This document shows, in pieces, positions 1 through 64,000 of a stretch of DNA of 64,000 nucleotides. A program made the position numbers and the translations under genes. Origin of the DNA: a virus; IMG/VR virus record IMGVR_UViG_3300031963_011573, positions 42,061 to 106,060 of that record; one strand, written 5' to 3'. The notes beneath the pieces were generated by a model. That model did no database searches and was not told the origin of the DNA. It saw nothing but the letters and a program-made list of their open reading frames with translations. Each line of letters begins with the position of its first letter. Position 1 is the stretch's first letter.

Positions 1-1
1 A

Positions 2-3000
2 GGTTTTAAAGCATCTAGTTCTATAACATATGCTTCTAGTGCTTGGACTAATACTTCTACAAGTTATTTCCCTGTTAGTTTCTCTATTTCAGGTACCATA
101 GGATATGATATATCAGCATATGATGTTGGAGTATATGATGAGGTAGGAAATTTAGCAGGATCATTTATACCATTTGTTGGAGCTTACCAAGAAATTAGAT
201 ATTATACAGTCCCAATAAGTGAAAGTGTATTCATAGACTATACAATGAACCCACATTCAGTTGAGGGAAATTCATTAAATAGCTCTCCAGATGAATTAGC
301 TTTTAGAGCCTCAATTGGAGGAGAACAATACACAGCTTCAATTTCTATACATCCTAAAGTAACTGGATCTTGGCAAACAACTCATTCATTTGCCTCTGAT
401 AGTAATTTTTACTATGATACTTCACCTAATTTTATACCAAATGTTGAATATACTTTTGCTGATCAACCTATAGCAGGTATTAAAAATATTGTAAATGATA
501 AAATTAGAGTAGAAAATAATGTATTACCTGAGGGAGATACTTTATCTCAATATAGATCACTTTCTCAACAAGCTAATATATCCCAAAGTTATACCCCAAG
601 TATTAACTATTTAGAGGTAGCATTTTCACCACAAAATGAAATTAATGAAGATATAGTTGATCAACTTGGATATTTTAACATAGGAGAATTTATTGGAGAC
701 CCTAGATTAAGATCATCATCAGCTGAGTCATACCCTGCGTTAGATCAATTAAGGAATGAGTATTTCACCAAATACGTCAAAAATTATAACTTAAAAGATT
801 TTATACGTTTAATTAAGTTTTTTGACAACTCATTATTTAAAATGATTAGAGATTTTGTACCCGCACGTACAAGTCTTGCCTCTGGTATTGTTATCAAACA
901 ACATTTACTTGAAAGAAACAAATACCCACAACCTCAAATGTCTTGGGAAAACTTAGATATTTCTGGAACTTTAAAACCAACATGGAATGGGTATGAACCT
1001 GGAACAGTAGAAAATTTTGAAGGTGGAACAGGAGGTTCTTTTGAACCATTTAATCTAGCAACTAATGTATCTCAAAGTTGGTATGAAACTATTCAAACCC
1101 TTTCAGGCTCAGTAAATATATTACACAATTCACAAGATGAGTTTTATAATGGAGAATTTAGTGGCTCAACTATTTTAATTTCTGATGGGATTGTAAATGA
1201 AGCTTATCCTATAGAAAATAAAGCATTTGATTACAAACAAATATACTATTATGGGACTTCATCTAAAGAAAGTTCTGTATTTGAAGATAATTTTTTAAAC
1301 CCTAATACCTCCCCAGAGGATGGAGAAATATTGTTTTTTAGTCAAGTTAAAAGAGTAAAAGTTTCTTTAATTTTCATTAATGTTTATACTTTTAAATATT
1401 TAAAAATTGCTAAAACTGATTGTAATGGAAATAATAATGATGTTCCGTTAAGTCAAACAAAGAAAATTTTAGTTAATACTCCACTTTCAACAGGAACTTT
1501 TGTTATAGAATATGATGTTACACTTATAGGTGAAAGTGGTAATTATTACTTATATGAAATAAGTTCTGCTAAAAAACAAGGAATCTTTACACCTTATAGT
1601 CCTTTTGGTTTCCCAAACCAAGTATTAGATTATTACGTATCTGCTTCAAAAACCACCACAGACCCATTTTCCTCACAACCCATTAGAGTAACTAGTTGGC
1701 AATCTGAATCAGGAGATGTTCTTGGATATTTCAACCCAATTTCAGGAATATATAATTTACAAAATACCCCCAACACACCTCTTATAATTTCAGCATCATT
1801 TAATGTATCCCAATCAGGTGCAGGAAGTGCTGGTACATGTTCTATTTCATTTTTTGATAGTATTGCTAATAAAGTATCAACCAATTTAGCTTCAGTAACT
1901 TTCCCATCAACTTTTACTGGAACAAAAACAGTATCAACTACCTACTATGGAGTAGAAGGAGAAAATATTTGTCTTTCAATTAAAGGAGGAACCAATGTTA
2001 AATTAACTGGTTCAAATTTACTTATCACCCAAAGTAGAGCAGTAAGTTCCTCAAATTGTGAAAGTTTAATTCTTGAACCTTACATTTCTCTTCCGAATTT
2101 TTATAATAGCGATGAAAATGCTTTAATTAATAGTGTTGATGGATTAAGAGATAGCTCTTATTATATGGATGTTGATTACACATCAGGTATAACAACCCCA
2201 GTTAATTTTAATCAATTAATAGATGGAAGTGCTACTAGAGCAAAAGTACAAGATTCGAATTATACAACTAAACGCCATATCCTTCCTAGATATGAAGGTT
2301 CAAGATCAACTTCCCAATTTTTAAACAAATGGTCCTTTAATGATGTTGGTACTTTTGGTAAATTACCAACAATTGAAAATGTAAGTTCATTTGTTGCTTA
2401 TGCTCCTAGTATTGGAGGATGGCCTCCTGAACGTATGAATGCATCTGCTATATTTATAAAATATTTAATTGACCAAAACGGAGATGTTTTAATCCCCAAT
2501 ACATCTGAAAATTCACTATCAATTACTCAACAAAATTTTAGATCAGGAGATAAAGTAAGAATCACAGTTCCATCTCAAGGAAGTGGAGAAGTATCTAATT
2601 TAAGAACAATAATTAGAGGGGGTACTCGTATTGAACCTATTTTATATACTCAATTTGGAAGTACTCCAAATGCACAATGGAATACAACAATAAATTTTGA
2701 AGATATTATTCCTTCTGATGCTGGAGTTGTAGGAAACTACACAGCCTTATTTAAAAAAACCAATATCCAATTCCCCATCCCTCAGAATGGTACAACTTTA
2801 ATTATTTTTCAACAATCAATTTATGGAAATTCCTATTATAATACTAATGGGTATCAAATACCTTCTTCAGCTATTATTGATGGAGTTAATTTAATATTTG
2901 AAGCCCAAGTTAAAATAGATGGTGATTTTATTGGTTTTGGTACTTACGTTGTTCAAATATTTAATTCTACTACAGGAAAGGTATTAGGTGAAGTTTCCAA

Positions 3001-3709
3001 TAAAAATAATCCTGCTTATTCATCTCCAAATTTTAACGGAATTTTTTATGTATCTGCAACTTTAAATAACTCCCAACTTCAAACTAATGATATTATAAAA
3101 GTTCAACTTAAAACTAGTACTGTTAATCCTTTAACTTTAATCCAAAGTAATTCCACCTCCTTTAAAATCACTCAATACCCAGCCTATACAACCCCAATAA
3201 CATCTTCAGGGGTTAATTCAATTTGGGGATATGCAGATACAACAAATTATCCATATGTTATAACATCTTCTAATTCAACTTTAGTTGAGTTATATGACTC
3301 AAATGTTAAACAATCCAATATATCAGGATCAGGATTTAATCCTATATCTTTACCTTGGTCTATAAAATATGGGGATGAATTTAGATTTGAGGGAAGAGAA
3401 GACTTTACATTTATTGTAGGACAAGTATTCAACCCTGCTGAAAGTGGCTCAGGACGTTTATTTGAAACAGGATCTATTGAAGTCCATTTTAGTACTAATC
3501 TCCCAGTAAGTGCTAGTTCCTCGATATTTAATTTAGACCATTTTTTAATTAGAAGATATGTTGATGATGCTTCACAAATTTTAATTGAAGGATTCAAACC
3601 AGTAAACACAAATGGACCATACATTATAACCCCAGAATATGTAACTGATTCATTAAACAAAAACGCTGATACATTTATTACGGATCTTACCGAAAGAGGT
3701 TTGCTCTAG
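2..3709 (+). CDS. Giant virion structural protein (baseplate or fibre), 5' end outside window
   Basis: This frame is open from base 2 to the stop at 3707-3709 (1235 codons visible), so the gene starts upstream of the window. The first ATG, at 245, is only an internal Met: the codons before it encode Ser/Thr/Tyr-rich sequence of the same style. The protein is rich in Ser, Asn, Thr and Tyr and looks like beta-structured virion protein. A distinctive helical patch (about 766-900, with FFDNSLFKMIRDFVPAR) resembles a segment I associate with large tail or baseplate proteins of Bacteroidota phages. It heads a run of structural genes ending in an S74 fibre. A baseplate wedge or fibre role is inferred from context only. 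Confidence 0.75.
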   Translation, partial: GFKASSSITYASSAWTNTSTSYFPVSFSISGTIGYDISAYDVGVYDEVGNLAGSFIPFVGAYQEIRYYTVPISESVFIDYTMNPHSVEGNSLNSSPDELAFRASIGGEQYTASISIHPKVTGSWQTTHSFASDSNFYYDTSPNFIPNVEYTFADQPIAGIKNIVNDKIRVENNVLPEGDTLSQYRSLSQQANISQSYTPSINYLEVAFSPQNEINEDIVDQLGYFNIGEFIGDPRLRSSSAESYPALDQLRNEYFTKYVKNYNLKDFIRLIKFFDNSLFKMIRDFVPARTSLASGIVIKQHLLERNKYPQPQMSWENLDISGTLKPTWNGYEPGTVENFEGGTGGSFEPFNLATNVSQSWYETIQTLSGSVNILHNSQDEFYNGEFSGSTILISDGIVNEAYPIENKAFDYKQIYYYGTSSKESSVFEDNFLNPNTSPEDGEILFFSQVKRVKVSLIFINVYTFKYLKIAKTDCNGNNNDVPLSQTKKILVNTPLSTGTFVIEYDVTLIGESGNYYLYEISSAKKQGIFTPYSPFGFPNQVLDYYVSASKTTTDPFSSQPIRVTSWQSESGDVLGYFNPISGIYNLQNTPNTPLIISASFNVSQSGAGSAGTCSISFFDSIANKVSTNLASVTFPSTFTGTKTVSTTYYGVEGENICLSIKGGTNVKLTGSNLLITQSRAVSSSNCESLILEPYISLPNFYNSDENALINSVDGLRDSSYYMDVDYTSGITTPVNFNQLIDGSATRAKVQDSNYTTKRHILPRYEGSRSTSQFLNKWSFNDVGTFGKLPTIENVSSFVAYAPSIGGWPPERMNASAIFIKYLIDQNGDVLIPNTSENSLSITQQNFRSGDKVRITVPSQGSGEVSNLRTIIRGGTRIEPILYTQFGSTPNAQWNTTINFEDIIPSDAGVVGNYTALFKKTNIQFPIPQNGTTLIIFQQSIYGNSYYNTNGYQIPSSAIIDGVNLIFEAQVKIDGDFIGFGTYVVQIFNSTTGKVLGEVSNKNNPAYSSPNFNGIFYVSATLNNSQLQTNDIIKVQLKTSTVNPLTLIQSNSTSFKITQYPAYTTPITSSGVNSIWGYADTTNYPYVITSSNSTLVELYDSNVKQSNISGSGFNPISLPWSIKYGDEFRFEGREDFTFIVGQVFNPAESGSGRLFETGSIEVHFSTNLPVSASSSIFNLDHFLIRRYVDDASQILIEGFKPVNTNGPYIITPEYVTDSLNKNADTFITDLTERGLL

Positions 3710-3749
3710 CAATATTTATTAGTATAATACATTTATATAATATAAAACA

Positions 3750-4409
3750 ATGGGATATTTAAACAATACAGTCGTTACAATTGACGCTATACTAACAACA
3801 AAAGGTAGAGAACTTTTAGCTAAAAATGATGGTTCTTTTAGAATTACACAATTTTCATTAGCAGATGACGAGATAGATTATACCTTATATAATCCAAACC
3901 ACCCATCAGGTTCTTCATTTTATGGAGAAGCAATTGAGAACATGCCTTTACTTGAGGCATTTCCTCTTGAAACTCAAATCATGAAATACAAGTTAGCTAC
4001 TTTACCTCGTGGAACCGCTAAACTACCTGTACTTGATTTAGGTTATTCTGCTATTACTTTAGTTCAAGGAGCTTCACTTGCAATTACTCCACAAACATTG
4101 AATTATTTAGGAAATAACCAAACATATGAAACAAGTGGATATTCAGCTACAATTTCAGATGTTAGATTAATGAGCACATTTACTGGAATAGGAATCAACA
4201 CACCATCAGCTCAATCAGCTAATACTCAAACAACTACATTAGGTACTAATGTTTCTACAACAGTAATAGGTTCTCAAATCAACTTAAGAGCAACCACAGT
4301 AAATACATTATTTGGAACAAACACTCAACTTTCAGCTACATTAACTGTTGTAGGTTTAGACAGTGGAGCTAGATTAACTATTCCTATTACAATCAACAAA
4401 ACCCAATAA
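3750..4409 (+). CDS. Conserved virion structural protein, baseplate region
   Basis: A 219-residue protein. The N-terminal half (GYLNNTVVTIDAILTTKGRE, then ADDEIDYTLYNP and IENMPLLEAFPLETQ) is the conserved part of a family found beside baseplate genes in T4-like phages of Bacteroidota. The C-terminal half is Thr/Ser-rich beta sequence, probably an exposed domain. No enzyme motif is visible. The start follows an A-rich leader 40 bases after the giant structural gene, and the next gene follows 11 bases after its stop, so the baseplate genes form one transcription unit. The exact virion position is unknown. Confidence 0.6.
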   Translation: MGYLNNTVVTIDAILTTKGRELLAKNDGSFRITQFSLADDEIDYTLYNPNHPSGSSFYGEAIENMPLLEAFPLETQIMKYKLATLPRGTAKLPVLDLGYSAITLVQGASLAITPQTLNYLGNNQTYETSGYSATISDVRLMSTFTGIGINTPSAQSANTQTTTLGTNVSTTVIGSQINLRATTVNTLFGTNTQLSATLTVVGLDSGARLTIPITINKTQ

Positions 4410-4420
4410 AATAATAAACA

Positions 4421-5431
4421 ATGTCATTTAAAAGATTTGATCCCGAAGACTTTTTAGTAAGCAGTGATTCAATTACCTCTACATTATGGTCAAACGGAGT
4501 CCCAACATTATCAACATTTTTTACTAGTTCCCTTCAACAAGCTAGTTCTGCTGGAAATTATTATGCAAGTGTTTATAATACTTCCTCAAACGAACAAGAA
4601 ATTCAATTTGATATAGTATATTGTGATTCTCAAGGGAGTGGTAGTACATGGTTTAATCAAATTGTAGATTTTGCTTCCCCAACAAAAACAATGTATGGTC
4701 AATATCGTGCATTGATTTTAGAAGATGAGAATGCAAATTTCATATTTGGGAAAGGAAATAACGTTATAACAGGCTCGTATTTTTGGGTATTATCTATAGA
4801 ACGTGCACGATATAAACAATCATTGTTTCCTGGGTCTTTAAATTTAACTCTTTTGGGCCCAAACAGTGAGATCATTAATTTAACAGATGACTCCCAAGAC
4901 AACCCAGTAAATACATTTATTGGATCCTCTCGTGTTTACCAATTAATTTCAGGATCAAATGGAACAGCAGGATCTTTACTAAACAGTGGATATGTACCCG
5001 GATCAGGATCATATGGTTTAGTATTCCCTGATTTAGGAACTATTATATTAAACCCATTTGCATTATCTCAATCACTTGAACTTTTTCCAAGCCGCTCAAA
5101 CAATTCAGATGGAGGAAATAATGGAAGATTATTTACAGCTATTAGTGGAGGAGCTTCATTTGCTTTAAACTCAGAAGAAACAATCACCTCAGATTATGTA
5201 TTTGTTAGAGCAAGAAACAGTGAATTTAACTACTCAGAAAATCCTTCATTTATTTCTGGTTCTACTGGTGAGGTAATTTACGATAATTTTATAAATGCCC
5301 CTCAAACATACATCACAACTGTGGGAATGTATAATGATTCAAATGAACTCTTAGCAGTAGCTAAATTATCTAGACCATTATTGAAAGATTTTACAAAAGA
5401 AGCATTGATTAGAGTAAAACTTGATTTTTAA
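4421..5431 (+). CDS. Virion structural protein, paralogue of the next gene
   Basis: A 336-residue protein with a Ser/Asn/Tyr-rich body and no enzyme motif. Its last 75 residues share a block with the downstream gene: FNYSENPSF, then YITTVGMYNDSNELLAVAKL and a closing strand ending in KLDF. This C-terminal module probably docks both proteins to the same virion partner, while the N-terminal regions have diverged. The gene ends 6 bases before the next start. A baseplate or short-fibre component is likely from position; function not recognised. Confidence 0.55.
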   Translation: MSFKRFDPEDFLVSSDSITSTLWSNGVPTLSTFFTSSLQQASSAGNYYASVYNTSSNEQEIQFDIVYCDSQGSGSTWFNQIVDFASPTKTMYGQYRALILEDENANFIFGKGNNVITGSYFWVLSIERARYKQSLFPGSLNLTLLGPNSEIINLTDDSQDNPVNTFIGSSRVYQLISGSNGTAGSLLNSGYVPGSGSYGLVFPDLGTIILNPFALSQSLELFPSRSNNSDGGNNGRLFTAISGGASFALNSEETITSDYVFVRARNSEFNYSENPSFISGSTGEVIYDNFINAPQTYITTVGMYNDSNELLAVAKLSRPLLKDFTKEALIRVKLDF

Positions 5432-5437
5432 GAATGA

Positions 5438-6475
5438 ATGAGCGTCTACAAACCATTCATAACTTCTGACGTTATTGTCTCACCTTTTAAGGTAAATAAA
5501 TCATTTACTTTTAAGGGAAATGAACTTACTGGCTCAAACGTAGAAATTGATAGATATATTGGAAGAAATATTACCTCATCTTTATGGGTTTCTGGTTCAT
5601 ACCCTACAGGACATATTACTACTCAAGATGAAATTCTAGTATACCGTTCCATAAAAGAACTATACTATTCCAACTACTTAACAAACCCATCAGGTTCCCC
5701 AGCAGGCACTGCCTCATTTAATACAGATGGAACAATTACAGGACCAGCTTATACTACAAATTACTACAATTATCTTTCAACTACATTACCAACTTATAGA
5801 TATATTCCTACAGAATCAAACGCTGCTATAGGTGTAATATCTATCCCCTCAAATTTATTTGGAGAATACCTTAACCCAGGTACAGTTAGTATTTCAAACG
5901 GAAATATCACCATTACAGATGATGGTTTAGGAAATATGATTTCCGGTTCCTTAAAATTTGGAGATGTAATTTATGAGCATGGGATTATTACTATAACTAG
6001 CACTGGAGTTACTGGTGTTGATGATGGGTATGGTTATATAACTTATGGTTCGGGTTTATATGGTGGTGCTACTTTTAATTTTATAAACGGTTTTATAAAT
6101 GGGAATAACGTAACATGTTCTTTCCAAAGCACAACCACAATATATGAAACCCAATACAAATGCACTATCAGACAAAATGAATTTAATTTTTCACAAAACC
6201 CAACAATTTTAGGTTTACTTGATCAAGGATACGACATAGATTACTATAATGAAGTATTAACCTATGAAGATGATGCTATATATGATGGGTATGATTCACC
6301 AACATCAACAACCGATATTTATCCTTGGGCAACAGGTTCATATTTTACACCTTATATCACAACAGTAGGATTGTACAATAACAACAAAGAACTTTTAGCA
6401 GTAGCTAAACTTGCTCAACCTTTACCAATCTCATCAGTTACCGATACTAACATAATAATCAATTTAGATTTATAA
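5438..6475 (+). CDS. Virion structural protein, paralogue of the preceding gene
   Basis: A 345-residue protein. The shared C-terminal module is FNFSQNPT, then YITTVGLYNNNKELLAVAKL, and a final strand ending in NLDL. The N-terminus (about 1-110) contains an LWVSGSYPTG stretch and a Tyr-rich region; residues 150-240 are Gly/Ser/Ile-rich beta repeats. An out-of-frame ATG lies 4 bases before the chosen start, and neither has a Shine-Dalgarno. The last codons overlap the ATATTTATAA motif that serves the next gene. A baseplate or adhesin role is inferred. Confidence 0.55.
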   Translation: MSVYKPFITSDVIVSPFKVNKSFTFKGNELTGSNVEIDRYIGRNITSSLWVSGSYPTGHITTQDEILVYRSIKELYYSNYLTNPSGSPAGTASFNTDGTITGPAYTTNYYNYLSTTLPTYRYIPTESNAAIGVISIPSNLFGEYLNPGTVSISNGNITITDDGLGNMISGSLKFGDVIYEHGIITITSTGVTGVDDGYGYITYGSGLYGGATFNFINGFINGNNVTCSFQSTTTIYETQYKCTIRQNEFNFSQNPTILGLLDQGYDIDYYNEVLTYEDDAIYDGYDSPTSTTDIYPWATGSYFTPYITTVGLYNNNKELLAVAKLAQPLPISSVTDTNIIINLDL

Positions 6476-6485
6476 TATTTATAAC
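6475..6485 (+). promoter_or_regulatory. Candidate phage promoter motif before the S74 fibre gene
   Basis: ATATTTATAAC lies 2 bases before the ATG at 6488. It belongs to a family of about 23 such sites (consensus near ATAYKTATAATA) placed directly upstream of starts, always in the sense orientation. If it is a -10 element, the transcript would begin at or inside the start codon. Seen in the sequence; promoter activity is inferred. Confidence 0.45.
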
Positions 6486-6487
6486 AT

Positions 6488-7963
6488 ATGGCAAATACAC
6501 TTACTCAAGTAGGAATTGAAACAGGAAATGCAGTTGAGGCATATCATGTTACTCAATCAATTGATGCTTTTACTGGAGCAATAGCATATGATATTACTCT
6601 TTCAGGCTCATTTAATATGACGGGCCCCATTAATGGACAATCAGGATTAATTAACCCATTAACCGCCTCTTATGCCATATCATCATCGCGTGCTATATCG
6701 GCTTCATTTGTAACCAGTGCTTCATATGCTTTAAGTTCTTCACGTGCTATATCGGCTTCATTTGTAACTAGTGCTTCATATGCTTTAAGTTCATCTTACG
6801 CGGTAACAGCTTCTCATGTACCGAACACATTTGTACAGAATGGAAATAGTTTTGGTACAACCGCAACACTTGGAACCAATGATACTCAACCTTTAATATT
6901 TGAAACAAATAATACTCAAAGAATTTACATATCTAGCTCAGGTAACATTGGAATCAACACTATTTTACCTACAGCTCGTCTCTTTATTTCAGAATCTACT
7001 AGCCAAATTGCATTGAGAATTTCCCAAGCAGGTACAGGTAATGCATTGCAAATAGAAGACGCTGCATCAGATACTTCTCCATTTATAGTAGACCAAAATG
7101 GTAATGCTGCTATAGGAAAAACTTCAGTTGATTCTTATGGTACAAATCCTTACAAACTACAAGTTAGTGGAAGTACAAATCTTTCCTCACCCCAATCTTT
7201 TACAACTAGTCAACCTCCAGTATTATCTATTACTAATCTTTTTGATGGTTTTAATAGAATGATTGAATATGCTACTAGAATCTCTGGTTCTGCAACATAT
7301 GTTAAAAGAATAATATCTAATGGTGGGTATCATGCAAATAATCCTGTATTTCATAACTATGCTTGTGATATAATTGGTGAATCTAATAATCCTACTAGCG
7401 GATTAAACAATAATATAGATTATACTCTAGGTTGGAGATGGGGAACATTCAACTCGAGTAATTATCAGATATACATGCAGCTAAATTCTAGTGGATCTAA
7501 AGCTGGAAATTTAGGTTTAGGCTTAGGATCTTTTGGTGATCCTAATTATTTAATTCATTTAGGAGCAGATTCTGCAGGTAAACCAGGTGGAGGAAGCTGG
7601 ACAGATAGTTCAGATGAACGACTTAAAGAAAACATTGAATTAGCAGATTTAGATATATGCTATAATGTTGTTAAAAATTTACCACTTAAAAGATATCGTT
7701 GGAAAAATAATTCATACACAGATGAACAGATAGTAGATAGAAATGTTGTTGGGTGGATAGCACAAGATGTTGCAGATGTCTTTCCAAAAGCTGTTAATTT
7801 AAAACCATTTACTCAAGTAGATGGAACAGTTTTAGAGGATTGTCTATCTCTTAACGAAACAATGATCAACAGAACGTTATATGGTGCTGTACAAAAACTT
7901 ATACAAGAAAATGAAACGTTAAAATCTGAAATAGAGGCAATTAAAACACACTTAGGTTTATAA
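6488..7963 (+). CDS. Tail fibre with C-terminal S74 intramolecular chaperone
   Basis: A 491-residue fibre. Residues 1-55 carry an anchor block (HVTQSIDAFTG, AYDITLSGSFNMTG) also found at the N-terminus of the fibres at 55815 and 59068. Then come ASYALSSSRA-type repeats, a variable region, and a C-terminal S74 domain beginning at S375-D-E-R-L-K380, the Ser/Lys pair that drives self-cleavage in endosialidase-type chaperones. The last residues form a short coiled coil (QENETLKSEIEAIK). In this family the chaperone trimerises the fibre and is then released by autocleavage. Likely a trimeric receptor-binding fibre; the receptor is unknown. Confidence 0.85.
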   Translation: MANTLTQVGIETGNAVEAYHVTQSIDAFTGAIAYDITLSGSFNMTGPINGQSGLINPLTASYAISSSRAISASFVTSASYALSSSRAISASFVTSASYALSSSYAVTASHVPNTFVQNGNSFGTTATLGTNDTQPLIFETNNTQRIYISSSGNIGINTILPTARLFISESTSQIALRISQAGTGNALQIEDAASDTSPFIVDQNGNAAIGKTSVDSYGTNPYKLQVSGSTNLSSPQSFTTSQPPVLSITNLFDGFNRMIEYATRISGSATYVKRIISNGGYHANNPVFHNYACDIIGESNNPTSGLNNNIDYTLGWRWGTFNSSNYQIYMQLNSSGSKAGNLGLGLGSFGDPNYLIHLGADSAGKPGGGSWTDSSDERLKENIELADLDICYNVVKNLPLKRYRWKNNSYTDEQIVDRNVVGWIAQDVADVFPKAVNLKPFTQVDGTVLEDCLSLNETMINRTLYGAVQKLIQENETLKSEIEAIKTHLGL

Positions 7964-7973
7964 TTTACATTTT

Positions 7974-8423
7974 ATGTCAAATTGGTTATACAAAAATAAA
8001 GAGATATCCTCAATAGAGGATATACCTCAAAACACATTCGGTTTCATATATATTACAACTCATACTCCAACCGGTAAAAAATACTTAGGTAAAAAATCTA
8101 TTTACCATAACGTAAAGAAAAAACTTACCAAAAAGGAACTTGCCGAACAACCTGTAACTAGAGGTAGAAAATCTACTACCACTACAATCCAAAAAGAATC
8201 AGATTGGAAAACATATTATGGTTCAGAGGAATTTATCAAACAAAAAATAAAAGATAAAAAACAAGAAGAATTCACTCGAGAAATACTGTTTTTTGTTCCA
8301 AATAAAAAACTTTTAACCTACTACGAGTGTAAATACCAATTTGTTTATGGTGTATTAGAGTCTGATGAATGGCTTAATACTAATATCTTAGGTAAATTCT
8401 ATTCAAAAGACTTTGTTGCTTAA
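7974..8423 (+). CDS. GIY-YIG-like endonuclease domain protein
   Basis: A 149-residue protein with the layout of a GIY-YIG nuclease: GFIY at 23-26, YLGKKS at 37-42, a YYGS motif at 81-84 and a possible catalytic Glu at 118 (YYECKYQF). A basic insertion with Lys/Arg/Thr runs (46-75) separates the strands. I associate this form (GKKYLGKKS, SDWKTYYGS, NILGKFYS) with a conserved nuclease-like protein of T4-like phages. It lacks the NUMOD tail of the two homing endonucleases elsewhere in the window, so it may be a resident gene. It ends 24 bases before the primase. Confidence 0.65.
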   Translation: MSNWLYKNKEISSIEDIPQNTFGFIYITTHTPTGKKYLGKKSIYHNVKKKLTKKELAEQPVTRGRKSTTTTIQKESDWKTYYGSEEFIKQKIKDKKQEEFTREILFFVPNKKLLTYYECKYQFVYGVLESDEWLNTNILGKFYSKDFVA

Positions 8424-8447
8424 GGTTTTTTTCTTATATTACCATAT

Positions 8448-9377
8448 ATGGTAAACGAACTGCTAGTTAATTTAGTAAATTCTGTTTTAGGGGTAGGAAA
8501 ACGAACAGCAAGAGGAAATCAAGCATATACATGTCCTTTTTGCCATCATCATAAGCCAAAACTTGAAGTTAATTTTACTGAAAACAAAGAAGGAAATAAT
8601 CCTTGGGCGTGTTGGACTTGTGGTAAAAAAGGCAAAACAGTTAAAAGTTTATTTAAACAAATTCAAGTTGATGCAAGTTATTTTCAAGAATTGAGTAAAC
8701 TTGTAAAAAATGTTTCTATAGAAGACATAGGAGAAATAAAACAATCTTTACTTGAATTACCAAAAGAATTCAAAACCTTTATCAACAACAAAGATATTAT
8801 AGCAAAACATGCTTTAGCATACCTTAAAAAACGAAACCTTACCAAACAAGATATTTTAAAATATAACATTGGTTATTGTGATTCAGGTCAATATAATAAT
8901 ATGGTAGTTATACCTTCATATGATAACAACGGTAAATTAAATTATTTTACCGCGAGATCATTTGAGAAAGATCCTTATGTCAAATACCGCAACCCCGAAA
9001 CGTCTCGCGATATAATACCGTTTGAATTGTTTGTTAATTGGGATTTACCTATTATATTATGTGAGGGCCCATTTGATGCAATAGCAATTAAACGTAATGT
9101 TATACCGTTATTTGGTAAAAATATACAACCAACTTTAATGAAAAAGTTAGTAGAATCAAAAGTTCAAAAAATATACATTGCATTAGATACTGATGCTTTA
9201 AAACAAGCCCTTGGTTTTTGTGAACAGCTTTTAGACATTGGAAAAGAAGTTTATCTTGTAGAAATGCAAGGAAAAGATCCAAGTGAAATGGGTTTTGAAA
9301 ACTTTACTAAACTTATACAAACAGTTTCTCCTTTAACACAATATAATTTAATGGAGAAAAAATTATATACCATATGA
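8448..9377 (+). CDS. DNA primase, DnaG/T4 gp61 type
   Basis: A 309-residue primase. An N-terminal zinc ribbon uses C29, C32, C55 and C58 (CPFC and CWTC). A catalytic TOPRIM core follows with E206 in LCEGPFDAIA and the acidic pair D247/D249 in ALDTDA. This size matches phage primases that lack the helicase-interaction domain of bacterial DnaG; no helicase lies in this window. It would make RNA primers for lagging-strand synthesis. Its stop overlaps the start of the PD-(D/E)XK nuclease gene (ATGA), so the two are probably translated together. Confidence 0.85.
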   Translation: MVNELLVNLVNSVLGVGKRTARGNQAYTCPFCHHHKPKLEVNFTENKEGNNPWACWTCGKKGKTVKSLFKQIQVDASYFQELSKLVKNVSIEDIGEIKQSLLELPKEFKTFINNKDIIAKHALAYLKKRNLTKQDILKYNIGYCDSGQYNNMVVIPSYDNNGKLNYFTARSFEKDPYVKYRNPETSRDIIPFELFVNWDLPIILCEGPFDAIAIKRNVIPLFGKNIQPTLMKKLVESKVQKIYIALDTDALKQALGFCEQLLDIGKEVYLVEMQGKDPSEMGFENFTKLIQTVSPLTQYNLMEKKLYTI

Positions 9378-10138
9378 TCATTAAAAAACAATACCAACGT
9401 ATACTCCAAATTTCTGAAGATTCTAAACAAATCACACTCCCTGATTCACGTTATTATTTACGAAATGGAGAATATTACCCCTCAATTACTTATATTTTAC
9501 AGTACTACCCTAAAGGGAAACATTTTGAAGATTGGTTAAAACAAGTAGGTAATAATGCTGATTATATTGTTAGAAAAGCAGCTGATGAAGGAACCCAAGT
9601 ACATAATTTATGTGAATTATACTTAAAAAATGAAGAATTAAACTTCCTCTCCCCGTCAGGTGACCCTAAATATGATGTTAATATTTGGCAAATGTTTTTA
9701 CGTTTTGTTGAATTTTGGGAGACTTTTAATCCTATACTTATAGAAACAGAAGTACTTTTATTTTCTGATGAATGGAAAGTAGCAGGTACTTGTGATTTAG
9801 TAGTTGAAATTGGAGGGAAGATATGGGTATTAGATATTAAAACATCTAATCATTTACATACTATATATGATTTTCAAACAGCAGTATATGGAAAATGTTA
9901 TGAAGAATGTTTTAATAAAAAAATAGATCACCGTGGTATTTTATGGCTTAAATCAGCTAAAAGAGGAGCTAAAAAAGATAAAATGCAAGGAAAAGGATGG
10001 GAAATAGTTGAATCTGCTCGTACATACGAGGAAGATTTAAATTTATTTAAAACAGTAAAAACTATATTTGATTTAGAAAATCCTAACCATTCCCCGTCAT
10101 TTACTGAATTTAGAACCACGGTTAAAAAAGAATCATAA
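9374..10138 (+). CDS. PD-(D/E)XK exonuclease, RecB/Cas4-like
   Basis: A 254-residue nuclease with the RecB-family motif order: H77 and E81 (VHNLCE), D141 in AGTCDLVVE, D154-I-K156 in VLDIKTS, and Q168 plus Y172 in the following helix. These residues coordinate the metal ions. Proteins of this type occur in many T4-like phages and are thought to trim DNA ends in recombination or replication. The start overlaps the primase stop by 4 bases. No Cas genes or repeats are nearby, so a CRISPR role is unlikely. Confidence 0.75.
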   Translation: MIIKKQYQRILQISEDSKQITLPDSRYYLRNGEYYPSITYILQYYPKGKHFEDWLKQVGNNADYIVRKAADEGTQVHNLCELYLKNEELNFLSPSGDPKYDVNIWQMFLRFVEFWETFNPILIETEVLLFSDEWKVAGTCDLVVEIGGKIWVLDIKTSNHLHTIYDFQTAVYGKCYEECFNKKIDHRGILWLKSAKRGAKKDKMQGKGWEIVESARTYEEDLNLFKTVKTIFDLENPNHSPSFTEFRTTVKKES

Positions 10139-10148
10139 TATGTATAAT
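10138..10148 (+). promoter_or_regulatory. Candidate phage promoter motif before the metalloprotease-like gene
   Basis: ATATGTATAAT ends one base before the ATG at 10150. It is the GTATAAT variant of the motif shared by many starts in this window. A leaderless transcript would result if this is a -10 box. Confidence 0.4.
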
Positions 10149-10149
10149 C

Positions 10150-10575
10150 ATGGTAAAATTATCTCAACTACTAAAAGAAATATATGCTGAACCTAATAAA
10201 TTTAATTATCCCCCATTAATTAAATCTCTTACAGAATATATGTTGGGAAAAGGAATGAATATTCGTCCTTTACCTAAAGTAAAATTTGTTGATGATGATA
10301 TTGAAAATTCCCAAAATTTCTTTGGAAAAACAGCATATTATAACCCGAATGAAAAATCAATAGTTTTATACACTTATGGGCGTCACCCAAAAGATATAAT
10401 GCGTTCGTTTGCTCATGAAATGATTCACCATGAACAAAATTGTGAAGGGCGTTTAGGTAATACTCCTACTACTAATATCAATGAAGATGATTATCTATAT
10501 GAATTAGAAAAAGAAGCTAATACATTAGGAACCATGATATTTAGAGAATGGACAGACAAAATAACAAATAATTAA
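10150..10575 (+). CDS. HExxH metalloprotease-like protein with capsid-targeting-like N-terminus
   Basis: A 141-residue protein. The zinc-binding signature H89-E90-M-I-H93 (FAHEMIHHEQ) sits in a helix, and a Glu-rich segment (ELEKEAN, 118-124) offers a third metal ligand, as in gluzincin-type peptidases. The first 11 residues (MVKLSQLLKEI) match the shared N-terminal peptide of this gene cluster, with an LKE tripeptide that the phage prohead protease could cut. It may therefore be packaged inside the head. The substrate is unknown and proteolysis is inferred from the motif alone. The next gene begins 2 bases after the stop. Confidence 0.6.
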   Translation: MVKLSQLLKEIYAEPNKFNYPPLIKSLTEYMLGKGMNIRPLPKVKFVDDDIENSQNFFGKTAYYNPNEKSIVLYTYGRHPKDIMRSFAHEMIHHEQNCEGRLGNTPTTNINEDDYLYELEKEANTLGTMIFREWTDKITNN

Positions 10576-10576
10576 T

Positions 10577-11149
10577 ATGTCAGATAACGTTTTAAAAAAA
10601 CAATTCCAAAAAAACGACGTAGAACGCCTACGTAACCTTATTAAAGGTAAACACGGTGACCGAACCACAGTAGGAATTGGTTATAACGGAGAAATAATAG
10701 AAGACCATAAAGAAGGTGATATTTGGGAACAAGGAGGTAAAACTTGGACTATTCGAGATGGAATTAAAGAAAATATCACTAAACTAGATAAATTTAAAAA
10801 AGTAGCAGTTCCTTTATTTTGCCCTGATTGCAAACAAATTATGGATAAACAATTAGATCCACATTATTTTAAATCATATGGTCATTGTCTAGATTGTAGA
10901 ACAAAATTTGAAACTCAACTTAAACTAGAAGGCAAATGGGAGGAATACACTAATTCTACATTCAATGCCGAAATAGATAAACAAATAGAAGAATATAAAG
11001 GTTATTTTGAATCACTCCTTTCAGAAGGAAACCAAGACTATGTTTCCGAAAATGGTGAAATTCAAAAATGGGTTGGTGGAATAGATAAAGAGCGTGCTCA
11101 AAACGCTTTAGATGAGATGGTTAAACACTTAAATTCTTTAAAAAAATAA
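10577..11149 (+). CDS. Zinc-ribbon protein of unknown function
   Basis: A 190-residue protein. Two CxxC knuckles (C82/C85 in FCPDC and C104/C107 in HCLDC) form a probable structural zinc ribbon. The N-terminal part (1-70) is basic, with WTIRDGIKENITKLDKFKK before the ribbon; the C-terminal part is helical and charged. The family resembles a conserved hypothetical of T4-like phages. Its stop overlaps the next start by one base (TAATG). A nucleic-acid-binding role is possible but unproven. Confidence 0.5.
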   Translation: MSDNVLKKQFQKNDVERLRNLIKGKHGDRTTVGIGYNGEIIEDHKEGDIWEQGGKTWTIRDGIKENITKLDKFKKVAVPLFCPDCKQIMDKQLDPHYFKSYGHCLDCRTKFETQLKLEGKWEEYTNSTFNAEIDKQIEEYKGYFESLLSEGNQDYVSENGEIQKWVGGIDKERAQNALDEMVKHLNSLKK

Positions 11150-11772
11150 TGGAAACTTTTACAATGATAACAACTGTCTTAGTAGCACTAATTACAGCTG
11201 TTGTAGGACCTATAATTGTTAATTGGTTTAAAATTAAAATGGAAAAAAAAGATACCTCTACTCCAATGAGAGATGCTCTTGAAACCTCTACTTTAATTGA
11301 CACCCAATTAGAACAAATAATGGATGAATTAGAAAGTGATCGTATTTGGATAGCCCAATTCCATAATGGAGGCTATTTTTACCCTACAGGCAGATCAATC
11401 CAAAAATTCTCCATATTTTATGAAAAATGTACCCCAGAAACACCTACCATCCAGAATACATTCCAAAACATTCCTGTATCTTTATTTCCTAGAGTATTAT
11501 CCAAAATATACAAAGATAATGAATTATCAATTGAGGATGTAGATATAGAAGAAGATACATATGGTTTAGAATATATAACAACACAATTTGGTACTAAATC
11601 AATTTGTATGGTTGGTTTACATAGTTTAGATAATCATTTAATAGGTGTATTAGCTATTTCCTTTCAAAACCCACACCATATTACAAAAGATGAATGGATT
11701 TATATAAGACAAAAAGTAGGAGTTGTAGGAACACTACTTTCCGAATATTTATACACGACAACAAAAAAATAA
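11149..11772 (+). CDS. Membrane-anchored protein with GAF-like soluble domain
   Basis: A 207-residue protein. One N-terminal transmembrane helix (about 6-27, TTVLVALITAVVGPIIVNWF) is followed by Lys-rich residues, so the C-terminal domain should face the cytoplasm. That domain contains DRIWIAQFHNGGYFYPTG and then alternating strands, a pattern resembling GAF/PAS-type sensor folds. No kinase or cyclase domain is attached. It could be an inner-membrane protein made during infection; function unknown. It is translationally coupled to the preceding gene. Confidence 0.5.
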   Translation: METFTMITTVLVALITAVVGPIIVNWFKIKMEKKDTSTPMRDALETSTLIDTQLEQIMDELESDRIWIAQFHNGGYFYPTGRSIQKFSIFYEKCTPETPTIQNTFQNIPVSLFPRVLSKIYKDNELSIEDVDIEEDTYGLEYITTQFGTKSICMVGLHSLDNHLIGVLAISFQNPHHITKDEWIYIRQKVGVVGTLLSEYLYTTTKK

Positions 11773-11774
11773 AA

Positions 11775-12314
11775 ATGGACAATTTTGACTTAAAAAAATT
11801 CTTAAAAGAAAGTAAAGCTCTAGAGAATTTAAACCCTATACTAAAAAAAGAAAACCTTAGTGAAGGTAACATGCGTGGTAAAATCCGCGAAATGATTTTA
11901 GCTGAATTGGGAAACCCAGATGACTATGATTATGATCCAAATGATGATTACGGGGATGATGAATCTAGTTATTTTCCTCATATGCAAGGTTTAGAAGATG
12001 AACCTGAAAGTGAATTAGAGGAAGCTAAAAAGAAAAAAGACGAAGAAGTAGAAGATGTTGAAACAACTGATACTGAAACAACTGATACAACTGAAGAAAT
12101 GCCTGCTGAGGAAGCGCCTGCTGAAGATGCACCTGCTGATGGAGGTGGTTTAGAAGATGTAGCTGCAAACATGGAAGGTACTGAAGGTGAATTAATGGAC
12201 CATTTAATGAGTGCATTTAAAATTGCTAAAGGTATGAACAATGAAAAACTTGAAACACAAGTTGGAAACACACTTAAATTTTTCGTTAGCGAATATATTG
12301 GTGGAGGAGAATAG
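11775..12314 (+). CDS. Acidic protein with capsid-targeting-like N-terminus
   Basis: The start at ATG 11775, 2 bases after the previous stop, gives 179 residues. I prefer it to upstream in-frame ATGs that lie inside the preceding gene, because the result matches its neighbours: MDNFDLKKFLKES is nearly the same opening as the protein at 19353. A second cluster of LxE/IxE sites follows (LSE, then IREMILAEL at 37-45). Residues 46-140 are a very acidic Asp/Glu/Thr/Pro linker with EEAPAEDAPA repeats, and a helical C-terminal domain ends with EYIGGGE. Probably an internal or scaffold-associated head protein; exact role unknown. Confidence 0.55.
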   Translation: MDNFDLKKFLKESKALENLNPILKKENLSEGNMRGKIREMILAELGNPDDYDYDPNDDYGDDESSYFPHMQGLEDEPESELEEAKKKKDEEVEDVETTDTETTDTTEEMPAEEAPAEDAPADGGGLEDVAANMEGTEGELMDHLMSAFKIAKGMNNEKLETQVGNTLKFFVSEYIGGGE

Positions 12315-12345
12315 TAATTAATTAAATCTATATAAAATAAAATCT

Positions 12346-12519
12346 ATGAACACAACAGAAATTTTAGAAGCAATCAAAGTTGCTGTAGCTGATTTAGAGG
12401 CAAACCATGCTAAATCTTCAAAAGCAGCTCGTGGTAGAGCACGTAGTGCAGCTAACACAATTAAAAAACTAGCAGCTGAATTTAAAAAGACTTCAACTGC
12501 AGAAGACAAAGAAGCATAA
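12346..12519 (+). CDS. Small Ala/Lys-rich, histone-like protein
   Basis: A 57-residue gene filling the gap between its neighbours, starting at ATG 12346 and ending at TAA 12517-12519, two bases before the next ATG. The protein is helical and rich in Ala, Lys and Arg, with SSKAARGRARSAANTIKK in the centre, similar in composition to small histone H1-like or DNA-condensing proteins. The first 19 residues are acidic/hydrophobic (EILEAIKVAVADLEA). DNA binding is only a compositional guess. Spacing and codon use support a real gene. Confidence 0.5.
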   Translation: MNTTEILEAIKVAVADLEANHAKSSKAARGRARSAANTIKKLAAEFKKTSTAEDKEA

Positions 12520-12520
12520 A

Positions 12521-13402
12521 ATGCAAAAAAAAAGAACCGAAAATTCAATTGAAAAATCCAACGGAACTTCCGTTGGATCTTTTGGTTCTTTAACTGAAGG
12601 ATTTATCCCAACACCTGAACAATCAAAGGAAATAGTAGATAAATTCAAATCCATTATCAACACTCGTTTAGATAAACTATATGATACTAGAGGAGCAGAT
12701 GGAGAATTATACGCTTATGGCATTGCTGTTAATCAAGTAAAGAAAAAAGCAGAATCGGGTGCTGAAACACCTGAAGAAACACCAACAGAAGAACCAATGG
12801 ATAAAGAAACTAAATTAAAAGAAATGATTCAAGCGGCTTTATCTAAGCCTTTAAATGAAAAGAAAAAATCTTTCCCTGATTTGACAGGTGATGGTAAAGT
12901 AACTCAAGCTGATATTTTAAAAGCACGAGGGGTTGAATTAGAGGAAGACCTTGATTTAGGTCACCAAGATGATGAACCACACATGCTTAAATCTGATTTA
13001 TATGATATTGGGAAATATGCTATAGAACTTTATAAAATAGTTGATCAATTTGAAGGTGAACAAGAAGTTGATTTCCCACACTGGTGGCAAGCAAAAATTG
13101 TTAAAGCCAAAGAACTTATATCTTCAGCAAAACATTATCTTGAATTTGAGATAAAAGAACCTCAAATCGATGCTATGGTAGATGTAGTTTCTGAAGAAGA
13201 TGTAATTGATGAAAAATTAAAACCTTCTATGGGTGCAGGAGCATATGTTAAAGATTTTGAAAAATCTGAAGCACCTCAATTTAAAGGTAAATCTGAAAAG
13301 AAAAAACAAAAAATGGCGGTAGCTGCTTATCTGTCTGCTAAAGATAAAACTAAGAAAAAAATAAAAGAAGCTATTTTAGCTAAATTTAAAAATAAACAAT
13401 GA
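12521..13402 (+). CDS. Lys/Glu-rich protein with EF-hand-like loop
   Basis: A 293-residue protein of low-complexity Lys/Glu/Pro stretches and two helical regions. Residues 117-137 contain SFPDLTGDGKVTQADILKAR, a DxTGDGKxT calcium-loop-like motif I associate with a recurring element of T4-like phage head-region proteins. An internal LKEMIQAALSKPLNE (99-112) resembles the IREMIxAEL elements at 11775 and 30160. Residues 145-200 form a helical domain with HWWQAKIVKAKELI. The C-terminus is strongly basic. The first Met is used; later in-frame starts are possible. It overlaps the next gene by 4 bases (ATGA). Confidence 0.5.
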   Translation: MQKKRTENSIEKSNGTSVGSFGSLTEGFIPTPEQSKEIVDKFKSIINTRLDKLYDTRGADGELYAYGIAVNQVKKKAESGAETPEETPTEEPMDKETKLKEMIQAALSKPLNEKKKSFPDLTGDGKVTQADILKARGVELEEDLDLGHQDDEPHMLKSDLYDIGKYAIELYKIVDQFEGEQEVDFPHWWQAKIVKAKELISSAKHYLEFEIKEPQIDAMVDVVSEEDVIDEKLKPSMGAGAYVKDFEKSEAPQFKGKSEKKKQKMAVAAYLSAKDKTKKKIKEAILAKFKNKQ

Positions 13403-13863
13403 CCCGCAACCAACTAAAAGATAGAATTAGAAACCTAGTAAAACAATCATATTCCCAACAAACTATTACCCCAGAGGAAGCTGTTCAATATGATGAGTTA
13501 ACTAAATTTCCTGAACTGAAAAAAGTTATAGTTGATTTATTGACAAACGAATATGATAATTTTTTGGAATCTATTGATTGGGTTGCTCCACGTCCTACTA
13601 CATTTAGAATTAACTTAAAAAACGGACAAGAATTTTATCTAATTTATGGTAAACGCAGTTGGATTGCCCAAATAGAAGGCAAAAAATATTATCTAAAAAA
13701 CCTCCCAGAAGAACAACGTGCGGCAGAATCTATAGCTCAAATTTTGAGATATGGAACCCCTGAGAAAAAATCTGAAGAAGAATTTGAACCAGAAGCTGGA
13801 GCAGAAACTCCACCTGCTGAAGAAACACCACCAGCTGAAGAAACACCACCAACAGAAGCATAA
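13399..13863 (+). CDS. Conserved hypothetical protein with acidic Pro-rich tail
   Basis: A 154-residue protein. The N-terminal helix (MTRNQLKDRIRNLVKQS) resembles the openings of neighbouring candidate internal head proteins but lacks the (L/I)xE tripeptide. The central alpha/beta domain (50-115) includes TFRINLKNGQEFYLIYGKRSWIA, a compact beta meander. The C-terminus is a PPAEETPPAEE repeat, disordered and acidic. Both ends overlap neighbours (ATGA at the start, TAATG at the stop), so it lies inside an operon. Function not recognised. Confidence 0.45.
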   Translation: MTRNQLKDRIRNLVKQSYSQQTITPEEAVQYDELTKFPELKKVIVDLLTNEYDNFLESIDWVAPRPTTFRINLKNGQEFYLIYGKRSWIAQIEGKKYYLKNLPEEQRAAESIAQILRYGTPEKKSEEEFEPEAGAETPPAEETPPAEETPPTEA

Positions 13864-14750
13864 TGGATATTTTAGAAAAATTTTTAAATAGTATAGCTTA
13901 CAAGTTTCCTAAAGGATATCCTGATATGAAGGATCCTAACGATGTTGAATTGCTTCATAAGTTATTAAATGAAGTAATTGATTTAGAAGAATTAAAAACC
14001 AAACCTCATTGGGATGAACGAATTAAGGAAAGAGGTACTATATTAGATATAATTAGTTTTCCTAAAGATTATCCTTTATCTAAACAAGAAGTTATTAAAC
14101 AAATTGAAGATGAACTTAATAGGAGAGCTATCAATTTAGAAAAACTTAAAGAAGTTCCATTATCTCTTCCATATAAAATAGGATACAAATTATTCAAACC
14201 ACTACTTAATTATAACGGGAAAAATATATCTCTTGATTTAAAAGTTGAATATACTGTTAAAGGTATTAAAAAAATAGGAATAGGGAACTCATTTGTGGCT
14301 GTAATAAATAATGATACATTAATTACTTTACTATTATTACCAAGTGATGATAATCCTACTATAGAATTATCTTTAGAAAAGCACGAAGAAAGAGAATATG
14401 GAAAACCTAAACCAATAAAAATAATTTCTTCAAGTAATTATGAATTTATCATTACTCCTAAACCAGAAAGCTCTCAATTAATTAAAATTACAGATCTACC
14501 ATATAAAGTAAAAACTTCATATCGTCCTGGAACAACTTTTACTCATGACAAATATGGAACTGGAACTATTATAGCAGCAGCCTCCGCTGGGACTAGATCA
14601 GGTGAGCCTGATAGTAGAGGAATAGTCGATTGGGTTGAAGTAGATTTTGGTAAACCATATGTTTTAGGCGGGCAATTTAAAAAAACAAGAACTATAAAAG
14701 ACGTATATACTTCAATTTCTCCTGACTTAGACTCCCCAGCAGCTGAATAA
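13863..14750 (+). CDS. Hypothetical protein with UvrD-C/KOW-like beta module
   Basis: A 295-residue protein. The N-terminal helical segment (about 1-110, EKFLNSIAYKFPKGYPDM) is followed by a beta-rich middle. Residues 221-265 (THDKYGTGTI, then VDWVEVDFG) look like the small beta barrel with a xHxxxGxGxI signature at the end of UvrD-type helicases and other Tudor/KOW-like proteins. It ends in DSPAAE, and Ala-Ala-containing tails recur at 17454 and 20327. No catalytic residues are evident. The stop lies 56 bases before the metallophosphoesterase gene, where a new promoter seems to begin. Confidence 0.4.
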   Translation: MDILEKFLNSIAYKFPKGYPDMKDPNDVELLHKLLNEVIDLEELKTKPHWDERIKERGTILDIISFPKDYPLSKQEVIKQIEDELNRRAINLEKLKEVPLSLPYKIGYKLFKPLLNYNGKNISLDLKVEYTVKGIKKIGIGNSFVAVINNDTLITLLLLPSDDNPTIELSLEKHEEREYGKPKPIKIISSSNYEFIITPKPESSQLIKITDLPYKVKTSYRPGTTFTHDKYGTGTIIAAASAGTRSGEPDSRGIVDWVEVDFGKPYVLGGQFKKTRTIKDVYTSISPDLDSPAAE

Positions 14751-14753
14751 GTA

Positions 14754-14785
14754 TTTGGTTTTATAAAAAACTTTTCTTATATTTA
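14754..14785 (+). promoter_or_regulatory. Candidate host-type (-33/-7) promoter
   Basis: TTTGG at 14754-14758 and TATATTTA at 14778-14785 are 19 bases apart, close to the Bacteroidota pattern TTTG - 19 to 21 bases - TAnnTTTG. It lies between the end of the 13863 gene and the ATG at 14807, giving a short untranslated leader. A similar TTTTTTCTTATATT stretch precedes the primase (8427-8440). Matching is by eye, and the final base of the -7 box is A, not G. Confidence 0.3.
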
Positions 14786-14806
14786 AATCAAACTTCAAAA
14801 TAAATT

Positions 14807-15904
14807 ATGGAAGAAAACTCAAAAGTTATATCATCAGAAATTACTAATCGTGTAATTACAGTAGAAGATCTTTTAAATATATATAATGTATCTTTAGATA
14901 AATGGGAAATTGAAAAACAAATCCTCAACACATGGGAAGTTGGTGCGAAAGGACCAGATAATAAAATTGTTACTACTCCTTTATTTCAAGTAAAAGTTTG
15001 GTTAAAAAATAAACAAACTGAAATATTAAAAAATATTCGAGAAGAATTTATTGAAGATATTAAAAAATTATCTCCTAAAGTTGAAAAAATAAACTATAAA
15101 CAAAAAGTAGATAAATACCCATTATTATTAGAAATTAATATATTTGATTTACATTTAGGTAAAATAGCATGGTCTGAAGAAACTAACCATGATTATAATT
15201 TAGAAATAGCAAGTACTATATTTAACCAATGTATAAATGAATTTATTGAAGAAACATCTAATAAAAATATAGACCGTATAGTTTTCCCTGTAGGAAATGA
15301 TTTTTTTAACTCAGACAGATCTCATCCTTTTAATAGTACAACTAAAGGCACACCACAAGAAGAAGACGCTAGATGGCAAAAAACATTTAGGTTAGGACGT
15401 CAATTATTAGTAGAAGCTATAAATAAACTTCAATATATTGCCCCTGTAGATGTGATTATGATTCCTGGTAATCATGATTTTGAAAGGAATTTTTATTTAG
15501 GTGATTCATTAGAAAGTTGGTTTTACAACAATGAAAATGTAACTGTAGATAATTCTGCAAATCCTAGAAAATATTATAAATACGGTGAAGTATTAATTGG
15601 TTATACGCATGGTAATGAAGAGAAAATAACTGATTTACCTTTAATTATGGCTAATGAAAAACCAACAGATTGGGCATTATCAACTTATAGAGAATTCCAT
15701 TTAGGTCACTTACACCATAAAAAAGAAATTAAATTCAAATCCACAGAAGAATACCAAGGAGTAATCATTAGATATTTCAATTCATTATCAGGTTCCGACT
15801 CATGGCATCATAAAAAAGGATACGTTGGAGCTAAACGTTCTGCTGAAGCATTACTCTGGGATAAAACTAAAGGTTTAAAAAATAATATCTATTTTACTTT
15901 ATGA
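14807..15904 (+). CDS. Calcineurin-like metallophosphoesterase
   Basis: A 365-residue protein with all motifs of the superfamily: D114-x-H116 (IFDLHLGK), GND at 163-165, GNHDFER at 221-227, GYTHGN at 265-270, and HLGHLHH at 298-304. These bind two metal ions and hydrolyse phosphoesters. The N-terminal 100 residues are helical and hold the sequence WEVGAKGPDNK. Phage enzymes of this type are predicted DNA phosphatases or nucleases; the substrate cannot be read here. The stop overlaps the next start (ATGA-type, 4 bases). Confidence 0.8.
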   Translation: MEENSKVISSEITNRVITVEDLLNIYNVSLDKWEIEKQILNTWEVGAKGPDNKIVTTPLFQVKVWLKNKQTEILKNIREEFIEDIKKLSPKVEKINYKQKVDKYPLLLEINIFDLHLGKIAWSEETNHDYNLEIASTIFNQCINEFIEETSNKNIDRIVFPVGNDFFNSDRSHPFNSTTKGTPQEEDARWQKTFRLGRQLLVEAINKLQYIAPVDVIMIPGNHDFERNFYLGDSLESWFYNNENVTVDNSANPRKYYKYGEVLIGYTHGNEEKITDLPLIMANEKPTDWALSTYREFHLGHLHHKKEIKFKSTEEYQGVIIRYFNSLSGSDSWHHKKGYVGAKRSAEALLWDKTKGLKNNIYFTL

Positions 15905-16413
15905 AACCAGCAGATTTAGTTACACCTGAATTAATTCAATATTGTATTCAATTTAACACAATAGTGGTTTTAGGTTACACTAAAACAGGTAAACTTCCAA
16001 TAGCTAAAAAAATTGCCCAAGAATTAGATCGTCCTTTATTTATTTCTGATGAGTATTTAGAATTAAAAGATCCATTAGATGCTTTTATGAGTGATGTTAC
16101 TTGGCATCAAAGAAGAGGAAATCAAATAGTAATTGAAGGTACTTTATGTTTTAGATTATTAAGAAAAGGTTTAGAATTATCTAATTTTAATACTGATTTA
16201 ATTATCAAAACTAAATGTAATGATGAAACAATAAAACATTTTTATAGAATAGATGGTGAGGAATCTAAAATTAAACGAGCTCTCTCATTTAATCAAGGTT
16301 TAAATAAAATATGGGATGAATATAGAGGAATATTACAAACTAAAACATATAATGAAATCCCTAAATTTATAGAATTAGAAACCACACTCCCTGAATATTC
16401 GTATTTCTCATAA
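15901..16413 (+). CDS. P-loop kinase-like protein
   Basis: A 170-residue protein. A Walker A loop G25-YTKTG-K31 follows a hydrophobic strand (TIVVLGYTKTGK), and residues 76-80 (IVIEG) fit a second strand carrying an acidic residue, as in small-molecule kinases. The usual Ser/Thr after the Walker Lys is replaced by Leu (GKLP), which is unusual and may weaken nucleotide binding. Coupled to the metallophosphoesterase by a 4-base overlap, it may form an end-processing pair (kinase and phosphatase). That pairing is inference. Confidence 0.5.
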   Translation: MKPADLVTPELIQYCIQFNTIVVLGYTKTGKLPIAKKIAQELDRPLFISDEYLELKDPLDAFMSDVTWHQRRGNQIVIEGTLCFRLLRKGLELSNFNTDLIIKTKCNDETIKHFYRIDGEESKIKRALSFNQGLNKIWDEYRGILQTKTYNEIPKFIELETTLPEYSYFS

Positions 16414-16423
16414 TATTTATTAA
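16413..16423 (+). promoter_or_regulatory. Candidate phage promoter motif before the ParB-like gene
   Basis: ATATTTATTAA lies 6 bases before the ATG at 16430 and overlaps the end of the preceding gene's stop region. Same family as the other ATATTTATAA sites. Confidence 0.4.
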
Positions 16424-16429
16424 CATATT

Positions 16430-16888
16430 ATGATTAAATTAATTAATTTACTCAAAGAAATTACTGGGTTCTCAAATTGGAAAATACCTTCCTCGTCTCA
16501 ACTTAAACAAGAGTTTAAGATAGAACAAGAAATGAAGGGTAATGAATTTTGGGAAGATGAAGAAGCTTTTTTAAATGCTGTTAAAAACGGTAAAATTGTA
16601 ACTGTTACTCCTTCTGAAGATCAAGATATAGATTATAGAAGCGGAACCGAATCATATGAAGAACTTTTAGGTCTTATTAAATCATATCGATCATATCCTG
16701 AATTTAGAAATGAAAAAACATTGCAATCTATTTATGATGGATTTAAAAATAATTCTCCTATGGATTTACCGATAATTATAGAAGACGATAACGGGTATAG
16801 AAGAATTTTTTCTGGGAATACAAGAATGGATATAGCTTTTCAATTAGGTATAAACCCGAAAGTATTACTCATTAAAGGAGATTTATGA
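16430..16888 (+). CDS. ParB-like domain protein with capsid-targeting-like N-terminus
   Basis: A 152-residue protein. The C-terminal half resembles a ParB/Srx-type nuclease-like domain: LPIIIEDDNGYRRIFSGNTR then MDIAFQLGINPKVLLI (113-148), the usual strand - GxHR-like loop - helix arrangement with GNTR in place of GxxR. The first 11 residues (MIKLINLLKEI) share the LLKE peptide of the candidate packaged proteins. It overlaps the next gene by 4 bases, and both open with the same peptide. It could bind DNA and possibly CTP, or act as a nuclease; which one is not shown by the sequence. Confidence 0.55.
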   Translation: MIKLINLLKEITGFSNWKIPSSSQLKQEFKIEQEMKGNEFWEDEEAFLNAVKNGKIVTVTPSEDQDIDYRSGTESYEELLGLIKSYRSYPEFRNEKTLQSIYDGFKNNSPMDLPIIIEDDNGYRRIFSGNTRMDIAFQLGINPKVLLIKGDL

Positions 16889-17454
16889 TTAGATTAGTAG
16901 ATTTATTAAAAGAAATAAACGAGGCCAAACAAGTAGGAGACATCTATCATTTTACTGATACTGATACTATAACCTCTATGATCAAAGATTATGGAGGCAT
17001 AACCTTAGACCCTTCATTCTCTAGCTTTGCAGCAGATAAGTACTATTCCTTTACCAGAAACCCCAACTTAGGCACTCTTTCAGAAGAAAAACACCACGTT
17101 AGAATAAAACTTAATGGAGATAAAATGTCCAATAAATATAAATTTGAGCCATATGCTGATTTAGAAAGTGGTGAAGATTTATACTCTAAAAACGCTCCTA
17201 ATTATGAATCTGAAGAACGAATTAATTCTAAAAAATATGGAGAAATAAATTTAACTCCATATATTGAAGAAATAACTATCATTAGTCCTGATAGTTTTAA
17301 AGAATATCTTGAAAGTTATCATTCTGGTACTAAATATTATGATGAAATATTAAATGATTATAATTTTGTTTTAGATTGGATTAAATCTAAAAATATACCT
17401 CTTAAATTCTCCCAAGCTAGATCCACATCCTCCATTAGGAGAGCAGCTGAATAA
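16885..17454 (+). CDS. ART-like (ADP-ribosyltransferase fold) protein with capsid-targeting-like N-terminus
   Basis: A 189-residue protein opening with MIRLVDLLKEI. Residues 20-60 read IYHFTDTDTITSMI, then a beta strand and YYSFTRNPNL, followed by VRIKLNGDKMSNKYKFEPY, an ESEERINSKK segment (about 109-118) and PYIEEITII. This order (YHxT, SFTR, LDG-like strand, E-E-R-I, YIEEI) resembles phage proteins with an ADP-ribosyltransferase-like fold. A catalytic Glu could lie in ESEERI. T4 packages the ART Alt in its head, which makes the signal peptide notable. Activity is unproven. Confidence 0.5.
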   Translation: MIRLVDLLKEINEAKQVGDIYHFTDTDTITSMIKDYGGITLDPSFSSFAADKYYSFTRNPNLGTLSEEKHHVRIKLNGDKMSNKYKFEPYADLESGEDLYSKNAPNYESEERINSKKYGEINLTPYIEEITIISPDSFKEYLESYHSGTKYYDEILNDYNFVLDWIKSKNIPLKFSQARSTSSIRRAAE

Positions 17455-17464
17455 TATTTATTAA
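17454..17464 (+). promoter_or_regulatory. Candidate phage promoter motif before the Cys-rich protein gene
   Basis: ATATTTATTAA ends one base before the ATG at 17466 and overlaps the stop of the preceding gene. Transcription from it would be leaderless. Confidence 0.4.
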
Positions 17465-17465
17465 T

Positions 17466-18575
17466 ATGGAACGTTTACGACAACTTATAAAAGAAGTACT
17501 TTCAACTCCACCTAAAAAAGATAGCTGTAATTGTGGTTGTCATGATTGTGATAATGTAGGTAATACTGGTGTAGTATTAAATGAAAGTTTAGTTAAAAAA
17601 GATATATTGTCGGAAAATCTGCGTTATCACGTGGATAATAAACTACCACTAACTGAAAACACATTCCGTTATGGTTCTCAAGCATTCCTTGATTTATGGT
17701 CGGAAGCTCGTTATTTATATTTACGTGAAATAATTCATGTAAATGATGATGATAAAGAAATTTTACTTGAAACTAATTTAGGTGAATATGGAATGTATGA
17801 AGGTAACAAAGTACCTTTAGATTTACCTATGTTAGAGGAAAACCAATACCAACCTATCTTAGAAGATATTAAGATGTATGGTAAAATATACGAGGCTGTA
17901 AATATAGAAAATTCCTACAAACTAGATGATATTAAATCAAACGAAGTAGGAAATGAATTTATTTTTACAGATAAACATGGTATTAAACGTAAATTGATGT
18001 TTTTAAGAGGAAATAGCGTTAAATTGTTATGGTTTAACCCCACCACTCAAGAATGGACAACAGACGATATTCCTAGTAAATATGAAGATGAAAAAGTAAT
18101 GAATACTTTTGGTATGTTATTAGTTAAAGTAATATTACCAAAATATGGTTCATTTAATTTTCAAGCTTTAAATGCCGCTCGTTACCGTTTATTTAGAGCA
18201 TTAATCTATAATAATTTAGACACTTCAAAATATGAAATGGATTATGACGATGAAAACAAATCAATTGAAGTTCATCAAATAGATACATTAACAGAAGAAG
18301 ATAAAAAGAAAACTCCACCAATTGGAAAACCAAAACGTGGTGGATCTAAAAAATTCTACGTTTATGTTAGAAATAAAGGTAAAGTTAAAAAAGTATCTTT
18401 TGGACAAGTAGGAATGTCTGCTAAAATAAATGACCCTAAAGCACGCAGAGCATTTGCTGCACGTCACGATTGTAAAAATAAAACAGATAGAACTAAACCT
18501 TCATATTGGAGTTGTAGGCTTCCAAGGTACGCATCTTTATTAGGTCTAAAAAGTTCTTTTAGCGGTTTCTGGTAA
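17466..18575 (+). CDS. Conserved head-region protein, Cys-rich at both ends
   Basis: A 369-residue protein. MERLRQLIKEV is the capsid-targeting-like peptide, followed at once by a cysteine cluster C21-N-C-G-C-H-D-C28 that could bind metal. The middle (about 60-120: FRYGSQAFLDLWSEARYLY, LETNLGEYGMYEG, KVPLDLPMLEE) matches a conserved structural-region family of T4-like phages as I recall it. The C-terminal 60 residues (ARRAFAARHDCKNK, YWSCRL) are a compact Cys/His/Arg-rich module also known as an appendage of other phage proteins. Probably an internal head protein; function unknown. Confidence 0.5.
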   Translation: MERLRQLIKEVLSTPPKKDSCNCGCHDCDNVGNTGVVLNESLVKKDILSENLRYHVDNKLPLTENTFRYGSQAFLDLWSEARYLYLREIIHVNDDDKEILLETNLGEYGMYEGNKVPLDLPMLEENQYQPILEDIKMYGKIYEAVNIENSYKLDDIKSNEVGNEFIFTDKHGIKRKLMFLRGNSVKLLWFNPTTQEWTTDDIPSKYEDEKVMNTFGMLLVKVILPKYGSFNFQALNAARYRLFRALIYNNLDTSKYEMDYDDENKSIEVHQIDTLTEEDKKKTPPIGKPKRGGSKKFYVYVRNKGKVKKVSFGQVGMSAKINDPKARRAFAARHDCKNKTDRTKPSYWSCRLPRYASLLGLKSSFSGFW

Positions 18576-18590
18576 TAAAAAATTAAATTT

Positions 18591-18749
18591 ATGAAAAAAT
18601 CTGAATTAAAACAACTTATCAAAGAAGAAATTATCCAACAAAAACTTTTAGAGGAAAAAAATAAAAAAGCCTCTAAAATTAACCAGAATCTTTCAAATTT
18701 GATAGAAAAAATGAAAAAAGACTTCAATATAGAAGATGAGCGATTTTGA
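18591..18749 (+). CDS. Small helical protein with capsid-targeting-like N-terminus
   Basis: A 52-residue protein from ATG 18591 to TGA 18747-18749, overlapping the next gene by 14 bases. It opens with MKKSELKQLIKEEIIQQKLL, almost the same as the starts at 20046 and 23668, and the rest is a charged amphipathic helix. With IKE at 10-12 and LLE at 19-21 it could be cut into short peptides by the prohead protease. It looks like little more than the targeting peptide plus a helix. Function unknown. Confidence 0.5.
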   Translation: MKKSELKQLIKEEIIQQKLLEEKNKKASKINQNLSNLIEKMKKDFNIEDERF

Positions 18750-19350
18750 TAAAATAAAACCTTTACAAAATAAAATAGATACTCTTTTACTAGATATAAA
18801 AGATGTAAAACCTAATCTATATGAAGACTATTCAAACATAGTTGATTATTCTATAAATGGTTTTATTGATTTGGGAGCTGAATATATTAAAAACAACCCA
18901 CAAGAATTTGAAATTTTTCTAAAAAAATTAAATGACATTATTAAAATATTAATATTTATTAAAACTAAAGAAAACATTCAAGAGGAAAAAGAAAAACGCG
19001 ATAGGTGTTTACGTATTGCAGATCGCAAATACGATAAACCATCCGCTTACAAATCTGGTGCTGTTGTTAAGTGTCGTAAAGGTATGATTTGGAAAGGTTT
19101 AAAAGAAGAAGTAATTCTTGAAAAAGTAAAAGAAACCCTCCGCACTTGGTTTTCCCGTAAAGGAACACCTGGTAAAAAAGGTGGATGGGTTGATTGTAAT
19201 GCACCTATTAAAAAAGATGGCAAAATAACAGGATATAAATCATGCGGTAGAGAAGAAGGAGAAAAACGCTCAAAATACCCTTCATGTCGTCCTACACCTT
19301 CACAATGTAAAACACCTGGTAAAGGTACTAAATGGGGTAAAACAAAATAG
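18736..19350 (+). CDS. Basic Cys/Lys-rich phage protein, DUF5872-like C-terminus
   Basis: A 204-residue protein. The first 80 residues are helical. Residues 88-120 hold RDRCLRIADRKYDKPSAYKS followed by GAVVKCRKG, a recurring phage motif with two Cys. The C-terminal 70 residues are Lys/Gly/Cys-rich (RTWFSRKGTPGKKGGWVDCN, SCGREEGEKR, PSCRPTPSQCK) and resemble the DUF5872 module of phage proteins; the Cys pattern suggests metal binding. The strong positive charge fits DNA contact inside the head. It overlaps the small gene before it by 14 bases. Role unknown. Confidence 0.5.
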   Translation: MSDFDKIKPLQNKIDTLLLDIKDVKPNLYEDYSNIVDYSINGFIDLGAEYIKNNPQEFEIFLKKLNDIIKILIFIKTKENIQEEKEKRDRCLRIADRKYDKPSAYKSGAVVKCRKGMIWKGLKEEVILEKVKETLRTWFSRKGTPGKKGGWVDCNAPIKKDGKITGYKSCGREEGEKRSKYPSCRPTPSQCKTPGKGTKWGKTK

Positions 19351-19352
19351 AT

Positions 19353-19793
19353 ATGGATAACTTTGATTTAAGAAAATATTTAGCTGAAGGTAAATTATAT
19401 GAAGCAGCTATGGCTTGTCCTTTACCTACCCAAGATTTAGAACTTAACACCAAAAATAGAGACTCAGCTATTAAAGCAGATTATATTAAATATGGTCCTT
19501 TAAATGTTGATGAACCTGGAGATTATTGGGACGAATTAGCAGAACATTGGGATACAACAGTTGAAGCTGCTAAACAATCTTTATGTGCAAATTGTGCAGC
19601 ATTTGATATTTCCCCAAGAATGGAAGATTGTATGCCTGGACCATTACAAGATGAAGATGGAAAATTAGGATATTGTTGGATGCATAGTTTTAAGTGCCAT
19701 TCAGCTCGTACTTGTAGGACATGGGCTAAAGGTGGTCCTATTACACAAGATAGTATATCTTATGATTGGCAAGAGCGTAAAGAAAGTGAGTAA
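19353..19793 (+). CDS. Cys-rich conserved phage protein with capsid-targeting-like N-terminus
   Basis: A 146-residue protein. MDNFDLRKYLAEG gives LAE at 10-12, and the opening copies that of 11775 (MDNFDLKKFLKES). Seven Cys (C22, C78, C81, C93, C108, C115, C121) sit in a compact domain with CANCAAFD, GYCWMHSFKCHSARTC and WAKGGPI. The CxxC and CxxxxxxC spacing suggests an iron-sulfur or zinc centre, and I recall similar proteins in other large phages annotated as iron-sulfur-like. Redox activity is not shown. It starts 2 bases after the previous stop and overlaps the next gene by 8 bases. Confidence 0.5.
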   Translation: MDNFDLRKYLAEGKLYEAAMACPLPTQDLELNTKNRDSAIKADYIKYGPLNVDEPGDYWDELAEHWDTTVEAAKQSLCANCAAFDISPRMEDCMPGPLQDEDGKLGYCWMHSFKCHSARTCRTWAKGGPITQDSISYDWQERKESE

Positions 19794-20049
19794 ACCATAC
19801 ATTGACATAGAAGTTACAGACAAATATATTATTCGTGAGTTTAACGAAAATATAGATCCAATTGAATTAAAATGGCATAGGGATTTAGAGAGTCGTACTG
19901 TTGAAATTTTAGAAGATACAGATTGGAAACTTCAATTAGATAATAGCTTGCCTACCTCACTAAAAGAACATATATTTATACCTGCATTAGAATGGCATCG
20001 TGTAATAAAAGGAACAGGAACATTAAAGTTAAAAATACATAAATTATGA
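19786..20049 (+). CDS. Small cupin-like conserved phage protein
   Basis: The likely start is GTG 19786 (87 residues), overlapping the previous stop by 8 bases; ATG 19762 or 19732 would overlap it far more and add residues unlike the family. The conserved core WHRDLESRTVEILED, then WKLQLDNSLP, FIPALEWHRVIKG and LKLKIHKL has His residues at the ends of beta strands, like a small cupin barrel. Such proteins recur in T4-like phages next to the Cys-rich gene seen upstream here. The ligand is unknown. Its stop overlaps the next ATG (ATTATGA). Confidence 0.45.
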   Translation: MSKPYIDIEVTDKYIIREFNENIDPIELKWHRDLESRTVEILEDTDWKLQLDNSLPTSLKEHIFIPALEWHRVIKGTGTLKLKIHKL

Positions 20050-20327
20050 AAAAAACTGATTTAAAAAATACAATCAAAGAGGAAATTAAAAAAGTATTAA
20101 TGGAGGAAACGAGTAGAACATCTATACCTCTTATCCGTGGAGCTCTTAATCAAATAGAAGAGAATGGTAAAATAGAAACTATGAATGCTATGCTTAGAAA
20201 TCTTACAGATGAAGAAGCTAGACAATTCAATTTACTTGTTCAAAAAGGAATAGGAAAAGAAATTAAAAGGATCCCAACTAATTCCCCAGCAGCTGATCCT
20301 CGTTTAACCCCAGGAACAACAGATTAA
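20046..20327 (+). CDS. Small helical protein with capsid-targeting-like N-terminus
   Basis: A 93-residue protein that opens with MKKTDLKNTIKEEIKKVLME, containing IKE at 10-12 and LME at 18-20. The rest is helical (ALNQIEENGKIETMNAMLRN) with a disordered tail (NSPAADPRLTPGTTD). Last gene of its operon: a strong terminator follows at 20380. Likely a small internal head protein by analogy with its neighbours; function unknown. Confidence 0.5.
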   Translation: MKKTDLKNTIKEEIKKVLMEETSRTSIPLIRGALNQIEENGKIETMNAMLRNLTDEEARQFNLLVQKGIGKEIKRIPTNSPAADPRLTPGTTD

Positions 20328-20379
20328 CATTTAGAGCAGATCTATAGCCTGTTCGTTTAAAAAATATTTTTGGAGTTGT

Positions 20380-20409
20380 AGCCCGATCTTTGGATTCGGG
20401 CTTTTTTTA
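20380..20409 (+). terminator. Rho-independent terminator
   Basis: A perfect 7-bp stem AGCCCGA (20380-20386) / TCGGGCT (20396-20402), with a 9-base loop, runs into seven T. It closes the 16-20 kb operon just before the FAD oxidoreductase cluster. Confidence 0.9.
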
Positions 20410-20436
20410 TTATATATTTAAAACAAAATAAGAGTT

Positions 20437-20910
20437 ATGAATATATTTTATATCAATGAAAATCCGATTATTGCTGCTCGTGAATTAACGGATGATCATA
20501 TTAGAAAAATGCAAATTGAAAGTGCACAAATGTGTAGTACTGCTCATTGGGTAAGTGGTTCAACTGCCCCTTACAAACAATCACATACTAACCACCCATC
20601 AGCAAAATGGACAAGAGAATCTATACAACATTATAGATGGTTAGTTCAACATGGTTTAGAAATATGTGATGAATTTGAAAAACGATATGGTAAAAGACAT
20701 AAAACAAAAGATGTACTTGAATGGTTACAAAATAACGAACCTAATATCCCTGATACCGGATTTGTTAACCCTCCTCAGTGTATGCCCGATCAATATAAAT
20801 TAGAAGATACTGTGGAAGCGTATAAGAATTTTTATGTTAATGACAAGGTAAAAGTAAAAAAATTAGATTGGAAAAAATTAAACAATAAACCAAGATGGAT
20901 AAACGAATAG
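20437..20910 (+). CDS. Conserved phage protein of unknown function
   Basis: A 157-residue protein. The conserved features are an opening MNIFYINENPIIAARELTDD, KMQIESAQMCSTAHW, a HTNHPSAKWTRES stretch, LVQHGLEICDEFEKRYGKRH, and a closing PPQCMPDQYKLEDTVEAYKN. This family is common in T4-like and cyanobacterial phages, to my recollection without an assigned function. Conserved His and Cys hint at metal binding or catalysis. It is the first gene after a terminator and overlaps the FAD oxidoreductase by 16 bases, so the two are co-translated. Confidence 0.5.
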   Translation: MNIFYINENPIIAARELTDDHIRKMQIESAQMCSTAHWVSGSTAPYKQSHTNHPSAKWTRESIQHYRWLVQHGLEICDEFEKRYGKRHKTKDVLEWLQNNEPNIPDTGFVNPPQCMPDQYKLEDTVEAYKNFYVNDKVKVKKLDWKKLNNKPRWINE

Positions 20911-22196
20911 TAATAGTAGGAGCCGGTGTGGCAGGTGTAAATGCTGCAACTAAGTTAGTAGATAATGGATATCCTGGAGAATTAATTACATTAATTGATA
21001 TGGGTAAAGATCCATATAACCGTAAACCTGAAGAAGTAATGACAGGTTTTTTAGGTGCTGGAGGTTGGTCTGATGGTAAATTAACTTACCATACAGCAAT
21101 TGGAGGACAATTATCAAAATACTGTGGTGAGGATAAAGCAATGGAATTAATGGATCAAGTGATTACTAATTTCAAACGTTTTCACCCTAAACCAGAGGAA
21201 GTACAATGCTCAAATCCTGAAGCAGAACCTGAATTTATTAAACCATATTTTGGTTTACGTTTATTTCCTGTATGGCACGTAGGAACAGATTATCTATCTG
21301 AAATTGCTAAAAATTGGTATGATTATTTAGTGTCTAAAGGTGTTAATTTTATTTGGGAAAATAAAGTTCATGATATTAATGCTGAACTTAATTTAGTTCT
21401 TTACTATGATCCAATTACAGCCGTTGGTAAAGGAATTTCATATGATGAACTTATCTTTGCAGTAGGCAAATCAGGCATTGACTTTGCCCAACAATTAGCT
21501 AATAAATATAAACTCCCAGATGAACCAAAATCAGTTCAAATTGGTGTTCGATTTGAGGCACCACAAGAACACTTCCAAAAACTAATCGATATATCATATG
21601 ACTTTAAGTTATATAGAAAATTTGATGATGAAGGTGTTTCGTTACGTTCATTTTGTACAAACAATAATGCAGCTTATGTTGCTGTAGAGGAAACATATGG
21701 AGATCATAGCTACAATGGACATGCAAAGAAAGATGAAGCATATAGAAATAATATGACTAACTTTGGTATCTTAATGGAAATTAATGGTATTGAAGATCCA
21801 TTTAAGTGGTCACGTGATGTAGTAAACAAATTACAATTTAACGGAACAGGTTTATATTATAGTCCATCTCGTACACCTTCAACCACATCAGAAGGTAATA
21901 ACGTAACATCTTTCCAAATTGAATTTTTAGATGGTGTAAGAGAGATAATGGGTGGTTACTTTAAATATGTAGAGGATTTTATTGAAGATATGAAAAAAGT
22001 ATTCCCTACATTAGGAGATGATTGGGGGATTTATATACCTGAGGTAAAATATCTTTCACCTGAGGTTAAAGTAAACTATGAAAACCTTAGTTTGATTGAT
22101 TATCCTAACGTATATTTTGTAGGTGATGCTTTAAGTGCACGTGGTATTACAGTATCAGGAGCCCAAGCGATTTATGTAGCTGAATCATTGCTATAA
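20895..22196 (+). CDS. FAD-dependent oxidoreductase (COG2509-like)
   Basis: A 433-residue flavoprotein. The dinucleotide-binding fold starts at residue 4 (RIVIVGAGVAGVNAA; GxGxxG at 9-14). The LGAGGWSDGKL segment (about 52-62) and the C-terminal FAD contact VYFVGDALSARGITVSGAQA (406-425) match the uncharacterised FAD-dependent dehydrogenase family COG2509. It is complete, with both nucleotide-binding ends intact. The substrate cannot be inferred. Such an enzyme is unusual in a T4-like genome and may be an auxiliary metabolic gene. It shares an operon with 20437 and precedes a DUF6884-like gene. Confidence 0.75.
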   Translation: MDKRIVIVGAGVAGVNAATKLVDNGYPGELITLIDMGKDPYNRKPEEVMTGFLGAGGWSDGKLTYHTAIGGQLSKYCGEDKAMELMDQVITNFKRFHPKPEEVQCSNPEAEPEFIKPYFGLRLFPVWHVGTDYLSEIAKNWYDYLVSKGVNFIWENKVHDINAELNLVLYYDPITAVGKGISYDELIFAVGKSGIDFAQQLANKYKLPDEPKSVQIGVRFEAPQEHFQKLIDISYDFKLYRKFDDEGVSLRSFCTNNNAAYVAVEETYGDHSYNGHAKKDEAYRNNMTNFGILMEINGIEDPFKWSRDVVNKLQFNGTGLYYSPSRTPSTTSEGNNVTSFQIEFLDGVREIMGGYFKYVEDFIEDMKKVFPTLGDDWGIYIPEVKYLSPEVKVNYENLSLIDYPNVYFVGDALSARGITVSGAQAIYVAESLL

Positions 22197-22206
22197 TATT
22201 TATAAT
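22196..22206 (+). promoter_or_regulatory. Candidate phage promoter motif before the DUF6884-like gene
   Basis: ATATTTATAAT starts within the stop codon of the FAD oxidoreductase and lies 8 bases before the ATG at 22215. Same motif family as the other sites. Confidence 0.45.
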
Positions 22207-22214
22207 AAAATATA

Positions 22215-22697
22215 ATGGCTAAAATAGTACTTTTAAGTTGCACTAAATCTAAAACACCATATAAAGCACCAGCTCAAGAATTATATTCTGCTTCTCCTAT
22301 GTTTCAAAAAACGTTAGAATATGGGAAAACACTTAAACCTGATAAAATGTTTATTTTATCTGCTAAACATCATTTAGTTAATTTAAACCAAGAGTTAGCT
22401 CCTTATGATTTAACTTTAAAAGATTTTAACAAAGATGAAAAAGAAAGATGGGGTGAAGAAGTTTATAAGGAAATAAAACAACGTGGTATAAATCCTGAAA
22501 AAAATAAATTTATATTTTTAGCTGGAAATGAATATATTAAACCATTATTAAAATATATTCCTGAATCTAATATTGAAAACCCAATGGGTGGTAGAAGATT
22601 TGGTGAGAGACTAAAATGGTTAAACAGCCAATTAAATAAATTACAAGAAGCATTTAATAAAATTAAAAACTACATATATGAAATTCTCCAAAGATAA
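22215..22697 (+). CDS. DUF6884-like protein
   Basis: A 160-residue protein. LLSCTKSK (6-13), LYSASPMFQKTLEYGKTL, FILSAKHHLVNL and APYDLTL give the order of the DUF6884 family, small alpha/beta proteins distantly like base-modification or peroxide-response proteins such as YaaA. The biochemical role is unknown. It overlaps the next gene by 20 bases, in a different frame. Confidence 0.55.
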   Translation: MAKIVLLSCTKSKTPYKAPAQELYSASPMFQKTLEYGKTLKPDKMFILSAKHHLVNLNQELAPYDLTLKDFNKDEKERWGEEVYKEIKQRGINPEKNKFIFLAGNEYIKPLLKYIPESNIENPMGGRRFGERLKWLNSQLNKLQEAFNKIKNYIYEILQR

Positions 22698-23109
22698 AAT
22701 AAATGAATATATAACATTATATTTAAATGACCTCTCAGATTATGGAGATGATGGAGAACATGAATTAGCAGAGTCTATTTTAAACCCATTTAAATCAACT
22801 ATAGATGAATCCGAAGAGGATGTTTACGGTTTATTAAAAGAAACAGCTAAAAACTCCCCAGAACATAAACAAATTGTAGTAGAATTTTTAGAATATTTAA
22901 AAGAAGTCTCAGGTAATAATAATATTGAAATCAAAAATATAGATTATTATCAACAATTGTTAGATATGAATAGGTATTCTTTATCTCAAAGAAAATATCT
23001 TCAAGGAATTATCAATTATGCTAAAAAACAAAATGGTTTGGTAACTCCAAAACAATTTGATATATTACAACGCCTTAAAACAGGGGATTTCAATTACGGT
23101 AAAAAATAA
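22678..23109 (+). CDS. Hypothetical helical protein
   Basis: A 143-residue, acidic, mostly helical protein. The N-terminal half holds LNDLSDYGDDGEHELAESIL. The C-terminal half (SQRKYLQGIINYAKKQNGLV and PKQFDILQRLKTG) looks like a compact helical motif. It overlaps the preceding DUF6884-like gene by 20 bases; the kinase-like gene follows 3 bases after its stop. No known family recognised. Confidence 0.4.
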   Translation: MKFSKDKINEYITLYLNDLSDYGDDGEHELAESILNPFKSTIDESEEDVYGLLKETAKNSPEHKQIVVEFLEYLKEVSGNNNIEIKNIDYYQQLLDMNRYSLSQRKYLQGIINYAKKQNGLVTPKQFDILQRLKTGDFNYGKK

Positions 23110-23112
23110 TTT

Positions 23113-23643
23113 ATGAAAATAGGTTTTTGTGGAACAATGTCTGTAGGTAAAACCACTTTAGTTAATGCTTTAAAAGAACTACCAGAATTTAACGATTTTT
23201 ATTTTGCAACAGAACGTTCAAAATATTTACGTGATTTAGGTATTCCATTAAATACTGATTCAACAATAAAAGGCCAATTTATATTTTTAGCTGAACGCGC
23301 ATCTGAGTTACTTAGGGATAAAGTCATAACAGATCGCACAGTTATAGATGTAATGGCTTTTACACGTTTAGCTGAATCGATTCCATACTATATAGCAGAT
23401 GAGATATGTCAAGCGGCTTCATATTTAATAGGTGAATATGATTATATATTCTACATTTCCCCTGAAGGTGTAGAAATAGAGGATAATGGTGTTAGAACAA
23501 CAAACTCAGAATATAGAAAAGACGTTGATTTAGAGATTCAAGGTTTGTTAAGAAAATATCCTCATAAAATAAAAAATTTCACAATTTTAACAGGCAATGT
23601 TGAGGAAAGAATACAAAAAGTTAAACAGACGCTATTTTCGTAA
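23113..23643 (+). CDS. P-loop ATPase/kinase, AAA_28 (NadR-like) type
   Basis: A 176-residue protein. Walker A is G7-TMSVG-K13-T14 (GFCGTMSVGKTT). RSKYLRDLGIP (36-45) and DRTVIDVMAF (74-83) match the AAA_28 family, which includes the ribosylnicotinamide-kinase domain of NadR and phage nucleotide kinases. IFYISPEGVEIEDNGVR fits the lid/base-recognition segment. The likely reaction is phosphoryl transfer to a nucleoside or similar small molecule. It lies downstream of the FAD oxidoreductase and DUF6884-like genes, which suggests a small-molecule module; the substrate is unknown. Confidence 0.65.
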   Translation: MKIGFCGTMSVGKTTLVNALKELPEFNDFYFATERSKYLRDLGIPLNTDSTIKGQFIFLAERASELLRDKVITDRTVIDVMAFTRLAESIPYYIADEICQAASYLIGEYDYIFYISPEGVEIEDNGVRTTNSEYRKDVDLEIQGLLRKYPHKIKNFTILTGNVEERIQKVKQTLFS

Positions 23644-23653
23644 TATTTATAAA
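23643..23653 (+). promoter_or_regulatory. Candidate phage promoter motif before the 23668 gene
   Basis: ATATTTATAAA starts at the stop codon of the kinase-like gene and lies 14 bases before the ATG at 23668. Confidence 0.4.
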
Positions 23654-23667
23654 TAAACTATATTAAA

Positions 23668-24570
23668 ATGAAAAAAACTCGTTTACTTGAAATTATACGT
23701 GAAGAAATATCTAGTGCTCTAAGAGAAGGTGAAGCTGAAGAAAAAGCAGCTAAAGCGGCTGCACTTAAAGCTACTGATTTAGAAATTAAAGCTTTGCAAA
23801 AGAAAAAAGCTGACATGATGAGAACTGGTGTAGCTGAAGCTACACTTGAAGAAGATCTTTTAAATGAAACCCCAATCTATGATGTATCTGACATGGAAGG
23901 TTTTAAATCAGCTTTAGATAAATTTAGAGATGAGAATGTATCAAAAAGTAAAGCTCTTAATCTTTTATTAACTAAATTAGAAGATGAAGGTACAGTTGAT
24001 ACTAATCAATTAAGTAAAGATATGGGGGTTGATACAGCTGCATTCAATAACCAGGAAATTAGAAAATTTTTAAATCGCCCTGAAGATGAATTTTTTGAAA
24101 ATCCTAAAACTGGAGAAGAATTACTTGATTTTACACCATATTTAACTAAAGCAGATAAAAAAAGAGGTAGAGCAGCAGGCGAAAAAACAACTACTGAACC
24201 TAAAATATCAGCTAAATCAAAAAGCACAACATCAACAGGAACTAAAGAACCTAAAAAAGCTACTTTAACTAAAGGGGATGATGGATTTGATGATGTAACT
24301 TACTCTAAACCTGAAACAACTACTAAACCAAAAGCTACAGAAACGGACAAAGCAGATGCTGCTGCTTCTAAAACTCCTAAATTAGATAAATTAGCTAATA
24401 ACCAAGATGCTCTTTTAAAAGCTCAAAAAGAAACCCAAAGTAAAATGAAAGAACTAGCTGGTAAGATTAGAGGAGCTGAAGGGGCTGAAAGAGAAAATTT
24501 AATGGGCGAACTTAAAAAATTAAATAAATTAAATGGAGAAATTCAATCTAAATTGGATAAACTATTTTAA
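23668..24570 (+). CDS. Internal-head-like protein with capsid-targeting-like N-terminus
   Basis: A 300-residue protein. MKKTRLLEIIREEISSALRE contains IRE and LRE tripeptides, then an Ala/Lys/Glu helix (to about 70) and a small globular segment (75-155, with DVSDMEGFKSALDKFRDENV). A Thr/Lys/Pro low-complexity linker (175-240) follows, and the C-terminus is a coiled coil (KAQKETQSKMKELAGKIRGA and ELKKLNKLNGEIQSKLDKLF). The layout suggests a rod-like, DNA- or scaffold-associated head protein. A terminator follows at 24609. Function not recognised. Confidence 0.5.
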   Translation: MKKTRLLEIIREEISSALREGEAEEKAAKAAALKATDLEIKALQKKKADMMRTGVAEATLEEDLLNETPIYDVSDMEGFKSALDKFRDENVSKSKALNLLLTKLEDEGTVDTNQLSKDMGVDTAAFNNQEIRKFLNRPEDEFFENPKTGEELLDFTPYLTKADKKRGRAAGEKTTTEPKISAKSKSTTSTGTKEPKKATLTKGDDGFDDVTYSKPETTTKPKATETDKADAAASKTPKLDKLANNQDALLKAQKETQSKMKELAGKIRGAEGAERENLMGELKKLNKLNGEIQSKLDKLF

Positions 24571-24608
24571 TTTATGAAGTTTTTTTACTACTACATTAAC
24601 ATAATCAT

Positions 24609-24643
24609 GTGTCTGCTTTAATATATGGCAGACACTTTTTTTT
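24609..24643 (+). terminator. Rho-independent terminator
   Basis: A perfect 8-bp stem GTGTCTGC (24609-24616) / GCAGACAC (24628-24635), with an 11-base loop, is followed by eight T. It also contains an apparent GTG start for the next reading frame, but that GTG lies inside the stem, so I place the next gene's start at ATG 24651. Confidence 0.9.
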
Positions 24644-24650
24644 AAAAATT

Positions 24651-25217
24651 ATGACTATAAAAACTAAAATAATACTCGGACTATCAGCTATATTAACAAT
24701 ATGTTTAATAGCATTATATGGTTTATTTAAATTGTATCAACATGAAAAAGAAGAAAGAAAACGATACAATAACAACATGATTGCTCTTGTAGAAGATAAA
24801 AGTAAACAACAATCACTCACGTTAAATGAACTTAAAAAGTTATACCCAAAATATGATTCTTTAGCTAAAGTGCTTAATATCAAAACTAAAAATATTACTG
24901 ATATAGTAGAAACTAGATACCGTTTTAAAGATTCTATTTTAACATCTACTATATTAAAAAAAGATAGTATATCTGAAAAAGCATATTTTGCATTAACTGA
25001 AAAATGTTATAAATTTTCGGGGTTTATTAAAAAAGATTCCATATCATTCACCAATAAAGAATTTAAAGATAATTTAACAACATTTTTATACAAAGATTGG
25101 GAGAAAAAATATTTATGGGGACTGTTAAAATTTAACCCATTTTATACTTCCAAAGTATATAGTGAATGCATGCAAGATACAATTGCAGTCATTAACAATA
25201 TAAAAATTAAAAAATAA
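24651..25217 (+). CDS. Membrane-anchored protein with coiled-coil region
   Basis: Starting at ATG 24651, just after the terminator, gives 188 residues; an in-frame GTG at 24609 is rejected. One N-terminal transmembrane helix (about 7-27) is followed by a charged coiled-coil-like stretch (LVEDKSKQQSLTLNELKKLY), then a small domain with two Cys. This resembles membrane-anchored proteins of Bacteroidota phages (DUF6549-like) whose role is not established. A spanin-like or lysis-accessory role is possible. It overlaps the terminase start by one base (TAATG). Confidence 0.5.
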   Translation: MTIKTKIILGLSAILTICLIALYGLFKLYQHEKEERKRYNNNMIALVEDKSKQQSLTLNELKKLYPKYDSLAKVLNIKTKNITDIVETRYRFKDSILTSTILKKDSISEKAYFALTEKCYKFSGFIKKDSISFTNKEFKDNLTTFLYKDWEKKYLWGLLKFNPFYTSKVYSECMQDTIAVINNIKIKK

Positions 25218-26809
25218 TGGGCCAAGACCTAAAACAGGCAATAAGAGAAGAATACATAAAATGCGCTTCATCCCCAGCATATTTTATGAAAAGATACTGC
25301 TACATCCAACATCCAAAACGTGGCCGCATTCAATTTAACTTATACCCATTCCAAGAACGCGTTTTAACTTTATTTCAAGAAAATCCATATTCAATTGTTT
25401 TAAAATCTAGACAGCTAGGTATTTCAACACTATCGGCGGGTTATTCTTTATGGTTGATGATGTTTCACCAAGATAAAAATGTACTTTGTATTGCAACAAA
25501 ACAAGAAACTGCTAAAAACATGGTTACAAAGGTTAAGTTTATGTATAATAACTTACCATCTTGGCTTAAATTTCCAAACAAACCAGAAGAAGAAAATAAA
25601 TTAACACTTCGATTACCAAACGGTTCCCAAATTAAAGCAACTTCAGCCTCTAGTGATGCAGGTCGTTCAGAAGCCGTTTCTTTATTGATAATAGATGAGG
25701 CTGCTTTTATTAACAATATAGGTGAGATATGGGCCTCAGCTCAACAAACATTAGCAACTGGTGGTGGTTGTATTGCATTATCTACACCTTATGGTACAGG
25801 TAACTGGTTCCATAAAACATGGGTTGCTGCTGAATTAAGTGAAAATAGCTTTTTACCTATCCGTTTACCCTGGAGTGTGCATCCTGAAAGAGACCAATCA
25901 TGGAGAGACCAGCAAGATGCTGATTTAGGTCCTAAAATGGCTGCTCAAGAATGTGACTGTGATTTTTCCACCTCAGGTGATACTGTATTTTTGGCAGATG
26001 AAATAGAATTTTACGAAAAAACATTTATTACAGACCCAATCGAAAAACGTGGAATTGATCAAAATTTATGGATCTGGGAACCAGCTGATTATTCAAAAAA
26101 CTATTTAATTACAGCGGATGTTGCTCGAGGTGATGGAGCGGATTACTCTACATTTCATATTTTAGATATTGAAACATACAAGCAAGTAGGAGAATATAAA
26201 GGACAAATCAGTACAAAAGATTTTGGACATTTACTGGTTGCAATTGCAACAGAATATAATAATGCTTTACTTGCTCCTGAAAATTCTAGTATAGCTTGGT
26301 CAACTATTCAAACTATCCTTGATAGAGGGTACCATAATTTGTATTATTCACCCAAAAGCAATGCTTTAACAGTTGATAGTTATTTTGACCCATACATGGA
26401 TCATAGTAAAATGACACCTGGATTTACAATGTCCTCAGCTACTAGACCTATTTCAATAGGTAAATTTCAAGAAGCTGTTCGAGATAGAGGTGTTATTATC
26501 CAATCAGCTAGACTGATAGAGGAAATGAAGGTATTTATATGGAGAAATGGCAGACCAGAAGCACAACCTGGATACAATGATGATTTAATTATGGCATTTG
26601 CAATCATGTCTTTTTTACGAGAAACAGCATTTAAACTAAGACAAAATGGTATGGAAATGACCAAAAGTATGCTTAACAGTATCCATACTAATAATACAAC
26701 ATATTCGGGAGGTTATTCAAATGCCCAACCAAATAAATACAATAACAACCCATTTAAAATAGATAACCCTTATTCAAACGGTCAAGAAGATATTTCATGG
26801 CTAATCTAA
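25217..26809 (+). CDS. terL: Terminase large subunit, T4 gp17 type
   Basis: A 530-residue DNA-packaging motor with ATPase and nuclease. The ATPase uses a deviant Walker A (K63-SRQLGIST-71, with Lys at the beginning rather than before Ser/Thr), Walker B LLIIDEA (D160, E161) and the coupling motif STPYGTGNWF. The nuclease half begins with D301 in YLITADVARGDGADYSTFHI, and a later acidic motif is GYNDDLIMAF. The length is shorter than T4 gp17 (610) but typical. It packages the genome into the prohead through the portal encoded next. I saw no small subunit in this window. Confidence 0.9.
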   Translation: MGQDLKQAIREEYIKCASSPAYFMKRYCYIQHPKRGRIQFNLYPFQERVLTLFQENPYSIVLKSRQLGISTLSAGYSLWLMMFHQDKNVLCIATKQETAKNMVTKVKFMYNNLPSWLKFPNKPEEENKLTLRLPNGSQIKATSASSDAGRSEAVSLLIIDEAAFINNIGEIWASAQQTLATGGGCIALSTPYGTGNWFHKTWVAAELSENSFLPIRLPWSVHPERDQSWRDQQDADLGPKMAAQECDCDFSTSGDTVFLADEIEFYEKTFITDPIEKRGIDQNLWIWEPADYSKNYLITADVARGDGADYSTFHILDIETYKQVGEYKGQISTKDFGHLLVAIATEYNNALLAPENSSIAWSTIQTILDRGYHNLYYSPKSNALTVDSYFDPYMDHSKMTPGFTMSSATRPISIGKFQEAVRDRGVIIQSARLIEEMKVFIWRNGRPEAQPGYNDDLIMAFAIMSFLRETAFKLRQNGMEMTKSMLNSIHTNNTTYSGGYSNAQPNKYNNNPFKIDNPYSNGQEDISWLI

Positions 26810-26819
26810 AAATATAAAC

Positions 26820-28712
26820 ATGGCAGATACTAGATTATTCTCAAGATTAAAACGATTGTTTTCAACAGACGTAATCATTCGAAATGAAGGAGGTGAGTTG
26901 AAAGTAATGGATATTAATAAAATCCAACAATCAGGTGATTATGAAACAAATGCCTTAGTTGATAGATTTAACCGAATATACACTAACTCACATACCTCAA
27001 TTTATGGTTACCAAAGCAGCTTTAACTATCAAACTCTACGCCCCACTCTTTACTCAGAATATGATGCTATGGACACAGATGCTATCGTTGCCTCTGCGTT
27101 AGATATTTTAGCTGATGAATGTACTTTACGTAATGATATGGGTGAAGTACTCCAAATTAGAAGTTCAGACGAGGATGTTCAACGTGCTTTATATAATTTG
27201 TTCTATGATGTATTGAACGTTGAATTTAACTTATGGCCTTGGATTCGTAATATGTTGAAATACGGTGATTTCTTTTTAAAACTAGAAATTTCCGAAAAAT
27301 TTGGTGTATATAATGTAATTCCTTACAATGCATTTCATATTGAAAGACAAGACGGATATGATAAAGATCATCCAAATGATATAAGATTCAGATTTGATCC
27401 AGATGGAATTTCATCCCCATCAAATTATGGATACTATAACGTACCAAACTCTGCAAATCAATCAAACGATATATATTTTGACAATTACGAAATGGCTCAT
27501 TTCCGTTTATTAACGGACACTAACTTTTTACCTTATGGTAGATCATATCTTGAACCAGGCCGTAAGTTATTTAAGCAATATACGATGATGGAAGATGCGA
27601 TGTTAATTCACCGTATCGTTAGAGCACCTGAAAAACGTATATTCTCAATTAATGTTGGTAATATTGCTCCTGCTGAAGTAGAAAACTTTATGCAGAAAAC
27701 AATATCCAAAATGAAACGTACTCCATATATTGATCAACAAACAGGTGATTATAACTTAAAGTACAATATGCAAAACTTGCTTGAGGACTTTTACATCCCA
27801 GTTAGAGGAAACGATCAAGCAACCAAAATTGATACTTTAGGTGGTTTACAATACGATGGTATTACAGATGTAGAATATTTAAGAGACAAATTATTTGCTG
27901 CCCTTAAAGTTCCAAAAGCGTTTATGGGGTATGAAAAAGATTTAACTGGTAAGGCAACATTAGCTGCTGAAGACATTCGTTTTGCTCGTACAATTGAACG
28001 CATTCAACGTATTGTTGTATCTGAATTAACTAAAATTGCTCTAGTTCATTTATATACTCAAGGATACACTGATGAGAATTTAACTAATTTTGAACTTTCA
28101 TTAACTACACCTTCAATCATATATGACCAAGAAAGAGTAGCATTGATGAAAGAAAAAACAGAATTAGCTATCTCAATGATAGAAAATAAATTGATGCCTT
28201 CTGATTGGATATATGAAAATTTATTCCATTTAAGTGAAGATCAATACGATGAATATAGAGACTTGATTCTTCAAGATGCTAAACGTAAATTCCGTGTAAC
28301 TCAAATTGAAAACGAAGGTAATGATCCACTTGAAACAGGTAAATCTTACGGTACACCACATGATTTAGCTTCTTTATATGGAAGAGGAAGATATGAAGGC
28401 GAAGTACCTGAAGGATATGATGAAAAAGAACCATTAGGAAGACCAAAAGAAAAAGTAACAGATCGAAACACTCAAGATAGTGTTTTTGGAAAAGATAGAA
28501 TAGGAGCTATAGGAGCTAAAGTAGATGGAGATGAATCAAACTCAACTAAACCAGAATATAAAGGTGGATCTCCATTAGCACTTGAAACTAAAATTAAACG
28601 AAACAAAAATAGTAAAATGTTTAATAACATTAAAAATCAAAAGAAACAAATTATTTTTGAATCGGATATTAGAGGAAATTCATTGTTAGATGAATCACAA
28701 ATACGAGAGTAA
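26820..28712 (+). CDS. gp20: Portal vertex protein, T4 gp20 type
   Basis: A 630-residue portal. Conserved features are an N-terminal YDAMDTDAIVASALDILADE segment, LPYGRSYLEPGRKLFKQYTM, a crown/stem region with ILIHRIVRAPEKRIF-like sequence, and the YDGITDVEYLRDKLFAALKV followed by KAFMGYEKDLTGKATLA. The C-terminal 120 residues are charged and low in complexity. Gene order (terminase, portal, protease, scaffold, capsid) is the T4 order. The portal forms the dodecameric ring that nucleates head assembly and binds the terminase. Confidence 0.9.
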   Translation: MADTRLFSRLKRLFSTDVIIRNEGGELKVMDINKIQQSGDYETNALVDRFNRIYTNSHTSIYGYQSSFNYQTLRPTLYSEYDAMDTDAIVASALDILADECTLRNDMGEVLQIRSSDEDVQRALYNLFYDVLNVEFNLWPWIRNMLKYGDFFLKLEISEKFGVYNVIPYNAFHIERQDGYDKDHPNDIRFRFDPDGISSPSNYGYYNVPNSANQSNDIYFDNYEMAHFRLLTDTNFLPYGRSYLEPGRKLFKQYTMMEDAMLIHRIVRAPEKRIFSINVGNIAPAEVENFMQKTISKMKRTPYIDQQTGDYNLKYNMQNLLEDFYIPVRGNDQATKIDTLGGLQYDGITDVEYLRDKLFAALKVPKAFMGYEKDLTGKATLAAEDIRFARTIERIQRIVVSELTKIALVHLYTQGYTDENLTNFELSLTTPSIIYDQERVALMKEKTELAISMIENKLMPSDWIYENLFHLSEDQYDEYRDLILQDAKRKFRVTQIENEGNDPLETGKSYGTPHDLASLYGRGRYEGEVPEGYDEKEPLGRPKEKVTDRNTQDSVFGKDRIGAIGAKVDGDESNSTKPEYKGGSPLALETKIKRNKNSKMFNNIKNQKKQIIFESDIRGNSLLDESQIRE

Positions 28713-28723
28713 CAAATTTTTAT

Positions 28724-28734
28724 ATATTTATAAA
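28724..28734 (+). promoter_or_regulatory. Candidate phage promoter motif before the GIY-YIG remnant
   Basis: ATATTTATAAA lies 12 bases before the ATG at 28747. It still faces a degraded gene, so it may now serve the 28858 gene downstream. Confidence 0.35.
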
Positions 28735-28746
28735 TAAACAAACATT

Positions 28747-28854
28747 ATGGCTTATATTTATAGACATGTTACTTCTGAAAATATTCCTTTTTATATAGGA
28801 ATTGGGAGTGATAAAAAATATAAAAGAGCATACAAATACATTTGGAAAAAATAA
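28747..28854 (+). pseudogene. Truncated GIY-YIG homing endonuclease remnant
   Basis: A 35-residue open frame, ATG 28747 to TAA 28852-28854. It reads MAYIYRHVTSENIPFYIGIG followed by SDKKYKRAYKYIWKK, that is, the first strand (YIYRH), the FYIGIG motif and the first basic helix of a GIY-YIG nuclease, and then stops. Catalytic Glu and DNA-binding tail are missing. It sits between the portal and the next head gene, a typical homing-endonuclease site. It looks like a 5' remnant after deletion of the rest. Confidence 0.6.
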
Positions 28855-28857
28855 AAT

Positions 28858-29715
28858 ATGTTAATTCGTCATTCAAAATATAAAAATACGGGTATACTTT
28901 TTGAACTTTTAGTTCGTCAAATTACCACTGATACACTAGACGGTAAAGATTCCCCTGCAAAAGATATACTTAAAAAATATTTCGTTAAAACGGAATTGGG
29001 TCGTGAATATAGGTTATATGAAACGTTACTTAAAAAAACATCCCTTACAGAAACTAAAGCAAATATTGTAGTTTCTACTTTAACTGAATCATCTAAAAGT
29101 TTAAATAGAGGGGTAATTAAAAGACAAAAATATAATTTGATTAGTGAAATTCAAAAACATTATGATTTAAATGAATTTTTTAATCATAAACTTCCTAATT
29201 ACAAAGTATATGCTGCTTTTTATACATTGTTAGAAATTACCCATTCTCAAACCTCTATTAATCCTGAACAAACTATCACAAATAAAGTTACTATTTTAGA
29301 GCATTTAACAGCTGCTCAAATTAAAGAAAGTGCTGTTCGTGATGAAGTTTTAACAGAACTAGACAACTCAGATAAAGATGTTAAGTTTCTTGCATATAAA
29401 ATATTAATGGAGAAATTTAATAACAAATACGATGATTTAAGCCTAAACCAAAAAATCATCCTTAAAGAATACATCAATTCAGTAGATAATACATCTCGCT
29501 TAAAAGAATTTTACACAGATAAAATAAACGAGATTAAAGTTGAATTAAAAAAATTAAACAACAAAACAAACAACCCAGTTACAAAAATTAAAATTAACGA
29601 GATTATCTCTGTTATCAATCCACCAGCAAAAAATGCTAAAATAACAGATAATGATTTAGTTGATTTACTACAGTATTGTGATTTAATCAATGAATTAGAA
29701 ACTGTAAATGGATAA
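28858..29715 (+). CDS. Conserved hypothetical head-module protein
   Basis: A 285-residue, strongly helical, Lys/Glu-rich protein beginning MLIRHSKYKNTGILFELLVR. No enzyme motif. The C-terminal half is a long coiled coil (KLKKLNNK-type sequence around 225-245). It starts 3 bases after the GIY-YIG remnant and overlaps the next gene by 8 bases. Its position in the T4-like portal-to-protease interval suggests a head-assembly role. Related to a conserved protein of T4-like phages of Bacteroidota as far as I can tell; function unknown. Confidence 0.5.
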   Translation: MLIRHSKYKNTGILFELLVRQITTDTLDGKDSPAKDILKKYFVKTELGREYRLYETLLKKTSLTETKANIVVSTLTESSKSLNRGVIKRQKYNLISEIQKHYDLNEFFNHKLPNYKVYAAFYTLLEITHSQTSINPEQTITNKVTILEHLTAAQIKESAVRDEVLTELDNSDKDVKFLAYKILMEKFNNKYDDLSLNQKIILKEYINSVDNTSRLKEFYTDKINEIKVELKKLNNKTNNPVTKIKINEIISVINPPAKNAKITDNDLVDLLQYCDLINELETVNG

Positions 29716-30163
29716 GTTAAAAGAAATAATCCGTAAAAAACTCAAAGAAATGAGTGCTACCAATGTTGGTGGTGCTACTGCTTCCCCTGGTGAAGGTATA
29801 GGAATGGCTACTAAACCCGCGTTTAATAAAAATAAAAACGCTAAAGGTGCTAAAAATATATACTATTACAAGTTAGGATTTAAAAATGTCCCAAACATTA
29901 AACCAAAATCTTACGATAAGAAAAAATTATGGGAAGAAGATAAAGAACCATCCGCAGCAAAAAAATTTCAAAACGAAAGAATTGACGAATTTACTCAAAT
30001 TGAAAATCTTTTAAAAGACTTATCCCCTCTTGTATCAAATGCTAAAAATGATACTTTAGAATACTACGCAGCTAACCCAGGTTCATTTGATATTTATAAA
30101 CCGTCTTCAATGGTTTTAGCATATATTCAAAAAGCAGTAGATTTATTAAAACAAAAACAATGA
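29708..30163 (+). CDS. Small head-module protein with capsid-targeting-like N-terminus
   Basis: A 151-residue protein opening with MDKLKEIIRKKLKEMSATN (LKE at 12-14). A Gly/Ala/Thr-rich linker (about 20-40) leads to a conserved block KGAKNIYYYKLGFKNVPNIK, then a helical C-terminus with YAANPGSFDIYKPSSM. The overlaps (8 bases with 28858, 4 with 30160) place it in the prohead operon. It occupies the position of the small T4 prohead core proteins (gp67/gp68) without recognisable similarity. Function inferred from context only. Confidence 0.5.
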   Translation: MDKLKEIIRKKLKEMSATNVGGATASPGEGIGMATKPAFNKNKNAKGAKNIYYYKLGFKNVPNIKPKSYDKKKLWEEDKEPSAAKKFQNERIDEFTQIENLLKDLSPLVSNAKNDTLEYYAANPGSFDIYKPSSMVLAYIQKAVDLLKQKQ

Positions 30164-31980
30164 AAAAAACATTACAAGATCAGTATTTATTAATCAAAGA
30201 AGGTAAAGGACATAAAGGTGTTTTTCTTACTGAAGCTAAACGTAATTTTCCTCATATAGTACCAAATTCTGCTACATTTGAGGAAGCAGCTGCATCTCTT
30301 AAAACTAAAAACATAATTTCAGAAAATGTGATTGGTTTGACTGCTGTTGCTGGATATGAGCCTAAGAAAAAAGAGTCATACGAAACTGCGTTTGAGGCAT
30401 TTTTAGTTGAAGCTAAAAAGAAAAAAGAAAATGAAGACGAGAAAGTAAAAGCAGAAGAGAAAAAAGTATCTAAACCTGTTGAAAAAGATCTTGAAAAACA
30501 ATACGATAAAATAGACGATAAAACCCCAGACAATTTGATCTTTGATCAAATTATGATGGGTTATTATGCTGAAATGAAAGATCCTAAAAATGCTGATAAA
30601 ACAATGCAACAATTGAAAGATATTGTGTTGAAAAACTTATCAAAAGATCCAATTCACTATACAAAAGATGGTCAATTTGGTGTAAAAGATTTAGGATATG
30701 TAACTGAACATCCTGGTTTAGGCACCCCAAAAGAAGCTACTGGAAAATACAAATCATCTGGATACGGTAATTTAAATGAAAATAAAGAACTTAACGTTGG
30801 TGATACTGTAAAATATAAAGGAATTAAAGTTACAGTAGAAAAAAAAGACGAAGTAGGTAATTTAGTATTGAAATCTGAAAGTGGTAAAACAATTAGAGCA
30901 AATAAAGCACAATTTAAAGAATATGGTTCTTTAGAAGAAGAAAAACTTCGTAAAGCTATCCGTGAAATGATTGATGCTGAGTTAGAAGAAGTTAAAGGTG
31001 GTGGCAATTATGGAATGATGACCATCAACACTGCTAATATTGAAAAAGGAGAACAAAAAATCCCAACATACTATATTTTAACATCCGAAGTTAGAAAAGA
31101 ATTTAACCTTTTAAATCCAGGCCTTAATGCTCCTTCATATGATGAATCATTAAAAATCCCTCATATCCGAATTACTCCTGACAATACTATCTTTATATCA
31201 GATTTACTTTATGTTACTTTAGGAGGAATGGAAAAAGGTAGAGGCACTAGAGAAAAACAAATTGAAGATAACAAAAACCGCCTTAAAGTTATCACTAATG
31301 AAATTTCAGATAGATATTGGCCAATGGTTAGAGCATTACTTAAAAAATATGCTGAATCAAAGACAACTATATACCCTGTACTAGGAAAAGATGTTTTATA
31401 CCATCAAATTAGATTTAAAGAAAATGGGTATAAAGTAGAAAAATTAGAAGATTGGATTGGGAAAAAAATAAAAGAAATTAATGCTAAACTAGCACAAGCA
31501 TCTTCTGGGGAAGTACGAAGAGGTCGTCCTATAAATGTTGAAGCTTTAATGAGATTTAAGAAGCAATTAGAAGATATGGAACCCAATGCTAAAGGTGGTG
31601 TAGCAATAATTCCTCCTCCGTTTCCGATGGGAGAATCTTTAATGGAAAGTGTAGAAAAAGATCTTGCCGCAATTAACAAAGAAGCAGAACATGAAACTTT
31701 ACAATCTAAATTAGATAAAATCCAAGAATTAATTGATAAAAAACAATCTCAACTTAGTAAACTTGATGAGGATGAAGATATGAAAGCTTTAACTGATACT
31801 AAGAAAGTTAAAGAAATTCAAAAAGATATCAAAGCTTTAGAAAAAGCAAAATCTAAAGTTGAAAAAATGATGTCTAAATTTAAAGGTAAAATTAAAAAAA
31901 CAGAAGTAATTGATGAAACAGACGACATGTTAGAAGACAACATAATGGGTGAAGAAATGTCATATGACGAAAATTACTAA
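30160..31980 (+). CDS. Large prohead core/internal protein with multiple protease-like sites
   Basis: A 606-residue protein between portal and protease. Its N-terminus has LIKEG (IKE at 12-14), VFLTEAKR (LTE at 23-25, the same FLTE-A context as the T4 gp23 site) and FLVEAKK (LVE at 82-84). Residues 263-275 (LRKAIREMIDAEL) repeat the IREMIxAEL element of 11775. A KOW-like beta module lies near 210-255 (NVGDTVKYKGIKVTVEKKDE), a large alpha/beta domain follows, and the end is a Lys/Glu coiled coil (505-585). It probably helps build the prohead core and is then cleaved. Experimental role unknown. Confidence 0.55.
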   Translation: MKKTLQDQYLLIKEGKGHKGVFLTEAKRNFPHIVPNSATFEEAAASLKTKNIISENVIGLTAVAGYEPKKKESYETAFEAFLVEAKKKKENEDEKVKAEEKKVSKPVEKDLEKQYDKIDDKTPDNLIFDQIMMGYYAEMKDPKNADKTMQQLKDIVLKNLSKDPIHYTKDGQFGVKDLGYVTEHPGLGTPKEATGKYKSSGYGNLNENKELNVGDTVKYKGIKVTVEKKDEVGNLVLKSESGKTIRANKAQFKEYGSLEEEKLRKAIREMIDAELEEVKGGGNYGMMTINTANIEKGEQKIPTYYILTSEVRKEFNLLNPGLNAPSYDESLKIPHIRITPDNTIFISDLLYVTLGGMEKGRGTREKQIEDNKNRLKVITNEISDRYWPMVRALLKKYAESKTTIYPVLGKDVLYHQIRFKENGYKVEKLEDWIGKKIKEINAKLAQASSGEVRRGRPINVEALMRFKKQLEDMEPNAKGGVAIIPPPFPMGESLMESVEKDLAAINKEAEHETLQSKLDKIQELIDKKQSQLSKLDEDEDMKALTDTKKVKEIQKDIKALEKAKSKVEKMMSKFKGKIKKTEVIDETDDMLEDNIMGEEMSYDENY

Positions 31981-31982
31981 AC

Positions 31983-32615
31983 ATGAACAAACAACTTTTA
32001 ATAGAAACCAGACATTTTGTTCCCCAACCGGTTCGCCTTTTAGAAGGGCTAAAAGGTAATGGAAACATTTTTGTTGAAGGTATTTTAGCTACCGTTGAGG
32101 TAAAAAATGGTAACGGAAGATACTACAAACGTGAGTTGTGGGAACGTGAAATTAATAATTTCCAACAAAAAATAAACCAAAAAACAACCGAAACATGTGG
32201 TGAATTAGATCATCCTGATTCTCAAGTTATAAACCTAAAAAACGCTTCACATTCTATCCGTAAAATATGGTGGGATGGTGATGAAGTATGGGGCCAAGTA
32301 GAAATATTTTCAGACCTAGGACCAAAAGGAACTGTATCTGGCCGTATAGCAGGTGCTTTAGTTAACAATGGTTTAACAATTGGTATTTCATCTCGCGGAA
32401 TGGGCTCATTAAAACAAATGGGTGAGGTAATGGAAGTACAAGATGATTTTGAATTACTTACTTTTGATTTAGTTTCAAACCCTTCTAATCCTGACTCTTG
32501 GATGCGTAATGGACAATTAAACGAATCTAGAACAACATATCTAGATCCTTACGCACGCACAAACTCAATTATAACTGAAATTTTATGTGCTAAAGGCACA
32601 TGCCCGATATTTTAA
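31983..32615 (+). CDS. gp21: Prohead core protease, T4 gp21 type
   Basis: A 210-residue protease. Motifs of the herpesvirus-type/gp21 family are H77 in CGELDHPDS, the nucleophile Ser in TIGISSRGMGS (S136/S137) and FDLVSNPS near 161-168. The N-terminus contains LLIE (IxE) close to Met1, suited to self-removal. In T4 this enzyme cuts head proteins after (L/I)xE during maturation, and many proteins in this window carry such sites. It lies right after the core protein and before the scaffold, as in T4. A terminator follows at 32640. Confidence 0.9.
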   Translation: MNKQLLIETRHFVPQPVRLLEGLKGNGNIFVEGILATVEVKNGNGRYYKRELWEREINNFQQKINQKTTETCGELDHPDSQVINLKNASHSIRKIWWDGDEVWGQVEIFSDLGPKGTVSGRIAGALVNNGLTIGISSRGMGSLKQMGEVMEVQDDFELLTFDLVSNPSNPDSWMRNGQLNESRTTYLDPYARTNSIITEILCAKGTCPIF

Positions 32616-32639
32616 AATATGCAAACCGGTACAAGAATT

Positions 32640-32662
32640 GCTCTCATTTGAGAGCTTTTTTT
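32640..32662 (+). terminator. Rho-independent terminator
   Basis: A 6-bp stem GCTCTC (32640-32645) / GAGAGC (32650-32655), with a 4-base loop, is followed by seven T. It follows the protease and should separate low-level from high-level head gene transcription before scaffold and capsid. Confidence 0.85.
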
Positions 32663-32707
32663 GTCTTTTGCGACTTTGACAAAATTTGCATATACATATA
32701 ACAGAAT

Positions 32708-32773
32708 ATACCACCACCCTCAATCCATGTGGTATCAATTAAATGAATTCTATTACGTTTTAAAATAAACGTA
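32708..32773 (+). promoter_or_regulatory. Leader of the scaffold gene with two inverted repeats
   Basis: The 141 bases between the terminator and the scaffold ATG (32804) have no coding potential I can support. They hold ATACCAC (32708-32714) / GTGGTAT (32729-32735) and TACGTTT (32754-32760) / AAACGTA (32767-32773), both perfect 7-bp arms. No T-run follows, so these are not terminators. They may be operators or leader RNA hairpins controlling the scaffold-capsid unit; this is inference. Confidence 0.35.
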
Positions 32774-32803
32774 CTTTCCCAACAAAATTAAATTTAGGAA
32801 AAA

Positions 32804-34219
32804 ATGGCAACTAACAGAGAAATGCTTAAAGAAGCAATCGCTGAAGCTAAAGCTGTAAAAGAAATGGCTATAGCAAATGCAAAAGCAGCTCTAGAAGAGT
32901 CCTTTACACCTCAACTTAAATCTATGTTATCTTTAAAACTTCAAGAAATGGAAAAAGAAGATCTTGAAGAAGAAGGATATGGTAAAATGGACGCAGAACC
33001 TGAAACAGGATTCAGCTCAATGGGCGAAAAAGCTCTTGATGAAGAAGAAATGGAAGAAGGAGAAGGCGAAAACATGTACGAAGTTGATTTGGAAGAACTT
33101 TTAGCAGAGCTAGAAATGGAAGAAGGTGAAGTTGAAGAAAACATCAACGAAGCCGAAGAAGGTGAAGAAGAGGAAGGTGAAGAGGAAGAAGAAGGTGAAG
33201 AAGAAAACTCAGAAATGGAAGACCTTTCAGACGACGAATTGAAAGAAATGATTGAAGACGTAATCGCACAAATGATTAAAGACGGTGAGTTACAAGCAGG
33301 ATCTGAATTCGAAGGTGAAGAAGAAGGTGAAGAAATGGAAATGGGTGATGAGGAAGAAGAAGTAGATTTAGCAGAACTTTTAAGAGAAATTGAAGAAATG
33401 GAAGAAGAAAATGAATACTCCACTAATGAAATATTTGATCCATCTGCACCAATAGTATTAGCAGCAGGATTGGGTACTTTAGGAGGTTTAATTGCATTAG
33501 GTACAGCTTATTTCTATAGTAAAGGAGCTGCAAAAGAAGAAGAGTTAAAAAGAAGAATAACTAATTTAATTCTTTCTAAGCAAAAAGGAACATTGGATAA
33601 AGAATGGGAGACTATGAAAAAAGATATGGAAAGTAACCCCCAACTAAAACAAAAAGTCCTAGATAACTTAAATACTATCCAGAAATTAGGTCTTAGCCTT
33701 GATGAAGCAGAAACAACAAGTAATCCTATGTTAGCTGCTTTAAAAAATGTAGCTGCAGACCAAGATATTTCTATAGGTAATATCGTTAAAGCAAGTGAAA
33801 AAGTTGAAGATGAAGTAGAAAAAGTAAAAAAATCAGTTGAAGAAACAGAAGAAACAATGGATGAAATGAAAGCTGAATTAGATGAAGCTCTTTCTACAAT
33901 CGAAACTTTAAAAGCTGAACTTAACGAAATCAACCTTTTAAACGCTAAACTTCTTTATTCAAACAAAATCTTCAAAGCTAAAAATTTGAACGAAAACCAA
34001 AAAGTGAAGGTATTAAGTTCGTTTGACAAAGCTAAAAACGTAGGTGAAGTAAAAATGGTATATGAAACTTTAAACGAGGGAATTAAAGTTAAAAAAGAAA
34101 CCATTAAAGAAAACCTAGGTAGAGCTTCTAAAGCAACTACTACCCCAACTGCAAAACAACCAATCGTAGAGTCAAACGATGTATTTAAAAGAATGCAAAA
34201 ATTGGCTGGAATTATTTAA
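32804..34219 (+). CDS. gp22: Prohead scaffolding core protein, T4 gp22-like, with hydrophobic insert
   Basis: A 471-residue protein. The N-terminus is helical (REMLKEAIAEAKAVKE). Residues 55-205 are an extreme Glu-rich low-complexity region. The last 130 residues (EVEKVKKSVEETEETMDEMK, then LNEINLLNAKLLYSNKIFKA) are the coiled-coil scaffold core typical of gp22. Between them is an unexpected hydrophobic stretch (about 217-238, PIVLAAGLGTLGGLIALGTA) that reads like a transmembrane helix. It sits between protease and capsid, the T4 order. Scaffolds are normally degraded by the gp21 protease. Confidence 0.75.
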   Translation: MATNREMLKEAIAEAKAVKEMAIANAKAALEESFTPQLKSMLSLKLQEMEKEDLEEEGYGKMDAEPETGFSSMGEKALDEEEMEEGEGENMYEVDLEELLAELEMEEGEVEENINEAEEGEEEEGEEEEEGEEENSEMEDLSDDELKEMIEDVIAQMIKDGELQAGSEFEGEEEGEEMEMGDEEEEVDLAELLREIEEMEEENEYSTNEIFDPSAPIVLAAGLGTLGGLIALGTAYFYSKGAAKEEELKRRITNLILSKQKGTLDKEWETMKKDMESNPQLKQKVLDNLNTIQKLGLSLDEAETTSNPMLAALKNVAADQDISIGNIVKASEKVEDEVEKVKKSVEETEETMDEMKAELDEALSTIETLKAELNEINLLNAKLLYSNKIFKAKNLNENQKVKVLSSFDKAKNVGEVKMVYETLNEGIKVKKETIKENLGRASKATTTPTAKQPIVESNDVFKRMQKLAGII

Positions 34220-34244
34220 TTTAAAAACTAAAAAAAAACAAAAA

Positions 34245-35924
34245 ATGTCAAGTATTAATTCATTACTAGAAAGCTCTGCAAACGGATGGAGAAACATGCA
34301 GAGTGATGCTGCTAGAATGGCATCAAAATGGTCTAAAACAGGCCTATTAGAAGGACTTGGAAGCGAAGTTGAAAAAAACAACATGGCTTTGATCCTTGAA
34401 AACCAAGCAAAACAACTTGTTGTTGAGCAATCTTCTACTCAAGTAGGAGGCTCTAACTTTGTTGTAGGACAAGGTGAGCAATGGGCTGGTGTAGCTCTTC
34501 CATTGGTACGTAAAGTATTTGGTTCTTTATCAACTAAAGAATTCATGTCAGTACAACCAATGAATCTACCTTCAGGTCTTGTATTCTTCTTGGATTTCCA
34601 ATATGGTGCTTCAGCTAAAGCTGGATCTCCAACAACATTTGGTCCAGGTTCAGATGTTTATGCTGCTTCATCTTCAATGTACGGTAACACAAACCCAGGA
34701 GCTAATTTAGATCCATCTAGCGGTTTATACGGTGCTGGTAGATTTGCTTATTCAATCAACCAATTCTCTGCTTCTGTAGGTGTAACTGTAGCAACAGCAT
34801 CTTGGGCTCAATTAGATTACGCAGCTGAATTAGCTTCTACAACAGGTAGCTATACAGCTGTAACTGTAACTGGACAATTAACTCGTCCTGATTATAAAGG
34901 TGTTAGAGCATTTGTATTGGCTTCAGGTTCAACTTTAACTTCAGCTACTGCAGCTAAATTGTTACCACAATACACTTCTACAAACGGTACTAACGCAATC
35001 ACATTTATTTATAGTGGTTCTGTAGGTACATCTGATATCCCAGCTGCAGGTGTTTCTTCATCTGTCTTCTACAACATGCAACCTGCTGATAATTTTAGAG
35101 GTGATTTTGAAGATAACAGCGGTGCTGGTTATCCAAATGCTGAATCAACTTCTGCTGATGCATTAGCTATTCCACAAATCAACATTCAAATGAAATCTGA
35201 AGCTATTGTTGCTAAAACACGTAAGTTAAAAGCACAATGGACACCAGAATTTGCTCAAGATTTGAATGCTTACCAATCATTAGATGCTGAAGCTGAATTG
35301 ACTTCAATCATGTCTGAGTATATTGCTCTAGAAATCGATCTAGAAAACTTAGATATGTTGATCCAAGATGCTTCTGCTGCAGATGAATACTGGTCAGCTA
35401 AAAACAACAATTACTTGAATGCAGGTAAAACAGCTTGGGCTGCTGATTTAGACTTCTACAACACACAAGGTCAGTGGTTCCAAACTTTAGGTACTAAAAT
35501 GCAGAAAGTTTCTAACAAAATCCACCAAAAGACTTTACGTGGTGGAGCTAACTTCTTAGTATGTTCTCCTTCAGTTGCAACTGTCCTTGAATCAATCCCA
35601 GGATTTGCTTCAACTTCTGATGGTGATGTAACTAAAGCAAGCTATGCATTTGGTATCCAAAAATCAGGTAACTTAAACAACCGTTATACAGTATACAAAA
35701 ACCCATACATGACTGAAAACGTTATTTTGATGGGTTATAGAGGATCTCAATTCCTTGAAACTGGTGCTGTATTTGCTCCATATGTGCCTCTAATCATGAC
35801 TCCATTAGTGTACGATCCAGACACTTTCACACCAAGAAAAGGTCTATTGACTCGTTACGCTAAGAAAATGATCCGTCCTGAATTCTACGGTCGTATCTTC
35901 GTTAATGATTTGAACACTCTATAA
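34245..35924 (+). CDS. gp23: Major capsid protein, T4 gp23 type
   Basis: The ATG at 34245, after an A-rich leader, is chosen over an in-frame ATG at 34179 inside the scaffold gene, giving 559 residues. FMSVQPMNLPSGLVFFLDFQ matches the gp23 VQPMNxPxGxVF block, and LILENQAKQL aligns with the T4 N-terminal FENQEK region. A propeptide of about 61 residues is likely, with cutting near LVVE-QSST; this site is inferred. The C-terminal RKGLLTRYAKKMIRPEFYGR is the conserved ending. The gene is followed by a strong terminator, in keeping with high expression. Confidence 0.93.
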   Translation: MSSINSLLESSANGWRNMQSDAARMASKWSKTGLLEGLGSEVEKNNMALILENQAKQLVVEQSSTQVGGSNFVVGQGEQWAGVALPLVRKVFGSLSTKEFMSVQPMNLPSGLVFFLDFQYGASAKAGSPTTFGPGSDVYAASSSMYGNTNPGANLDPSSGLYGAGRFAYSINQFSASVGVTVATASWAQLDYAAELASTTGSYTAVTVTGQLTRPDYKGVRAFVLASGSTLTSATAAKLLPQYTSTNGTNAITFIYSGSVGTSDIPAAGVSSSVFYNMQPADNFRGDFEDNSGAGYPNAESTSADALAIPQINIQMKSEAIVAKTRKLKAQWTPEFAQDLNAYQSLDAEAELTSIMSEYIALEIDLENLDMLIQDASAADEYWSAKNNNYLNAGKTAWAADLDFYNTQGQWFQTLGTKMQKVSNKIHQKTLRGGANFLVCSPSVATVLESIPGFASTSDGDVTKASYAFGIQKSGNLNNRYTVYKNPYMTENVILMGYRGSQFLETGAVFAPYVPLIMTPLVYDPDTFTPRKGLLTRYAKKMIRPEFYGRIFVNDLNTL

Positions 35925-35950
35925 GAGTAACGGTCAACCGAAAATAAAGA

Positions 35951-35977
35951 GCCTCGCTTATAAAGCGGGGCTTTTTT
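35951..35977 (+). terminator. Rho-independent terminator after the capsid gene
   Basis: GCCTCGCTT (35951-35959) pairs with AAGCGGGGC (35963-35971) through one G-U pair; the loop is 3 bases and a T-rich run follows. It ends the scaffold-capsid transcript. Confidence 0.9.
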
Positions 35978-35996
35978 ATTTTTTTATGATGTGGTA

Positions 35997-36007
35997 ATAT
36001 GTATAAT
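35997..36007 (+). promoter_or_regulatory. Candidate phage promoter motif before the 36016 gene
   Basis: ATATGTATAAT lies just downstream of the capsid terminator and 8 bases before the ATG at 36016. A promoter is needed here because transcription is terminated directly upstream, which strengthens the assignment. Confidence 0.5.
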
Positions 36008-36015
36008 AAAATTAA

Positions 36016-36501
36016 ATGGCTAATTTATATGTAACCATTACTGAAGAAATTACCCTTCCTAACCAAAACCAGGAAAAAACTCATAATCTAGTAACAATCC
36101 CTAACATTAATCAAATAGTTAGACGTATTGATACTATTCCAACCACATTTAGTGGTTCAGGGGTTGAAATTTTACGTTTTGTTGATAGTGAGGAAGAACA
36201 AACAGGTGGGGCATTTGTAAAATCTTCTGTAAAATATGTTAGATTAACTAACTTATCTAAAACAAATAGTGCCCAAATATATCTAATTGTAACTGGACAA
36301 GAAAGTACATTATTTAATTTAGGTGCTGGAAAATCAATCATGCTAAATGATGCAGATATTAATGCATCCTCAGCAAATGATTATGTAGTAGAAAATTATG
36401 TAGATGAAACTTACTATAGTGTATTTCACTCAGTAGATTCAATAAAAGCAAAAGCTAGTGGCTCAAACATTTCTTTAGAATATTTTGTAGCTTCTTTATA
36501 A
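36016..36501 (+). CDS. Small virion structural protein
   Basis: A 161-residue beta-rich protein (NLYVTITEEITLPN, VKYVRLTNLSKTNSAQIYLI, FNLGAGKSIMLND). No enzyme motif. It comes immediately after the capsid gene and before the ASY-repeat gene, so a capsid decoration or head-fibre base is possible. It has a terminator in front and a promoter-like motif at both ends, so it is probably its own transcription unit together with 36529. Function unknown. Confidence 0.45.
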   Translation: MANLYVTITEEITLPNQNQEKTHNLVTIPNINQIVRRIDTIPTTFSGSGVEILRFVDSEEEQTGGAFVKSSVKYVRLTNLSKTNSAQIYLIVTGQESTLFNLGAGKSIMLNDADINASSANDYVVENYVDETYYSVFHSVDSIKAKASGSNISLEYFVASL

Positions 36502-36511
36502 TACGTATAAT
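36501..36511 (+). promoter_or_regulatory. Candidate phage promoter motif before the 36529 gene
   Basis: ATACGTATAAT begins at the last base of the preceding stop codon and lies 17 bases before the ATG at 36529. It is identical to the site at 40364. Confidence 0.4.
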
Positions 36512-36528
36512 AAAAAAACAAACGACAA

Positions 36529-37143
36529 ATGGCAAATTTAACTTTAAGATCAGTAAAAGGTTCCGCTCTTACTATCGCTGAAATGGACGAAAATTTTGAA
36601 TATTTCACAGGTTCATATACAAACACAGGAACAATTACAGCTACAGGATTTGTAGGTGATGTAACAGGAAGCGTATCTGGTAGTGTAACTGGTAATGCTG
36701 ATACTGCAACAACTGCTTCTTACGTAGCTGGTGCTGATGTAGACGGGTACGTAGCTTTAGCAACAGATGCTGATTTAGCAACAACTGCTTCATATGTTGA
36801 CGGAGCAAACGTTGATGGATATGTAGCTTTAGCAACTAACGCTGACAATGCTGCAACAGCATCTTACGTAGAAAATGCTCAAACAGCATCATATGTTGAA
36901 ACAGCTCAAACTGCTTCTTATGTAGAAAATGCTCAAACTGCTTCATATGTTGCTGGTGCAAATGTAGATGGTGATGTAGCAACTGCAACTACCGCTTATA
37001 ATGTAGATGCAACGTCTGGATCAATAACAATAGGAAGTGGTGTTCTTGTATCACCATTAACAGGTTCAATATATTTTGATGCTACTGTTGCTAAATTTTA
37101 TATTTGGGATGGTAATGCTTGGAGAACAGGATCTTTAAGCTAA
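36529..37143 (+). CDS. ASY-repeat virion protein, possible head fibre
   Basis: A 204-residue protein. The N-terminal 40 residues (TLRSVKGSALTIAEMDENFE) look like a capsid- or fibre-anchoring module. Residues 65-155 are TASYVxxxxxDGYVALATDA and TASYVENAQ repeats. The C-terminal GSIYFDATVAKFYIWDGNAW is a short beta cap seen in phage fibre tips. It lies between capsid and neck genes, away from the tail-fibre cluster, so it may decorate the head. A terminator follows directly. Confidence 0.5.
   Translation: MANLTLRSVKGSALTIAEMDENFEYFTGSYTNTGTITATGFVGDVTGSVSGSVTGNADTATTASYVAGADVDGYVALATDADLATTASYVDGANVDGYVALATNADNAATASYVENAQTASYVETAQTASYVENAQTASYVAGANVDGDVATATTAYNVDATSGSITIGSGVLVSPLTGSIYFDATVAKFYIWDGNAWRTGSLS
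36856..36952 (+). repeat. 27-bp tandem repeat coding TASYVENAQ
   Basis: Three full copies and one partial copy of a 27-bp unit encode TASYV(E)(N/T)AQ in the same frame. The same unit recurs in the tail-fibre gene at 48578-48670 and 48989-49183. Third-position differences between copies show that the unit is old and under protein-level constraint. Confidence 0.7.
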
Positions 37144-37168
37144 TAAGATCGATAATATATTCTAGAAG

Positions 37169-37195
37169 GAGTCTCTTAATGAGACTCTTTTTTTT
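37169..37195 (+). terminator. Rho-independent terminator
   Basis: A 7-bp stem GAGTCTC (37169-37175) / GAGACTC (37181-37187), with a 5-base loop, runs into eight T. Confidence 0.9.
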
Positions 37196-37196
37196 C

Positions 37197-37207
37197 ATAT
37201 TTATAAT
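37197..37207 (+). promoter_or_regulatory. Candidate phage promoter motif before the neck genes
   Basis: ATATTTATAAT directly follows the terminator T-run and lies 13 bases before the ATG at 37221. With transcription terminated just upstream, a promoter is required here. Confidence 0.5.
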
Positions 37208-37220
37208 AAACTAAAATACC

Positions 37221-38366
37221 ATGAACATTCCTATTTGGCCTGGTTCAAGCTCTTTTCAACCCGGAGCAACACCGTTTGGATTTTACGATAATGATATTCA
37301 ATTTCAACAAGACGCTGATAAATTTGCTAAATTTGCTGCTCAACGTTTAGGATACCCTTTAACAGAAATTGAACTCCAGGACATAAACTTTTACACAGCA
37401 TTAGAAGATGCAGTAACAACTTACGGAAACGAATTGTATGCTTATCAAGTAGCAGATAATTTACTATCATTCCAAGGAAATCCCACCACAATAGGGTCAG
37501 CTAATGGTGAATTGGTTCAAGAAAATTTAAGTAATATAATTTTACTTTCAAATCAATATGGAACAGAAGCAGGTGTTGGAGGTACAGTTACTTACCACAC
37601 AGGCTCTATCCCTTTACAAGCAGGAGTTCAAAATTATGATATGAACGAATGGGCAGTTTCTCAAAGTATCCAAGGGCGCATTGAAATCAGACGCATATTT
37701 TATGAATCTCCCCCAGCAATAACACGTTATTTTGACCCATATGCTGGAACTGGTGTAGGAATGATGCAAATGCTAGATTCATTTGGGTGGGGTTCATATT
37801 CACCCGCAATTAACTTTATGTTAATGCCCGTAAACTATGATTTGCAAAAAATACAAGCTATAGAATTTAACGATCAAATTAGAAAATCTCAATATACCTT
37901 TGAATTGGTAAATAACCAATTGAGAATATTCCCTATTCCAACTGGTTTAAGATATATGAGATTTGAATATATGATATTGGATGAAAAAAACAATCCATAT
38001 GTTGACAGAAATGGTAGAAGCATAATCACAAACCCTTCAAATGTACCATATGAAAATCCAATTTATACCAATATTAACTCAATTGGACGTTCATGGGTAT
38101 TTGAATATGCTTTAGCCATTGTAAAAGAAATACTAGGATATGTCAGAGGAAAATACCAATCTGTTCCTATCCCAGGTTCTGAAATCACATTAAACCAATC
38201 AGATTTAATTGCTGCTGCAACCTCTGAAAAACAAGCTTTAATTGAGCGTTTAAGAGCATATTTAGATTCAACTTCACGTAAAGCGTTGTTAGAGAAAAAA
38301 GCAGCAGAATCTGAAGCTCAAAGACAAACAATTAGTAATATACCAATGGTTATATACATCGGTTAA
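37221..38366 (+). CDS. gp13: Neck protein, T4 gp13-like
   Basis: A 381-residue protein with helices at the start (DADKFAKFAAQRLGYPLTEI, about 31-50; ALEDAVTTYGNELYAYQ) and beta-rich sequence after residue 110. NFMLMPVNYDLQKIQAIEFN and LRYMRFEYMIL mark the middle, and the C-terminal helix carries ALAIVKEILGYVRGKYQSVP. Position (after the capsid module, before a gp14-like gene) and layout fit the T4 gp13 neck protein, which closes the portal after packaging. T4 gp13 is shorter (309). The family assignment is by gene order plus pattern. A homing endonuclease gene separates it from gp14. Confidence 0.65.
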   Translation: MNIPIWPGSSSFQPGATPFGFYDNDIQFQQDADKFAKFAAQRLGYPLTEIELQDINFYTALEDAVTTYGNELYAYQVADNLLSFQGNPTTIGSANGELVQENLSNIILLSNQYGTEAGVGGTVTYHTGSIPLQAGVQNYDMNEWAVSQSIQGRIEIRRIFYESPPAITRYFDPYAGTGVGMMQMLDSFGWGSYSPAINFMLMPVNYDLQKIQAIEFNDQIRKSQYTFELVNNQLRIFPIPTGLRYMRFEYMILDEKNNPYVDRNGRSIITNPSNVPYENPIYTNINSIGRSWVFEYALAIVKEILGYVRGKYQSVPIPGSEITLNQSDLIAAATSEKQALIERLRAYLDSTSRKALLEKKAAESEAQRQTISNIPMVIYIG

Positions 38367-38378
38367 AAAAATAATTTT

Positions 38379-39095
38379 ATGATAGTATATTGTACTACAA
38401 ATTTAATCAATGGGAAAAAATATATTGGTTCAAATTCCACTAATGACCCTAATTATTATGGGTCTGGTACTTATATAAAAAAATCTATAAAAAAATATGG
38501 AAAGAAAAATTTTATTAAAACCATACTGGCAGAAGTAAACGATATTAATTTAATGAAAGAATTAGAAGAGTATTGGATTGATTATTTTGATGCATATGAT
38601 AATCCACTTTTTTACAATGCTACCAAATATTCATCTGGTATATCTTCATTTCCAAAAGAAAAAATAATAAATATTCAAAATGCCAATAAAGGAAATAAAT
38701 ACCATTTAGGTTTTTCTCAAAGTGATTATCAAAAATCTCAAACTAGTAAAGCTAATAAAGGAAGAAAACATTCTGTTGAATCTAACTTAAAAAAAAGACA
38801 ACATAAATTAGGAAATAAATACGCATTAGGTAATAAACTTTCTTTAGAAACCAAACAAAAAATTTCCCAAAAGAAAATAGGCCATGTTTGTTACCAGAAT
38901 GATGAAAGAAACCAGAAAATAAGAGAAAAAAACAGTAAATCTGTCCTTCAATATTCTAAAGAAGGAATATTTATAAAAGAATGGAAAAGTGCTAAAGAAG
39001 CATGTACTTATCTAGGTATAACTAGTATCCATAGATCTTTACAAAATTGGAAAAATAATAGTAAAGGATATAAATGGAAATTTAAAACACAATAA
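38379..39095 (+). CDS. GIY-YIG homing endonuclease with NUMOD modules
   Basis: A 238-residue free-standing homing endonuclease. GIY-YIG domain: IVYCTTNLINGKKYIG (2-17), the catalytic Glu in LEEYWIDYFD (about 62-64), and a basic first helix. Residues 100-175 contain NUMOD3-like SKANKGRKHSVES and KIGH-type repeats that wrap DNA. The C-terminal NUMOD1-like part (KSAKEACTYLGITS then SLQNWKNNSKGYKWKF) recognises the target. It lies between the gp13 and gp14 neck genes, 12 and 3 bases from them, so it was inserted without disrupting either. It cuts unoccupied alleles of related phages. Confidence 0.85.
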   Translation: MIVYCTTNLINGKKYIGSNSTNDPNYYGSGTYIKKSIKKYGKKNFIKTILAEVNDINLMKELEEYWIDYFDAYDNPLFYNATKYSSGISSFPKEKIINIQNANKGNKYHLGFSQSDYQKSQTSKANKGRKHSVESNLKKRQHKLGNKYALGNKLSLETKQKISQKKIGHVCYQNDERNQKIREKNSKSVLQYSKEGIFIKEWKSAKEACTYLGITSIHRSLQNWKNNSKGYKWKFKTQ

Positions 39096-39098
39096 ATT

Positions 39099-39611
39099 AT
39101 GTGCGCATTATTTGGTTCATCACGTGACGTTTCATTATTTAGGCACCTTAACAGGGAACTGCTATGGGATGTTATTACACAACAATGTGTATTTTATCAA
39201 CTCAAAACAGCTGAAACAAAGGTAAACATATATGGTGAAGCAGCTGGTGCAAGATTATATGCAGAACCTGTTCTATTAAACGTATTAATTGATAGAGGAG
39301 ATGCTTCCCAACCAGTTGATGATTTTGGTGTGTCTTATGATAGACCAATGACATTTAAATTTTTACGTGATGATTTAGTTGACGCTAATGTATTACCTGA
39401 ATCAGGAGATATAATAATGTGGTATGAATCATATTGGGAAATTAATAATGTAAATGATAATCAACTTGTAGTTGGAAAAGACCCAGCTTACCCATATAAC
39501 ACAAACCCATTAAACCCAGGACTGGAAAATTTTGGCTCCAATTGGTCAATTATTTGCACAGCACATTATGTACCTGCAGATAAAGTTCAAATCTCAAAAG
39601 AAAGAATATAA
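39099..39611 (+). CDS. gp14: Neck protein, T4 gp14-like
   Basis: A 170-residue protein. MCALFGSSRDVSLFRHLNRE starts a conserved helix-strand region; the middle has DRPMTFKFLRDDLVDANVLP and GDIIMWYESYWEINNVNDNQ, and the end has WSIICTAHYVPADKVQI. The MWYESYWEIxxVxDNQ and SIxCTAHxxP blocks are those of T4-like gp14 neck proteins, which connect the portal side to the tail. It follows gp13 as in T4, with the homing endonuclease gene in between. Confidence 0.75.
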   Translation: MCALFGSSRDVSLFRHLNRELLWDVITQQCVFYQLKTAETKVNIYGEAAGARLYAEPVLLNVLIDRGDASQPVDDFGVSYDRPMTFKFLRDDLVDANVLPESGDIIMWYESYWEINNVNDNQLVVGKDPAYPYNTNPLNPGLENFGSNWSIICTAHYVPADKVQISKERI

Positions 39612-40316
39612 ATGGCCGAAAAAATTTCTTCAACCCCAGTATATTTAAACCAATTTAAAAACAGAACTATCATAACTACTGTTGTATCGCAACCAACTGC
39701 TGATATTGATGCTATAACCCAAGCAATAAATCAAATAGCAGGATCTATTACTTTAGTTACACAATCACTTGGGCAAATTTCTCAATCTTTAACAACTCAA
39801 AGTATTCAAATAGATGGTTTATCTTCAACAGCAAATGCTTTAAATGCATCCAAAATATTTGTAAATAAAGAAACCCCATCCGGCTCAATCGATGGTGTAA
39901 ACACAATATATGTTTTAGAACATACTCCAACCTTAGGCAGTGAACATTTATATTTAAATGGTTTGTTAATTGATAGTAGATCATCTACAGACTATTCAAT
40001 TTCGGGTTCAATTATAACGTTTGATCAGCCTTTACTTCCGGGAATGAAATTAAATTGCACATACTATTATGTAGATAACACTCCTGTAAAAGTATTTAAA
40101 GACAAAGAAACTTTATCTGGTGTAATTGATGGGATAAATAAAGTATTTACCCTACAGTATCCCCCAGTAGAGGATAGTGAACATATATATTTGAATGGTT
40201 TGCTTCAAGAAAGTGGGATTAATGGGGATTATCAAGTATCTGACTCAACTATTACATTTAAAGAAGCTCCCCCAACAGATACAAACCTTCGTTGCACCTA
40301 TTACCATTTGTTATAG
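39612..40316 (+). CDS. Virion protein with two tandem beta modules (NGLLQ type)
   Basis: A 234-residue protein. The N-terminal coiled-coil-like part (TAITQAINQIAGSIT-like, about 30-65) is followed by two copies of a roughly 75-residue module: SIDGVNTIYVLEHTPTLGSE then LYLNGLL, and VIDGINKVFTLQYPPVEDSE then IYLNGLLQE. Each ends with a TYYYV/TYYHL strand. The same module caps the fibre at 40726-43308. It immediately follows gp14 and starts 1 base after its stop. A neck- or tail-associated fibre (whisker-like) is possible; unproven. Confidence 0.5.
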   Translation: MAEKISSTPVYLNQFKNRTIITTVVSQPTADIDAITQAINQIAGSITLVTQSLGQISQSLTTQSIQIDGLSSTANALNASKIFVNKETPSGSIDGVNTIYVLEHTPTLGSEHLYLNGLLIDSRSSTDYSISGSIITFDQPLLPGMKLNCTYYYVDNTPVKVFKDKETLSGVIDGINKVFTLQYPPVEDSEHIYLNGLLQESGINGDYQVSDSTITFKEAPPTDTNLRCTYYHLL

Positions 40317-40363
40317 GATAAAAAAATATTTAGATTTTCCTTTATATTTTTAAAAAATCCTGC

Positions 40364-40374
40364 ATACGTATAAT
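40364..40374 (+). promoter_or_regulatory. Candidate phage promoter motif before the DUF5659-like gene
   Basis: ATACGTATAAT lies 16 bases before the ATG at 40391, in a 74-base gap that holds no gene. It is identical to the site at 36501. Confidence 0.4.
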
Positions 40375-40390
40375 CAAACCCAATATTTAG

Positions 40391-40624
40391 ATGAACTCAG
40401 AGAATTTATATTCAACTTCAGATTTATATTTAACAGCATACCTTAAGATCAAGGGGCATAAATTTACAGTAGAAAAAACTACAAAAAAATCTACGTTTAT
40501 TTTCCCATCTAGCCCCGAACTATTATCCGATGTAGATGCATATTTAACGGAAACGGGTTCATGCGAACCTTTGGCTTACACAAATGCCATAAAGAACTTG
40601 AAAAACCTTTTATTTAACAAGTAA
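40391..40624 (+). CDS. Small DUF5659-like protein
   Basis: A 77-residue protein. TSDLYLTAYLKIKGHKF, then a beta strand (STFIFP), DAYLTETGSCEPLAYTNAIK and NLKNLL, the pattern of the DUF5659 family of small phage and bacterial proteins without a known role. It has its own upstream motif and stands alone between structural genes. The downstream 101 bases hold no gene but end with a TTTAA repeat. Confidence 0.6.
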   Translation: MNSENLYSTSDLYLTAYLKIKGHKFTVEKTTKKSTFIFPSSPELLSDVDAYLTETGSCEPLAYTNAIKNLKNLLFNK

Positions 40625-40700
40625 AATTCTATTTCTAGAGTAGTAATTGATGTTACTTAAATGGAGACATTCTGGTTCACCCTTATTCATTTATAAACAA

Positions 40701-40720
40701 TTTAATTTAATTTAATTTAA
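40701..40720 (+). repeat. Four tandem TTTAA units
   Basis: Exactly four copies of TTTAA end 5 bases before the ATG at 40726. The repeat lies inside the leader of the coiled-coil fibre gene and may simply be an A/T-rich leader; length variation there could affect expression. Confidence 0.6.
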
Positions 40721-40725
40721 AACTT

Positions 40726-43308
40726 ATGTCAACTACAAAAATCGTCTTAAATAGACAATCTGACTTAATTTTAGATAATGCACAAATCACCGCTCCAGTT
40801 GGTATTGTTGTTGCAGATATCGATGGTTTACAATCAGCGATTACCTCAATTGACAATAATATCTCAACTGAAGTTTCAAGTGAAGTTTCTTCACGTGTAT
40901 CTGGTGATGCTTCTGTTGCGGCTAGCCTTTCAACTGAGGTTTCTGCTCGTGAAGCTGCAGTATCTACTGAAATTTCAAACCGCGTTGCTGGTGATGAATC
41001 ACTTGCCGCAAACTTATCTACTGAAGTTGCTAACCGTGAAGCAGACGTTGATGCTGAGGAATCTCGCGCAATGGTAGCTGAAACTTCATTACAAAACAAC
41101 ATCGATGCTGAAGCATCTTTACGTGTTGTTGGTGATGAAAGTTTAGAAGCTGCGATGTCAACTGCTGATGCTTCTTTGGATACTAAAGTATCTAATGAAA
41201 CTGCACGTGCAGAATCAGCTGAATCTTCATTGGAAGACCGAATTGATTACATCGTCTCAAACGTTGATCCTGCAGCTTTAGATTCATTAACTGAAATCGT
41301 TGGTGCATTCCAATCTGCTGATGGTGACTTAAACGGTGCTATCACTTCATTGGCAACAGCTGCTGGTGCTTCTTTAAGCGCTGAGGCATCTCGTGCAACA
41401 TCTGCTGAAGCATCTTTAGCTTCTGATTTATCAACTGAAGTTGCTGATAGAGAAGCTGCTATCTCATTAGAGGAAGCCGCTCGTATTTCAGGTGACGCTT
41501 CTGTTGTTGCTGACTTGTCAACTGAAACTGCAAATCGTCAAGCTGCCGTATCGACCGAAACATCTGCAAGAGTTGCTGGTGATAACAGTTTAGAAACTAA
41601 AATTTCTGCTGACTTATCAACTGCTAATGCTTCTATCGAAGGTGCTTTATCAACTGAAATTTCAGAAAGAATCGCTGACGTTGATGCTGAAGAATCAAGA
41701 GCAATGAGTGTTGAGGTTGTATTAAGTGATGAGTTGTCTTCTGAAACATCTGCAAGACAAGCAGAAGATAATTGGTTATCTGGTGAATTATCCATTGCAG
41801 TTTCAGATCTTAATGCAAATGATGAGGCTGAAGCTTCAGCTCGTTTAGCTGCTGATGAATCATTAGCTGCTGATTTGTCAACTGAAACTTCACAGAGAGT
41901 TGAGGATCAAATCTATTATGATGGAATTATATCATCTGAAGTTTCAAATAGAGAATTAGCAGATAATAGTTTATCAACTGAAATTGAAAATGAAGCTTCA
42001 ACACGTTTAGCTGCTGATGAATCATTAGCTTCTGATTTATCAACAGGACTATCAACAGAAGAATCTAACCGTACTGTAGCAATTGATAACGAAGCTTCTA
42101 TTCGTTTATCTGCTGATGAAAGTTTATCAACAAAAATATCAGGTGAAATTTCTCGAGAAGATGATGCTCGTACATCAGCTGATACATCTTTAGCAACATC
42201 AATTACTAACGAAGCTTCTATCCGTTTGGCTGCTGACCAATCTTTGGCAACTGCAGTATCTGCTGAAGCATCTCGTATTGATGTCATCCTTGATGGTTCA
42301 GATGTTGATTTAGATCAATTTGCTGAAATCGTTGATTTCGTTAACGGAATTGATTTAGAGAACGATAACGCATTGTTGAGTGCTGTAACTTCAATTGGTT
42401 TAGATATCGATGCTGAAGAGTCAAGAGCAACATCTGCTGAAGCATCTTTGAACTCTGCATTGTCAACAGAAACTTCCGCAAGAATCGCTGACGTTGACGC
42501 TGAAGAGTCTGCAAGAGTATCTGCAATTGACAACGAAGCTTCTATTCGTTTGGCTGCTGACCAGTCTTTAGCTACTGATCTATCTACTGAAACTTCAGCT
42601 CGTATTGCTGACGTTGATGCTGAAGAATCTCGTGCAATGAGTGCAGAAGCTTCATTAACAGATGCAATCTCTACAGAAATCTCAAGAGCAGAAGCTGCTG
42701 AAGCATCTTTAGCTACTGAATTGTCTGAAGAAGTATCTTACTTGATTGCAAACACTGACTTAACTTCAATTGACTCATTTGCTGAAGTATCAACAGAATT
42801 GTCAAATGAAATCTCTACAAGAGAATCAGCTGACTTCTCACTTGAAGCATATGTTTCAAGTGAAATTGATGGTTTAGCTGCAACTGATGAAGCAACTATT
42901 GAACTTGACACTGTTGGAAACGTAATTCGTTTGAAAGAAACAATTGCTGCTCCTGCAAGTGGAACAAGAACATTCGAAGGTAATGTTGAAGTATCTGGTG
43001 AATTGACAGTTGATGGTGTGAATGTAATGGATGAAATCAGCACAGAAGTATCTCGTGCAGAATCTGCTGAAGCATCTTTAGCATACGATTTCACTAACAT
43101 TTATTTCAGAAATGCTGGTGTAGTTGAAACTGCTAATGGTTCACGTACTGAATTTACATTCAATAACGAACTTAGAGCTGGTTCACAGGCAGTTTACTTG
43201 AATGGTCTATTACAAGATGCTGGTGATTATTCAATCACTACAACATCTGTAACATTCAACGATGCTCCTTTAGCTGGTGATAAAGTTGCTGTTTACGGTA
43301 TGTATTAA
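40726..43308 (+). CDS. Long coiled-coil tail fibre with C-terminal beta module
   Basis: An 860-residue fibre. After a short N-terminal strand segment (TTKIVLNRQSDLILDNAQIT, which may attach to the virion), about 40 to 760 is built from helical units such as AEESRAMSAEASLTDAISTE and SxRLAADESLA, with Asp/Ala/Glu/Ser periodicity typical of a trimeric coiled-coil rod. The C-terminal 90 residues (TANGSRTEFTFNNELRAGSQ, then VYLNGLLQDAGDYSI and FNDAPLAGDKVAVYGMY) form the NGLLQ-type beta module seen twice at 39612. Likely a long side or whisker fibre. Confidence 0.75.
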   Translation: MSTTKIVLNRQSDLILDNAQITAPVGIVVADIDGLQSAITSIDNNISTEVSSEVSSRVSGDASVAASLSTEVSAREAAVSTEISNRVAGDESLAANLSTEVANREADVDAEESRAMVAETSLQNNIDAEASLRVVGDESLEAAMSTADASLDTKVSNETARAESAESSLEDRIDYIVSNVDPAALDSLTEIVGAFQSADGDLNGAITSLATAAGASLSAEASRATSAEASLASDLSTEVADREAAISLEEAARISGDASVVADLSTETANRQAAVSTETSARVAGDNSLETKISADLSTANASIEGALSTEISERIADVDAEESRAMSVEVVLSDELSSETSARQAEDNWLSGELSIAVSDLNANDEAEASARLAADESLAADLSTETSQRVEDQIYYDGIISSEVSNRELADNSLSTEIENEASTRLAADESLASDLSTGLSTEESNRTVAIDNEASIRLSADESLSTKISGEISREDDARTSADTSLATSITNEASIRLAADQSLATAVSAEASRIDVILDGSDVDLDQFAEIVDFVNGIDLENDNALLSAVTSIGLDIDAEESRATSAEASLNSALSTETSARIADVDAEESARVSAIDNEASIRLAADQSLATDLSTETSARIADVDAEESRAMSAEASLTDAISTEISRAEAAEASLATELSEEVSYLIANTDLTSIDSFAEVSTELSNEISTRESADFSLEAYVSSEIDGLAATDEATIELDTVGNVIRLKETIAAPASGTRTFEGNVEVSGELTVDGVNVMDEISTEVSRAESAEASLAYDFTNIYFRNAGVVETANGSRTEFTFNNELRAGSQAVYLNGLLQDAGDYSITTTSVTFNDAPLAGDKVAVYGMY

Positions 43309-43323
43309 TAGTTAAAATTTATG

Positions 43324-43345
43324 GGGAGGATGAAATACTCCTCCC
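43324..43345. other. Hairpin without T-run after the coiled-coil fibre
   Basis: GGGAGGA (43324-43330) and TCCTCCC (43339-43345) pair perfectly around an 8-base loop. Only TATATTTA follows, so termination would be weak; it may act as a mRNA 3'-end stabiliser or attenuator between the fibre and the LRR genes. Confidence 0.4.
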
Positions 43346-43346
43346 T

Positions 43347-43357
43347 ATATTTATACA
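43347..43357 (+). promoter_or_regulatory. Candidate phage promoter motif before the first LRR gene
   Basis: ATATTTATACA follows the hairpin and lies 37 bases before the ATG at 43395, further than usual. One position deviates from the consensus. Confidence 0.3.
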
Positions 43358-43394
43358 AAAACATTTTAATAAACTTTAAAAACAAAATAAAACT

Positions 43395-44108
43395 ATGGCA
43401 ACTTTTATAACATCCAAATCAATAGGAGAAACAATTACAATTAATGTTCCAACATCTACTGGATATTGGAAATATAATCATGATGGAGCAGATTCAAGTG
43501 TATTTGAAAATGGAGAACAAATTATCACAATAACAAATGCAAACGGAGAATTTACTCTGATTTCATGCGATAGTGAAGGTAATGTAAGTGGTGATATAGT
43601 TGATTTAGGTTTAGTTAATAACCAAATAACATCATTTGATGGGACTGGTTTAATTAATCTAACAGGTTTAAATTTAAATTCTAACTTATTAACTTCATTT
43701 GACGGAACAGATTTATCAGCATTAACTTATTTATTTATTTATAATAATCAATTAACTTCATTTAATGGGTCTGGATTATCCACATTAAATGATTTAACTT
43801 TACAAAATAACCAATTAACATCATTTGATGCTACAGGTTTAAATAATCTTCAATTTTTAAATATATCTAATAACCTATTGACAAATCCAACTTCAACTAA
43901 CAATTCACTTCTATCACTTCTAGCAGCAAATGAATTAGCAAACGATTGGGACTCTGGTGAATTTTACACAACTGGAGGAAGAACATCCGCCGGAACTGCA
44001 GATTATGATTACTTGATTGCAAATAATTGGGTAGTTGATGGTGCTGATTTAGTTCCCGTTGTAACAGGTAAATTACGTGTTAAAGGTGTTGGACAGATCA
44101 ATCCATAA
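43395..44108 (+). CDS. Leucine-rich-repeat protein, first of a tandem pair
   Basis: A 237-residue protein. A short beta N-terminus (TFITSKSIGETITINVPTST, GYWKYNHDG) precedes about four LRR units of 21 residues of the type NNQLTSFDGTGLxxLxxLxLxxN (about 70-170). Then come a helical LAANELANDWDSGEFYTTGG segment and a C-terminal KLRVKGVGQ strand. The repeat form resembles LRRs of surface and adhesin proteins of Bacteroidota. It follows the long fibre gene, so an adhesin or fibre-tip role is likely. LRR proteins are rarely seen among phage structural genes; the ligand is unknown. Confidence 0.7.
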   Translation: MATFITSKSIGETITINVPTSTGYWKYNHDGADSSVFENGEQIITITNANGEFTLISCDSEGNVSGDIVDLGLVNNQITSFDGTGLINLTGLNLNSNLLTSFDGTDLSALTYLFIYNNQLTSFNGSGLSTLNDLTLQNNQLTSFDATGLNNLQFLNISNNLLTNPTSTNNSLLSLLAANELANDWDSGEFYTTGGRTSAGTADYDYLIANNWVVDGADLVPVVTGKLRVKGVGQINP

Positions 44109-44143
44109 CATAAAATTATAAACTTTAAAAACGAAAAAAAATT

Positions 44144-44857
44144 ATGGCAACTTTTATAACATCCAAATCAGTTGGAGAAACAATTTCAATTTATGCTGAA
44201 ACATCTACTGGATATTGGAAATACAACCACGATGGTACAGATTCAAGCGTATTTGATCAAAATAATGGTGCTCAAACCATAACAGTAGCAAATGCAAATG
44301 GAGAATTTACACTCATTCCATGTTTATCTGATGGTACACCAAGTGGTGATATAACATTATTAGGATTAGGTGGTAACCAACTAACTTCATTTGATGGAAC
44401 AGGTTTAACATCATTGAATGAATTAGGTTTAGGTGACAACCAATTAACATCTTTTGATGCAACCGATTTAACATCTGTTACTAATTTAGTGGTAAGTAGT
44501 AATTTATTAATATCAATTGATGTATCAAGTTTAACCAACTTAAATATTTTAACTTTACAAAATAACCAATTAACATCACTTGACATCACAGGCTTACTAA
44601 ACCTTCAATATTTGAGTGTTGAGAATAACCCATTTACTAACTCAACTTTAACAAACAATTCACTTTTAGCAAAATTAGCAGCAAATGAATTGGCAAATGA
44701 TTGGGATACTGGTGAACTTTACACATCAGGTGGAAGAACATCTGCTGGAACCACAGACTACGATTATTTAATTGCAAATAATTGGGAGATTTTTGGTGCT
44801 GATTTGATTCCAACAGGAACAGGCAAACTACGTGTTAAAGGTATCGGACAATTGTAA
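44144..44857 (+). CDS. Leucine-rich-repeat protein, second of a tandem pair
   Basis: A 237-residue protein of the same layout and length as 43395 (shared ITSKSxGETI opening, GYWKYNHDGxDSSVF, the SLLAxLAANELANDWD and GGRTSAGTxDYDYLIANNW blocks, and KLRVKGxGQ ending). The LRR core varies more between copies than the flanks, for instance TSLNELGLGDNQLTSFDATD and TSVTNLVVSSNLLISIDVSS here. This suggests a recent duplication followed by divergence of the binding face. It ends just before a bidirectional terminator that faces the minus-strand genes. Confidence 0.7.
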   Translation: MATFITSKSVGETISIYAETSTGYWKYNHDGTDSSVFDQNNGAQTITVANANGEFTLIPCLSDGTPSGDITLLGLGGNQLTSFDGTGLTSLNELGLGDNQLTSFDATDLTSVTNLVVSSNLLISIDVSSLTNLNILTLQNNQLTSLDITGLLNLQYLSVENNPFTNSTLTNNSLLAKLAANELANDWDTGELYTSGGRTSAGTTDYDYLIANNWEIFGADLIPTGTGKLRVKGIGQL

Positions 44858-44883
44858 TCCAATATATTTAACCAAACACAACA

Positions 44884-44910
44884 AAAGGGACTCAAAAGGT
44901 CCCTTTTTTT
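44884..44910. terminator. Bidirectional terminator between convergent genes
   Basis: AAAGGGAC (44884-44891) pairs with GTCCCTTT (44899-44906); four extra T follow. The A-rich left arm gives a T-rich tail on the opposite strand, so the hairpin should stop both the LRR transcript (+) and the glycosyltransferase transcript (-), which converge here. Confidence 0.85.
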
Positions 44911-44927
44911 ATTCCTATAGACAACAT

Positions 44928-46112
44928 TTATTTATATAGGTTAGTAGTAGGATCATATATCAAATCCTTATTTCCACCATTAAATACACCCTCAATCAAA
45001 CGATCATACGTTTCAATAACGTCTGTATTTTCAATATGGTAGCGTTGTAACACAACATCATTGCGTTGATTATATCCGTCAATATCTTTATCGTGTTCTG
45101 TTAATATATGATTTAACATTTTAGCGGCCTCAACTGTATCTGAACCCTCGTAATAGTAACCCAAATCTTTACACATTGGAGCATTATGTAAAACTGGATA
45201 CCCTAAATAAGCGGCATCCAAATACAAATAATTTAATGGATTTAACAACTGGTGGCAAATCAACACATCCAAATGTTGAGTTAACATGTAAGCTGTTTGA
45301 TAACGTGATTCAGCCGATATCTTACCTTCCCTAAACAAATCAAATGTTTGAATTATGGACATAAACTCTCGATGTTTTGAAACTACCGTTCCATTTGTAA
45401 TACGAAGTTTTTCAATGTGTTTTCGGCCTGTAATAGTGCGATATGATTCCTCAGCAATCATAGCTGGAATCAAACAAAACTTAACAATGTTGAGGTTTGG
45501 CTCCATGATACCAATTATCTTTTTTTCTTTGGTATTGTCGTACTGCCAATCTTTTGTGTATTTTCCTGCTTTGAACCCTTTATGTATTTCTCTAACCGCC
45601 TCAAATAAAAACTTTTCAGACCATATAAAAGGAACCGCAAAGGCATTTGTACGATATAGTGTTTTATACAAACCAGAATTTACCTCATCTTGTTGTGGAA
45701 CATACCATATTTCATCATATTGACGTTCATATTGAAACTTCTTATCCTCACTTGGACGAAACAAAATATTTTCCATATGGATCACATAGTTGTTTCCACA
45801 TTTATAAGATACAACTTTTTTATTATCTCCAGAACGTTTAAATGTTTCAAGTTGATAGTCAAATATTTGTGCACCCATTACAATCAACAGATCCATCTCC
45901 AAAAACTTATCGTTAAAGTAGTGAATGTCTATTCCATCAAGATATGAAGGACGTTCTGTAAAATCTACATTCATAGAATTTAAAATACAAACATCGTATT
46001 TTTTCTTTGAATTTTTTAGCAGGTGTACAAGCATCAAAACGTTTTGTTTGATACCGTTTGTCCAAATGGATTCTTTGTTGTCTTTTAAGCCGAGTGTGAT
46101 TCCTATTTTCAT
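44928..46112 (-). CDS. DUF2827-like glycosyltransferase
   Basis: A 394-residue protein on the minus strand. MKIGITLGLKDNKESIWTNG opens the first Rossmann-like half; residues 80-180 contain GNNYVIHMENILF and EIWYVPQQDEVNSGLYKTLY. The second half has KKIIGIMEPNLNIVKFCLIP and LDAAYLGYPVLHNAPMCKDL, features of the DUF2827 family of predicted GT-B glycosyltransferases. A sugar-modifying role on DNA, virion or cell surface is possible; donor and acceptor are not evident. Its start overlaps the J-domain gene by 4 bases, so the two form a small operon. Confidence 0.7.
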   Translation of the reverse strand: MKIGITLGLKDNKESIWTNGIKQNVLMLVHLLKNSKKKYDVCILNSMNVDFTERPSYLDGIDIHYFNDKFLEMDLLIVMGAQIFDYQLETFKRSGDNKKVVSYKCGNNYVIHMENILFRPSEDKKFQYERQYDEIWYVPQQDEVNSGLYKTLYRTNAFAVPFIWSEKFLFEAVREIHKGFKAGKYTKDWQYDNTKEKKIIGIMEPNLNIVKFCLIPAMIAEESYRTITGRKHIEKLRITNGTVVSKHREFMSIIQTFDLFREGKISAESRYQTAYMLTQHLDVLICHQLLNPLNYLYLDAAYLGYPVLHNAPMCKDLGYYYEGSDTVEAAKMLNHILTEHDKDIDGYNQRNDVVLQRYHIENTDVIETYDRLIEGVFNGGNKDLIYDPTTNLYK

Positions 46113-46669
46113 ATACTGTTTCCGTGTTTATTTACAAATTGATCTACTAGTTTCTGTTTTTCCTCATCTGTTGCGGCATGCGCATATAACCATATGAATG
46201 AATTTTCAATATTTTTAAGCTTGTCCTTTTTTTCGTTTATACGTATTTTTAAAATATCTTTATCTTCACCATCTATTGAGTGAGATATATTAAGTTGTGA
46301 GCATATTTCATATAAAGTATACAAATCAAATTCCTCAGATGCCGTAGTAGCTTTAACATACAGTTCAGTATGCTCATCTGTTTTTGCTTTATCTGGATGA
46401 GTGATTTTAGCAATTTCCCTATACAACTTTTTAACTTTTTCTCTAGTGGACTTGTCCACTGTGTTTGGGTCTATTTTTTTCTTTGGTAGTTGTTCTTGAG
46501 GGGTTTGAGGGGGAGGTGGAGGTGTCTCACCACGTGCCTCTCTTATTTTATTTAAAAATTCCTCCTTGTTAGAGTCTATAACCTCGTTTTTGTATTCTTC
46601 ATCCAACAATAGAAAACTATATTCTTGCAACAATTTTTTTACTTCAAGTTGTTCTAGTCGTTTACTCAT
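46109..46669 (-). CDS. J-domain (DnaJ-like) protein
   Basis: A 186-residue protein on the minus strand. The N-terminal 50 residues are helical; a Pro-rich stretch (about 49-60) follows. The J-domain is at about 78-125: VKKLYREIAKITHPDKAKTD with the essential HPD at 91-93, then TELYVKATTASEEFDLYTLY. J-domains stimulate the ATPase of host DnaK (Hsp70). A C-terminal helical region completes the protein. It could redirect host chaperones towards head or tail assembly or towards the neighbouring glycosyltransferase; partner not shown. Confidence 0.75.
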   Translation of the reverse strand: MSKRLEQLEVKKLLQEYSFLLLDEEYKNEVIDSNKEEFLNKIREARGETPPPPPQTPQEQLPKKKIDPNTVDKSTREKVKKLYREIAKITHPDKAKTDEHTELYVKATTASEEFDLYTLYEICSQLNISHSIDGEDKDILKIRINEKKDKLKNIENSFIWLYAHAATDEEKQKLVDQFVNKHGNSI

Positions 46670-46670
46670 A

Positions 46671-46681
46671 CCTATAAATAT
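46671..46681 (-). promoter_or_regulatory. Candidate phage promoter motif for the minus-strand operon
   Basis: Read on the minus strand, ATATTTATAGG ends 1 base before the ATG of the J-domain gene (46669). It is the same motif as on the plus strand but reversed, next to its plus-strand partner at 46694. Its orientation with the gene on both strands argues for a real promoter. Confidence 0.5.
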
Positions 46682-46693
46682 TTATCATAGACC

Positions 46694-46703
46694 TATATTT
46701 ATA
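46694..46703 (+). promoter_or_regulatory. Candidate phage promoter motif for the plus-strand 46709 gene
   Basis: TATATTTATA lies 5 bases before the ATG at 46709. Together with the minus-strand motif at 46671 it makes a compact divergent promoter region of 39 bases. Confidence 0.5.
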
Positions 46704-46708
46704 GAGAC

Positions 46709-47971
46709 ATGCCAAGAACAAGAAAACCAAACCCAAAATCTCAACGTCAAATTTCAAACGAACAAATTGAGCCGTATGTTAACCCTGAAAATGGAGAAAC
46801 TATAGGTAATCCAAACATTCCCTCTAATTTTGATCAATTTACAGCAAATGAACAAAATGGAATTGAATTTAACCGCTCAGAAAAACTTTCATTTAGGGGA
46901 GATACTACAAAACCATTCACTATAGGATTTGAAGATATTGATGAGGCAATCCACTACTATTTTTCAAATGTGATTCGCCCTTCAGTTACACAAAACAACA
47001 TGCGAATCCCTGTTCCCATAATATATGGTTCACCTGAACGTTGGAAATCTACACAAAAGGATGGATATTACAAAGACAAGAATGGTGCAATTATGGCTCC
47101 TCTTATCATGTTCAAACGAGATAGTATAGATAAGAATCGCTCTTTGGGTAATAAAATGGATGCAAATTCTCCAAACTTGTACACAACATGGAAAAAAGTA
47201 TATGATCCAAAAAATGCATATTCAAATTTTAACACCTTAAACAACCGTAAACCAGTAGAGCAATTTATAGTAAATGTAATCCCAGATTATGTTACTATAT
47301 CATATACTTGTGCTATACAAACATATTATGTGTCTCAATTAAACAAAATAGTTGAGGCTATCAACTATGCTTCCGACACATATTGGGGAGAAAAAGATCG
47401 TTTCAAATTCTATGCTACAATTAGCTCATTTGATACTCCAATTGAAATAACAGATAATTCAAACAGAATAGCTAAAGCAACATTTACCTTAACTATTAAA
47501 GGATACGTCATACCTGACAGTATTCAAAAACAATTAACATCTATCAAAAAATATAATAGTAAAGCCCAAGTTATAATTGAAATGGAAGCAGTTAGTTCGC
47601 TAGATGATCCAAAACCAAAACCACTTAAAACCACATCCCCTATATTTATAGACAACCAAAAACCAGTAATAAACTATATCTCTCAAGACGTGCTAGTATA
47701 TTTAAACACCAACATACAAAAACTTGGAACATATGTAAATTCAACAACAGTAACATTTAATTCTGGTTGGATTCAAGCTCCAAATAGTTTACCACCAACT
47801 TCTATCGTAAACTTTACATTCTTTGTAAACGGTACATTGGTAGAAAGTGCAGCTATAGTTTCTTTTACCCAAAATGCAGGCATTTCAACTCTTGTAATTG
47901 ACCCTACCGAATTAGGCTACTCAATCTCCCCTTCAGATGAAATAGTAGCTATTGGGAAATTTAGTAATTGA
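46709..47971 (+). CDS. Putative tail completion/sheath stabiliser protein (T4 gp15-like)
   Basis: A 420-residue protein. Its motifs, in order, are VPIIYGSPERWKSTQKDGYY (about 94-113), LIMFKRDSIDKNRSLGNKMD, VNVIPDYVTISYTCAIQTYY then VSQLNKIVEAINYASDTYWG, and a C-terminal beta region with KATFTLTIKGYVIP. The VPIxYGSxERW motif, the ISY strand and the VEAI helix recall gp15-type tail terminators, which cap the tail for head joining. The assignment is tentative. It is the first plus-strand gene after the minus-strand island and the fibre cluster starts behind it. Confidence 0.45.
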   Translation: MPRTRKPNPKSQRQISNEQIEPYVNPENGETIGNPNIPSNFDQFTANEQNGIEFNRSEKLSFRGDTTKPFTIGFEDIDEAIHYYFSNVIRPSVTQNNMRIPVPIIYGSPERWKSTQKDGYYKDKNGAIMAPLIMFKRDSIDKNRSLGNKMDANSPNLYTTWKKVYDPKNAYSNFNTLNNRKPVEQFIVNVIPDYVTISYTCAIQTYYVSQLNKIVEAINYASDTYWGEKDRFKFYATISSFDTPIEITDNSNRIAKATFTLTIKGYVIPDSIQKQLTSIKKYNSKAQVIIEMEAVSSLDDPKPKPLKTTSPIFIDNQKPVINYISQDVLVYLNTNIQKLGTYVNSTTVTFNSGWIQAPNSLPPTSIVNFTFFVNGTLVESAAIVSFTQNAGISTLVIDPTELGYSISPSDEIVAIGKFSN

Positions 47972-47974
47972 TTT

Positions 47975-47985
47975 ATATTTATAAT
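47975..47985 (+). promoter_or_regulatory. Candidate phage promoter motif before the small basic gene
   Basis: ATATTTATAAT lies 3 bases before the ATG at 47989 and 3 bases after the preceding stop. Confidence 0.45.
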
Positions 47986-47988
47986 AAA

Positions 47989-48135
47989 ATGGCAGCTAAA
48001 GTAAAAACATCAGCAACTTCATTGTTTAACAAAAAACCTAAAGTTAAACGTCCTGGAGTTCATGCAAAAAGCAAAACAAGCAAAAATAAAACAAGCAAAA
48101 ACTACGTTAAACAATACGTAGCCCAAGGAAAATAA
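47989..48135 (+). CDS. Small, very basic protein
   Basis: A 48-residue gene, ATG 47989 to TAA 48133-48135, one base before the next ATG. About a third of the residues are Lys or Arg, and one segment reads KKPKVKRPGVHAKSKTSKNK. It could bind nucleic acid or act as a charged tether. A well-placed motif, tight spacing and codon use like its neighbours support a genuine gene. I recall similar short proteins at this position in related phages but cannot name a function. Confidence 0.55.
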   Translation: MAAKVKTSATSLFNKKPKVKRPGVHAKSKTSKNKTSKNYVKQYVAQGK

Positions 48136-48136
48136 A

Positions 48137-50539
48137 ATGGCTCTAATCAAACCCGAACAATTACGCTCAGGGTCCTATAGTATAACGGGTTCCTTTAGTG
48201 GCTCATTTTATGGGGATGGTAGTAATCTGAATAATTTACCTATACCCTCCATTGATACTGGTTCACTTGTTACCACATCCTCTTTCAATAATTTTACATC
48301 TAGCTACTATACTGATAGTAGTTCATTTGAGGGAAGAGTAACAGATCTAGAAAACTTTAGCTCTAGTTTAGATGCTAGCTTTGTATCAGAGGTTGAGTTT
48401 TCATCTTTTACAAGTTCATACAATACTGGATCTTTTACTGGATCTTTTACAGGTGACTTGACAGGAAATGCTAATAGTGCCACAAGTGCCTCATATGCTT
48501 TAACAGCATCTTATGCAGCAAATGTTCCATTAACATCCTCTTATGCTTTAAATGCTGAAAGTTCCTCATATGCTCAAACTGCATCCTACATAGAAAACGC
48601 TCAAACAGCCTCATATGTAGAAAATGCTCAAACAGCTTCTTATGTTGAAACAGCCCAAACAGCCTCATATTATCAAGAAACAGACCCTGTATTTACAGCA
48701 GTATCTGGTACATTTACTACAACTGCTTCATTTAATAGTTTTACAGCTAGTTACTACATTGATAGTGCCTCTATTGTAAATGAATTTGCTGGTTTAGCTG
48801 AAACAGACGAACAAACCATTGAACTTGATACGTTAACTAACAAAATACGTTTAAAAGAAACGGTAGCTGCCCCTATTTCTGGGACACGCACGTTTGAAGG
48901 AAATATTATAGTAACGGGCTCTTTAAATGTTTTAGATTTTATAACAGGCAGTTTAAATGGCACTGCTTCATGGGCAGAAAATTCTATAACTGCTTCGTAT
49001 ATAGAAAACGCTCAAACTGCATCATATGTTGAAAATGCTGTAAGTGCCTCATATTCTTCTACTTCAAGTTATGTAGAAAATGCTCAAACGGCCTCGTACG
49101 TAGAAAACGCACAAACAGCCTCTTATGTAACTTTAGCCCAAACCGCCAGTTATGTTGAAAACGCACAAACAGCATCTTATGTTTTACAGTCGGTAAGTTC
49201 CTCATTTGCCTCAACCGCATCATATGTTAACACATTAAACCAAGATGTTTTAATTACGGGTAGTTTAACAGTATTGCAAGGTGCAACAATTTATGGTTCA
49301 TCTTCATTTACGTATGTTACCGCATCTCAACTTGCAGTTTCTGCTTCATTTATTTCTGTAAATGTATTTGAGCCTGCTCAACGTTTTGGTGGTTTAATAG
49401 TATATGATTCTGGATCTTCTTTAGCAACTGCATCACTTGCTTGGGATTCATTACACAATCATTGGGTTTACCAAAATGTAAGTGGAGCTACTTATACTGG
49501 AGGTATGCTACTTTCAGGTCCTCGTAATACAGGATCTTTAGGTGATGAACCTACTTTAACACAATGGTTTATTCCACGTTCAGATGGTGGAGACCATTTA
49601 GATGACTCACAAATATACAGTTCAGGTTCAATACATATTGTAACAGGGTCTTTAACTGTAACAAATGGTATTACAGGTAGTTTAAGTGGAAGTGCTTTAT
49701 TTGCCACAAGTGCTTCTTATACTTTAACAGCATCGTACGTTGAAAACGCTCAAACCGCATCATTTGTAAGTGGATCTATTGTAGCACCAGGATTACCTAC
49801 TCAAATTTTATATAATAGTGCAAGTATAATTGCAGCTTCTTCTGAATTCGTTTTAAGTGGAAGTAGTGTTGGAATCGGAACTTCAACGCCAACATCATCC
49901 ATGAAATTAGATGTAAGTGGTTCTGCTAGATTTACAACAGCCATCACTATTGGTCAATTAGGTAATAATGGCGAAATAAGCTTAGTTAGGAGTAGTACCG
50001 GTACCGTTACCGCTGGGATTAGAGCATCAGCCGGCGGTGTTGAAATTGGCGCTAACAGCTATATTAATTCTATTATACTTACCAACGGTGCAACTGGTAT
50101 GCAGTTTAATACGTTCACAACAGGCACATCTCGTGCTGAACGAATGCGTATTACTGATGGTGCTTTAGGTGTGGGCGGTAACGTTCTAATTGGTACAACT
50201 GCAGAAACAGGCCATCGTCTTGTGGTAAGCGGTTCTAGTAGCTCCGGCTCAGTTAACCTAGATAACACACTTTATGTAAGTGGAAGTAGAGTTGGAATTG
50301 GAAAAACAATCTTAAATTCTAGTTTAGATATTTCCGGATCTGCAATTATAACGGGTTCGCTTACCGTAACAGATGGTATAACAGGTTCTTTATTTGGTAC
50401 TTCTAGTTGGGCAAATAATGCAACGACTGCTTCATATGTTCAAACAGCTCAAACAGCATCTTATGTTTTAAATGCTATATCTGCTAGTTATTCTACATTT
50501 GCAGTATCTGCATCATATATTGACGGAGGATTTTATTGA
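48137..50539 (+). CDS. ASY-repeat tail fibre
   Basis: An 800-residue fibre. The N-terminal LIKPEQLRSGSYSITGSFSG resembles attachment modules of ASY-repeat phage fibres. Then come blocks of TASYxENAQ nonapeptides (148-178, 285-350), beta-rich segments with ATDEQTIELDTLTNKIRLKE-like sequence (the same ETVAAPxSGTRTFEGN block that caps the coiled-coil fibre at 40726), and later ITGSLTVTxGITGSL repeats. The C-terminus ends in SASYIDGGFY. No S74 chaperone is seen. Likely a long tail fibre; the shared blocks suggest module exchange with other fibre genes here. Confidence 0.75.
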   Translation: MALIKPEQLRSGSYSITGSFSGSFYGDGSNLNNLPIPSIDTGSLVTTSSFNNFTSSYYTDSSSFEGRVTDLENFSSSLDASFVSEVEFSSFTSSYNTGSFTGSFTGDLTGNANSATSASYALTASYAANVPLTSSYALNAESSSYAQTASYIENAQTASYVENAQTASYVETAQTASYYQETDPVFTAVSGTFTTTASFNSFTASYYIDSASIVNEFAGLAETDEQTIELDTLTNKIRLKETVAAPISGTRTFEGNIIVTGSLNVLDFITGSLNGTASWAENSITASYIENAQTASYVENAVSASYSSTSSYVENAQTASYVENAQTASYVTLAQTASYVENAQTASYVLQSVSSSFASTASYVNTLNQDVLITGSLTVLQGATIYGSSSFTYVTASQLAVSASFISVNVFEPAQRFGGLIVYDSGSSLATASLAWDSLHNHWVYQNVSGATYTGGMLLSGPRNTGSLGDEPTLTQWFIPRSDGGDHLDDSQIYSSGSIHIVTGSLTVTNGITGSLSGSALFATSASYTLTASYVENAQTASFVSGSIVAPGLPTQILYNSASIIAASSEFVLSGSSVGIGTSTPTSSMKLDVSGSARFTTAITIGQLGNNGEISLVRSSTGTVTAGIRASAGGVEIGANSYINSIILTNGATGMQFNTFTTGTSRAERMRITDGALGVGGNVLIGTTAETGHRLVVSGSSSSGSVNLDNTLYVSGSRVGIGKTILNSSLDISGSAIITGSLTVTDGITGSLFGTSSWANNATTASYVQTAQTASYVLNAISASYSTFAVSASYIDGGFY
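48578..48670 (+). repeat. 27-bp tandem repeat coding TASYxENAQ, block 1
   Basis: Three tandem 27-bp units plus a partial, coding TASY-I/V-E-N/T-AQ. Same unit as in 36856-36952. Confidence 0.7.
48989..49183 (+). repeat. 27-bp repeat coding TASYxENAQ, block 2
   Basis: Several 27-bp units coding TASYVENAQ or related TASYVxLAQ, interrupted by SASYSSTSSYV. Copies differ in third positions, so they are not recent duplicates. Confidence 0.7.
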
Positions 50540-50542
50540 TGT

Positions 50543-50553
50543 ATATTTATATA
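50543..50553 (+). promoter_or_regulatory. Candidate phage promoter motif before the 50569 gene
   Basis: ATATTTATATA lies 15 bases before the ATG at 50569, just behind the fibre stop. Confidence 0.35.
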
Positions 50554-50568
50554 AAAATGAAGTAAAAC

Positions 50569-51165
50569 ATGTCTACTAGAACTATACACTGGACTGAAGA
50601 TACTAAAACGATGATGATTCGAACGGATATTCCGAATTTTTTCATCGAGTTTAGCAATCAAATGGTTTATCGTATAAAAAATGAAACAGGTACAACTTTA
50701 TCACCTGGAACAGTTGTGCGATTTGCAGGTTCTGATGTGTTTCCAACTGTTGAACTAGCAGATTACACATCATATATAACTTCTGAAGGTACATTAGGTT
50801 TATGCGGGCATTCAATTCCAAACAACACAGAAGGATATGTAGTAATATCTGGTATACTTAGAAACATAAACTTATCCAGTTTTTCAGACGGTGATGCAAT
50901 TTATCTTCATTCATCTGGCTCATTTACCTCAACACGTCCCACAGCACCTCTACCAGAGGTGTATTTAGGTACAGTAATGAAATCAGGTAGTGCTGGAATA
51001 CTTAACGTAAACATTGAGTTAGGGTTTGAAATAGAGGAACTACACAATGTTAAAATCAACAACCTTACTGATGGTGATGAATTGAGATGGGATTCAACTC
51101 AACAAGTTTGGAGAAATTTACCAAAATCAAACTTTTCCTCTTCAATTGATGGTGGAACATATTAA
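50569..51165 (+). CDS. Fibre-associated virion protein
   Basis: A 198-residue beta-rich protein. Residues 33-155 (YRIKNETGTTLSPGTVVRFA, TLGLCGHSIPNNTEGYVVIS, DAIYLHSSGSFTSTRPTAPL, VNIELGFEIEELHNVKINNL) are a stand-alone copy of a domain also embedded in the large fibre at 55815 (VKNQTGFNIAKGTVVRIA and following). So it may be a fibre segment or hinge made as its own subunit. It ends with LRWDSTQQVWRNLP, a common fibre-tip strand. Role inferred. Confidence 0.55.
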   Translation: MSTRTIHWTEDTKTMMIRTDIPNFFIEFSNQMVYRIKNETGTTLSPGTVVRFAGSDVFPTVELADYTSYITSEGTLGLCGHSIPNNTEGYVVISGILRNINLSSFSDGDAIYLHSSGSFTSTRPTAPLPEVYLGTVMKSGSAGILNVNIELGFEIEELHNVKINNLTDGDELRWDSTQQVWRNLPKSNFSSSIDGGTY

Positions 51166-51175
51166 TATTTATAAA
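51165..51175 (+). promoter_or_regulatory. Candidate phage promoter motif before the 51181 gene
   Basis: ATATTTATAAA starts at the last base of the preceding stop and lies 5 bases before the ATG at 51181. Confidence 0.45.
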
Positions 51176-51180
51176 TAGAA

Positions 51181-52770
51181 ATGGCAGATAAAATATTACA
51201 TAAACGCAGTTTAACCCCAGGAAGCATACCAACAACCTCATCTTTAGATATAGGTGAATTGGCAATTAATGTAAATGATGGTAAACTATATTTACACCAA
51301 TCAGGTAGCATTGCAGAAAAAATAATCACTGTAGGAGAAAGTGCCTCATATGCTAGTACAGCTTCATATGTTGAAACAGCTCAAACGGCTTCATATGTTT
51401 TAAATGCGGTAAGTTCTAGTTTTGCTGCAAGTTCTTCATTTGCTTTAACAGCATCTTATGTAGCGAATGCTTCAAGTTTTCCATTTACAGGAAGTGCTTT
51501 AATTACTGGTTCATTAGGTGTAACTGGTTCATTAACAGCAACCCAAATTGGAGCTGGAGCTGCACCAAGTGGTTCAATTAGATTAGATGTAAGAGCATCA
51601 AGTTCGGCTGCAACTGATGTTGCATTTAGAGTTAGGAATAGTAATGATACTGAGAATATATTTGAGATATTAGGAACTGGGAAAACACAGTTATGCAAAT
51701 TTGGAAATGGTGTAGGATATGCTATGCCTAATACTGCTGGTGTTGAAGGATTTTTAATTACAACAGAAAATACCTCTGTAAATCCAGCTGCATTTACAAG
51801 AAGTCATGTTTTATTAAATTCAACTGAAGTATGGATAAGGGGAGCAACTGATAATACAGCAAGAAATGTTGTTAAATTTGGTGCAGAAAATTATGGAGGA
51901 ACTTTTGTAGATTGGAGTATTAGATCAATAGCTATTAATGATGGTGCTTTATATTTTAATGGCGGAACAAGTACTGTAAGCAGGAGAATGTTTTTAACTG
52001 ATTCTGCAACATTGAACATAGGAAAAGATTCTATGTTAAATGTAAATAGTGGAACAAATCAATTAAGAATATTAAATGGAACTGCCCCAAGTTCATTAGC
52101 AGCAGATACATTTGCTTTATATTCAACAGATAGAAATGGAATAGCCGGCAAAGCATCACCCCATTTCAGAACAGAAGACGGTACAATTGTATGGTTAGGA
52201 GATGAATCACGTTTATTTAACGTAACAGCATCTCGCACAATTATATCAAGTTCACAAAATACTGCATCCGGTTCTTCATTAACCGTTTATGGTTCTGGTT
52301 CAGCCCAACCAGTATTTACAGTACAAGGTTCACAAGGTGAATTGTTCTCTGTAACAGATAGTTTAAGCGGATCTTTATTTTCAGTAAACGATATTTCTGG
52401 TTTACCAATACTAGAGGTATTTTCCGATAATACAACACTCATTGGGAACTATTTAGACCCAATGTTAATCACAACAGCAAAAGTAACCCAAACAAACTCA
52501 GGTTCTTTTGTGATGTACTCTTTACCTACCGCTTCATACGATACAGCATTCTTTGAATACTCAGTTAAATCAGGTTCAAATGCTAGAGCGGGTACAATCA
52601 TGGCTATCCAATCAGGATCTGCGGTTAATTTCACAGAAACTACTACAACAGACTTTGGAAACACAAGTGCTATTTCGTTTACTGTAATAGTGACAGGTTC
52701 AAATATAGCTTTAACTGGATCATCCACAACTGGTTCATGGACTATAAAAACAATTGTAAGAGGTTTATGA
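51181..52770 (+). CDS. ASY-repeat tail fibre/adhesin
   Basis: A 529-residue protein. The N-terminus (DKILHKRSLTPGSIPTTSSL, LDIGELAINVNDGKLYLHQS) is a known type of fibre-base module. Residues 52-105 are ASYASTASYVETAQTASYV-like repeats; a central beta domain (115-340) includes the sequence FRVRNSNDTENIFEI; the C-terminal part holds SGSSLTVYGSGSAQPVFTVQ and long Ser/Thr-rich strands. No catalytic motif. It adjoins the LamG protein by 1 base. Likely a fibre that carries the receptor-binding tip together with its neighbours. Confidence 0.65.
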   Translation: MADKILHKRSLTPGSIPTTSSLDIGELAINVNDGKLYLHQSGSIAEKIITVGESASYASTASYVETAQTASYVLNAVSSSFAASSSFALTASYVANASSFPFTGSALITGSLGVTGSLTATQIGAGAAPSGSIRLDVRASSSAATDVAFRVRNSNDTENIFEILGTGKTQLCKFGNGVGYAMPNTAGVEGFLITTENTSVNPAAFTRSHVLLNSTEVWIRGATDNTARNVVKFGAENYGGTFVDWSIRSIAINDGALYFNGGTSTVSRRMFLTDSATLNIGKDSMLNVNSGTNQLRILNGTAPSSLAADTFALYSTDRNGIAGKASPHFRTEDGTIVWLGDESRLFNVTASRTIISSSQNTASGSSLTVYGSGSAQPVFTVQGSQGELFSVTDSLSGSLFSVNDISGLPILEVFSDNTTLIGNYLDPMLITTAKVTQTNSGSFVMYSLPTASYDTAFFEYSVKSGSNARAGTIMAIQSGSAVNFTETTTTDFGNTSAISFTVIVTGSNIALTGSSTTGSWTIKTIVRGL

Positions 52771-52771
52771 T

Positions 52772-53470
52772 ATGAGTTTTTCGTTTAGCCCAAAAATAGT
52801 TACAGATGGTTTAGTGTTGTATTTAGATGCAGCAAACACTCGTTCATATCCTGGAAGTGGTACTACTTGGAGTGATTTATCACGTAGTGGAAATAATGGA
52901 ACATTAGTAAATGGACCGACGTTTAATGGTGCAAATGGTGGAAGTATAGTGTTTGATGGAACAAATGATTATGTTGCAACTAATTTAGGAACATTAAGAA
53001 GTTTAACAGGGACTAGAAGTACTTTAAATATTTGGTTTAGAACTGTAAATAGCAGTACTAGACAAGTGTTATTAGCTGATTGGAATTCAGCTGGTGCTCT
53101 AGAAACTGCTCGTTTAGAAATAAGTGGTTTTAATATATCACCAAATAAAGTTGGGGGAACTATTAATGGGATTTCCAACTCAACCCCAGTACAATCAACA
53201 ACTTCCATTCAAAATAACACGTGGTATTGGGTAACAATACTCTATAATGGTACTAATACTCAACTTTACTTAAATGGACAACTAGAACAAAGTTTAGCAA
53301 CAACTGAAAGAGGAAGTGATAGTACAGGCCATGTTGCTATTGGAAGAGCTGGTGATTTTAATGGATTATATTGGAATGGAAACATTGCTAATATTCAAAT
53401 CTACAACCGTGCCCTTTCCGCAACAGAAATCCTACAAAACTATAACGCAACTAAAAACAGATATTTATAA
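52772..53470 (+). CDS. LamG/concanavalin-like adhesin, first of a pair
   Basis: A 232-residue protein. DGLVLYLDAANTRSYPGSGT, SDLSRSGNNGTLVNGPTFN and SIVFDGTNDYVAT are the N-terminal strands of a LamG_3-type jelly roll; GNIANIQIYNRALSATEILQ and NYNATKNRYL are the characteristic ending. Such domains bind glycans and are common as phage fibre adhesins. No glycosidase residues are recognisable. A second copy at 53731 shares the layout. The stop codon is part of the ATATTTATAA motif before the next gene. Confidence 0.8.
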   Translation: MSFSFSPKIVTDGLVLYLDAANTRSYPGSGTTWSDLSRSGNNGTLVNGPTFNGANGGSIVFDGTNDYVATNLGTLRSLTGTRSTLNIWFRTVNSSTRQVLLADWNSAGALETARLEISGFNISPNKVGGTINGISNSTPVQSTTSIQNNTWYWVTILYNGTNTQLYLNGQLEQSLATTERGSDSTGHVAIGRAGDFNGLYWNGNIANIQIYNRALSATEILQNYNATKNRYL

Positions 53471-53471
53471 T
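53461..53471 (+). promoter_or_regulatory. Candidate phage promoter motif before the 53474 gene
   Basis: ATATTTATAAT overlaps the final codons of the LamG gene and ends 2 bases before the ATG at 53474. Confidence 0.35.
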
Positions 53472-53473
53472 AT

Positions 53474-53734
53474 ATGGAAACACAATACCCAAACAGAGAA
53501 TTCATGATATTCAACGTATCAGAATTACCACAAATTGATTTCACCCAAGTACATGAAACATCGGTAGACACAGTACGCAAATCCATCGATGAAACTCGTA
53601 CATTTGTAAAATGGGATAGTGAAACACCTTCAAGTGTTGCTGCTTTAACAACTGCAGAAGGTCCTTACACGTACGAGGAAATATTAACTATTTTAGCGGG
53701 TCCTGAGTGGACAAGTAATGAGCCAATGCTATGA
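53474..53734 (+). CDS. Small hypothetical protein between LamG genes
   Basis: An 86-residue acidic alpha/beta protein: REFMIFNVSELPQIDFTQV, TSVDTVRKSIDETRTFVKWD and TAEGPYTYEEILTILAGPEW. Proteins with this TVRxSxDxxxTFVKxD ... EGPYTxxE pattern are common next to LamG adhesins in large phages. It might be a fibre-assembly factor, but this is not established. It overlaps the next LamG gene by 4 bases (ATGA). Confidence 0.5.
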   Translation: METQYPNREFMIFNVSELPQIDFTQVHETSVDTVRKSIDETRTFVKWDSETPSSVAALTTAEGPYTYEEILTILAGPEWTSNEPML

Positions 53735-54429
53735 GTACAGTACAAGGAAGTTGGAGAGGACCAAACATAGTACGAGATGGTTTAGTTTTATACCTAGATG
53801 CTGGGTCACCAAATTCATTTCCTTTAGTTAATCAAAGTACAACGTGGAAAGATATTTCTGGGAATGCAAATAATGGTACCTTAACAAATGGTCCTACGTT
53901 TAATTCTGCAAATGGAGGTGGAATAGTATTAGATGGAGTTAATGATTATATTGATTCAACTTTTGTTAATCCGTTTGCAGAAACAGTTATGGTATGGGTT
54001 AAATCTAATACAACCAATTGGAATGAAAATGGTTGGATTTCATCATCTAGGAGACAAAATGGTCACATAATACACCCAAATATTTCAACCAAAACAGTTG
54101 CATTCTATGTTTCTAATAGTAGTGGTGGGGCTGTAATAATTGGTTCTACAACATTAACAGATATTACCCTTCCACATTTGTATTGTTTTACAACAAATGG
54201 ATCAAATTCCCACAAAATATACATTGATGATACTTTTATATCTGAAAATACAACATCTATAACTAGAACTTTAACTCCAACATCACAAACATGGTATATA
54301 GGCAGAGATGATACAACTTCTCGATATGGAAATGGCGCATTCTATAATGTATTACGATACAACCGCGCCCTCTCCTCCCAAGAAATCCTCCAAAACTTTA
54401 ATGCAACCCGAGCACGTTTCGGAATTTAA
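53731..54429 (+). CDS. LamG/concanavalin-like adhesin, second of a pair
   Basis: A 232-residue protein with the same layout as 52772 (DGLVLYLDAGSPNSF, DISGNANNGTLTNGPTFNSA, VLDGVNDYID, and the ending NVLRYNRALSSQEILQNFNA). The middle differs strongly: here VMVWVKSNTTNWNENGWISS replaces the first copy's LNIWFRTVNSSTRQVLLADW. Conserved ends with divergent centre suggest different glycan specificities. The start overlaps the 53474 stop by 4 bases. Confidence 0.8.
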   Translation: MSTVQGSWRGPNIVRDGLVLYLDAGSPNSFPLVNQSTTWKDISGNANNGTLTNGPTFNSANGGGIVLDGVNDYIDSTFVNPFAETVMVWVKSNTTNWNENGWISSSRRQNGHIIHPNISTKTVAFYVSNSSGGAVIIGSTTLTDITLPHLYCFTTNGSNSHKIYIDDTFISENTTSITRTLTPTSQTWYIGRDDTTSRYGNGAFYNVLRYNRALSSQEILQNFNATRARFGI

Positions 54430-54431
54430 CC

Positions 54432-54442
54432 ATATTTATAAA
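54432..54442 (+). promoter_or_regulatory. Candidate phage promoter motif before the 54477 gene
   Basis: ATATTTATAAA lies 34 bases before the ATG at 54477, so this transcript would have a real leader, unlike most others. Confidence 0.4.
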
Positions 54443-54461
54443 CATATATTAACATAATCTT

Positions 54462-54473
54462 GGAAAGGGAAAA
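54462..54473 (+). promoter_or_regulatory. Unusual Shine-Dalgarno-like site
   Basis: GGAAAGGGAAAA lies 3 to 14 bases before the ATG at 54477. It is the only clear purine-rich SD-like stretch I noticed before a start in this window and supports that start. The more distant promoter motif here leaves room for it. Confidence 0.45.
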
Positions 54474-54476
54474 GAT

Positions 54477-54962
54477 ATGCCAAACGAATTCATAATTAAA
54501 AATGGATTTTTCTCACAGGGAAATTCCACAATCACAGGTTCACTTAATGTAACAGCAGGTATAACCGGTTCATTGCAAGGAACGGCCTCATACGCTTTAA
54601 CAGCATCTTATGCTATGAATAGTGGAGATGGAGGATCTAGCTTTCCATTTACAGGAAGTGCACAAATTACAGGATCTTTAATTGTAACTGGTTCAATCTA
54701 TACTAATTCTCCAATATATTCTCCATTTATTATTGGGTTAAATTTTGAAACTAATACCCCATATACATTCAATGCTCCATATTCATTTTATATTTCAAGC
54801 TCTGAATCAAACCCTTCAGGTTCAATTACTATAAAATATCAAGCATCTGGATCTGCTACAACAAGCTCATATGTTTACGGAAATACTATTAATAAATTTG
54901 ATAGTTTAATAATTACTCCACCTACAATAAGTTTAATTATTTTAAATAGTGTAAAAATATGA
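54477..54962 (+). CDS. Short ASY-repeat fibre protein
   Basis: A 161-residue protein: NEFIIKNGFFSQGNSTITGS, then TAGITGSLQGTASYALTASY and a GSAQITGSLIVTGSIYTN segment, followed by a beta domain (about 75-155) with FETNTPYTFNAPYSFYISSS. It resembles a truncated version of the large fibres, with its own C-terminal domain. The stop overlaps the Lcl-type gene by 4 bases (ATGA), so the two proteins are likely partners, for example stem and lectin-like tip. Confidence 0.6.
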   Translation: MPNEFIIKNGFFSQGNSTITGSLNVTAGITGSLQGTASYALTASYAMNSGDGGSSFPFTGSAQITGSLIVTGSIYTNSPIYSPFIIGLNFETNTPYTFNAPYSFYISSSESNPSGSITIKYQASGSATTSSYVYGNTINKFDSLIITPPTISLIILNSVKI

Positions 54963-55552
54963 ATGATATCTATATAAATGTAAAAGTACAAACCACAGCT
55001 AAGTTAATGAAAACAGGGCAAACAACTTCTTATAGAACTGGTGATGATGGTGATATTGAAGCTGGCAGAACAACAGATTTCACAACACTTGCTGGAAATA
55101 ATCCATTTGGAAACACGAATAGATTTACAGATGAATTAGGCGGTTCAACTTACACTAATAACATAGTAATAGATTGGAGCACTTATGATGGAGCAACAGT
55201 ATTAGGTTGGAGACGTACAACTAATGGAGTTGACATAAATTGGGATAATTCAATAGATGGAGCTTTGGCAGTAAGCATTGGAAGTTTTACAACAGATTGG
55301 AGGTTGCCAAATGTAGGTGAGTTTTTTTCAATATTGAATTGGAGTAATTTTACAGCATTATTAAATTATTCACCGTTTAATTTAACTTCAACAACCACAA
55401 ATTATTGGACAGGAACTGGCTCAAGCCTTCAAGCCATTAGATGTAATGGACTTGTAACAAATACATTTAATAATGCTTTAAAAACCACAACTACAAATTA
55501 CAGATATATCCCTTGTAGAGTATTCACAGTAACAGGAACAACACTTTCATAA
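54959..55552 (+). CDS. Lcl/DUF1566-type lectin-like adhesin
   Basis: A 197-residue protein: KTGQTTSYRTGDDGDIEAGR, then RFTDELGGSTYTNNIVIDWS, DGATVLGWRRTTNGVDINWD, SFTTDWRLPNVGEF, and the ending YRYIPCRVFTV. This is the order of the Lcl C-terminal (DUF1566) domain, a C-type-lectin-like fold used in adhesins and as a scaffold for variable binding surfaces. It is coupled to the short fibre at 54477. No reverse transcriptase is visible in the window, so diversification cannot be claimed. Likely a receptor-binding tip. Confidence 0.7.
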   Translation: MNDIYINVKVQTTAKLMKTGQTTSYRTGDDGDIEAGRTTDFTTLAGNNPFGNTNRFTDELGGSTYTNNIVIDWSTYDGATVLGWRRTTNGVDINWDNSIDGALAVSIGSFTTDWRLPNVGEFFSILNWSNFTALLNYSPFNLTSTTTNYWTGTGSSLQAIRCNGLVTNTFNNALKTTTTNYRYIPCRVFTVTGTTLS

Positions 55553-55553
55553 T

Positions 55554-55790
55554 ATGGCAACTTATAAATTTTCACAGTTTAACGTAGAGATAGTAAATCC
55601 TACAATAACAATAGACCTTAATACGATTAGTGATAAGGCATTAGATCAACTTTTAGCAGTTGATGTATTACTAACAACAGACAATGCATCCTTTGGTGTT
55701 CGTGCGAATGATATGCCGTATGTTGGCACTTGGGAAGATAGTGATGTTCAAGGTATGGTTGATGCTTGGTTAACTCAATTTGAGGCATAA
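55554..55790 (+). CDS. Small hypothetical protein in the adhesin cluster
   Basis: A 78-residue acidic protein: MATYKFSQFNVEIVNPTITI, then helices with DKALDQLLAVDVLLTTDNAS and WEDSDVQGMVDAWLTQFEA. It starts 1 base after the Lcl-type gene, as 53474 follows the first LamG gene. A fibre-assembly or capping role is possible but not supported by a known family. Confidence 0.45.
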   Translation: MATYKFSQFNVEIVNPTITIDLNTISDKALDQLLAVDVLLTTDNASFGVRANDMPYVGTWEDSDVQGMVDAWLTQFEA

Positions 55791-55798
55791 AACAATCA

Positions 55799-55809
55799 AT
55801 ATTTATAAT
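55799..55809 (+). promoter_or_regulatory. Candidate phage promoter motif before the large fibre
   Basis: ATATTTATAAT lies 5 bases before the ATG at 55815. Confidence 0.5.
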
Positions 55810-55814
55810 AAAAA

Positions 55815-58800
55815 ATGGCACAACAATTATCCAAAACAGGAATAACTTCCCTTGGAACCATTAGACCTGGACATGTTTCCCAATCAATAGATGCATTTAC
55901 CGGAATAGAGGCATACGATATTTCCCTTTCAGGTTCATTTAATATGACTGGTTCAATTAATGGACAACCTGGAGTTGTAAATCCATTAACAGCTTCATTT
56001 GCTGTATCATCCTCACGTGCTGTTTCTTCTTCATTTACTGTTTCCTCTTCATTTGCTGTAACAGCTTCATATGCTCCAAACTTTGCAAATACCGACCTAA
56101 CTTTAAATAATGATAGAACACATGATTTAAATGGTTATGATCTTTTCTTTTCTGAAGATGGTAATAATTTTGGTTACACTTCTTTTGGAATTTTTGGTGG
56201 AGGATCTCCTAATAGTGGATTGGGTTCATTTCAAGTTAATGGAGGTACTGATTCTACATTTACTGTAACTAATACATTTTTAAGATTATTACAATTAGAT
56301 AATCAATTTATAGTCAACGGTACTGAAACTACAGTTAATGAACAAGGTTATCCAGTTGATTTTAGAGTAGAAAGTGATAATCAAACCCACATGCTTTTTG
56401 TAAGTGGAAGTGCTAACAGAATAGGTATTGCAAAATCTAATCCAAACTCTACTTTAGATATTAGTGGAAGTGTACTTGTAACAGGTTCATTAACAATATC
56501 TGGTTCAAGCACATTTACAAATATAGGACTTGCCCTATTTACAGGATCTGTACTTATATCAGGTTCTATTACAGGGTCAGAAGGTGTTACAAACCCATTA
56601 ACTGCATCATATGCTATAACAGCTTCATATGCTTTAAATAGTGGAGTAACAATTGATACTGGTTCATTTGTTTTAACATCCTCATTTAACTCATTTACAG
56701 GATCTTACAATACAGGATCATTTACAGGATCATTTAGTGGTTCATTTAATGGTACTTCATCTTGGGCTTTAAATTCAACAACATCATCTTTTATAACAGC
56801 ATCTAATGTTTATGGTCCGTATGGTTCAAATAGTGTAATATCATCTTCATACGCTATAACAGCCTCACACGCTTTAAATGTTGTTTCTTCTCCAATTCAA
56901 ACATCCGGTACAACTTTATATTCTACAAATCCTGGAACTGCTTTTTTCTCAACAAATAATGGAATATTTTTTGGGGGAAATGCTGGTTATGGTGCTTCTA
57001 ATTCAATTCAAGCTGTTTTTATAGGCCCCTCAGCTGGTACTAATGCTCCAAATACACCATATTCTATATTTTTAGGTGCTAATGCTGGTGCTAATGCAGC
57101 CAATTCCTCAAATTCTAACTTTTTAGGTGAATCTGCAGGAAATCAAGCTACCGGAGCTTCAAATTCAAATTTCTTAGGATACAATACAGGATATCAAGCT
57201 ACAGGAGCAACAGGATCAAATTTTTTAGGATACAATACAGGTAATAGGGCAATCAGTGCATCAAATTCAAACTTATTCGGATACCAAACAGGCCGCTCAG
57301 GTTCATGGGGTAGTATAGGTTCAAACAATATTATCATAGGAACTAATATTTCCCTACCAAACGCTAGAAACAACTCAATCAACTTAGGTGGTATCATATT
57401 TGCAACTGGTTCATATTCAACAACTTCCGGAGATACTTACACAGGAAGCCAAGCAAATTCACGCGTAGGTATTGCAAAAGATTATCCAAACTCAACACTA
57501 GATGTAGCAGGTAATACTACCATAACAGGCTCACTTATTGTAACAGGTTCTATAACAGGATCAAATGGGGTCATAAACCCATTAACTGCATCATATGCTA
57601 TAACTGCATCTTATGTTGAAAGTGGTTCATATGCTTTATCAAGTTCATATGCTTTAAGTTCATCTTATGCTTTAACATCATCATATGCAAATGCTGCTTT
57701 GAGTGCATCTTACGCTGAAACTGCATCCTATTCACAAACCGCTTCCGATATTTTAGTTTATGTTAAAAACCAAACAGGATTTAACATTGCAAAAGGTACA
57801 GTAGTTAGAATAGCAAATGTAGGTAATTCAAGTGATATCCCACGTGTTACTACTGCTTCATATGAAAACGATTCAAACTCAGCAAATACATTAGGTATTA
57901 CTACACAACTTATTACAAATGGTAGTGAGGGATACGTAATAACTGAAGGAGTTTTAAAAGGAATAGATACAACAAACTATACCGGAGGTCAACTTCTATA
58001 TTTAGGTGCAACAGGCTCAATTACAGGTTCTGCCCCTTTAGCCCCATTACACTCAGTACGTTTAGGTGAGGTAGTTAGAGATCAAACAAATAACGGTTCA
58101 ATTTATGTTCGTATAGATAATGGAGTTGAACTTGGAGAATTACATGATGTTAGAGATACTACAACAACAGGTTCATATGGTGATTTATTAGTGAAAAGTG
58201 GAAGTGTATGGACCAATTCAAAACAATTAACTGGTTCATATGCTATAACAGGTAGTTTAACTATATCTGGTTCAAGCACATTTACAAATATAGGCCCATC
58301 AATATTTAGTGGTAGCGTTGATATAAGTGGATCCCAAACATTTACAGGCACATCAGCATTTTATGGTAATCACACATTAAGTGGTAGCAATACTATTACA
58401 GGTAATACTATAATGAGTGGTAGTATAACTGTTAGTGGATCTTCTGATTTTAAAAATAGTTTATTTACTGTAACTGGTTCATCCTTTTTTAAAGGAACAC
58501 ATCAAGTTAGTGGAAGTACTACAATAACAGGATCATTAAATGTAACTGGAGACATAAATGTAATAAGTGGATCCTCATTTACAAGATGGGGCAATAAATT
58601 ATTTAATTATGGTCAATTTGCCCATTCATCTTCAATTTCAGTAACAGCAAACACCTCAGCATCATTTGCATTTACAACAACTAATTTTAACGAAGGTATA
58701 AGTGTAGTTAGTGGTAGTAGATTAACATTTGAAAATACAGGATTATACGATATACAATTTACAGCTATAGCTAACCAAGGAATAGGAACACCTAATTTAC

Positions 58801-59036
58801 ATGTATGGTTTAGAAAAACAGGATCCAACATTGATAATTCTGATACAGTTGTACAATTACAAAATAACTCACAAACTGTATTAGCTTGGGATTTTTCACA
58901 CCCTTTTACCGCAGGTGAATATGCAGAGATATGGTACCATTCCTCCACTACAAATACCTCTTTCCCTGCAGCAGTAGCCGGAAGTGGTTTCCCTTCCTCT
59001 CCTTCAGTTAGGGTAACAGTAACACAAATAGCATAA
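55815..59036 (+). CDS. Very large ASY-repeat tail fibre
   Basis: A 1073-residue fibre. The anchor (HVSQSIDAFTGIEAYDISLS, GSFNMTGSING) is shared with 6488 and 59068. Then come ASFAVSSSRAVSSS repeats, a beta domain, ITGSLTISGSSTFTNIG units, a Gly/Asn-rich region with GYNTGYQATGATGSNFLGY repeats (about 430-490, a beta-helix-like array), and the VKNQTGFNIAKGTVVRIANV domain (about 653-780) seen alone at 50569. The C-terminal 150 residues (SFTRWGNKLFNYGQFAHSSS, then FENTGLYDIQFTAIANQ) resemble a C1q/TNF-like jelly-roll tip. Likely a main receptor-binding fibre. Confidence 0.8.
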   Translation: MAQQLSKTGITSLGTIRPGHVSQSIDAFTGIEAYDISLSGSFNMTGSINGQPGVVNPLTASFAVSSSRAVSSSFTVSSSFAVTASYAPNFANTDLTLNNDRTHDLNGYDLFFSEDGNNFGYTSFGIFGGGSPNSGLGSFQVNGGTDSTFTVTNTFLRLLQLDNQFIVNGTETTVNEQGYPVDFRVESDNQTHMLFVSGSANRIGIAKSNPNSTLDISGSVLVTGSLTISGSSTFTNIGLALFTGSVLISGSITGSEGVTNPLTASYAITASYALNSGVTIDTGSFVLTSSFNSFTGSYNTGSFTGSFSGSFNGTSSWALNSTTSSFITASNVYGPYGSNSVISSSYAITASHALNVVSSPIQTSGTTLYSTNPGTAFFSTNNGIFFGGNAGYGASNSIQAVFIGPSAGTNAPNTPYSIFLGANAGANAANSSNSNFLGESAGNQATGASNSNFLGYNTGYQATGATGSNFLGYNTGNRAISASNSNLFGYQTGRSGSWGSIGSNNIIIGTNISLPNARNNSINLGGIIFATGSYSTTSGDTYTGSQANSRVGIAKDYPNSTLDVAGNTTITGSLIVTGSITGSNGVINPLTASYAITASYVESGSYALSSSYALSSSYALTSSYANAALSASYAETASYSQTASDILVYVKNQTGFNIAKGTVVRIANVGNSSDIPRVTTASYENDSNSANTLGITTQLITNGSEGYVITEGVLKGIDTTNYTGGQLLYLGATGSITGSAPLAPLHSVRLGEVVRDQTNNGSIYVRIDNGVELGELHDVRDTTTTGSYGDLLVKSGSVWTNSKQLTGSYAITGSLTISGSSTFTNIGPSIFSGSVDISGSQTFTGTSAFYGNHTLSGSNTITGNTIMSGSITVSGSSDFKNSLFTVTGSSFFKGTHQVSGSTTITGSLNVTGDINVISGSSFTRWGNKLFNYGQFAHSSSISVTANTSASFAFTTTNFNEGISVVSGSRLTFENTGLYDIQFTAIANQGIGTPNLHVWFRKTGSNIDNSDTVVQLQNNSQTVLAWDFSHPFTAGEYAEIWYHSSTTNTSFPAAVAGSGFPSSPSVRVTVTQIA

Positions 59037-59051
59037 TTGAAATAAACAACC

Positions 59052-59062
59052 ATATTTATAAT
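59052..59062 (+). promoter_or_regulatory. Candidate phage promoter motif before the 59068 fibre
   Basis: ATATTTATAAT lies 5 bases before the ATG at 59068. Site and spacing match those at 55799 exactly, and the two genes share their first codons. Confidence 0.5.
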
Positions 59063-59067
59063 AAAAA

Positions 59068-59532
59068 ATGGCAAAACAATTAAGCAAACAAGATATAGTA
59101 ACCCGTAAAGTAGTTAGACCTTGGCATGTTTCCCAATCCGTAGATGCTTTTACAGGTATAGAAGCATATGATATTACAATATCTGGTTCATTAACTTTAA
59201 CAGGTTCTCTTGCCATTAATGGGTTAACCACTGCATCTCAAGCAAATGTATTAACAATTGATTCCTCAACTGGCCAAGTATATTATACTGCTTCTTCAGC
59301 TGTTGGTGGAGGTGGAGGTGGTGGAGGTGGAGGATTAGATATCGAAACTATCACTATTGATATTTATGCTGGATATTATGAAGAAATTTCATATGATTCC
59401 CCAGATTCACTTAATTATATGTTTGCTGGAGAAAACTTAATTTTATATGGTGGAAATACTTCAATATCAGCTATAAATCTTTCGGATGGTAGTTATTTAA
59501 TTTACCCTAGATCAAGTGCAGTTCCTGCATAA
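59068..59532 (+). CDS. Short fibre with the shared anchor module and Gly-rich hinge
   Basis: A 154-residue protein. Residues 1-50 (KQLSKQDIVTRKVVRPWHVS, then QSVDAFTGIEAYDITISGSL) are the anchor shared with 55815 and 6488. A SNVLTIDSSTGQVYYTASS-like segment leads to a run of ten Gly (about 78-87) that should be flexible, followed by a small beta domain ending LSDGSYLIYPRSSAVPA. It could be a minimal fibre or a competing isoform on the same attachment site. Function inferred. Confidence 0.6.
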   Translation: MAKQLSKQDIVTRKVVRPWHVSQSVDAFTGIEAYDITISGSLTLTGSLAINGLTTASQANVLTIDSSTGQVYYTASSAVGGGGGGGGGGLDIETITIDIYAGYYEEISYDSPDSLNYMFAGENLILYGGNTSISAINLSDGSYLIYPRSSAVPA

Positions 59533-59561
59533 AACTTATTAATTTTTAATATATTTAAAAA

Positions 59562-59906
59562 ATGGCCATAAAAAAATCATACCCAGAAGATATTTTTTTA
59601 CCAACAGGCACCCAAATAGTTGCAAATACATATCAAATTAGATATGGTACTGTTGGTTCTTATTCTTCATTAATGAGTGCAGCAACTTTAGAAACAATGC
59701 ATGGGATTAGAATAACTCCAAGTAATTATACATTTGCTGGAAACCCTGAAATTGAATATACAGATTTTTTACTTGAAACAGGATTAAATAGTGTTACATA
59801 TACTATCAATCAACGAGTATTTATAAAATTTAAAGTTTTATATCCAAATTCTAAAGAAGTTAATATAGTATTTGTTATTAAAACTGGAATTCCACCATCA
59901 CCATAA
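59562..59906 (+). CDS. Small beta-rich virion protein
   Basis: A 114-residue protein: KKSYPEDIFLPTGTQIVANT, TVGSYSSLMSAATLETMHGI and NQRVFIKFKVLYPNSKEVNI. No recognised family. It follows the Gly-hinge fibre by 29 bases and has no obvious promoter motif, so it probably shares a transcript with 59068. A virion role is inferred from position only. Confidence 0.4.
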   Translation: MAIKKSYPEDIFLPTGTQIVANTYQIRYGTVGSYSSLMSAATLETMHGIRITPSNYTFAGNPEIEYTDFLLETGLNSVTYTINQRVFIKFKVLYPNSKEVNIVFVIKTGIPPSP

Positions 59907-59969
59907 ATTTACATTTGGAAAATTATATTTTCTTTCATAAATTATAAACCAATTTAAAATAAATAAATT

Positions 59970-60233
59970 ATGTCAATAGTTACAGAAAAACAGTTTTTAA
60001 CCCAAGAAGAGTTACAAACACTTAAAACCATTCAAAATGGTACGCAATCCCTAATTTTAGAGTTAGGTGAAATAGAAATGATAAAAATTCAAATTGAAAA
60101 TCGCTACAACAGCGCAAAAGAATTTTTACAAAATCTTTCAAACCAAGAGATAGAATTCACAAAATCTATTTCTGACAAATATGGAAAAGCCTCAATCAAC
60201 CCAGAAACTGGTGAAATTACCAAAATGGATTAA
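59970..60233 (+). CDS. Small coiled-coil protein
   Basis: An 87-residue helical protein (LTQEELQTLKTIQNGTQSLI, then LGEIEMIKIQIENRYNSAKE and FLQNLSNQEIEFTKSISDKY). The end GKASINPETGEITKMD is a short conserved beta tail. It resembles a small coiled-coil protein common in T4-like phages, without assigned function. The 63 bases before it hold no gene. It is followed by the homing endonuclease. Confidence 0.5.
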   Translation: MSIVTEKQFLTQEELQTLKTIQNGTQSLILELGEIEMIKIQIENRYNSAKEFLQNLSNQEIEFTKSISDKYGKASINPETGEITKMD

Positions 60234-60251
60234 TTTGAGAATATTTATACC

Positions 60252-60262
60252 ATATTTATAAT
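60252..60262 (+). promoter_or_regulatory. Candidate phage promoter motif before the homing endonuclease, with an upstream half copy
   Basis: ATATTTATAAT ends 2 bases before the ATG at 60265. A second ATATTTATA at 60241-60249 lies 2 bases upstream, so the site is nearly duplicated. Confidence 0.45.
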
Positions 60263-60264
60263 AG

Positions 60265-60918
60265 ATGAACATTACTTACATTTATTTAATAGAATTATCT
60301 TCTGGTGAGGTTTATATTGGTAAAACAGTTAATCCAAAATCAAGAAAATATGGCCATATTTTAAAATATGGGAAAGATATTAAATATTGGGTAATAGATG
60401 AAATTTCCTCAATCGATTCTAAAAATTGGAAACCTCTTGAATCCTATTGGATAGAACAATTTAGACAATGGGGTTTTAAAATAGCAAATAAAAATAATGG
60501 AGGAGGCGGCCCATCAAAAAAATCCCCAGAATCTATTAGAAAAATGGTAAGTAAACTTAAAAAAAATATCTACCAATATGATTTAAAAGGAAATTTGATT
60601 AAAACATGGGATAGTATAAAAGAAGCTAAAATAGCAACTGGAGTAGATATTGATGGTTGTTTAAAAGGTAAAACAAAAATTGCAGGAAATTCAATTTGGA
60701 AATATAACCTAGAAACAAATTTTTCCTATCATTTAACCCCAAAACAAGGAAATACAGTATACCAGTATTCATTAGATAACAAATTTGTTAAAATTTGGAA
60801 AAGTGCTAATGAAGCTGAAAAATTTTTAAATAATAAAATAGGAGATAACATAGCAGCATGTTGTAGAGGAAAACAAAAAACAGCTTATGGGTATCTATGG
60901 ACTTATAAAATAAATTAA
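60265..60918 (+). CDS. GIY-YIG homing endonuclease with NUMOD1-like repeats
   Basis: A 217-residue free-standing homing endonuclease. GIY-YIG domain: ITYIYLIELSSGEVYIGKT (3-21), catalytic Glu in WKPLESYWIEQFR (about 61-64). Then come a NNGGGGPSKKSPESIRKM linker and two DNA-recognition repeats: YQYDLKGNLIKTWDSIKEA and YQYSLDNKFVKIWKSANEA, each followed by a GCLKGK/ACCRGK motif. It lies between a small coiled-coil gene and the tail sheath, and starts behind its own promoter-like motif. It probably spreads between related phages at this intergenic site. Confidence 0.85.
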   Translation: MNITYIYLIELSSGEVYIGKTVNPKSRKYGHILKYGKDIKYWVIDEISSIDSKNWKPLESYWIEQFRQWGFKIANKNNGGGGPSKKSPESIRKMVSKLKKNIYQYDLKGNLIKTWDSIKEAKIATGVDIDGCLKGKTKIAGNSIWKYNLETNFSYHLTPKQGNTVYQYSLDNKFVKIWKSANEAEKFLNNKIGDNIAACCRGKQKTAYGYLWTYKIN

Positions 60919-60931
60919 AATAAAATAAATA

Positions 60932-62932
60932 ATGGCTGAAGTAATTGTCTCACCTGGCGTATTAGCTATAGAAAATGATCAATCCTTTATCACTGAAGGA
61001 CCTATACAAGCGGGTGCCGCTATTATAGGACCTACTGTAAAAGGTAAAGTAGGTATCCCTGTATTATGTACAACATATAGTGATTATCTGAACAAATTTG
61101 GTTCTACTTTTTTAAGCGGTAGCCAAACATATTCATATTTTACCTCTATTTCAGCATACAACTACTTTAATAATGGAGGGAATACACTATTGGTAACAAG
61201 AGTAGTAAGTGGAACATTTTCTCCTGCTACATCTTCTGTTATTCCTTCATCAAATGCTGCTACATTTGCTTCTGCTTCTTTAGACTTAACAGATGCAGTA
61301 ACAACATCATATTCAGCCTCTATTAACGGTGTAAATATCTTACTTTCAGGTTCATCTACTTTAGATGTATTTAACAATGCTTCTGCTTCTATAAATAGCA
61401 ATGTTACAATAGATTCTACCGCATCTTATTCTGCTCCAAATTTAGTATTAACTGCTCTTAACTCAAATGGATTAGCAGGTAATTCATATTATTATATTTC
61501 TGGAAGTACAACAACATATTTTTCTGGAGGTTCAAACACTGAAGTATTTGCTTTAGAGACATTATCTGAAGGTGAAATCATGAACAGTTCAGGTTCATTA
61601 TATGCTAATGGAACTTTAGAAAACGGAACAGCAGATAATCTAAGATGGCAAATTGTTTCACCAAACGTAAACAACGGAACATTTACCTTACTTATTCGTC
61701 AAGGTAATGATTCAACCAATTCCCCATCTATTTTAGAAACATGGTCAAATTTATCACTTGATCCATTTGCCTCAAACTACATAGAAAGAGTAATAGGAAA
61801 CCAATACGAACAAGTTCAACAAGATAATGGCGAATACTATGTTCAACTAAATGGAGAATATAGAAACCAATCTCGATATGTTCGTATTAAACAAGTTAAT
61901 TTAACCACCCCAAATTATTTTGACAATACAGGTAACCCAAAACCACAATATACTGGTTCTTTACCTACAGCCTCTTTAGGTGTATTTGGTGGAGCTGAAG
62001 GTAAAAATGTTGCCCCAAGTGGTGCATATTATGAAAATATTTCAGATTTAAATATTCAAGGCCTACAAGCAAGTGCCTATACAGAATCTATTTCATTGTT
62101 AGCTAACCAAGATGCTTACCAATACAATTTGATTACAGCACCTGGTTTAATTGCAGATGGTACAAATTTCCCATCACATGCCTCCGCTGTATCGCAATTA
62201 CTTAGTGTAGTGCAAAGTAGAGGAGATTCAATGACCATACTTGATTTAGTAGGATATGGCTCAAACATTTTACCTGTTACAACAAATGCAATAACATATG
62301 ATACTTCATATGCTGCTGCTTATTGGCCTTGGGTTCAAACAATTGACCCAAACTCGGGAAGACAAGTTTGGGTACCTGCCTCTGTTATGATACCTGGGGT
62401 ATATGCATTTAATGATAGTGTAGCAGAACCTTGGTTTGCTCCTGCTGGAACTAACCGTGGAGTAATGTCTACTGTTATTAGGGCAGAACGTTACCTAACT
62501 CAAGGAAATAGAGATTTATTATATGAAAGTAATGTTAACTCAATTGCAACTTTTCCTAATACAGGAGTAACAGTATTTGGTCAAAAGACATTGCAAAAGA
62601 AATCAAGTGCTCTTGATCGTGTGAATGTAAGAAGATTACTTATTGAGTTGAAAAATTATATTTCACAAGTAGCAGATACTTTAGTATTTGAACAAAACAC
62701 AGTAACTACAAGAAATAATTTCTTAGCTCAAGTAAACCCATATTTGGCTTCTGTTCAACAAAGAGAAGGTTTAACAGCATTTAAAGTAGTAATGGATGAA
62801 TCAAATAATACTCCTACTACAATAGACAACAACCAGCTGATAGGACAAATATATTTACAACCAACAAGAACAGCAGAATTTATTCTATTAGACTTTAACA
62901 TACTTCCCACAGGAGCTACTTTTCCTGCTTAA
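60932..62932 (+). CDS. gp18: Tail sheath protein, T4 gp18 type
   Basis: A 666-residue protein, close to T4 gp18 (659). The start, AEVIVSPGVLAIENDQSFIT then GPIQAGAAIIGPTVKGKVGI, is the conserved N-terminal arm; the C-terminal region has RLLIELKNYISQVADTLVFE, NPYLASVQQREGLTAFKVVM and a final GQIYLQPTRTAEFILLDFNI strand, the pattern of the contractile sheath. Residues 400-480 form the core fold. The sheath contracts to drive the tube through the host envelope. A shifted paralogue follows 46 bases downstream. Confidence 0.9.
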   Translation: MAEVIVSPGVLAIENDQSFITEGPIQAGAAIIGPTVKGKVGIPVLCTTYSDYLNKFGSTFLSGSQTYSYFTSISAYNYFNNGGNTLLVTRVVSGTFSPATSSVIPSSNAATFASASLDLTDAVTTSYSASINGVNILLSGSSTLDVFNNASASINSNVTIDSTASYSAPNLVLTALNSNGLAGNSYYYISGSTTTYFSGGSNTEVFALETLSEGEIMNSSGSLYANGTLENGTADNLRWQIVSPNVNNGTFTLLIRQGNDSTNSPSILETWSNLSLDPFASNYIERVIGNQYEQVQQDNGEYYVQLNGEYRNQSRYVRIKQVNLTTPNYFDNTGNPKPQYTGSLPTASLGVFGGAEGKNVAPSGAYYENISDLNIQGLQASAYTESISLLANQDAYQYNLITAPGLIADGTNFPSHASAVSQLLSVVQSRGDSMTILDLVGYGSNILPVTTNAITYDTSYAAAYWPWVQTIDPNSGRQVWVPASVMIPGVYAFNDSVAEPWFAPAGTNRGVMSTVIRAERYLTQGNRDLLYESNVNSIATFPNTGVTVFGQKTLQKKSSALDRVNVRRLLIELKNYISQVADTLVFEQNTVTTRNNFLAQVNPYLASVQQREGLTAFKVVMDESNNTPTTIDNNQLIGQIYLQPTRTAEFILLDFNILPTGATFPA

Positions 62933-62956
62933 TAATGGATTTTAACAAGAAAATTA

Positions 62957-62967
62957 ATATTTATAAT
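62957..62967 (+). promoter_or_regulatory. Candidate phage promoter motif before the second sheath gene
   Basis: ATATTTATAAT lies 11 bases before the ATG at 62979. A second sheath promoter would allow separate expression of the two sheath paralogues. Confidence 0.45.
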
Positions 62968-62978
62968 AAAAAAATAAA

Positions 62979-63533
62979 ATGGCAAATTTTTCAATTTCCC
63001 CAGGGGTAACAATAAGTGAAATAGACAACACGTTTTTAACAGGCCAACCAGTACAAGCTGGTGCAGCTATTATAGGCCCTACAGTTAAAGGACCTGTAAA
63101 TGTTCCTACATTAGTTACATCATATTCTGATTATCAAAATTATTTTGGTGATACATTTACAAGTGGTGGTTTAGCTAATTCTTATTTTACTTCATTGGCA
63201 GCTTACAATTATTTTAATTATGGTGGTACTTCATTGCTTGTAACACGTGTAGTTAGTGGTTCTTATACCTCTGCAACTTCATCTATAGTAACAAATGATA
63301 TTTTATATGTTACTGGAGGATATGTAGATCCTGGATATGTAGGTGATAATATTTTTGAACTTGAAACCATTTCTGAAGGTGTAATCATGAACAATAATAT
63401 TACAGGAAGTGCAGGTGCATTACTTTCAGGAACTAAAGATAATGTAAGATTTGAAATCATCACCCCAAACACATCTTCAGGTACATTTACAGTATTGATA
63501 GAAGAGGAGATGATAGAACAAACAAGAAAATAA
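62979..63533 (+). CDS. Second tail sheath gene, N-terminal part before a frameshift
   Basis: A 184-codon frame that starts ANFSISPGVTISEIDNTFLT, then PVQAGAAIIGPTVKGPVNVP, a clear paralogue of the sheath at 60932. It follows the paralogue up to FTVLI near 63500 and then reads EEEMIEQTRK-stop, which has no match. The sheath sequence continues in another frame from 63500 (RRGDDRTNKKIILETW). One base is missing at about 63497-63500 compared with the paralogue (ATT-AGA expected, AT-AGA seen). Either the gene is broken, or this is a sequencing or assembly error. It is not a typical slippery site. Confidence 0.8.
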   Translation: MANFSISPGVTISEIDNTFLTGQPVQAGAAIIGPTVKGPVNVPTLVTSYSDYQNYFGDTFTSGGLANSYFTSLAAYNYFNYGGTSLLVTRVVSGSYTSATSSIVTNDILYVTGGYVDPGYVGDNIFELETISEGVIMNNNITGSAGALLSGTKDNVRFEIITPNTSSGTFTVLIEEEMIEQTRK

Positions 63534-64000
63534 TCCTTGAAACATGGAACAACGTAAGTTTAGATCCATATTCATCTCGTTATATTGCTAAAGTAATTGG
63601 TGATCAAAAACTCGTATATGATCAAGCAAACGAACAAATTGATGTAACTGGTGAATATCCAAACCAATCACGTTACGTTCGTGTCGCCGCAGTTAATAAC
63701 CCAACACCATTCTATTTAGACGCAAACGGACAACCAAAATCCCAATACACTGGTTCTATTCCTGTTGCCCAAAATGGTTTATTTGGAGGTGCTACAGGAG
63801 ATGTAATTGGTGGAGCAAATTTATACGAAAATATTACAGCAGGTAATACACAAGGTGTTAGCCCATCTGATTATGATGATGCAATTACAATCCTAAAAAA
63901 TAGAGATGCATACCAATTTAATGTATTATTTACTCCTGGTTTAACGAATGATTTACATACATCACAAATTTCAGAAATTATTCAAAACACACAAGATAGA
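63500..64000 (+). CDS. Second tail sheath gene, continuation after the frameshift, cut by the window edge
   Basis: This frame (first codon 63500) has no start codon but is open to the last base. It encodes IILETWNNVSLDPYSSRYIA, YPNQSRYVRVAAVN, QPKSQYTGSIPVAQNGLFGG and DAYQFNVLFTPGLTND, each matching the sheath at 60932 (ILETWSNLSLDPFASNYIER and so on). It is therefore the body of the same second sheath gene displaced by one base. Its end lies beyond the window. Confidence 0.8.

Follow-up and report, generated by a model that had tools for sequence, protein, structure and literature searches.

What does a short N-terminal peptide ending in (L/I)xE do on eleven proteins whose bodies differ from one another? 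The question arises in a 64 kb stretch of DNA, here called the window, which is T4-like and spans bases 42061-106060 of a viral contig 106 kb long. The portal protein shares 60% identity with its counterpart in Flavobacterium phage immuto and 51% with the one in Mel-JY01, and the contig is a T4-like phage of Bacteroidota related to immuto. T4 offers a precedent: there, a peptide of ten residues is able to direct proteins into the phage head, and the natural cargoes are few. The head genes of the window, from terminase through portal, protease and scaffold to capsid protein, follow the T4 order, with terminase and portal marking a T4-like head module around the tagged set:

25217-26809, + strand: terminase
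26820-28712, + strand: portal gp20
31983-32615, + strand: gp21-type prohead protease (Peptidase_S77 E 7.8e-28, PHROG_207 E 2.4e-51)
32804-34219, + strand: gp22-type scaffold, Glu-rich
34181-34216, + strand: scaffold C-terminal tail VFKRMQKLAGII, with N-terminal copies on tagged proteins of related phages
34245-35924, + strand: gp23-type major capsid protein, with a predicted cut after QLVVE (codon ends at 34427)

A gp21 homologue had been claimed at 31983 in the first-pass annotation, and the two profile matches, beside the portal and gp23 genes, bear this out. The conserved His and Ser motifs GELDHP and GISSRG, which we take to hold the catalytic residues, are invariant among the homologues. 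The protein in the window begins MNKQLLIE-T, resembling T4 gp21, and [LIV]xE occurs within the first nine residues in 161 of 174 gp21 sequences. At the expected maturation site of gp23, [VI]xE is kept in 53/53 sequences, and the predicted mature part of gp23 here holds no [LI]xE at all.

The eleven N-termini, all on open reading frames (ORFs) called mechanically from the first ATG, are as follows:

10150-10179, + strand: tag MVKLSQLLKE of an HExxH metallopeptidase-like protein (ORF 10150-10575)
11775-11810, + strand: tag MDNFDLKKFLKE (ORF 11775-12314); the orthologous body in related contig G008 has MNKQFNRMQKLAGILTE in its place
16430-16459, + strand: tag MIKLINLLKE of the protein initially called ParB-like (ORF 16430-16888)
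16885-16923, + strand: tag MIRLVDLLKE-INE of a protein with a predicted ADP-ribosyltransferase (ART) fold, whose body opens with AKQVG (ORF 16885-17454)
17466-17495, + strand: tag MERLRQLIKE of a Cys-rich protein with a C-terminal match to PHROG_7595 (ORF 17466-18575)
18591-18626, + strand: tag MKKSELKQLIKE of a 52-aa ORF (18591-18749)
19353-19388, + strand: tag MDNFDLRKYLAE (ORF 19353-19793); the G008 and G001 orthologues have MINLVDILSE or MIKLLEILSE
20046-20081, + strand: tag-like MKKTDLKNTIKE, found by matrix score (ORF 20046-20327)
23668-23703, + strand: tag MKKTRLLEIIRE of a coiled-coil-like protein, conserved and encoded upstream of the terminase (ORF 23668-24570)
29708-29749, + strand: tag-like MDKLKEIIRKKLKE of a conserved protein between portal and gp21 (ORF 29708-30163)
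30160-30201, + strand: tag-like MKKTLQDQYLLIKE, with a second site, FLTEA, downstream, of a conserved protein preceding gp21 (ORF 30160-31980)

The ATG at 11775 lies inside ORF 11694; it is the right start, because the orthologues in seven other contigs begin at the same (M)DNFDLKKFLKE-type peptide. The 18591 ORF contains hardly anything beyond its tag.

We assessed these peptides with a rule taken from T4. In the genetics of the ten-residue T4 capsid-targeting sequence, residues 4 and 7 serve targeting and residues 8 and 10 processing, and gp21 cleaves after L/I-x-E (PMC9026906). With the IPIII leader MKTYQEFIAE as reference for the positions, the rule was fixed in advance as hydrophobic(-6)xxhydrophobic(-3)[LIV](-2)xE(0), with the Glu at residue 10-13. 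Because it derives from T4 mutational genetics without training on the window, circularity is avoided. A loose regular expression was dropped, as it was swamped by chance matches, and the T4-derived rule was therefore used together with a trained matrix. The peptide ends in (L/I)xE in all eleven proteins, as first described, and eight pass the strict rule, with MVKLSQLLKE, MIKLINLLKE, MERLRQLIKE, MDNFDLKKFLKE, MDNFDLRKYLAE and MKKSELKQLIKE fitting it exactly; 20046 falls outside it with a Thr at -3, and the fit of 29708 and 30160 is loose.

The excess of such N-termini is far beyond chance. Ten of the 156 genes of this contig match the rule, where internal windows predict 1.2 (P about 6e-7). 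The motif search in related genomes that had been proposed earlier gives the same answer: across related contigs, most of them incomplete, 128 of 1,866 genes match, against 14.3 expected from internal windows and 14.7 from shuffles, and weighting by family leaves 66.5 matches in 958 families against 7.7 expected. Applied to T4, the rule returns IPII, IPIII, gp24 and 61.1 together with three other genes. Conversely, a matrix built from the window peptides alone puts gp24 at the top of 280 T4 proteins, with 61.1 in fourth and gp67 in eighth place. The T4 gp24 propeptide, MAKINELLRE, is nearly the same as the MIKLxxLLKE of the window, and cleavage of gp24 by gp21 is annotated, presumably after residue 10, although it is a vertex shell protein, unlike the cargo considered here. 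Searches of Pfam and PHROGs matched none of the tags and gave few hits to the bodies.

A compositional origin, in which AT-rich genomes yield N-terminal helices rich in Lys, Leu, Ile and Glu by chance or 5' ends are kept for translation, would account for the loose matches that occur in early genes. It is already contradicted by the position-matched internal windows, the shuffles and AT-rich control phages, as well as by tags of differing sequence that swap on one body (below), and we give it next to no chance of being right. The controls were the gp21-less Bacteroidota phages crAss001 and Cellulophaga phi14:2, of similar or higher AT content, whose first 50 kb showed no excess (one match per phage, where 0.3 and 0.5 are expected). 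Mel-JY01, which has gp21 and lies outside the clade, shows a small excess (7 matches against 2.0 expected), so expansion of the tag may be specific to the clade. Four contigs longer than 160 kb, themselves found by the peptide alone, all contain gp21. Several other peptide-bearing contigs lack it; they are probably fragments, since gp23 is missing from them too. The motif is not fully specific: terminase N-termini, a RecA-like protein and a small baseplate-adjacent protein outside the window (at -6332) also match and are unlikely cargo.

In comparisons among related phages the peptide behaves as a module. The pattern MDNFDLKK[FY]LxE alone occurs in at least 120 stretches in viral contigs, and together with KSELKQLIKEE it heads at least 195 proteins falling into at least 108 unrelated body clusters. 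Individual bodies also change tags. The 19353 body follows FDLRKYLAE here and INLVDILSE in G008, the 11775 body carries either FDLKKFLKE or FNRMQKLAGILTE, and one other body bears MDNFDLKQYLAE in one related contig, G005, and MKKEQLRQLIKEE in another, G001. The 16885 body, recognizable by KQVGxLYHFTD, occurs behind three N-termini, namely MIRLVDLLKEINE, MKKSQLKQLIKEEILKALNE and the KFPKGYPDM module of a different protein, with (L/I)xE immediately before the body each time. Orthologues of the 17466 body in G008, G009 and G011 are untagged, with stop codons upstream. An apparent loss of the tag from family 200 in G010 was rejected, as reading upstream reveals a tag with a non-ATG start. Spread of the tag as a DNA-level cassette is likewise rejected, because tags differ in both codons and upstream sequence. 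The earlier description of differing bodies behind a shared peptide is thus confirmed by the tag swaps, the tag loss and the number of body clusters, and the peptide is a tag separable from non-homologous bodies.

Potential cleavage sites recur where bodies begin. The metallopeptidase-like domain of 10150 occurs either alone behind a tag or inside larger proteins, and [LI]xE directly precedes it in 20/20 distinct homologues examined (4 stand-alone, 16 within larger proteins). In both the 16885 and 10150 families the boundary (L/I)xE is kept though its middle residue varies. Across 32 body groups, [LIVM]xE was found at 41% of junctions against 14% in controls, and many junctions lack a site; this general test is noisy because some bodies begin after a second site and some queries are false. 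A second [LIM]xE follows within about 20 residues of the first in 95 of 108 clusters among the matches listed, compared with 41 after shuffling and 13 of 96 for a control stretch, and in the clusters among those matches it mostly lies 5-7 or 11-12 residues past the first. A recurrent linker, GSGYKPLxE, is rare (3 cases).

One class of tag is a copy of the scaffold. The sequence F.RMQKLAGI(I/L) forms the C-terminus of 81 scaffolds and lies N-terminally in 13 further proteins, whose bodies are of 11 kinds; it occurs nowhere else in 9,040 ORFs. In nearly all of the N-terminal copies, which are found in relatives, xE follows, giving an RMQKLAGII+xE class. On the 11775-type body this tag takes the place of FDLKKFLKE, so the classes appear equivalent, one of them being part of the scaffold. 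Such mimicry of the scaffold tail would point to a second way for proteins to dock in the prohead.

These observations also bear on whether the peptide directs proteins elsewhere, for example to a membrane of the host, a replication compartment or the baseplate, with (L/I)xE incidental. N-terminal amphipathic helices are common, and the small baseplate-adjacent protein opens with a similar helix. However, the register of the Glu is fixed, (L/I)xE recurs at body boundaries in different contexts, T4 gp24, IPII and IPIII match, one tag class is identical to the scaffold tail, and the gp21-less phages show no excess. We therefore regard a destination other than the prohead as very unlikely.

The sequences upstream of the tagged genes bear on the timing of their expression. 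TAATATTTATAA is common upstream of structural genes (late-type) and TTCGTATATTTAA upstream of early genes; both are candidate promoters. The late-type motif precedes 43 of 138 peptide genes against 222 of 1,874 others (P 1e-8), and the early motif 1 of 138 against 160 of 1,874 (P 1e-4). An upstream motif in the window is placed as follows:

16412-16420, + strand: motif AATATTTAT upstream of 16430, with copies at 17453 (before 17466) and 23642 (before 23668)

The tagged proteins could also be mainly factors of the prohead core or of assembly that maturation breaks down and removes, like T4 gp22, gp67 and gp68, with little being delivered. For part of the set this has force: 29708, 30160 and the scaffold are conserved and sited between portal and gp23, internal [LI]xE sites are many (13 in 30160 and 20 in gp22), and 23668 is conserved and immediately upstream of the terminase. 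Indeed, 29708 and 30160, in the position of T4 gp67 and gp68, resemble conserved proteins of the head core or of assembly more than clearly delivered cargo, and 23668 is probably an assembly protein. Most tagged genes are, however, patchy in distribution and encode unrelated, single-domain and often enzyme-like proteins (ART fold, HExxH, P-loop kinase-like, nucleotidase-like), unlike core proteins, and we consider it unlikely that the core-factor reading describes the set as a whole.

We examined the bodies for likely functions. The predicted structure of 16885 (pLDDT 78.9) has as its top Foldseek hits Tpt1 (E 1e-4) and DarT (probability 0.98); the model thus supports a DarT/Tpt1-like fold for this putative ADP-ribosyltransferase, in keeping with the initial ART-like label. 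The ParB-like label of 16430 did not fare as well, as a Pfam search gave no confirmation. In the 10150 family, HExxH is conserved in 32 sequences, the best fold hits (IrrE and selecase) are weak (E 0.06), and Pfam matches fall below the cut-off; among the polyvalent-protein families tested by Pfam (MPTase-PolyVal, DdrB-ParB and ART), PF18818 reached E 0.08, also below the cut-off. Other tagged bodies are P-loop kinase-like or nucleotidase-like. In T4, IPI, IPII and IPIII have only the leader in common; injected into the host, they inhibit type IV restriction enzymes (PMC12373910). By analogy, the variable tagged proteins probably act on the host early in infection.

Taken together, the peptides are best explained as T4-type capsid-targeting sequences cut by the phage's own gp21, in a greatly enlarged version of the T4 internal-protein system; we put the probability of this reading, in which packaging, cleavage and delivery are extrapolated from sequence, at about 85%. 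The tag would dock each protein onto the assembling prohead core. The protease encoded at 31983 would then cleave after the tag's (L/I)xE, in many cases also at the second (L/I)xE a few residues on, freeing the mature protein inside the head. The conserved 29708 and 30160, and probably 23668, would have a role in core assembly. The variable proteins (10150, 11775, 16430, 16885, 17466, 18591, 19353 and 20046) would be cargo of the head that probably enters the host with the DNA and there counters or reprograms it; we infer this delivery by analogy with T4. A literature search found no virion proteomics for immuto or its clade. The first-pass proposal of a large packaged set of head proteins accordingly holds for capsid targeting, to which the T4 spacing, gp21 neighbourhood, tag swaps, boundary (L/I)xE, late-type motifs and scaffold mimicry all point, and has to be narrowed for 29708, 30160 and 23668, which are not clearly delivered cargo.

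The likeness to T4 IPI, IPII, IPIII and Alt extends to a short N-terminal peptide, the spacing of hydrophobic residues and Glu, the (L/I)xE cut, non-homologous bodies, gp21 and variable gene content, and Alt is itself a packaged ADP-ribosyltransferase. The scale differs, with often 8-20 motif genes per long contig here against four cargoes in T4, and at least ten internal proteins are known across T-even phages. Unlike T4, these phages of Bacteroidota have several exchangeable tag classes, including the scaffold-tail copy, and bodies that form part of larger proteins, where sites mark the joints. In available descriptions of the giant phages SPN3US and phiKZ, a gp21-related prohead protease removes propeptides from many different head-packaged and ejected proteins. 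Polyvalent proteins of phages and conjugative elements, predicted to be co-delivered with DNA (PMC5512222), overlap in domain kind (zincin-like metallopeptidase, ART and ParB), and some homologues here are multidomain too; most domains here, in contrast, stand alone, each with its own tag, and their families are unmatched at Pfam cut-offs.

Cargo loading may be more general still. Several tag classes, one of them the C-terminal tail of the scaffold plus a cut site, might fit any domain, with fused cargo cut at domain joints by the prohead protease in the head to yield a packaged and matured host-acting set; we see the case for such a plug-in arrangement as evenly balanced. A common aquatic phage group appears to apply the T4 tag logic to dozens of unrelated proteins. 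Head cargo would then be predictable from its tag, so that uncharacterised small phage genes could be sorted into likely injected proteins. T4 61.1 and similar T4 proteins gain a prediction, and the cultured relative immuto makes the prediction of cargo directly testable.

In the related contig G003, about ten consecutive small genes (97666-102496; stretches L179-L180) each encode an N-terminal tag of the F(D/N)LKKYLAE or KHSELKQLIKEE type. The bodies behind these tags are mutually unrelated, and the run lies distant from the head genes.

An N-terminal module of about 47 residues is common to eight different body clusters, and is possibly a further class of tag:

Window 13863-14750: N-terminal module with YKFPKGYPDM
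L384 (a stretch of viral contig) 2881-3558: N-terminal module with YKFPKGYPDM

On the ART-fold body of the 16885 type, the tag has once been swapped for this module. At window 18591-19350, the DUF5872-type protein 18736 is without the tag that its relatives carry; the 52-aa ORF directly 5' of it is hardly more than a tag.

The motif AATATTTAT (wider form TAATATTTATAA) is present in 17 copies against 6.2 expected:

Window 16412, 17453, 22195, 23642, 51164, 62956 and others: AATATTTAT sites

These copies lie mostly immediately 5' of genes in the structural half; the contig's early genes share TTCGTATATTTAA in its place. The two motifs are candidates for two promoter classes.

Other genes in the window include:

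20437-20910: pyrimidine dimer DNA glycosylase of the T4 DenV type (Pyr_excise, E 8.6e-7)
38379-39095 and 60265-60918: ORFs that by eye resemble GIY-YIG homing endonucleases, inserted amid structural genes

Tagged paralogues also occur in Mel-JY01, a gp21 phage outside the clade, where the tag may sit on an ART-like body:

L469 10276, 10923 and 12056: three paralogues, N-terminus MIKLKSLLKE-IISDRVWHLTT or similar

In T4 itself, the 54-aa product of gene 61.1 (NC_000866 18966-19130) begins with MKTFKEFIKE, closely resembling the leader of the T4 internal proteins, and is predicted to be packaged.

Follow-up and report, generated by a model that had tools for sequence, protein, structure and literature searches.

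A swappable binding-module slot with tandem LRR genes in a T4-like phage: candidate peptide-tagged accessory adhesins

In branched phage receptor-binding systems (K1-5, SP6 and G7C; the KP32 and KP34 viruses), variable binding proteins are encoded at conserved synteny and share a short peptide with a proposed docking role; in K1-5, SP6 and KP32-type phages, conserved peptides of 7 to 29 residues have been proposed to dock secondary receptor-binding proteins, which gives short docking peptides a precedent (PMC6872550). The locus described here resembles them in having variable, putatively docked binding proteins that share a short peptide at a syntenic site, and belongs, as a variant, among modular phage receptor-binding or adhesin systems. 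It differs from the branched systems in that its peptide stands at either terminus or in front of a CBM, its modules are LRR, DUF285, CBM and unclassified folds rather than depolymerases, and its slot may be empty. The Ig-like domains of T4 Hoc and the BACON, PKD and Ig-like adhesins of gut phages (PMC13370021) are likewise dispensable modular binding domains, often with Bacteroidota hosts; here, by contrast, LRR, DUF285 and CBM modules carry a common terminal tag and are found at one locus.

The VLRs of jawless vertebrates and the repebodies provide a parallel in design, with a constant LRR scaffold on which the residues of the concave beta-sheet vary. The proteins considered here have 21-residue repeats and are encoded by phages, and the likeness is one of convergent design, not kinship. 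Internalin J-type proteins share the 21-residue repeat length, and InlJ (3bz5) is recovered both by profile (E=7.3e-24) and by fold, although no cell-surface anchoring was seen in the phage LRR proteins. Searches of the literature outside subscription papers returned no account of phage LRR adhesins like these.

The window, the whole stretch of DNA analysed, comprises 64,000 nucleotides and runs from position 42061 to the last position, 106060, of the IMG/VR virus record IMGVR_UViG_3300031963_011573 (106,060 bp). It belongs to a T4-like bacterial virus whose closest isolate is Flavobacterium phage immuto (capsid 58%, portal 60% identity). Genes for a T4-type portal, terminase, head-tail adaptor and major head protein lie upstream of the LRR pair and the tail sheath gene lies downstream, in agreement with the structural-region location given in the original prediction. 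Shine-Dalgarno motifs precede just 3 of 47 gene starts, and the leaders are A-rich. A-rich leaders without Shine-Dalgarno motifs are usual in Bacteroidota; together with the nearest isolate, this makes a Bacteroidota host likely. The features of the locus are collected in Table 1.

Table 1. Position and character of the features at and around the LRR gene pair (window coordinates).
Feature	Position	Strand	Description
Left backbone flank	39099..39611	+	adjoins right flank in immuto
Virion/fibre-like cassette protein	39612..40316	+	234 aa; PHROG tail fibre and virion structural matches; kept in relatives
Conserved cassette protein	40391..40624	+	77 aa; present in relatives
Coiled-coil fibre-like repetitive protein	40726..43308	+	860 aa; upstream border of the slot
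Hairpin	43324..43345	.	between coiled-coil gene and LRR1; near-identical one in L068
LRR1	43395..44108	+	237 aa; N-terminal beta domain, LRR core, C-cap, flexible tail with tag
KLRVKG tag of LRR1	44070..44087	+	near C-terminus, followed by VGQINP
LRR2	44144..44857	+	237 aa; architecture of LRR1, different concave residues
KLRVKG tag of LRR2	44825..44842	+	near C-terminus, followed by IGQL
Terminator-like hairpin	44883..44907	.	usable in either direction; convergent end of the slot; like ones in L067, L068, L069 and L072
DUF2827 protein	44928..46112	-	394 aa; convergent with the slot
J-domain-like protein	46109..46669	-	186 aa; overlaps DUF2827 start; DnaJ 23.4 bits, under the Pfam cut-off
Right backbone flank	46709..47971	+	orthologue next to left flank in immuto

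Other features of the structural region were recorded in passing. Two 232-aa ORFs (52772-53470 and 53731-54429) each have matches in immuto genes 220 and 221, which are neighbours annotated as 'structural protein', and are thus a second duplicated pair of virion genes. An ORF resembling a GIY-YIG/NUMOD homing endonuclease (60265-60918) stands immediately 5' of the tail sheath gene, and a 184-aa ORF (62979-63533) is like the N-terminal part of a tail sheath, with 52% identity to that of immuto. The related contig of L030 contains two long sheath-like ORFs.

Both ORFs of the LRR pair pass the Pfam cut-offs for LRR_4 (E=1.8e-9 and 8.8e-9) and LRR_8 (4.8e-7 and 1.5e-6), so their repeats are not due to chance, and the prediction of two 237-residue LRR ORFs at 43395-44857 is correct in coordinates, lengths and domain type. 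In LRR1, the beta domain spans residues 1-66, the core (67-164) consists of five 21-residue repeats, the last of them partial, and the C-cap covers residues 165-220. Its predicted structure (pLDDT 82) shows the beta N-domain, an LRR solenoid and the C-cap, with the tag in a low-confidence tail. A fold search with this model returned designed LRR proteins, repebodies and VLRs as the closest solved structures.

LRR1 and LRR2 are 69% identical overall, and their divergence is not uniform. Identity is 76% over the N-terminal 66 residues and 78% over the C-terminal part but drops to 59% in the LRR core; the proposed pattern of shared ends around a differing core is therefore seen in the core, with ends that are similar rather than the same. 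The predicted core excess of amino-acid changes was found (41% of core sites differ versus 23% elsewhere, p=0.006) and is focused on concave sites. With the concave sites defined as four strand positions per repeat, assigned on the 21-residue register, 15 of 20 predicted concave sites differ, compared with 22 of 71 sites of the LRR scaffold and 35 of 144 outside the LRRs. The concave sites stand apart from the rest (p=2.5e-5), whereas scaffold and outside do not differ from each other (p=0.33). What the core has in excess therefore lies on the predicted binding face.

The original prediction attributed the pair to duplication with selection on that face. Simple recent tandem duplication was rejected on two grounds, a dS of 0.65 between the genes (raised to 0.82 in the core) and a conflict between trees. 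In the N-domain tree (67 alignment columns), LRR1 falls near L042 and LRR2 near G002, and none of 200 bootstrap trees (0%) unites the two; in the C-cap tree (44 columns), they are grouped in 94% of bootstraps. The ancestry of the pair is thus likely to be mosaic, as far as these trees go. Pairwise dN/dS between the two genes is 0.37 in the LRR core, 0.40 in the N-domain and 0.20 in the C-terminal part, with no region above 1 and no indication of positive selection. In contigs almost identical to the window, 0-2 differences were counted over 7-13 kb, the LRR genes do not vary and the LRR1 protein is unchanged; among these contigs there is no sign of rapid within-strain diversification.

Neither LRR1 nor the DUF2827 protein has a match among 50,697 phage records (isolates, with records very near the window possibly excluded). 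Relatives of LRR1 were found at 17 loci among viral contigs, several of them near-copies. On the cellular side, one Flavobacteriaceae MAG contig matches the family and is perhaps itself of phage origin; a cellular donor of the LRR unit was considered and set aside, this contig being the sole match. The unit of N-domain, LRRs and C-cap occurs singly in genes of 222 to 687 aa and also in fused form, with as many as six units joined in a protein of 1569 aa. Across 17 proteins with 190 repeats in all, only the four strand positions of each repeat are hypervariable: the concave positions 21, 2, 4 and 5 average 3.2 bits of entropy and the others 0.71, a contrast that remains when it is considered that the repeat search pattern fixes many scaffold positions, because the six unconstrained non-concave positions reach just ~1.2 bits. 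Among 165 repeat pairs within one protein whose scaffolds are separated by no more than two base changes in 51, 140 differ at 3-4 of the 4 concave residues. The window repeats are older, with scaffolds more diverged than in these near-identical pairs of the relatives. Serine codons in the repeats are position-specific (TCA at 10, TCT at 17, AGT at 18), which suggests that the scaffold DNA either descends from a common source or has been homogenised. An LRR protein at L040 4198-6897 has four consecutive near-identical repeats (LTSLDLTDNQLTEFDGTGLSG), which read as evidence of recent block duplication.

Most LRR families vary at concave positions, and such variation alone is therefore no proof of diversifying selection. 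Of the predicted selection on a binding face, the concentration of variation stands, both in the window pair and in the strong concave change between the relatives' near-identical-scaffold repeats; the dN/dS values give no positive selection.

The LRR pair lies in a ~7-kb cassette (39612-46669) that is absent from immuto, as the orthologues of its two flanking genes adjoin there. Its slot is defined as the space between the coiled-coil fibre-like gene and the convergent DUF2827 gene, and the order coiled-coil, slot, DUF2827, J-domain-like is found in many of 35 DUF2827 loci, some of them near-copies, and the cassette recurs in phages whose backbones have diverged. The slots of relatives contain between zero and three genes, of types that include LRR proteins (with as many as six units fused), DUF285/BspA-type repeats, CBM5/12 mini-proteins and small unknowns; in the window it contains the two LRR genes. 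Different binding modules are exchanged at this one syntenic site. Among near relatives with backbone genes 70-90% identical to the window, L067 (170-aa gene 90%, DUF2827 95%) has genes for a DUF285 protein and for a CBM protein of 61 aa in the slot, and L072 (170-aa gene 88%, DUF2827 88%) has an empty slot. The slot is also empty in L069, where ~70 bp containing a terminator-like hairpin separate the coiled-coil gene from DUF2827. The cassette as a whole appears to move between phages, because the DUF2827 protein of L068 is 94% identical to that of the window although its 170-, 420- and 381-aa backbone genes are strongly diverged (33%, 26% and 43%). The original prediction called LRRs unusual in phage structural modules; this may hold in general, but the slot of this lineage routinely has such modules.

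Within the cassette, the enzyme-like DUF2827 gene is the best conserved (78% mean column identity across nine phages), and it is retained when the slot has no occupant; L087-L089 have two copies of it side by side. It has no relative in the PDB. Assignment as a glycosyltransferase was rejected, the model being too poor (pLDDT 50) and the fold matches giving no usable assignment. The J-domain-like protein is kept together with DUF2827 in relatives, at 33-78% identity.

The slot proteins have a short peptide in common. The pattern KLR[VI]KG, with K or R allowed at the first position, is present in 21 of 59 slot ORFs versus 1 of 304 other ORFs (p=1.6e-17, kinship among the loci being ignored), and the single tagged ORF outside the slot is a displaced LRR gene at a locus with rearranged order. 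Its carriers are LRR, DUF285, CBM5/12 and unclassified proteins. In most LRR proteins the tag is C-terminal or stands right before a terminal CBM5/12-like domain; in the DUF285 proteins, in proteins of 137, 146, 175 and 511 aa, in one LRR protein and in the CBM mini-proteins of 61 and 64 aa, it lies within the first dozen residues, the 61-aa protein having the variant KTSIKG. The residues around it are mostly Gly/Ser/Thr-rich. Several slot proteins are untagged, and several loci, many of them arranged otherwise, are without any tag. Because the peptide occurs at either end of unrelated folds and in mostly Gly/Ser/Thr-rich surroundings, it is best read as a putative attachment tag. When two degenerate DNA patterns of the tag were compared with 2.9 million viral contigs, the matches were contigs of this family and L063; the latter was discarded as a carrier outside the family, since it has no tagged ORF above 100 aa and looks like a chance match. 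The N-domain and the tag occur together only in viral contigs and the Flavobacteriaceae MAG contig. The coiled-coil protein ends in GDKVAVYGMY, which has a loose likeness to the tag pattern in the form K-hydrophobic-x-V-x-G; strand mimicry is a possible reading of this end.

We consider it fairly probable that LRR1 and LRR2 are accessory virion adhesins, docked through the tag, that bind with a concave face and are encoded in a module-swapping slot. Each would form a small LRR solenoid, with an N-terminal beta domain, five 21-residue repeats and a C-cap, in which the concave beta-sheet would be the ligand-contact face. At the flexible end, the short basic peptide GKLRVKG would dock the protein on a conserved partner in the virion; the likeliest candidate is the coiled-coil fibre-like product of the gene directly upstream, which is favoured by its adjacency. 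The slot would accept any tagged binding module that its lineage has gained, whether LRR, DUF285/BspA-type, CBM5/12 or small unknown, or none, and specificity would shift through module swapping, through gain or loss of repeats or units and through change at the four strand positions per repeat. Candidate ligands are proteins or glycans on the surface of Bacteroidota, and glycans of particles or mucus; the CBM and LRR modules would fit adhesion to a host surface or to environmental glycans. More tentatively, the six-residue peptide may be a universal plug that, at either protein end, fixes unrelated binding folds to one virion site, with LRR occupants diversifying like natural repebodies by repeat shuffling and scaffold homogenisation, diversity being maintained at the four concave residues of each repeat.

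The location next to a fibre-like gene within the structural module, the concentration of variation on the concave face and the module swapping typical of receptor-binding proteins (PMC6872550) would also suit main host-receptor-binding proteins, that is, tips of tail fibres whose diversity stems from an arms race with the receptor of the host. This has a modest chance at best: the slots of the close relatives L072 and L069 are empty, so that infection seems not to need the slot, and the module has other fibre-like genes. Dispensability is at the same time in keeping with binding to non-host surfaces (algal or animal glycans, mucus, particles, chitin), by which the phage would be held near its hosts in the manner of gut-phage Ig-like and BACON modules; the CBM5/12 modules bear the same tag, and Ig-like adhesins offer a precedent (PMC13370021). 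Such binding is a ligand variant of the accessory-adhesin explanation and, as the specific role of the slot, is unlikely.

Two further readings are far less probable. The resemblance of 21-residue LRRs and DUF285 repeats to bacterial surface proteins such as internalin J could indicate that the slot proteins, instead of belonging to the virion, are released from the infected cell or displayed on its surface, as in superinfection exclusion or community binding, and that the tag serves in sorting or processing. No secretion signal was seen, the tag stands at either terminus and the genes sit among structural genes, which makes this very improbable. A diversity-generating retroelement that writes the concave variation would account for the many NNT triplets (AAT, TAT, GAT, AGT) among the variable codons. 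The frequent CAA, GAG and GAA codons, however, misfit adenine-only change of an AAY template, the near-identical contigs have no extra variation in the LRR gene, and no reverse transcriptase (PF00078) was found in six family records, all possibly incomplete; there is hardly any likelihood left for this mechanism.

The most interesting part of the locus lies outside the LRR coordinates from which the analysis started, in the swappable binding-module slot and the common peptide tag. If the accessory-adhesin explanation is true, the slot would be a natural plug-in system of adhesins in phages with probable Bacteroidota hosts, and the six-residue tag would allow virion-displayed binders to be predicted among unknown phage genes. 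The LRR occupants would form a phage-encoded binding repertoire directly comparable with VLRs and repebodies, and the way in which such phages alter their binding would become testable through one tag and one locus.
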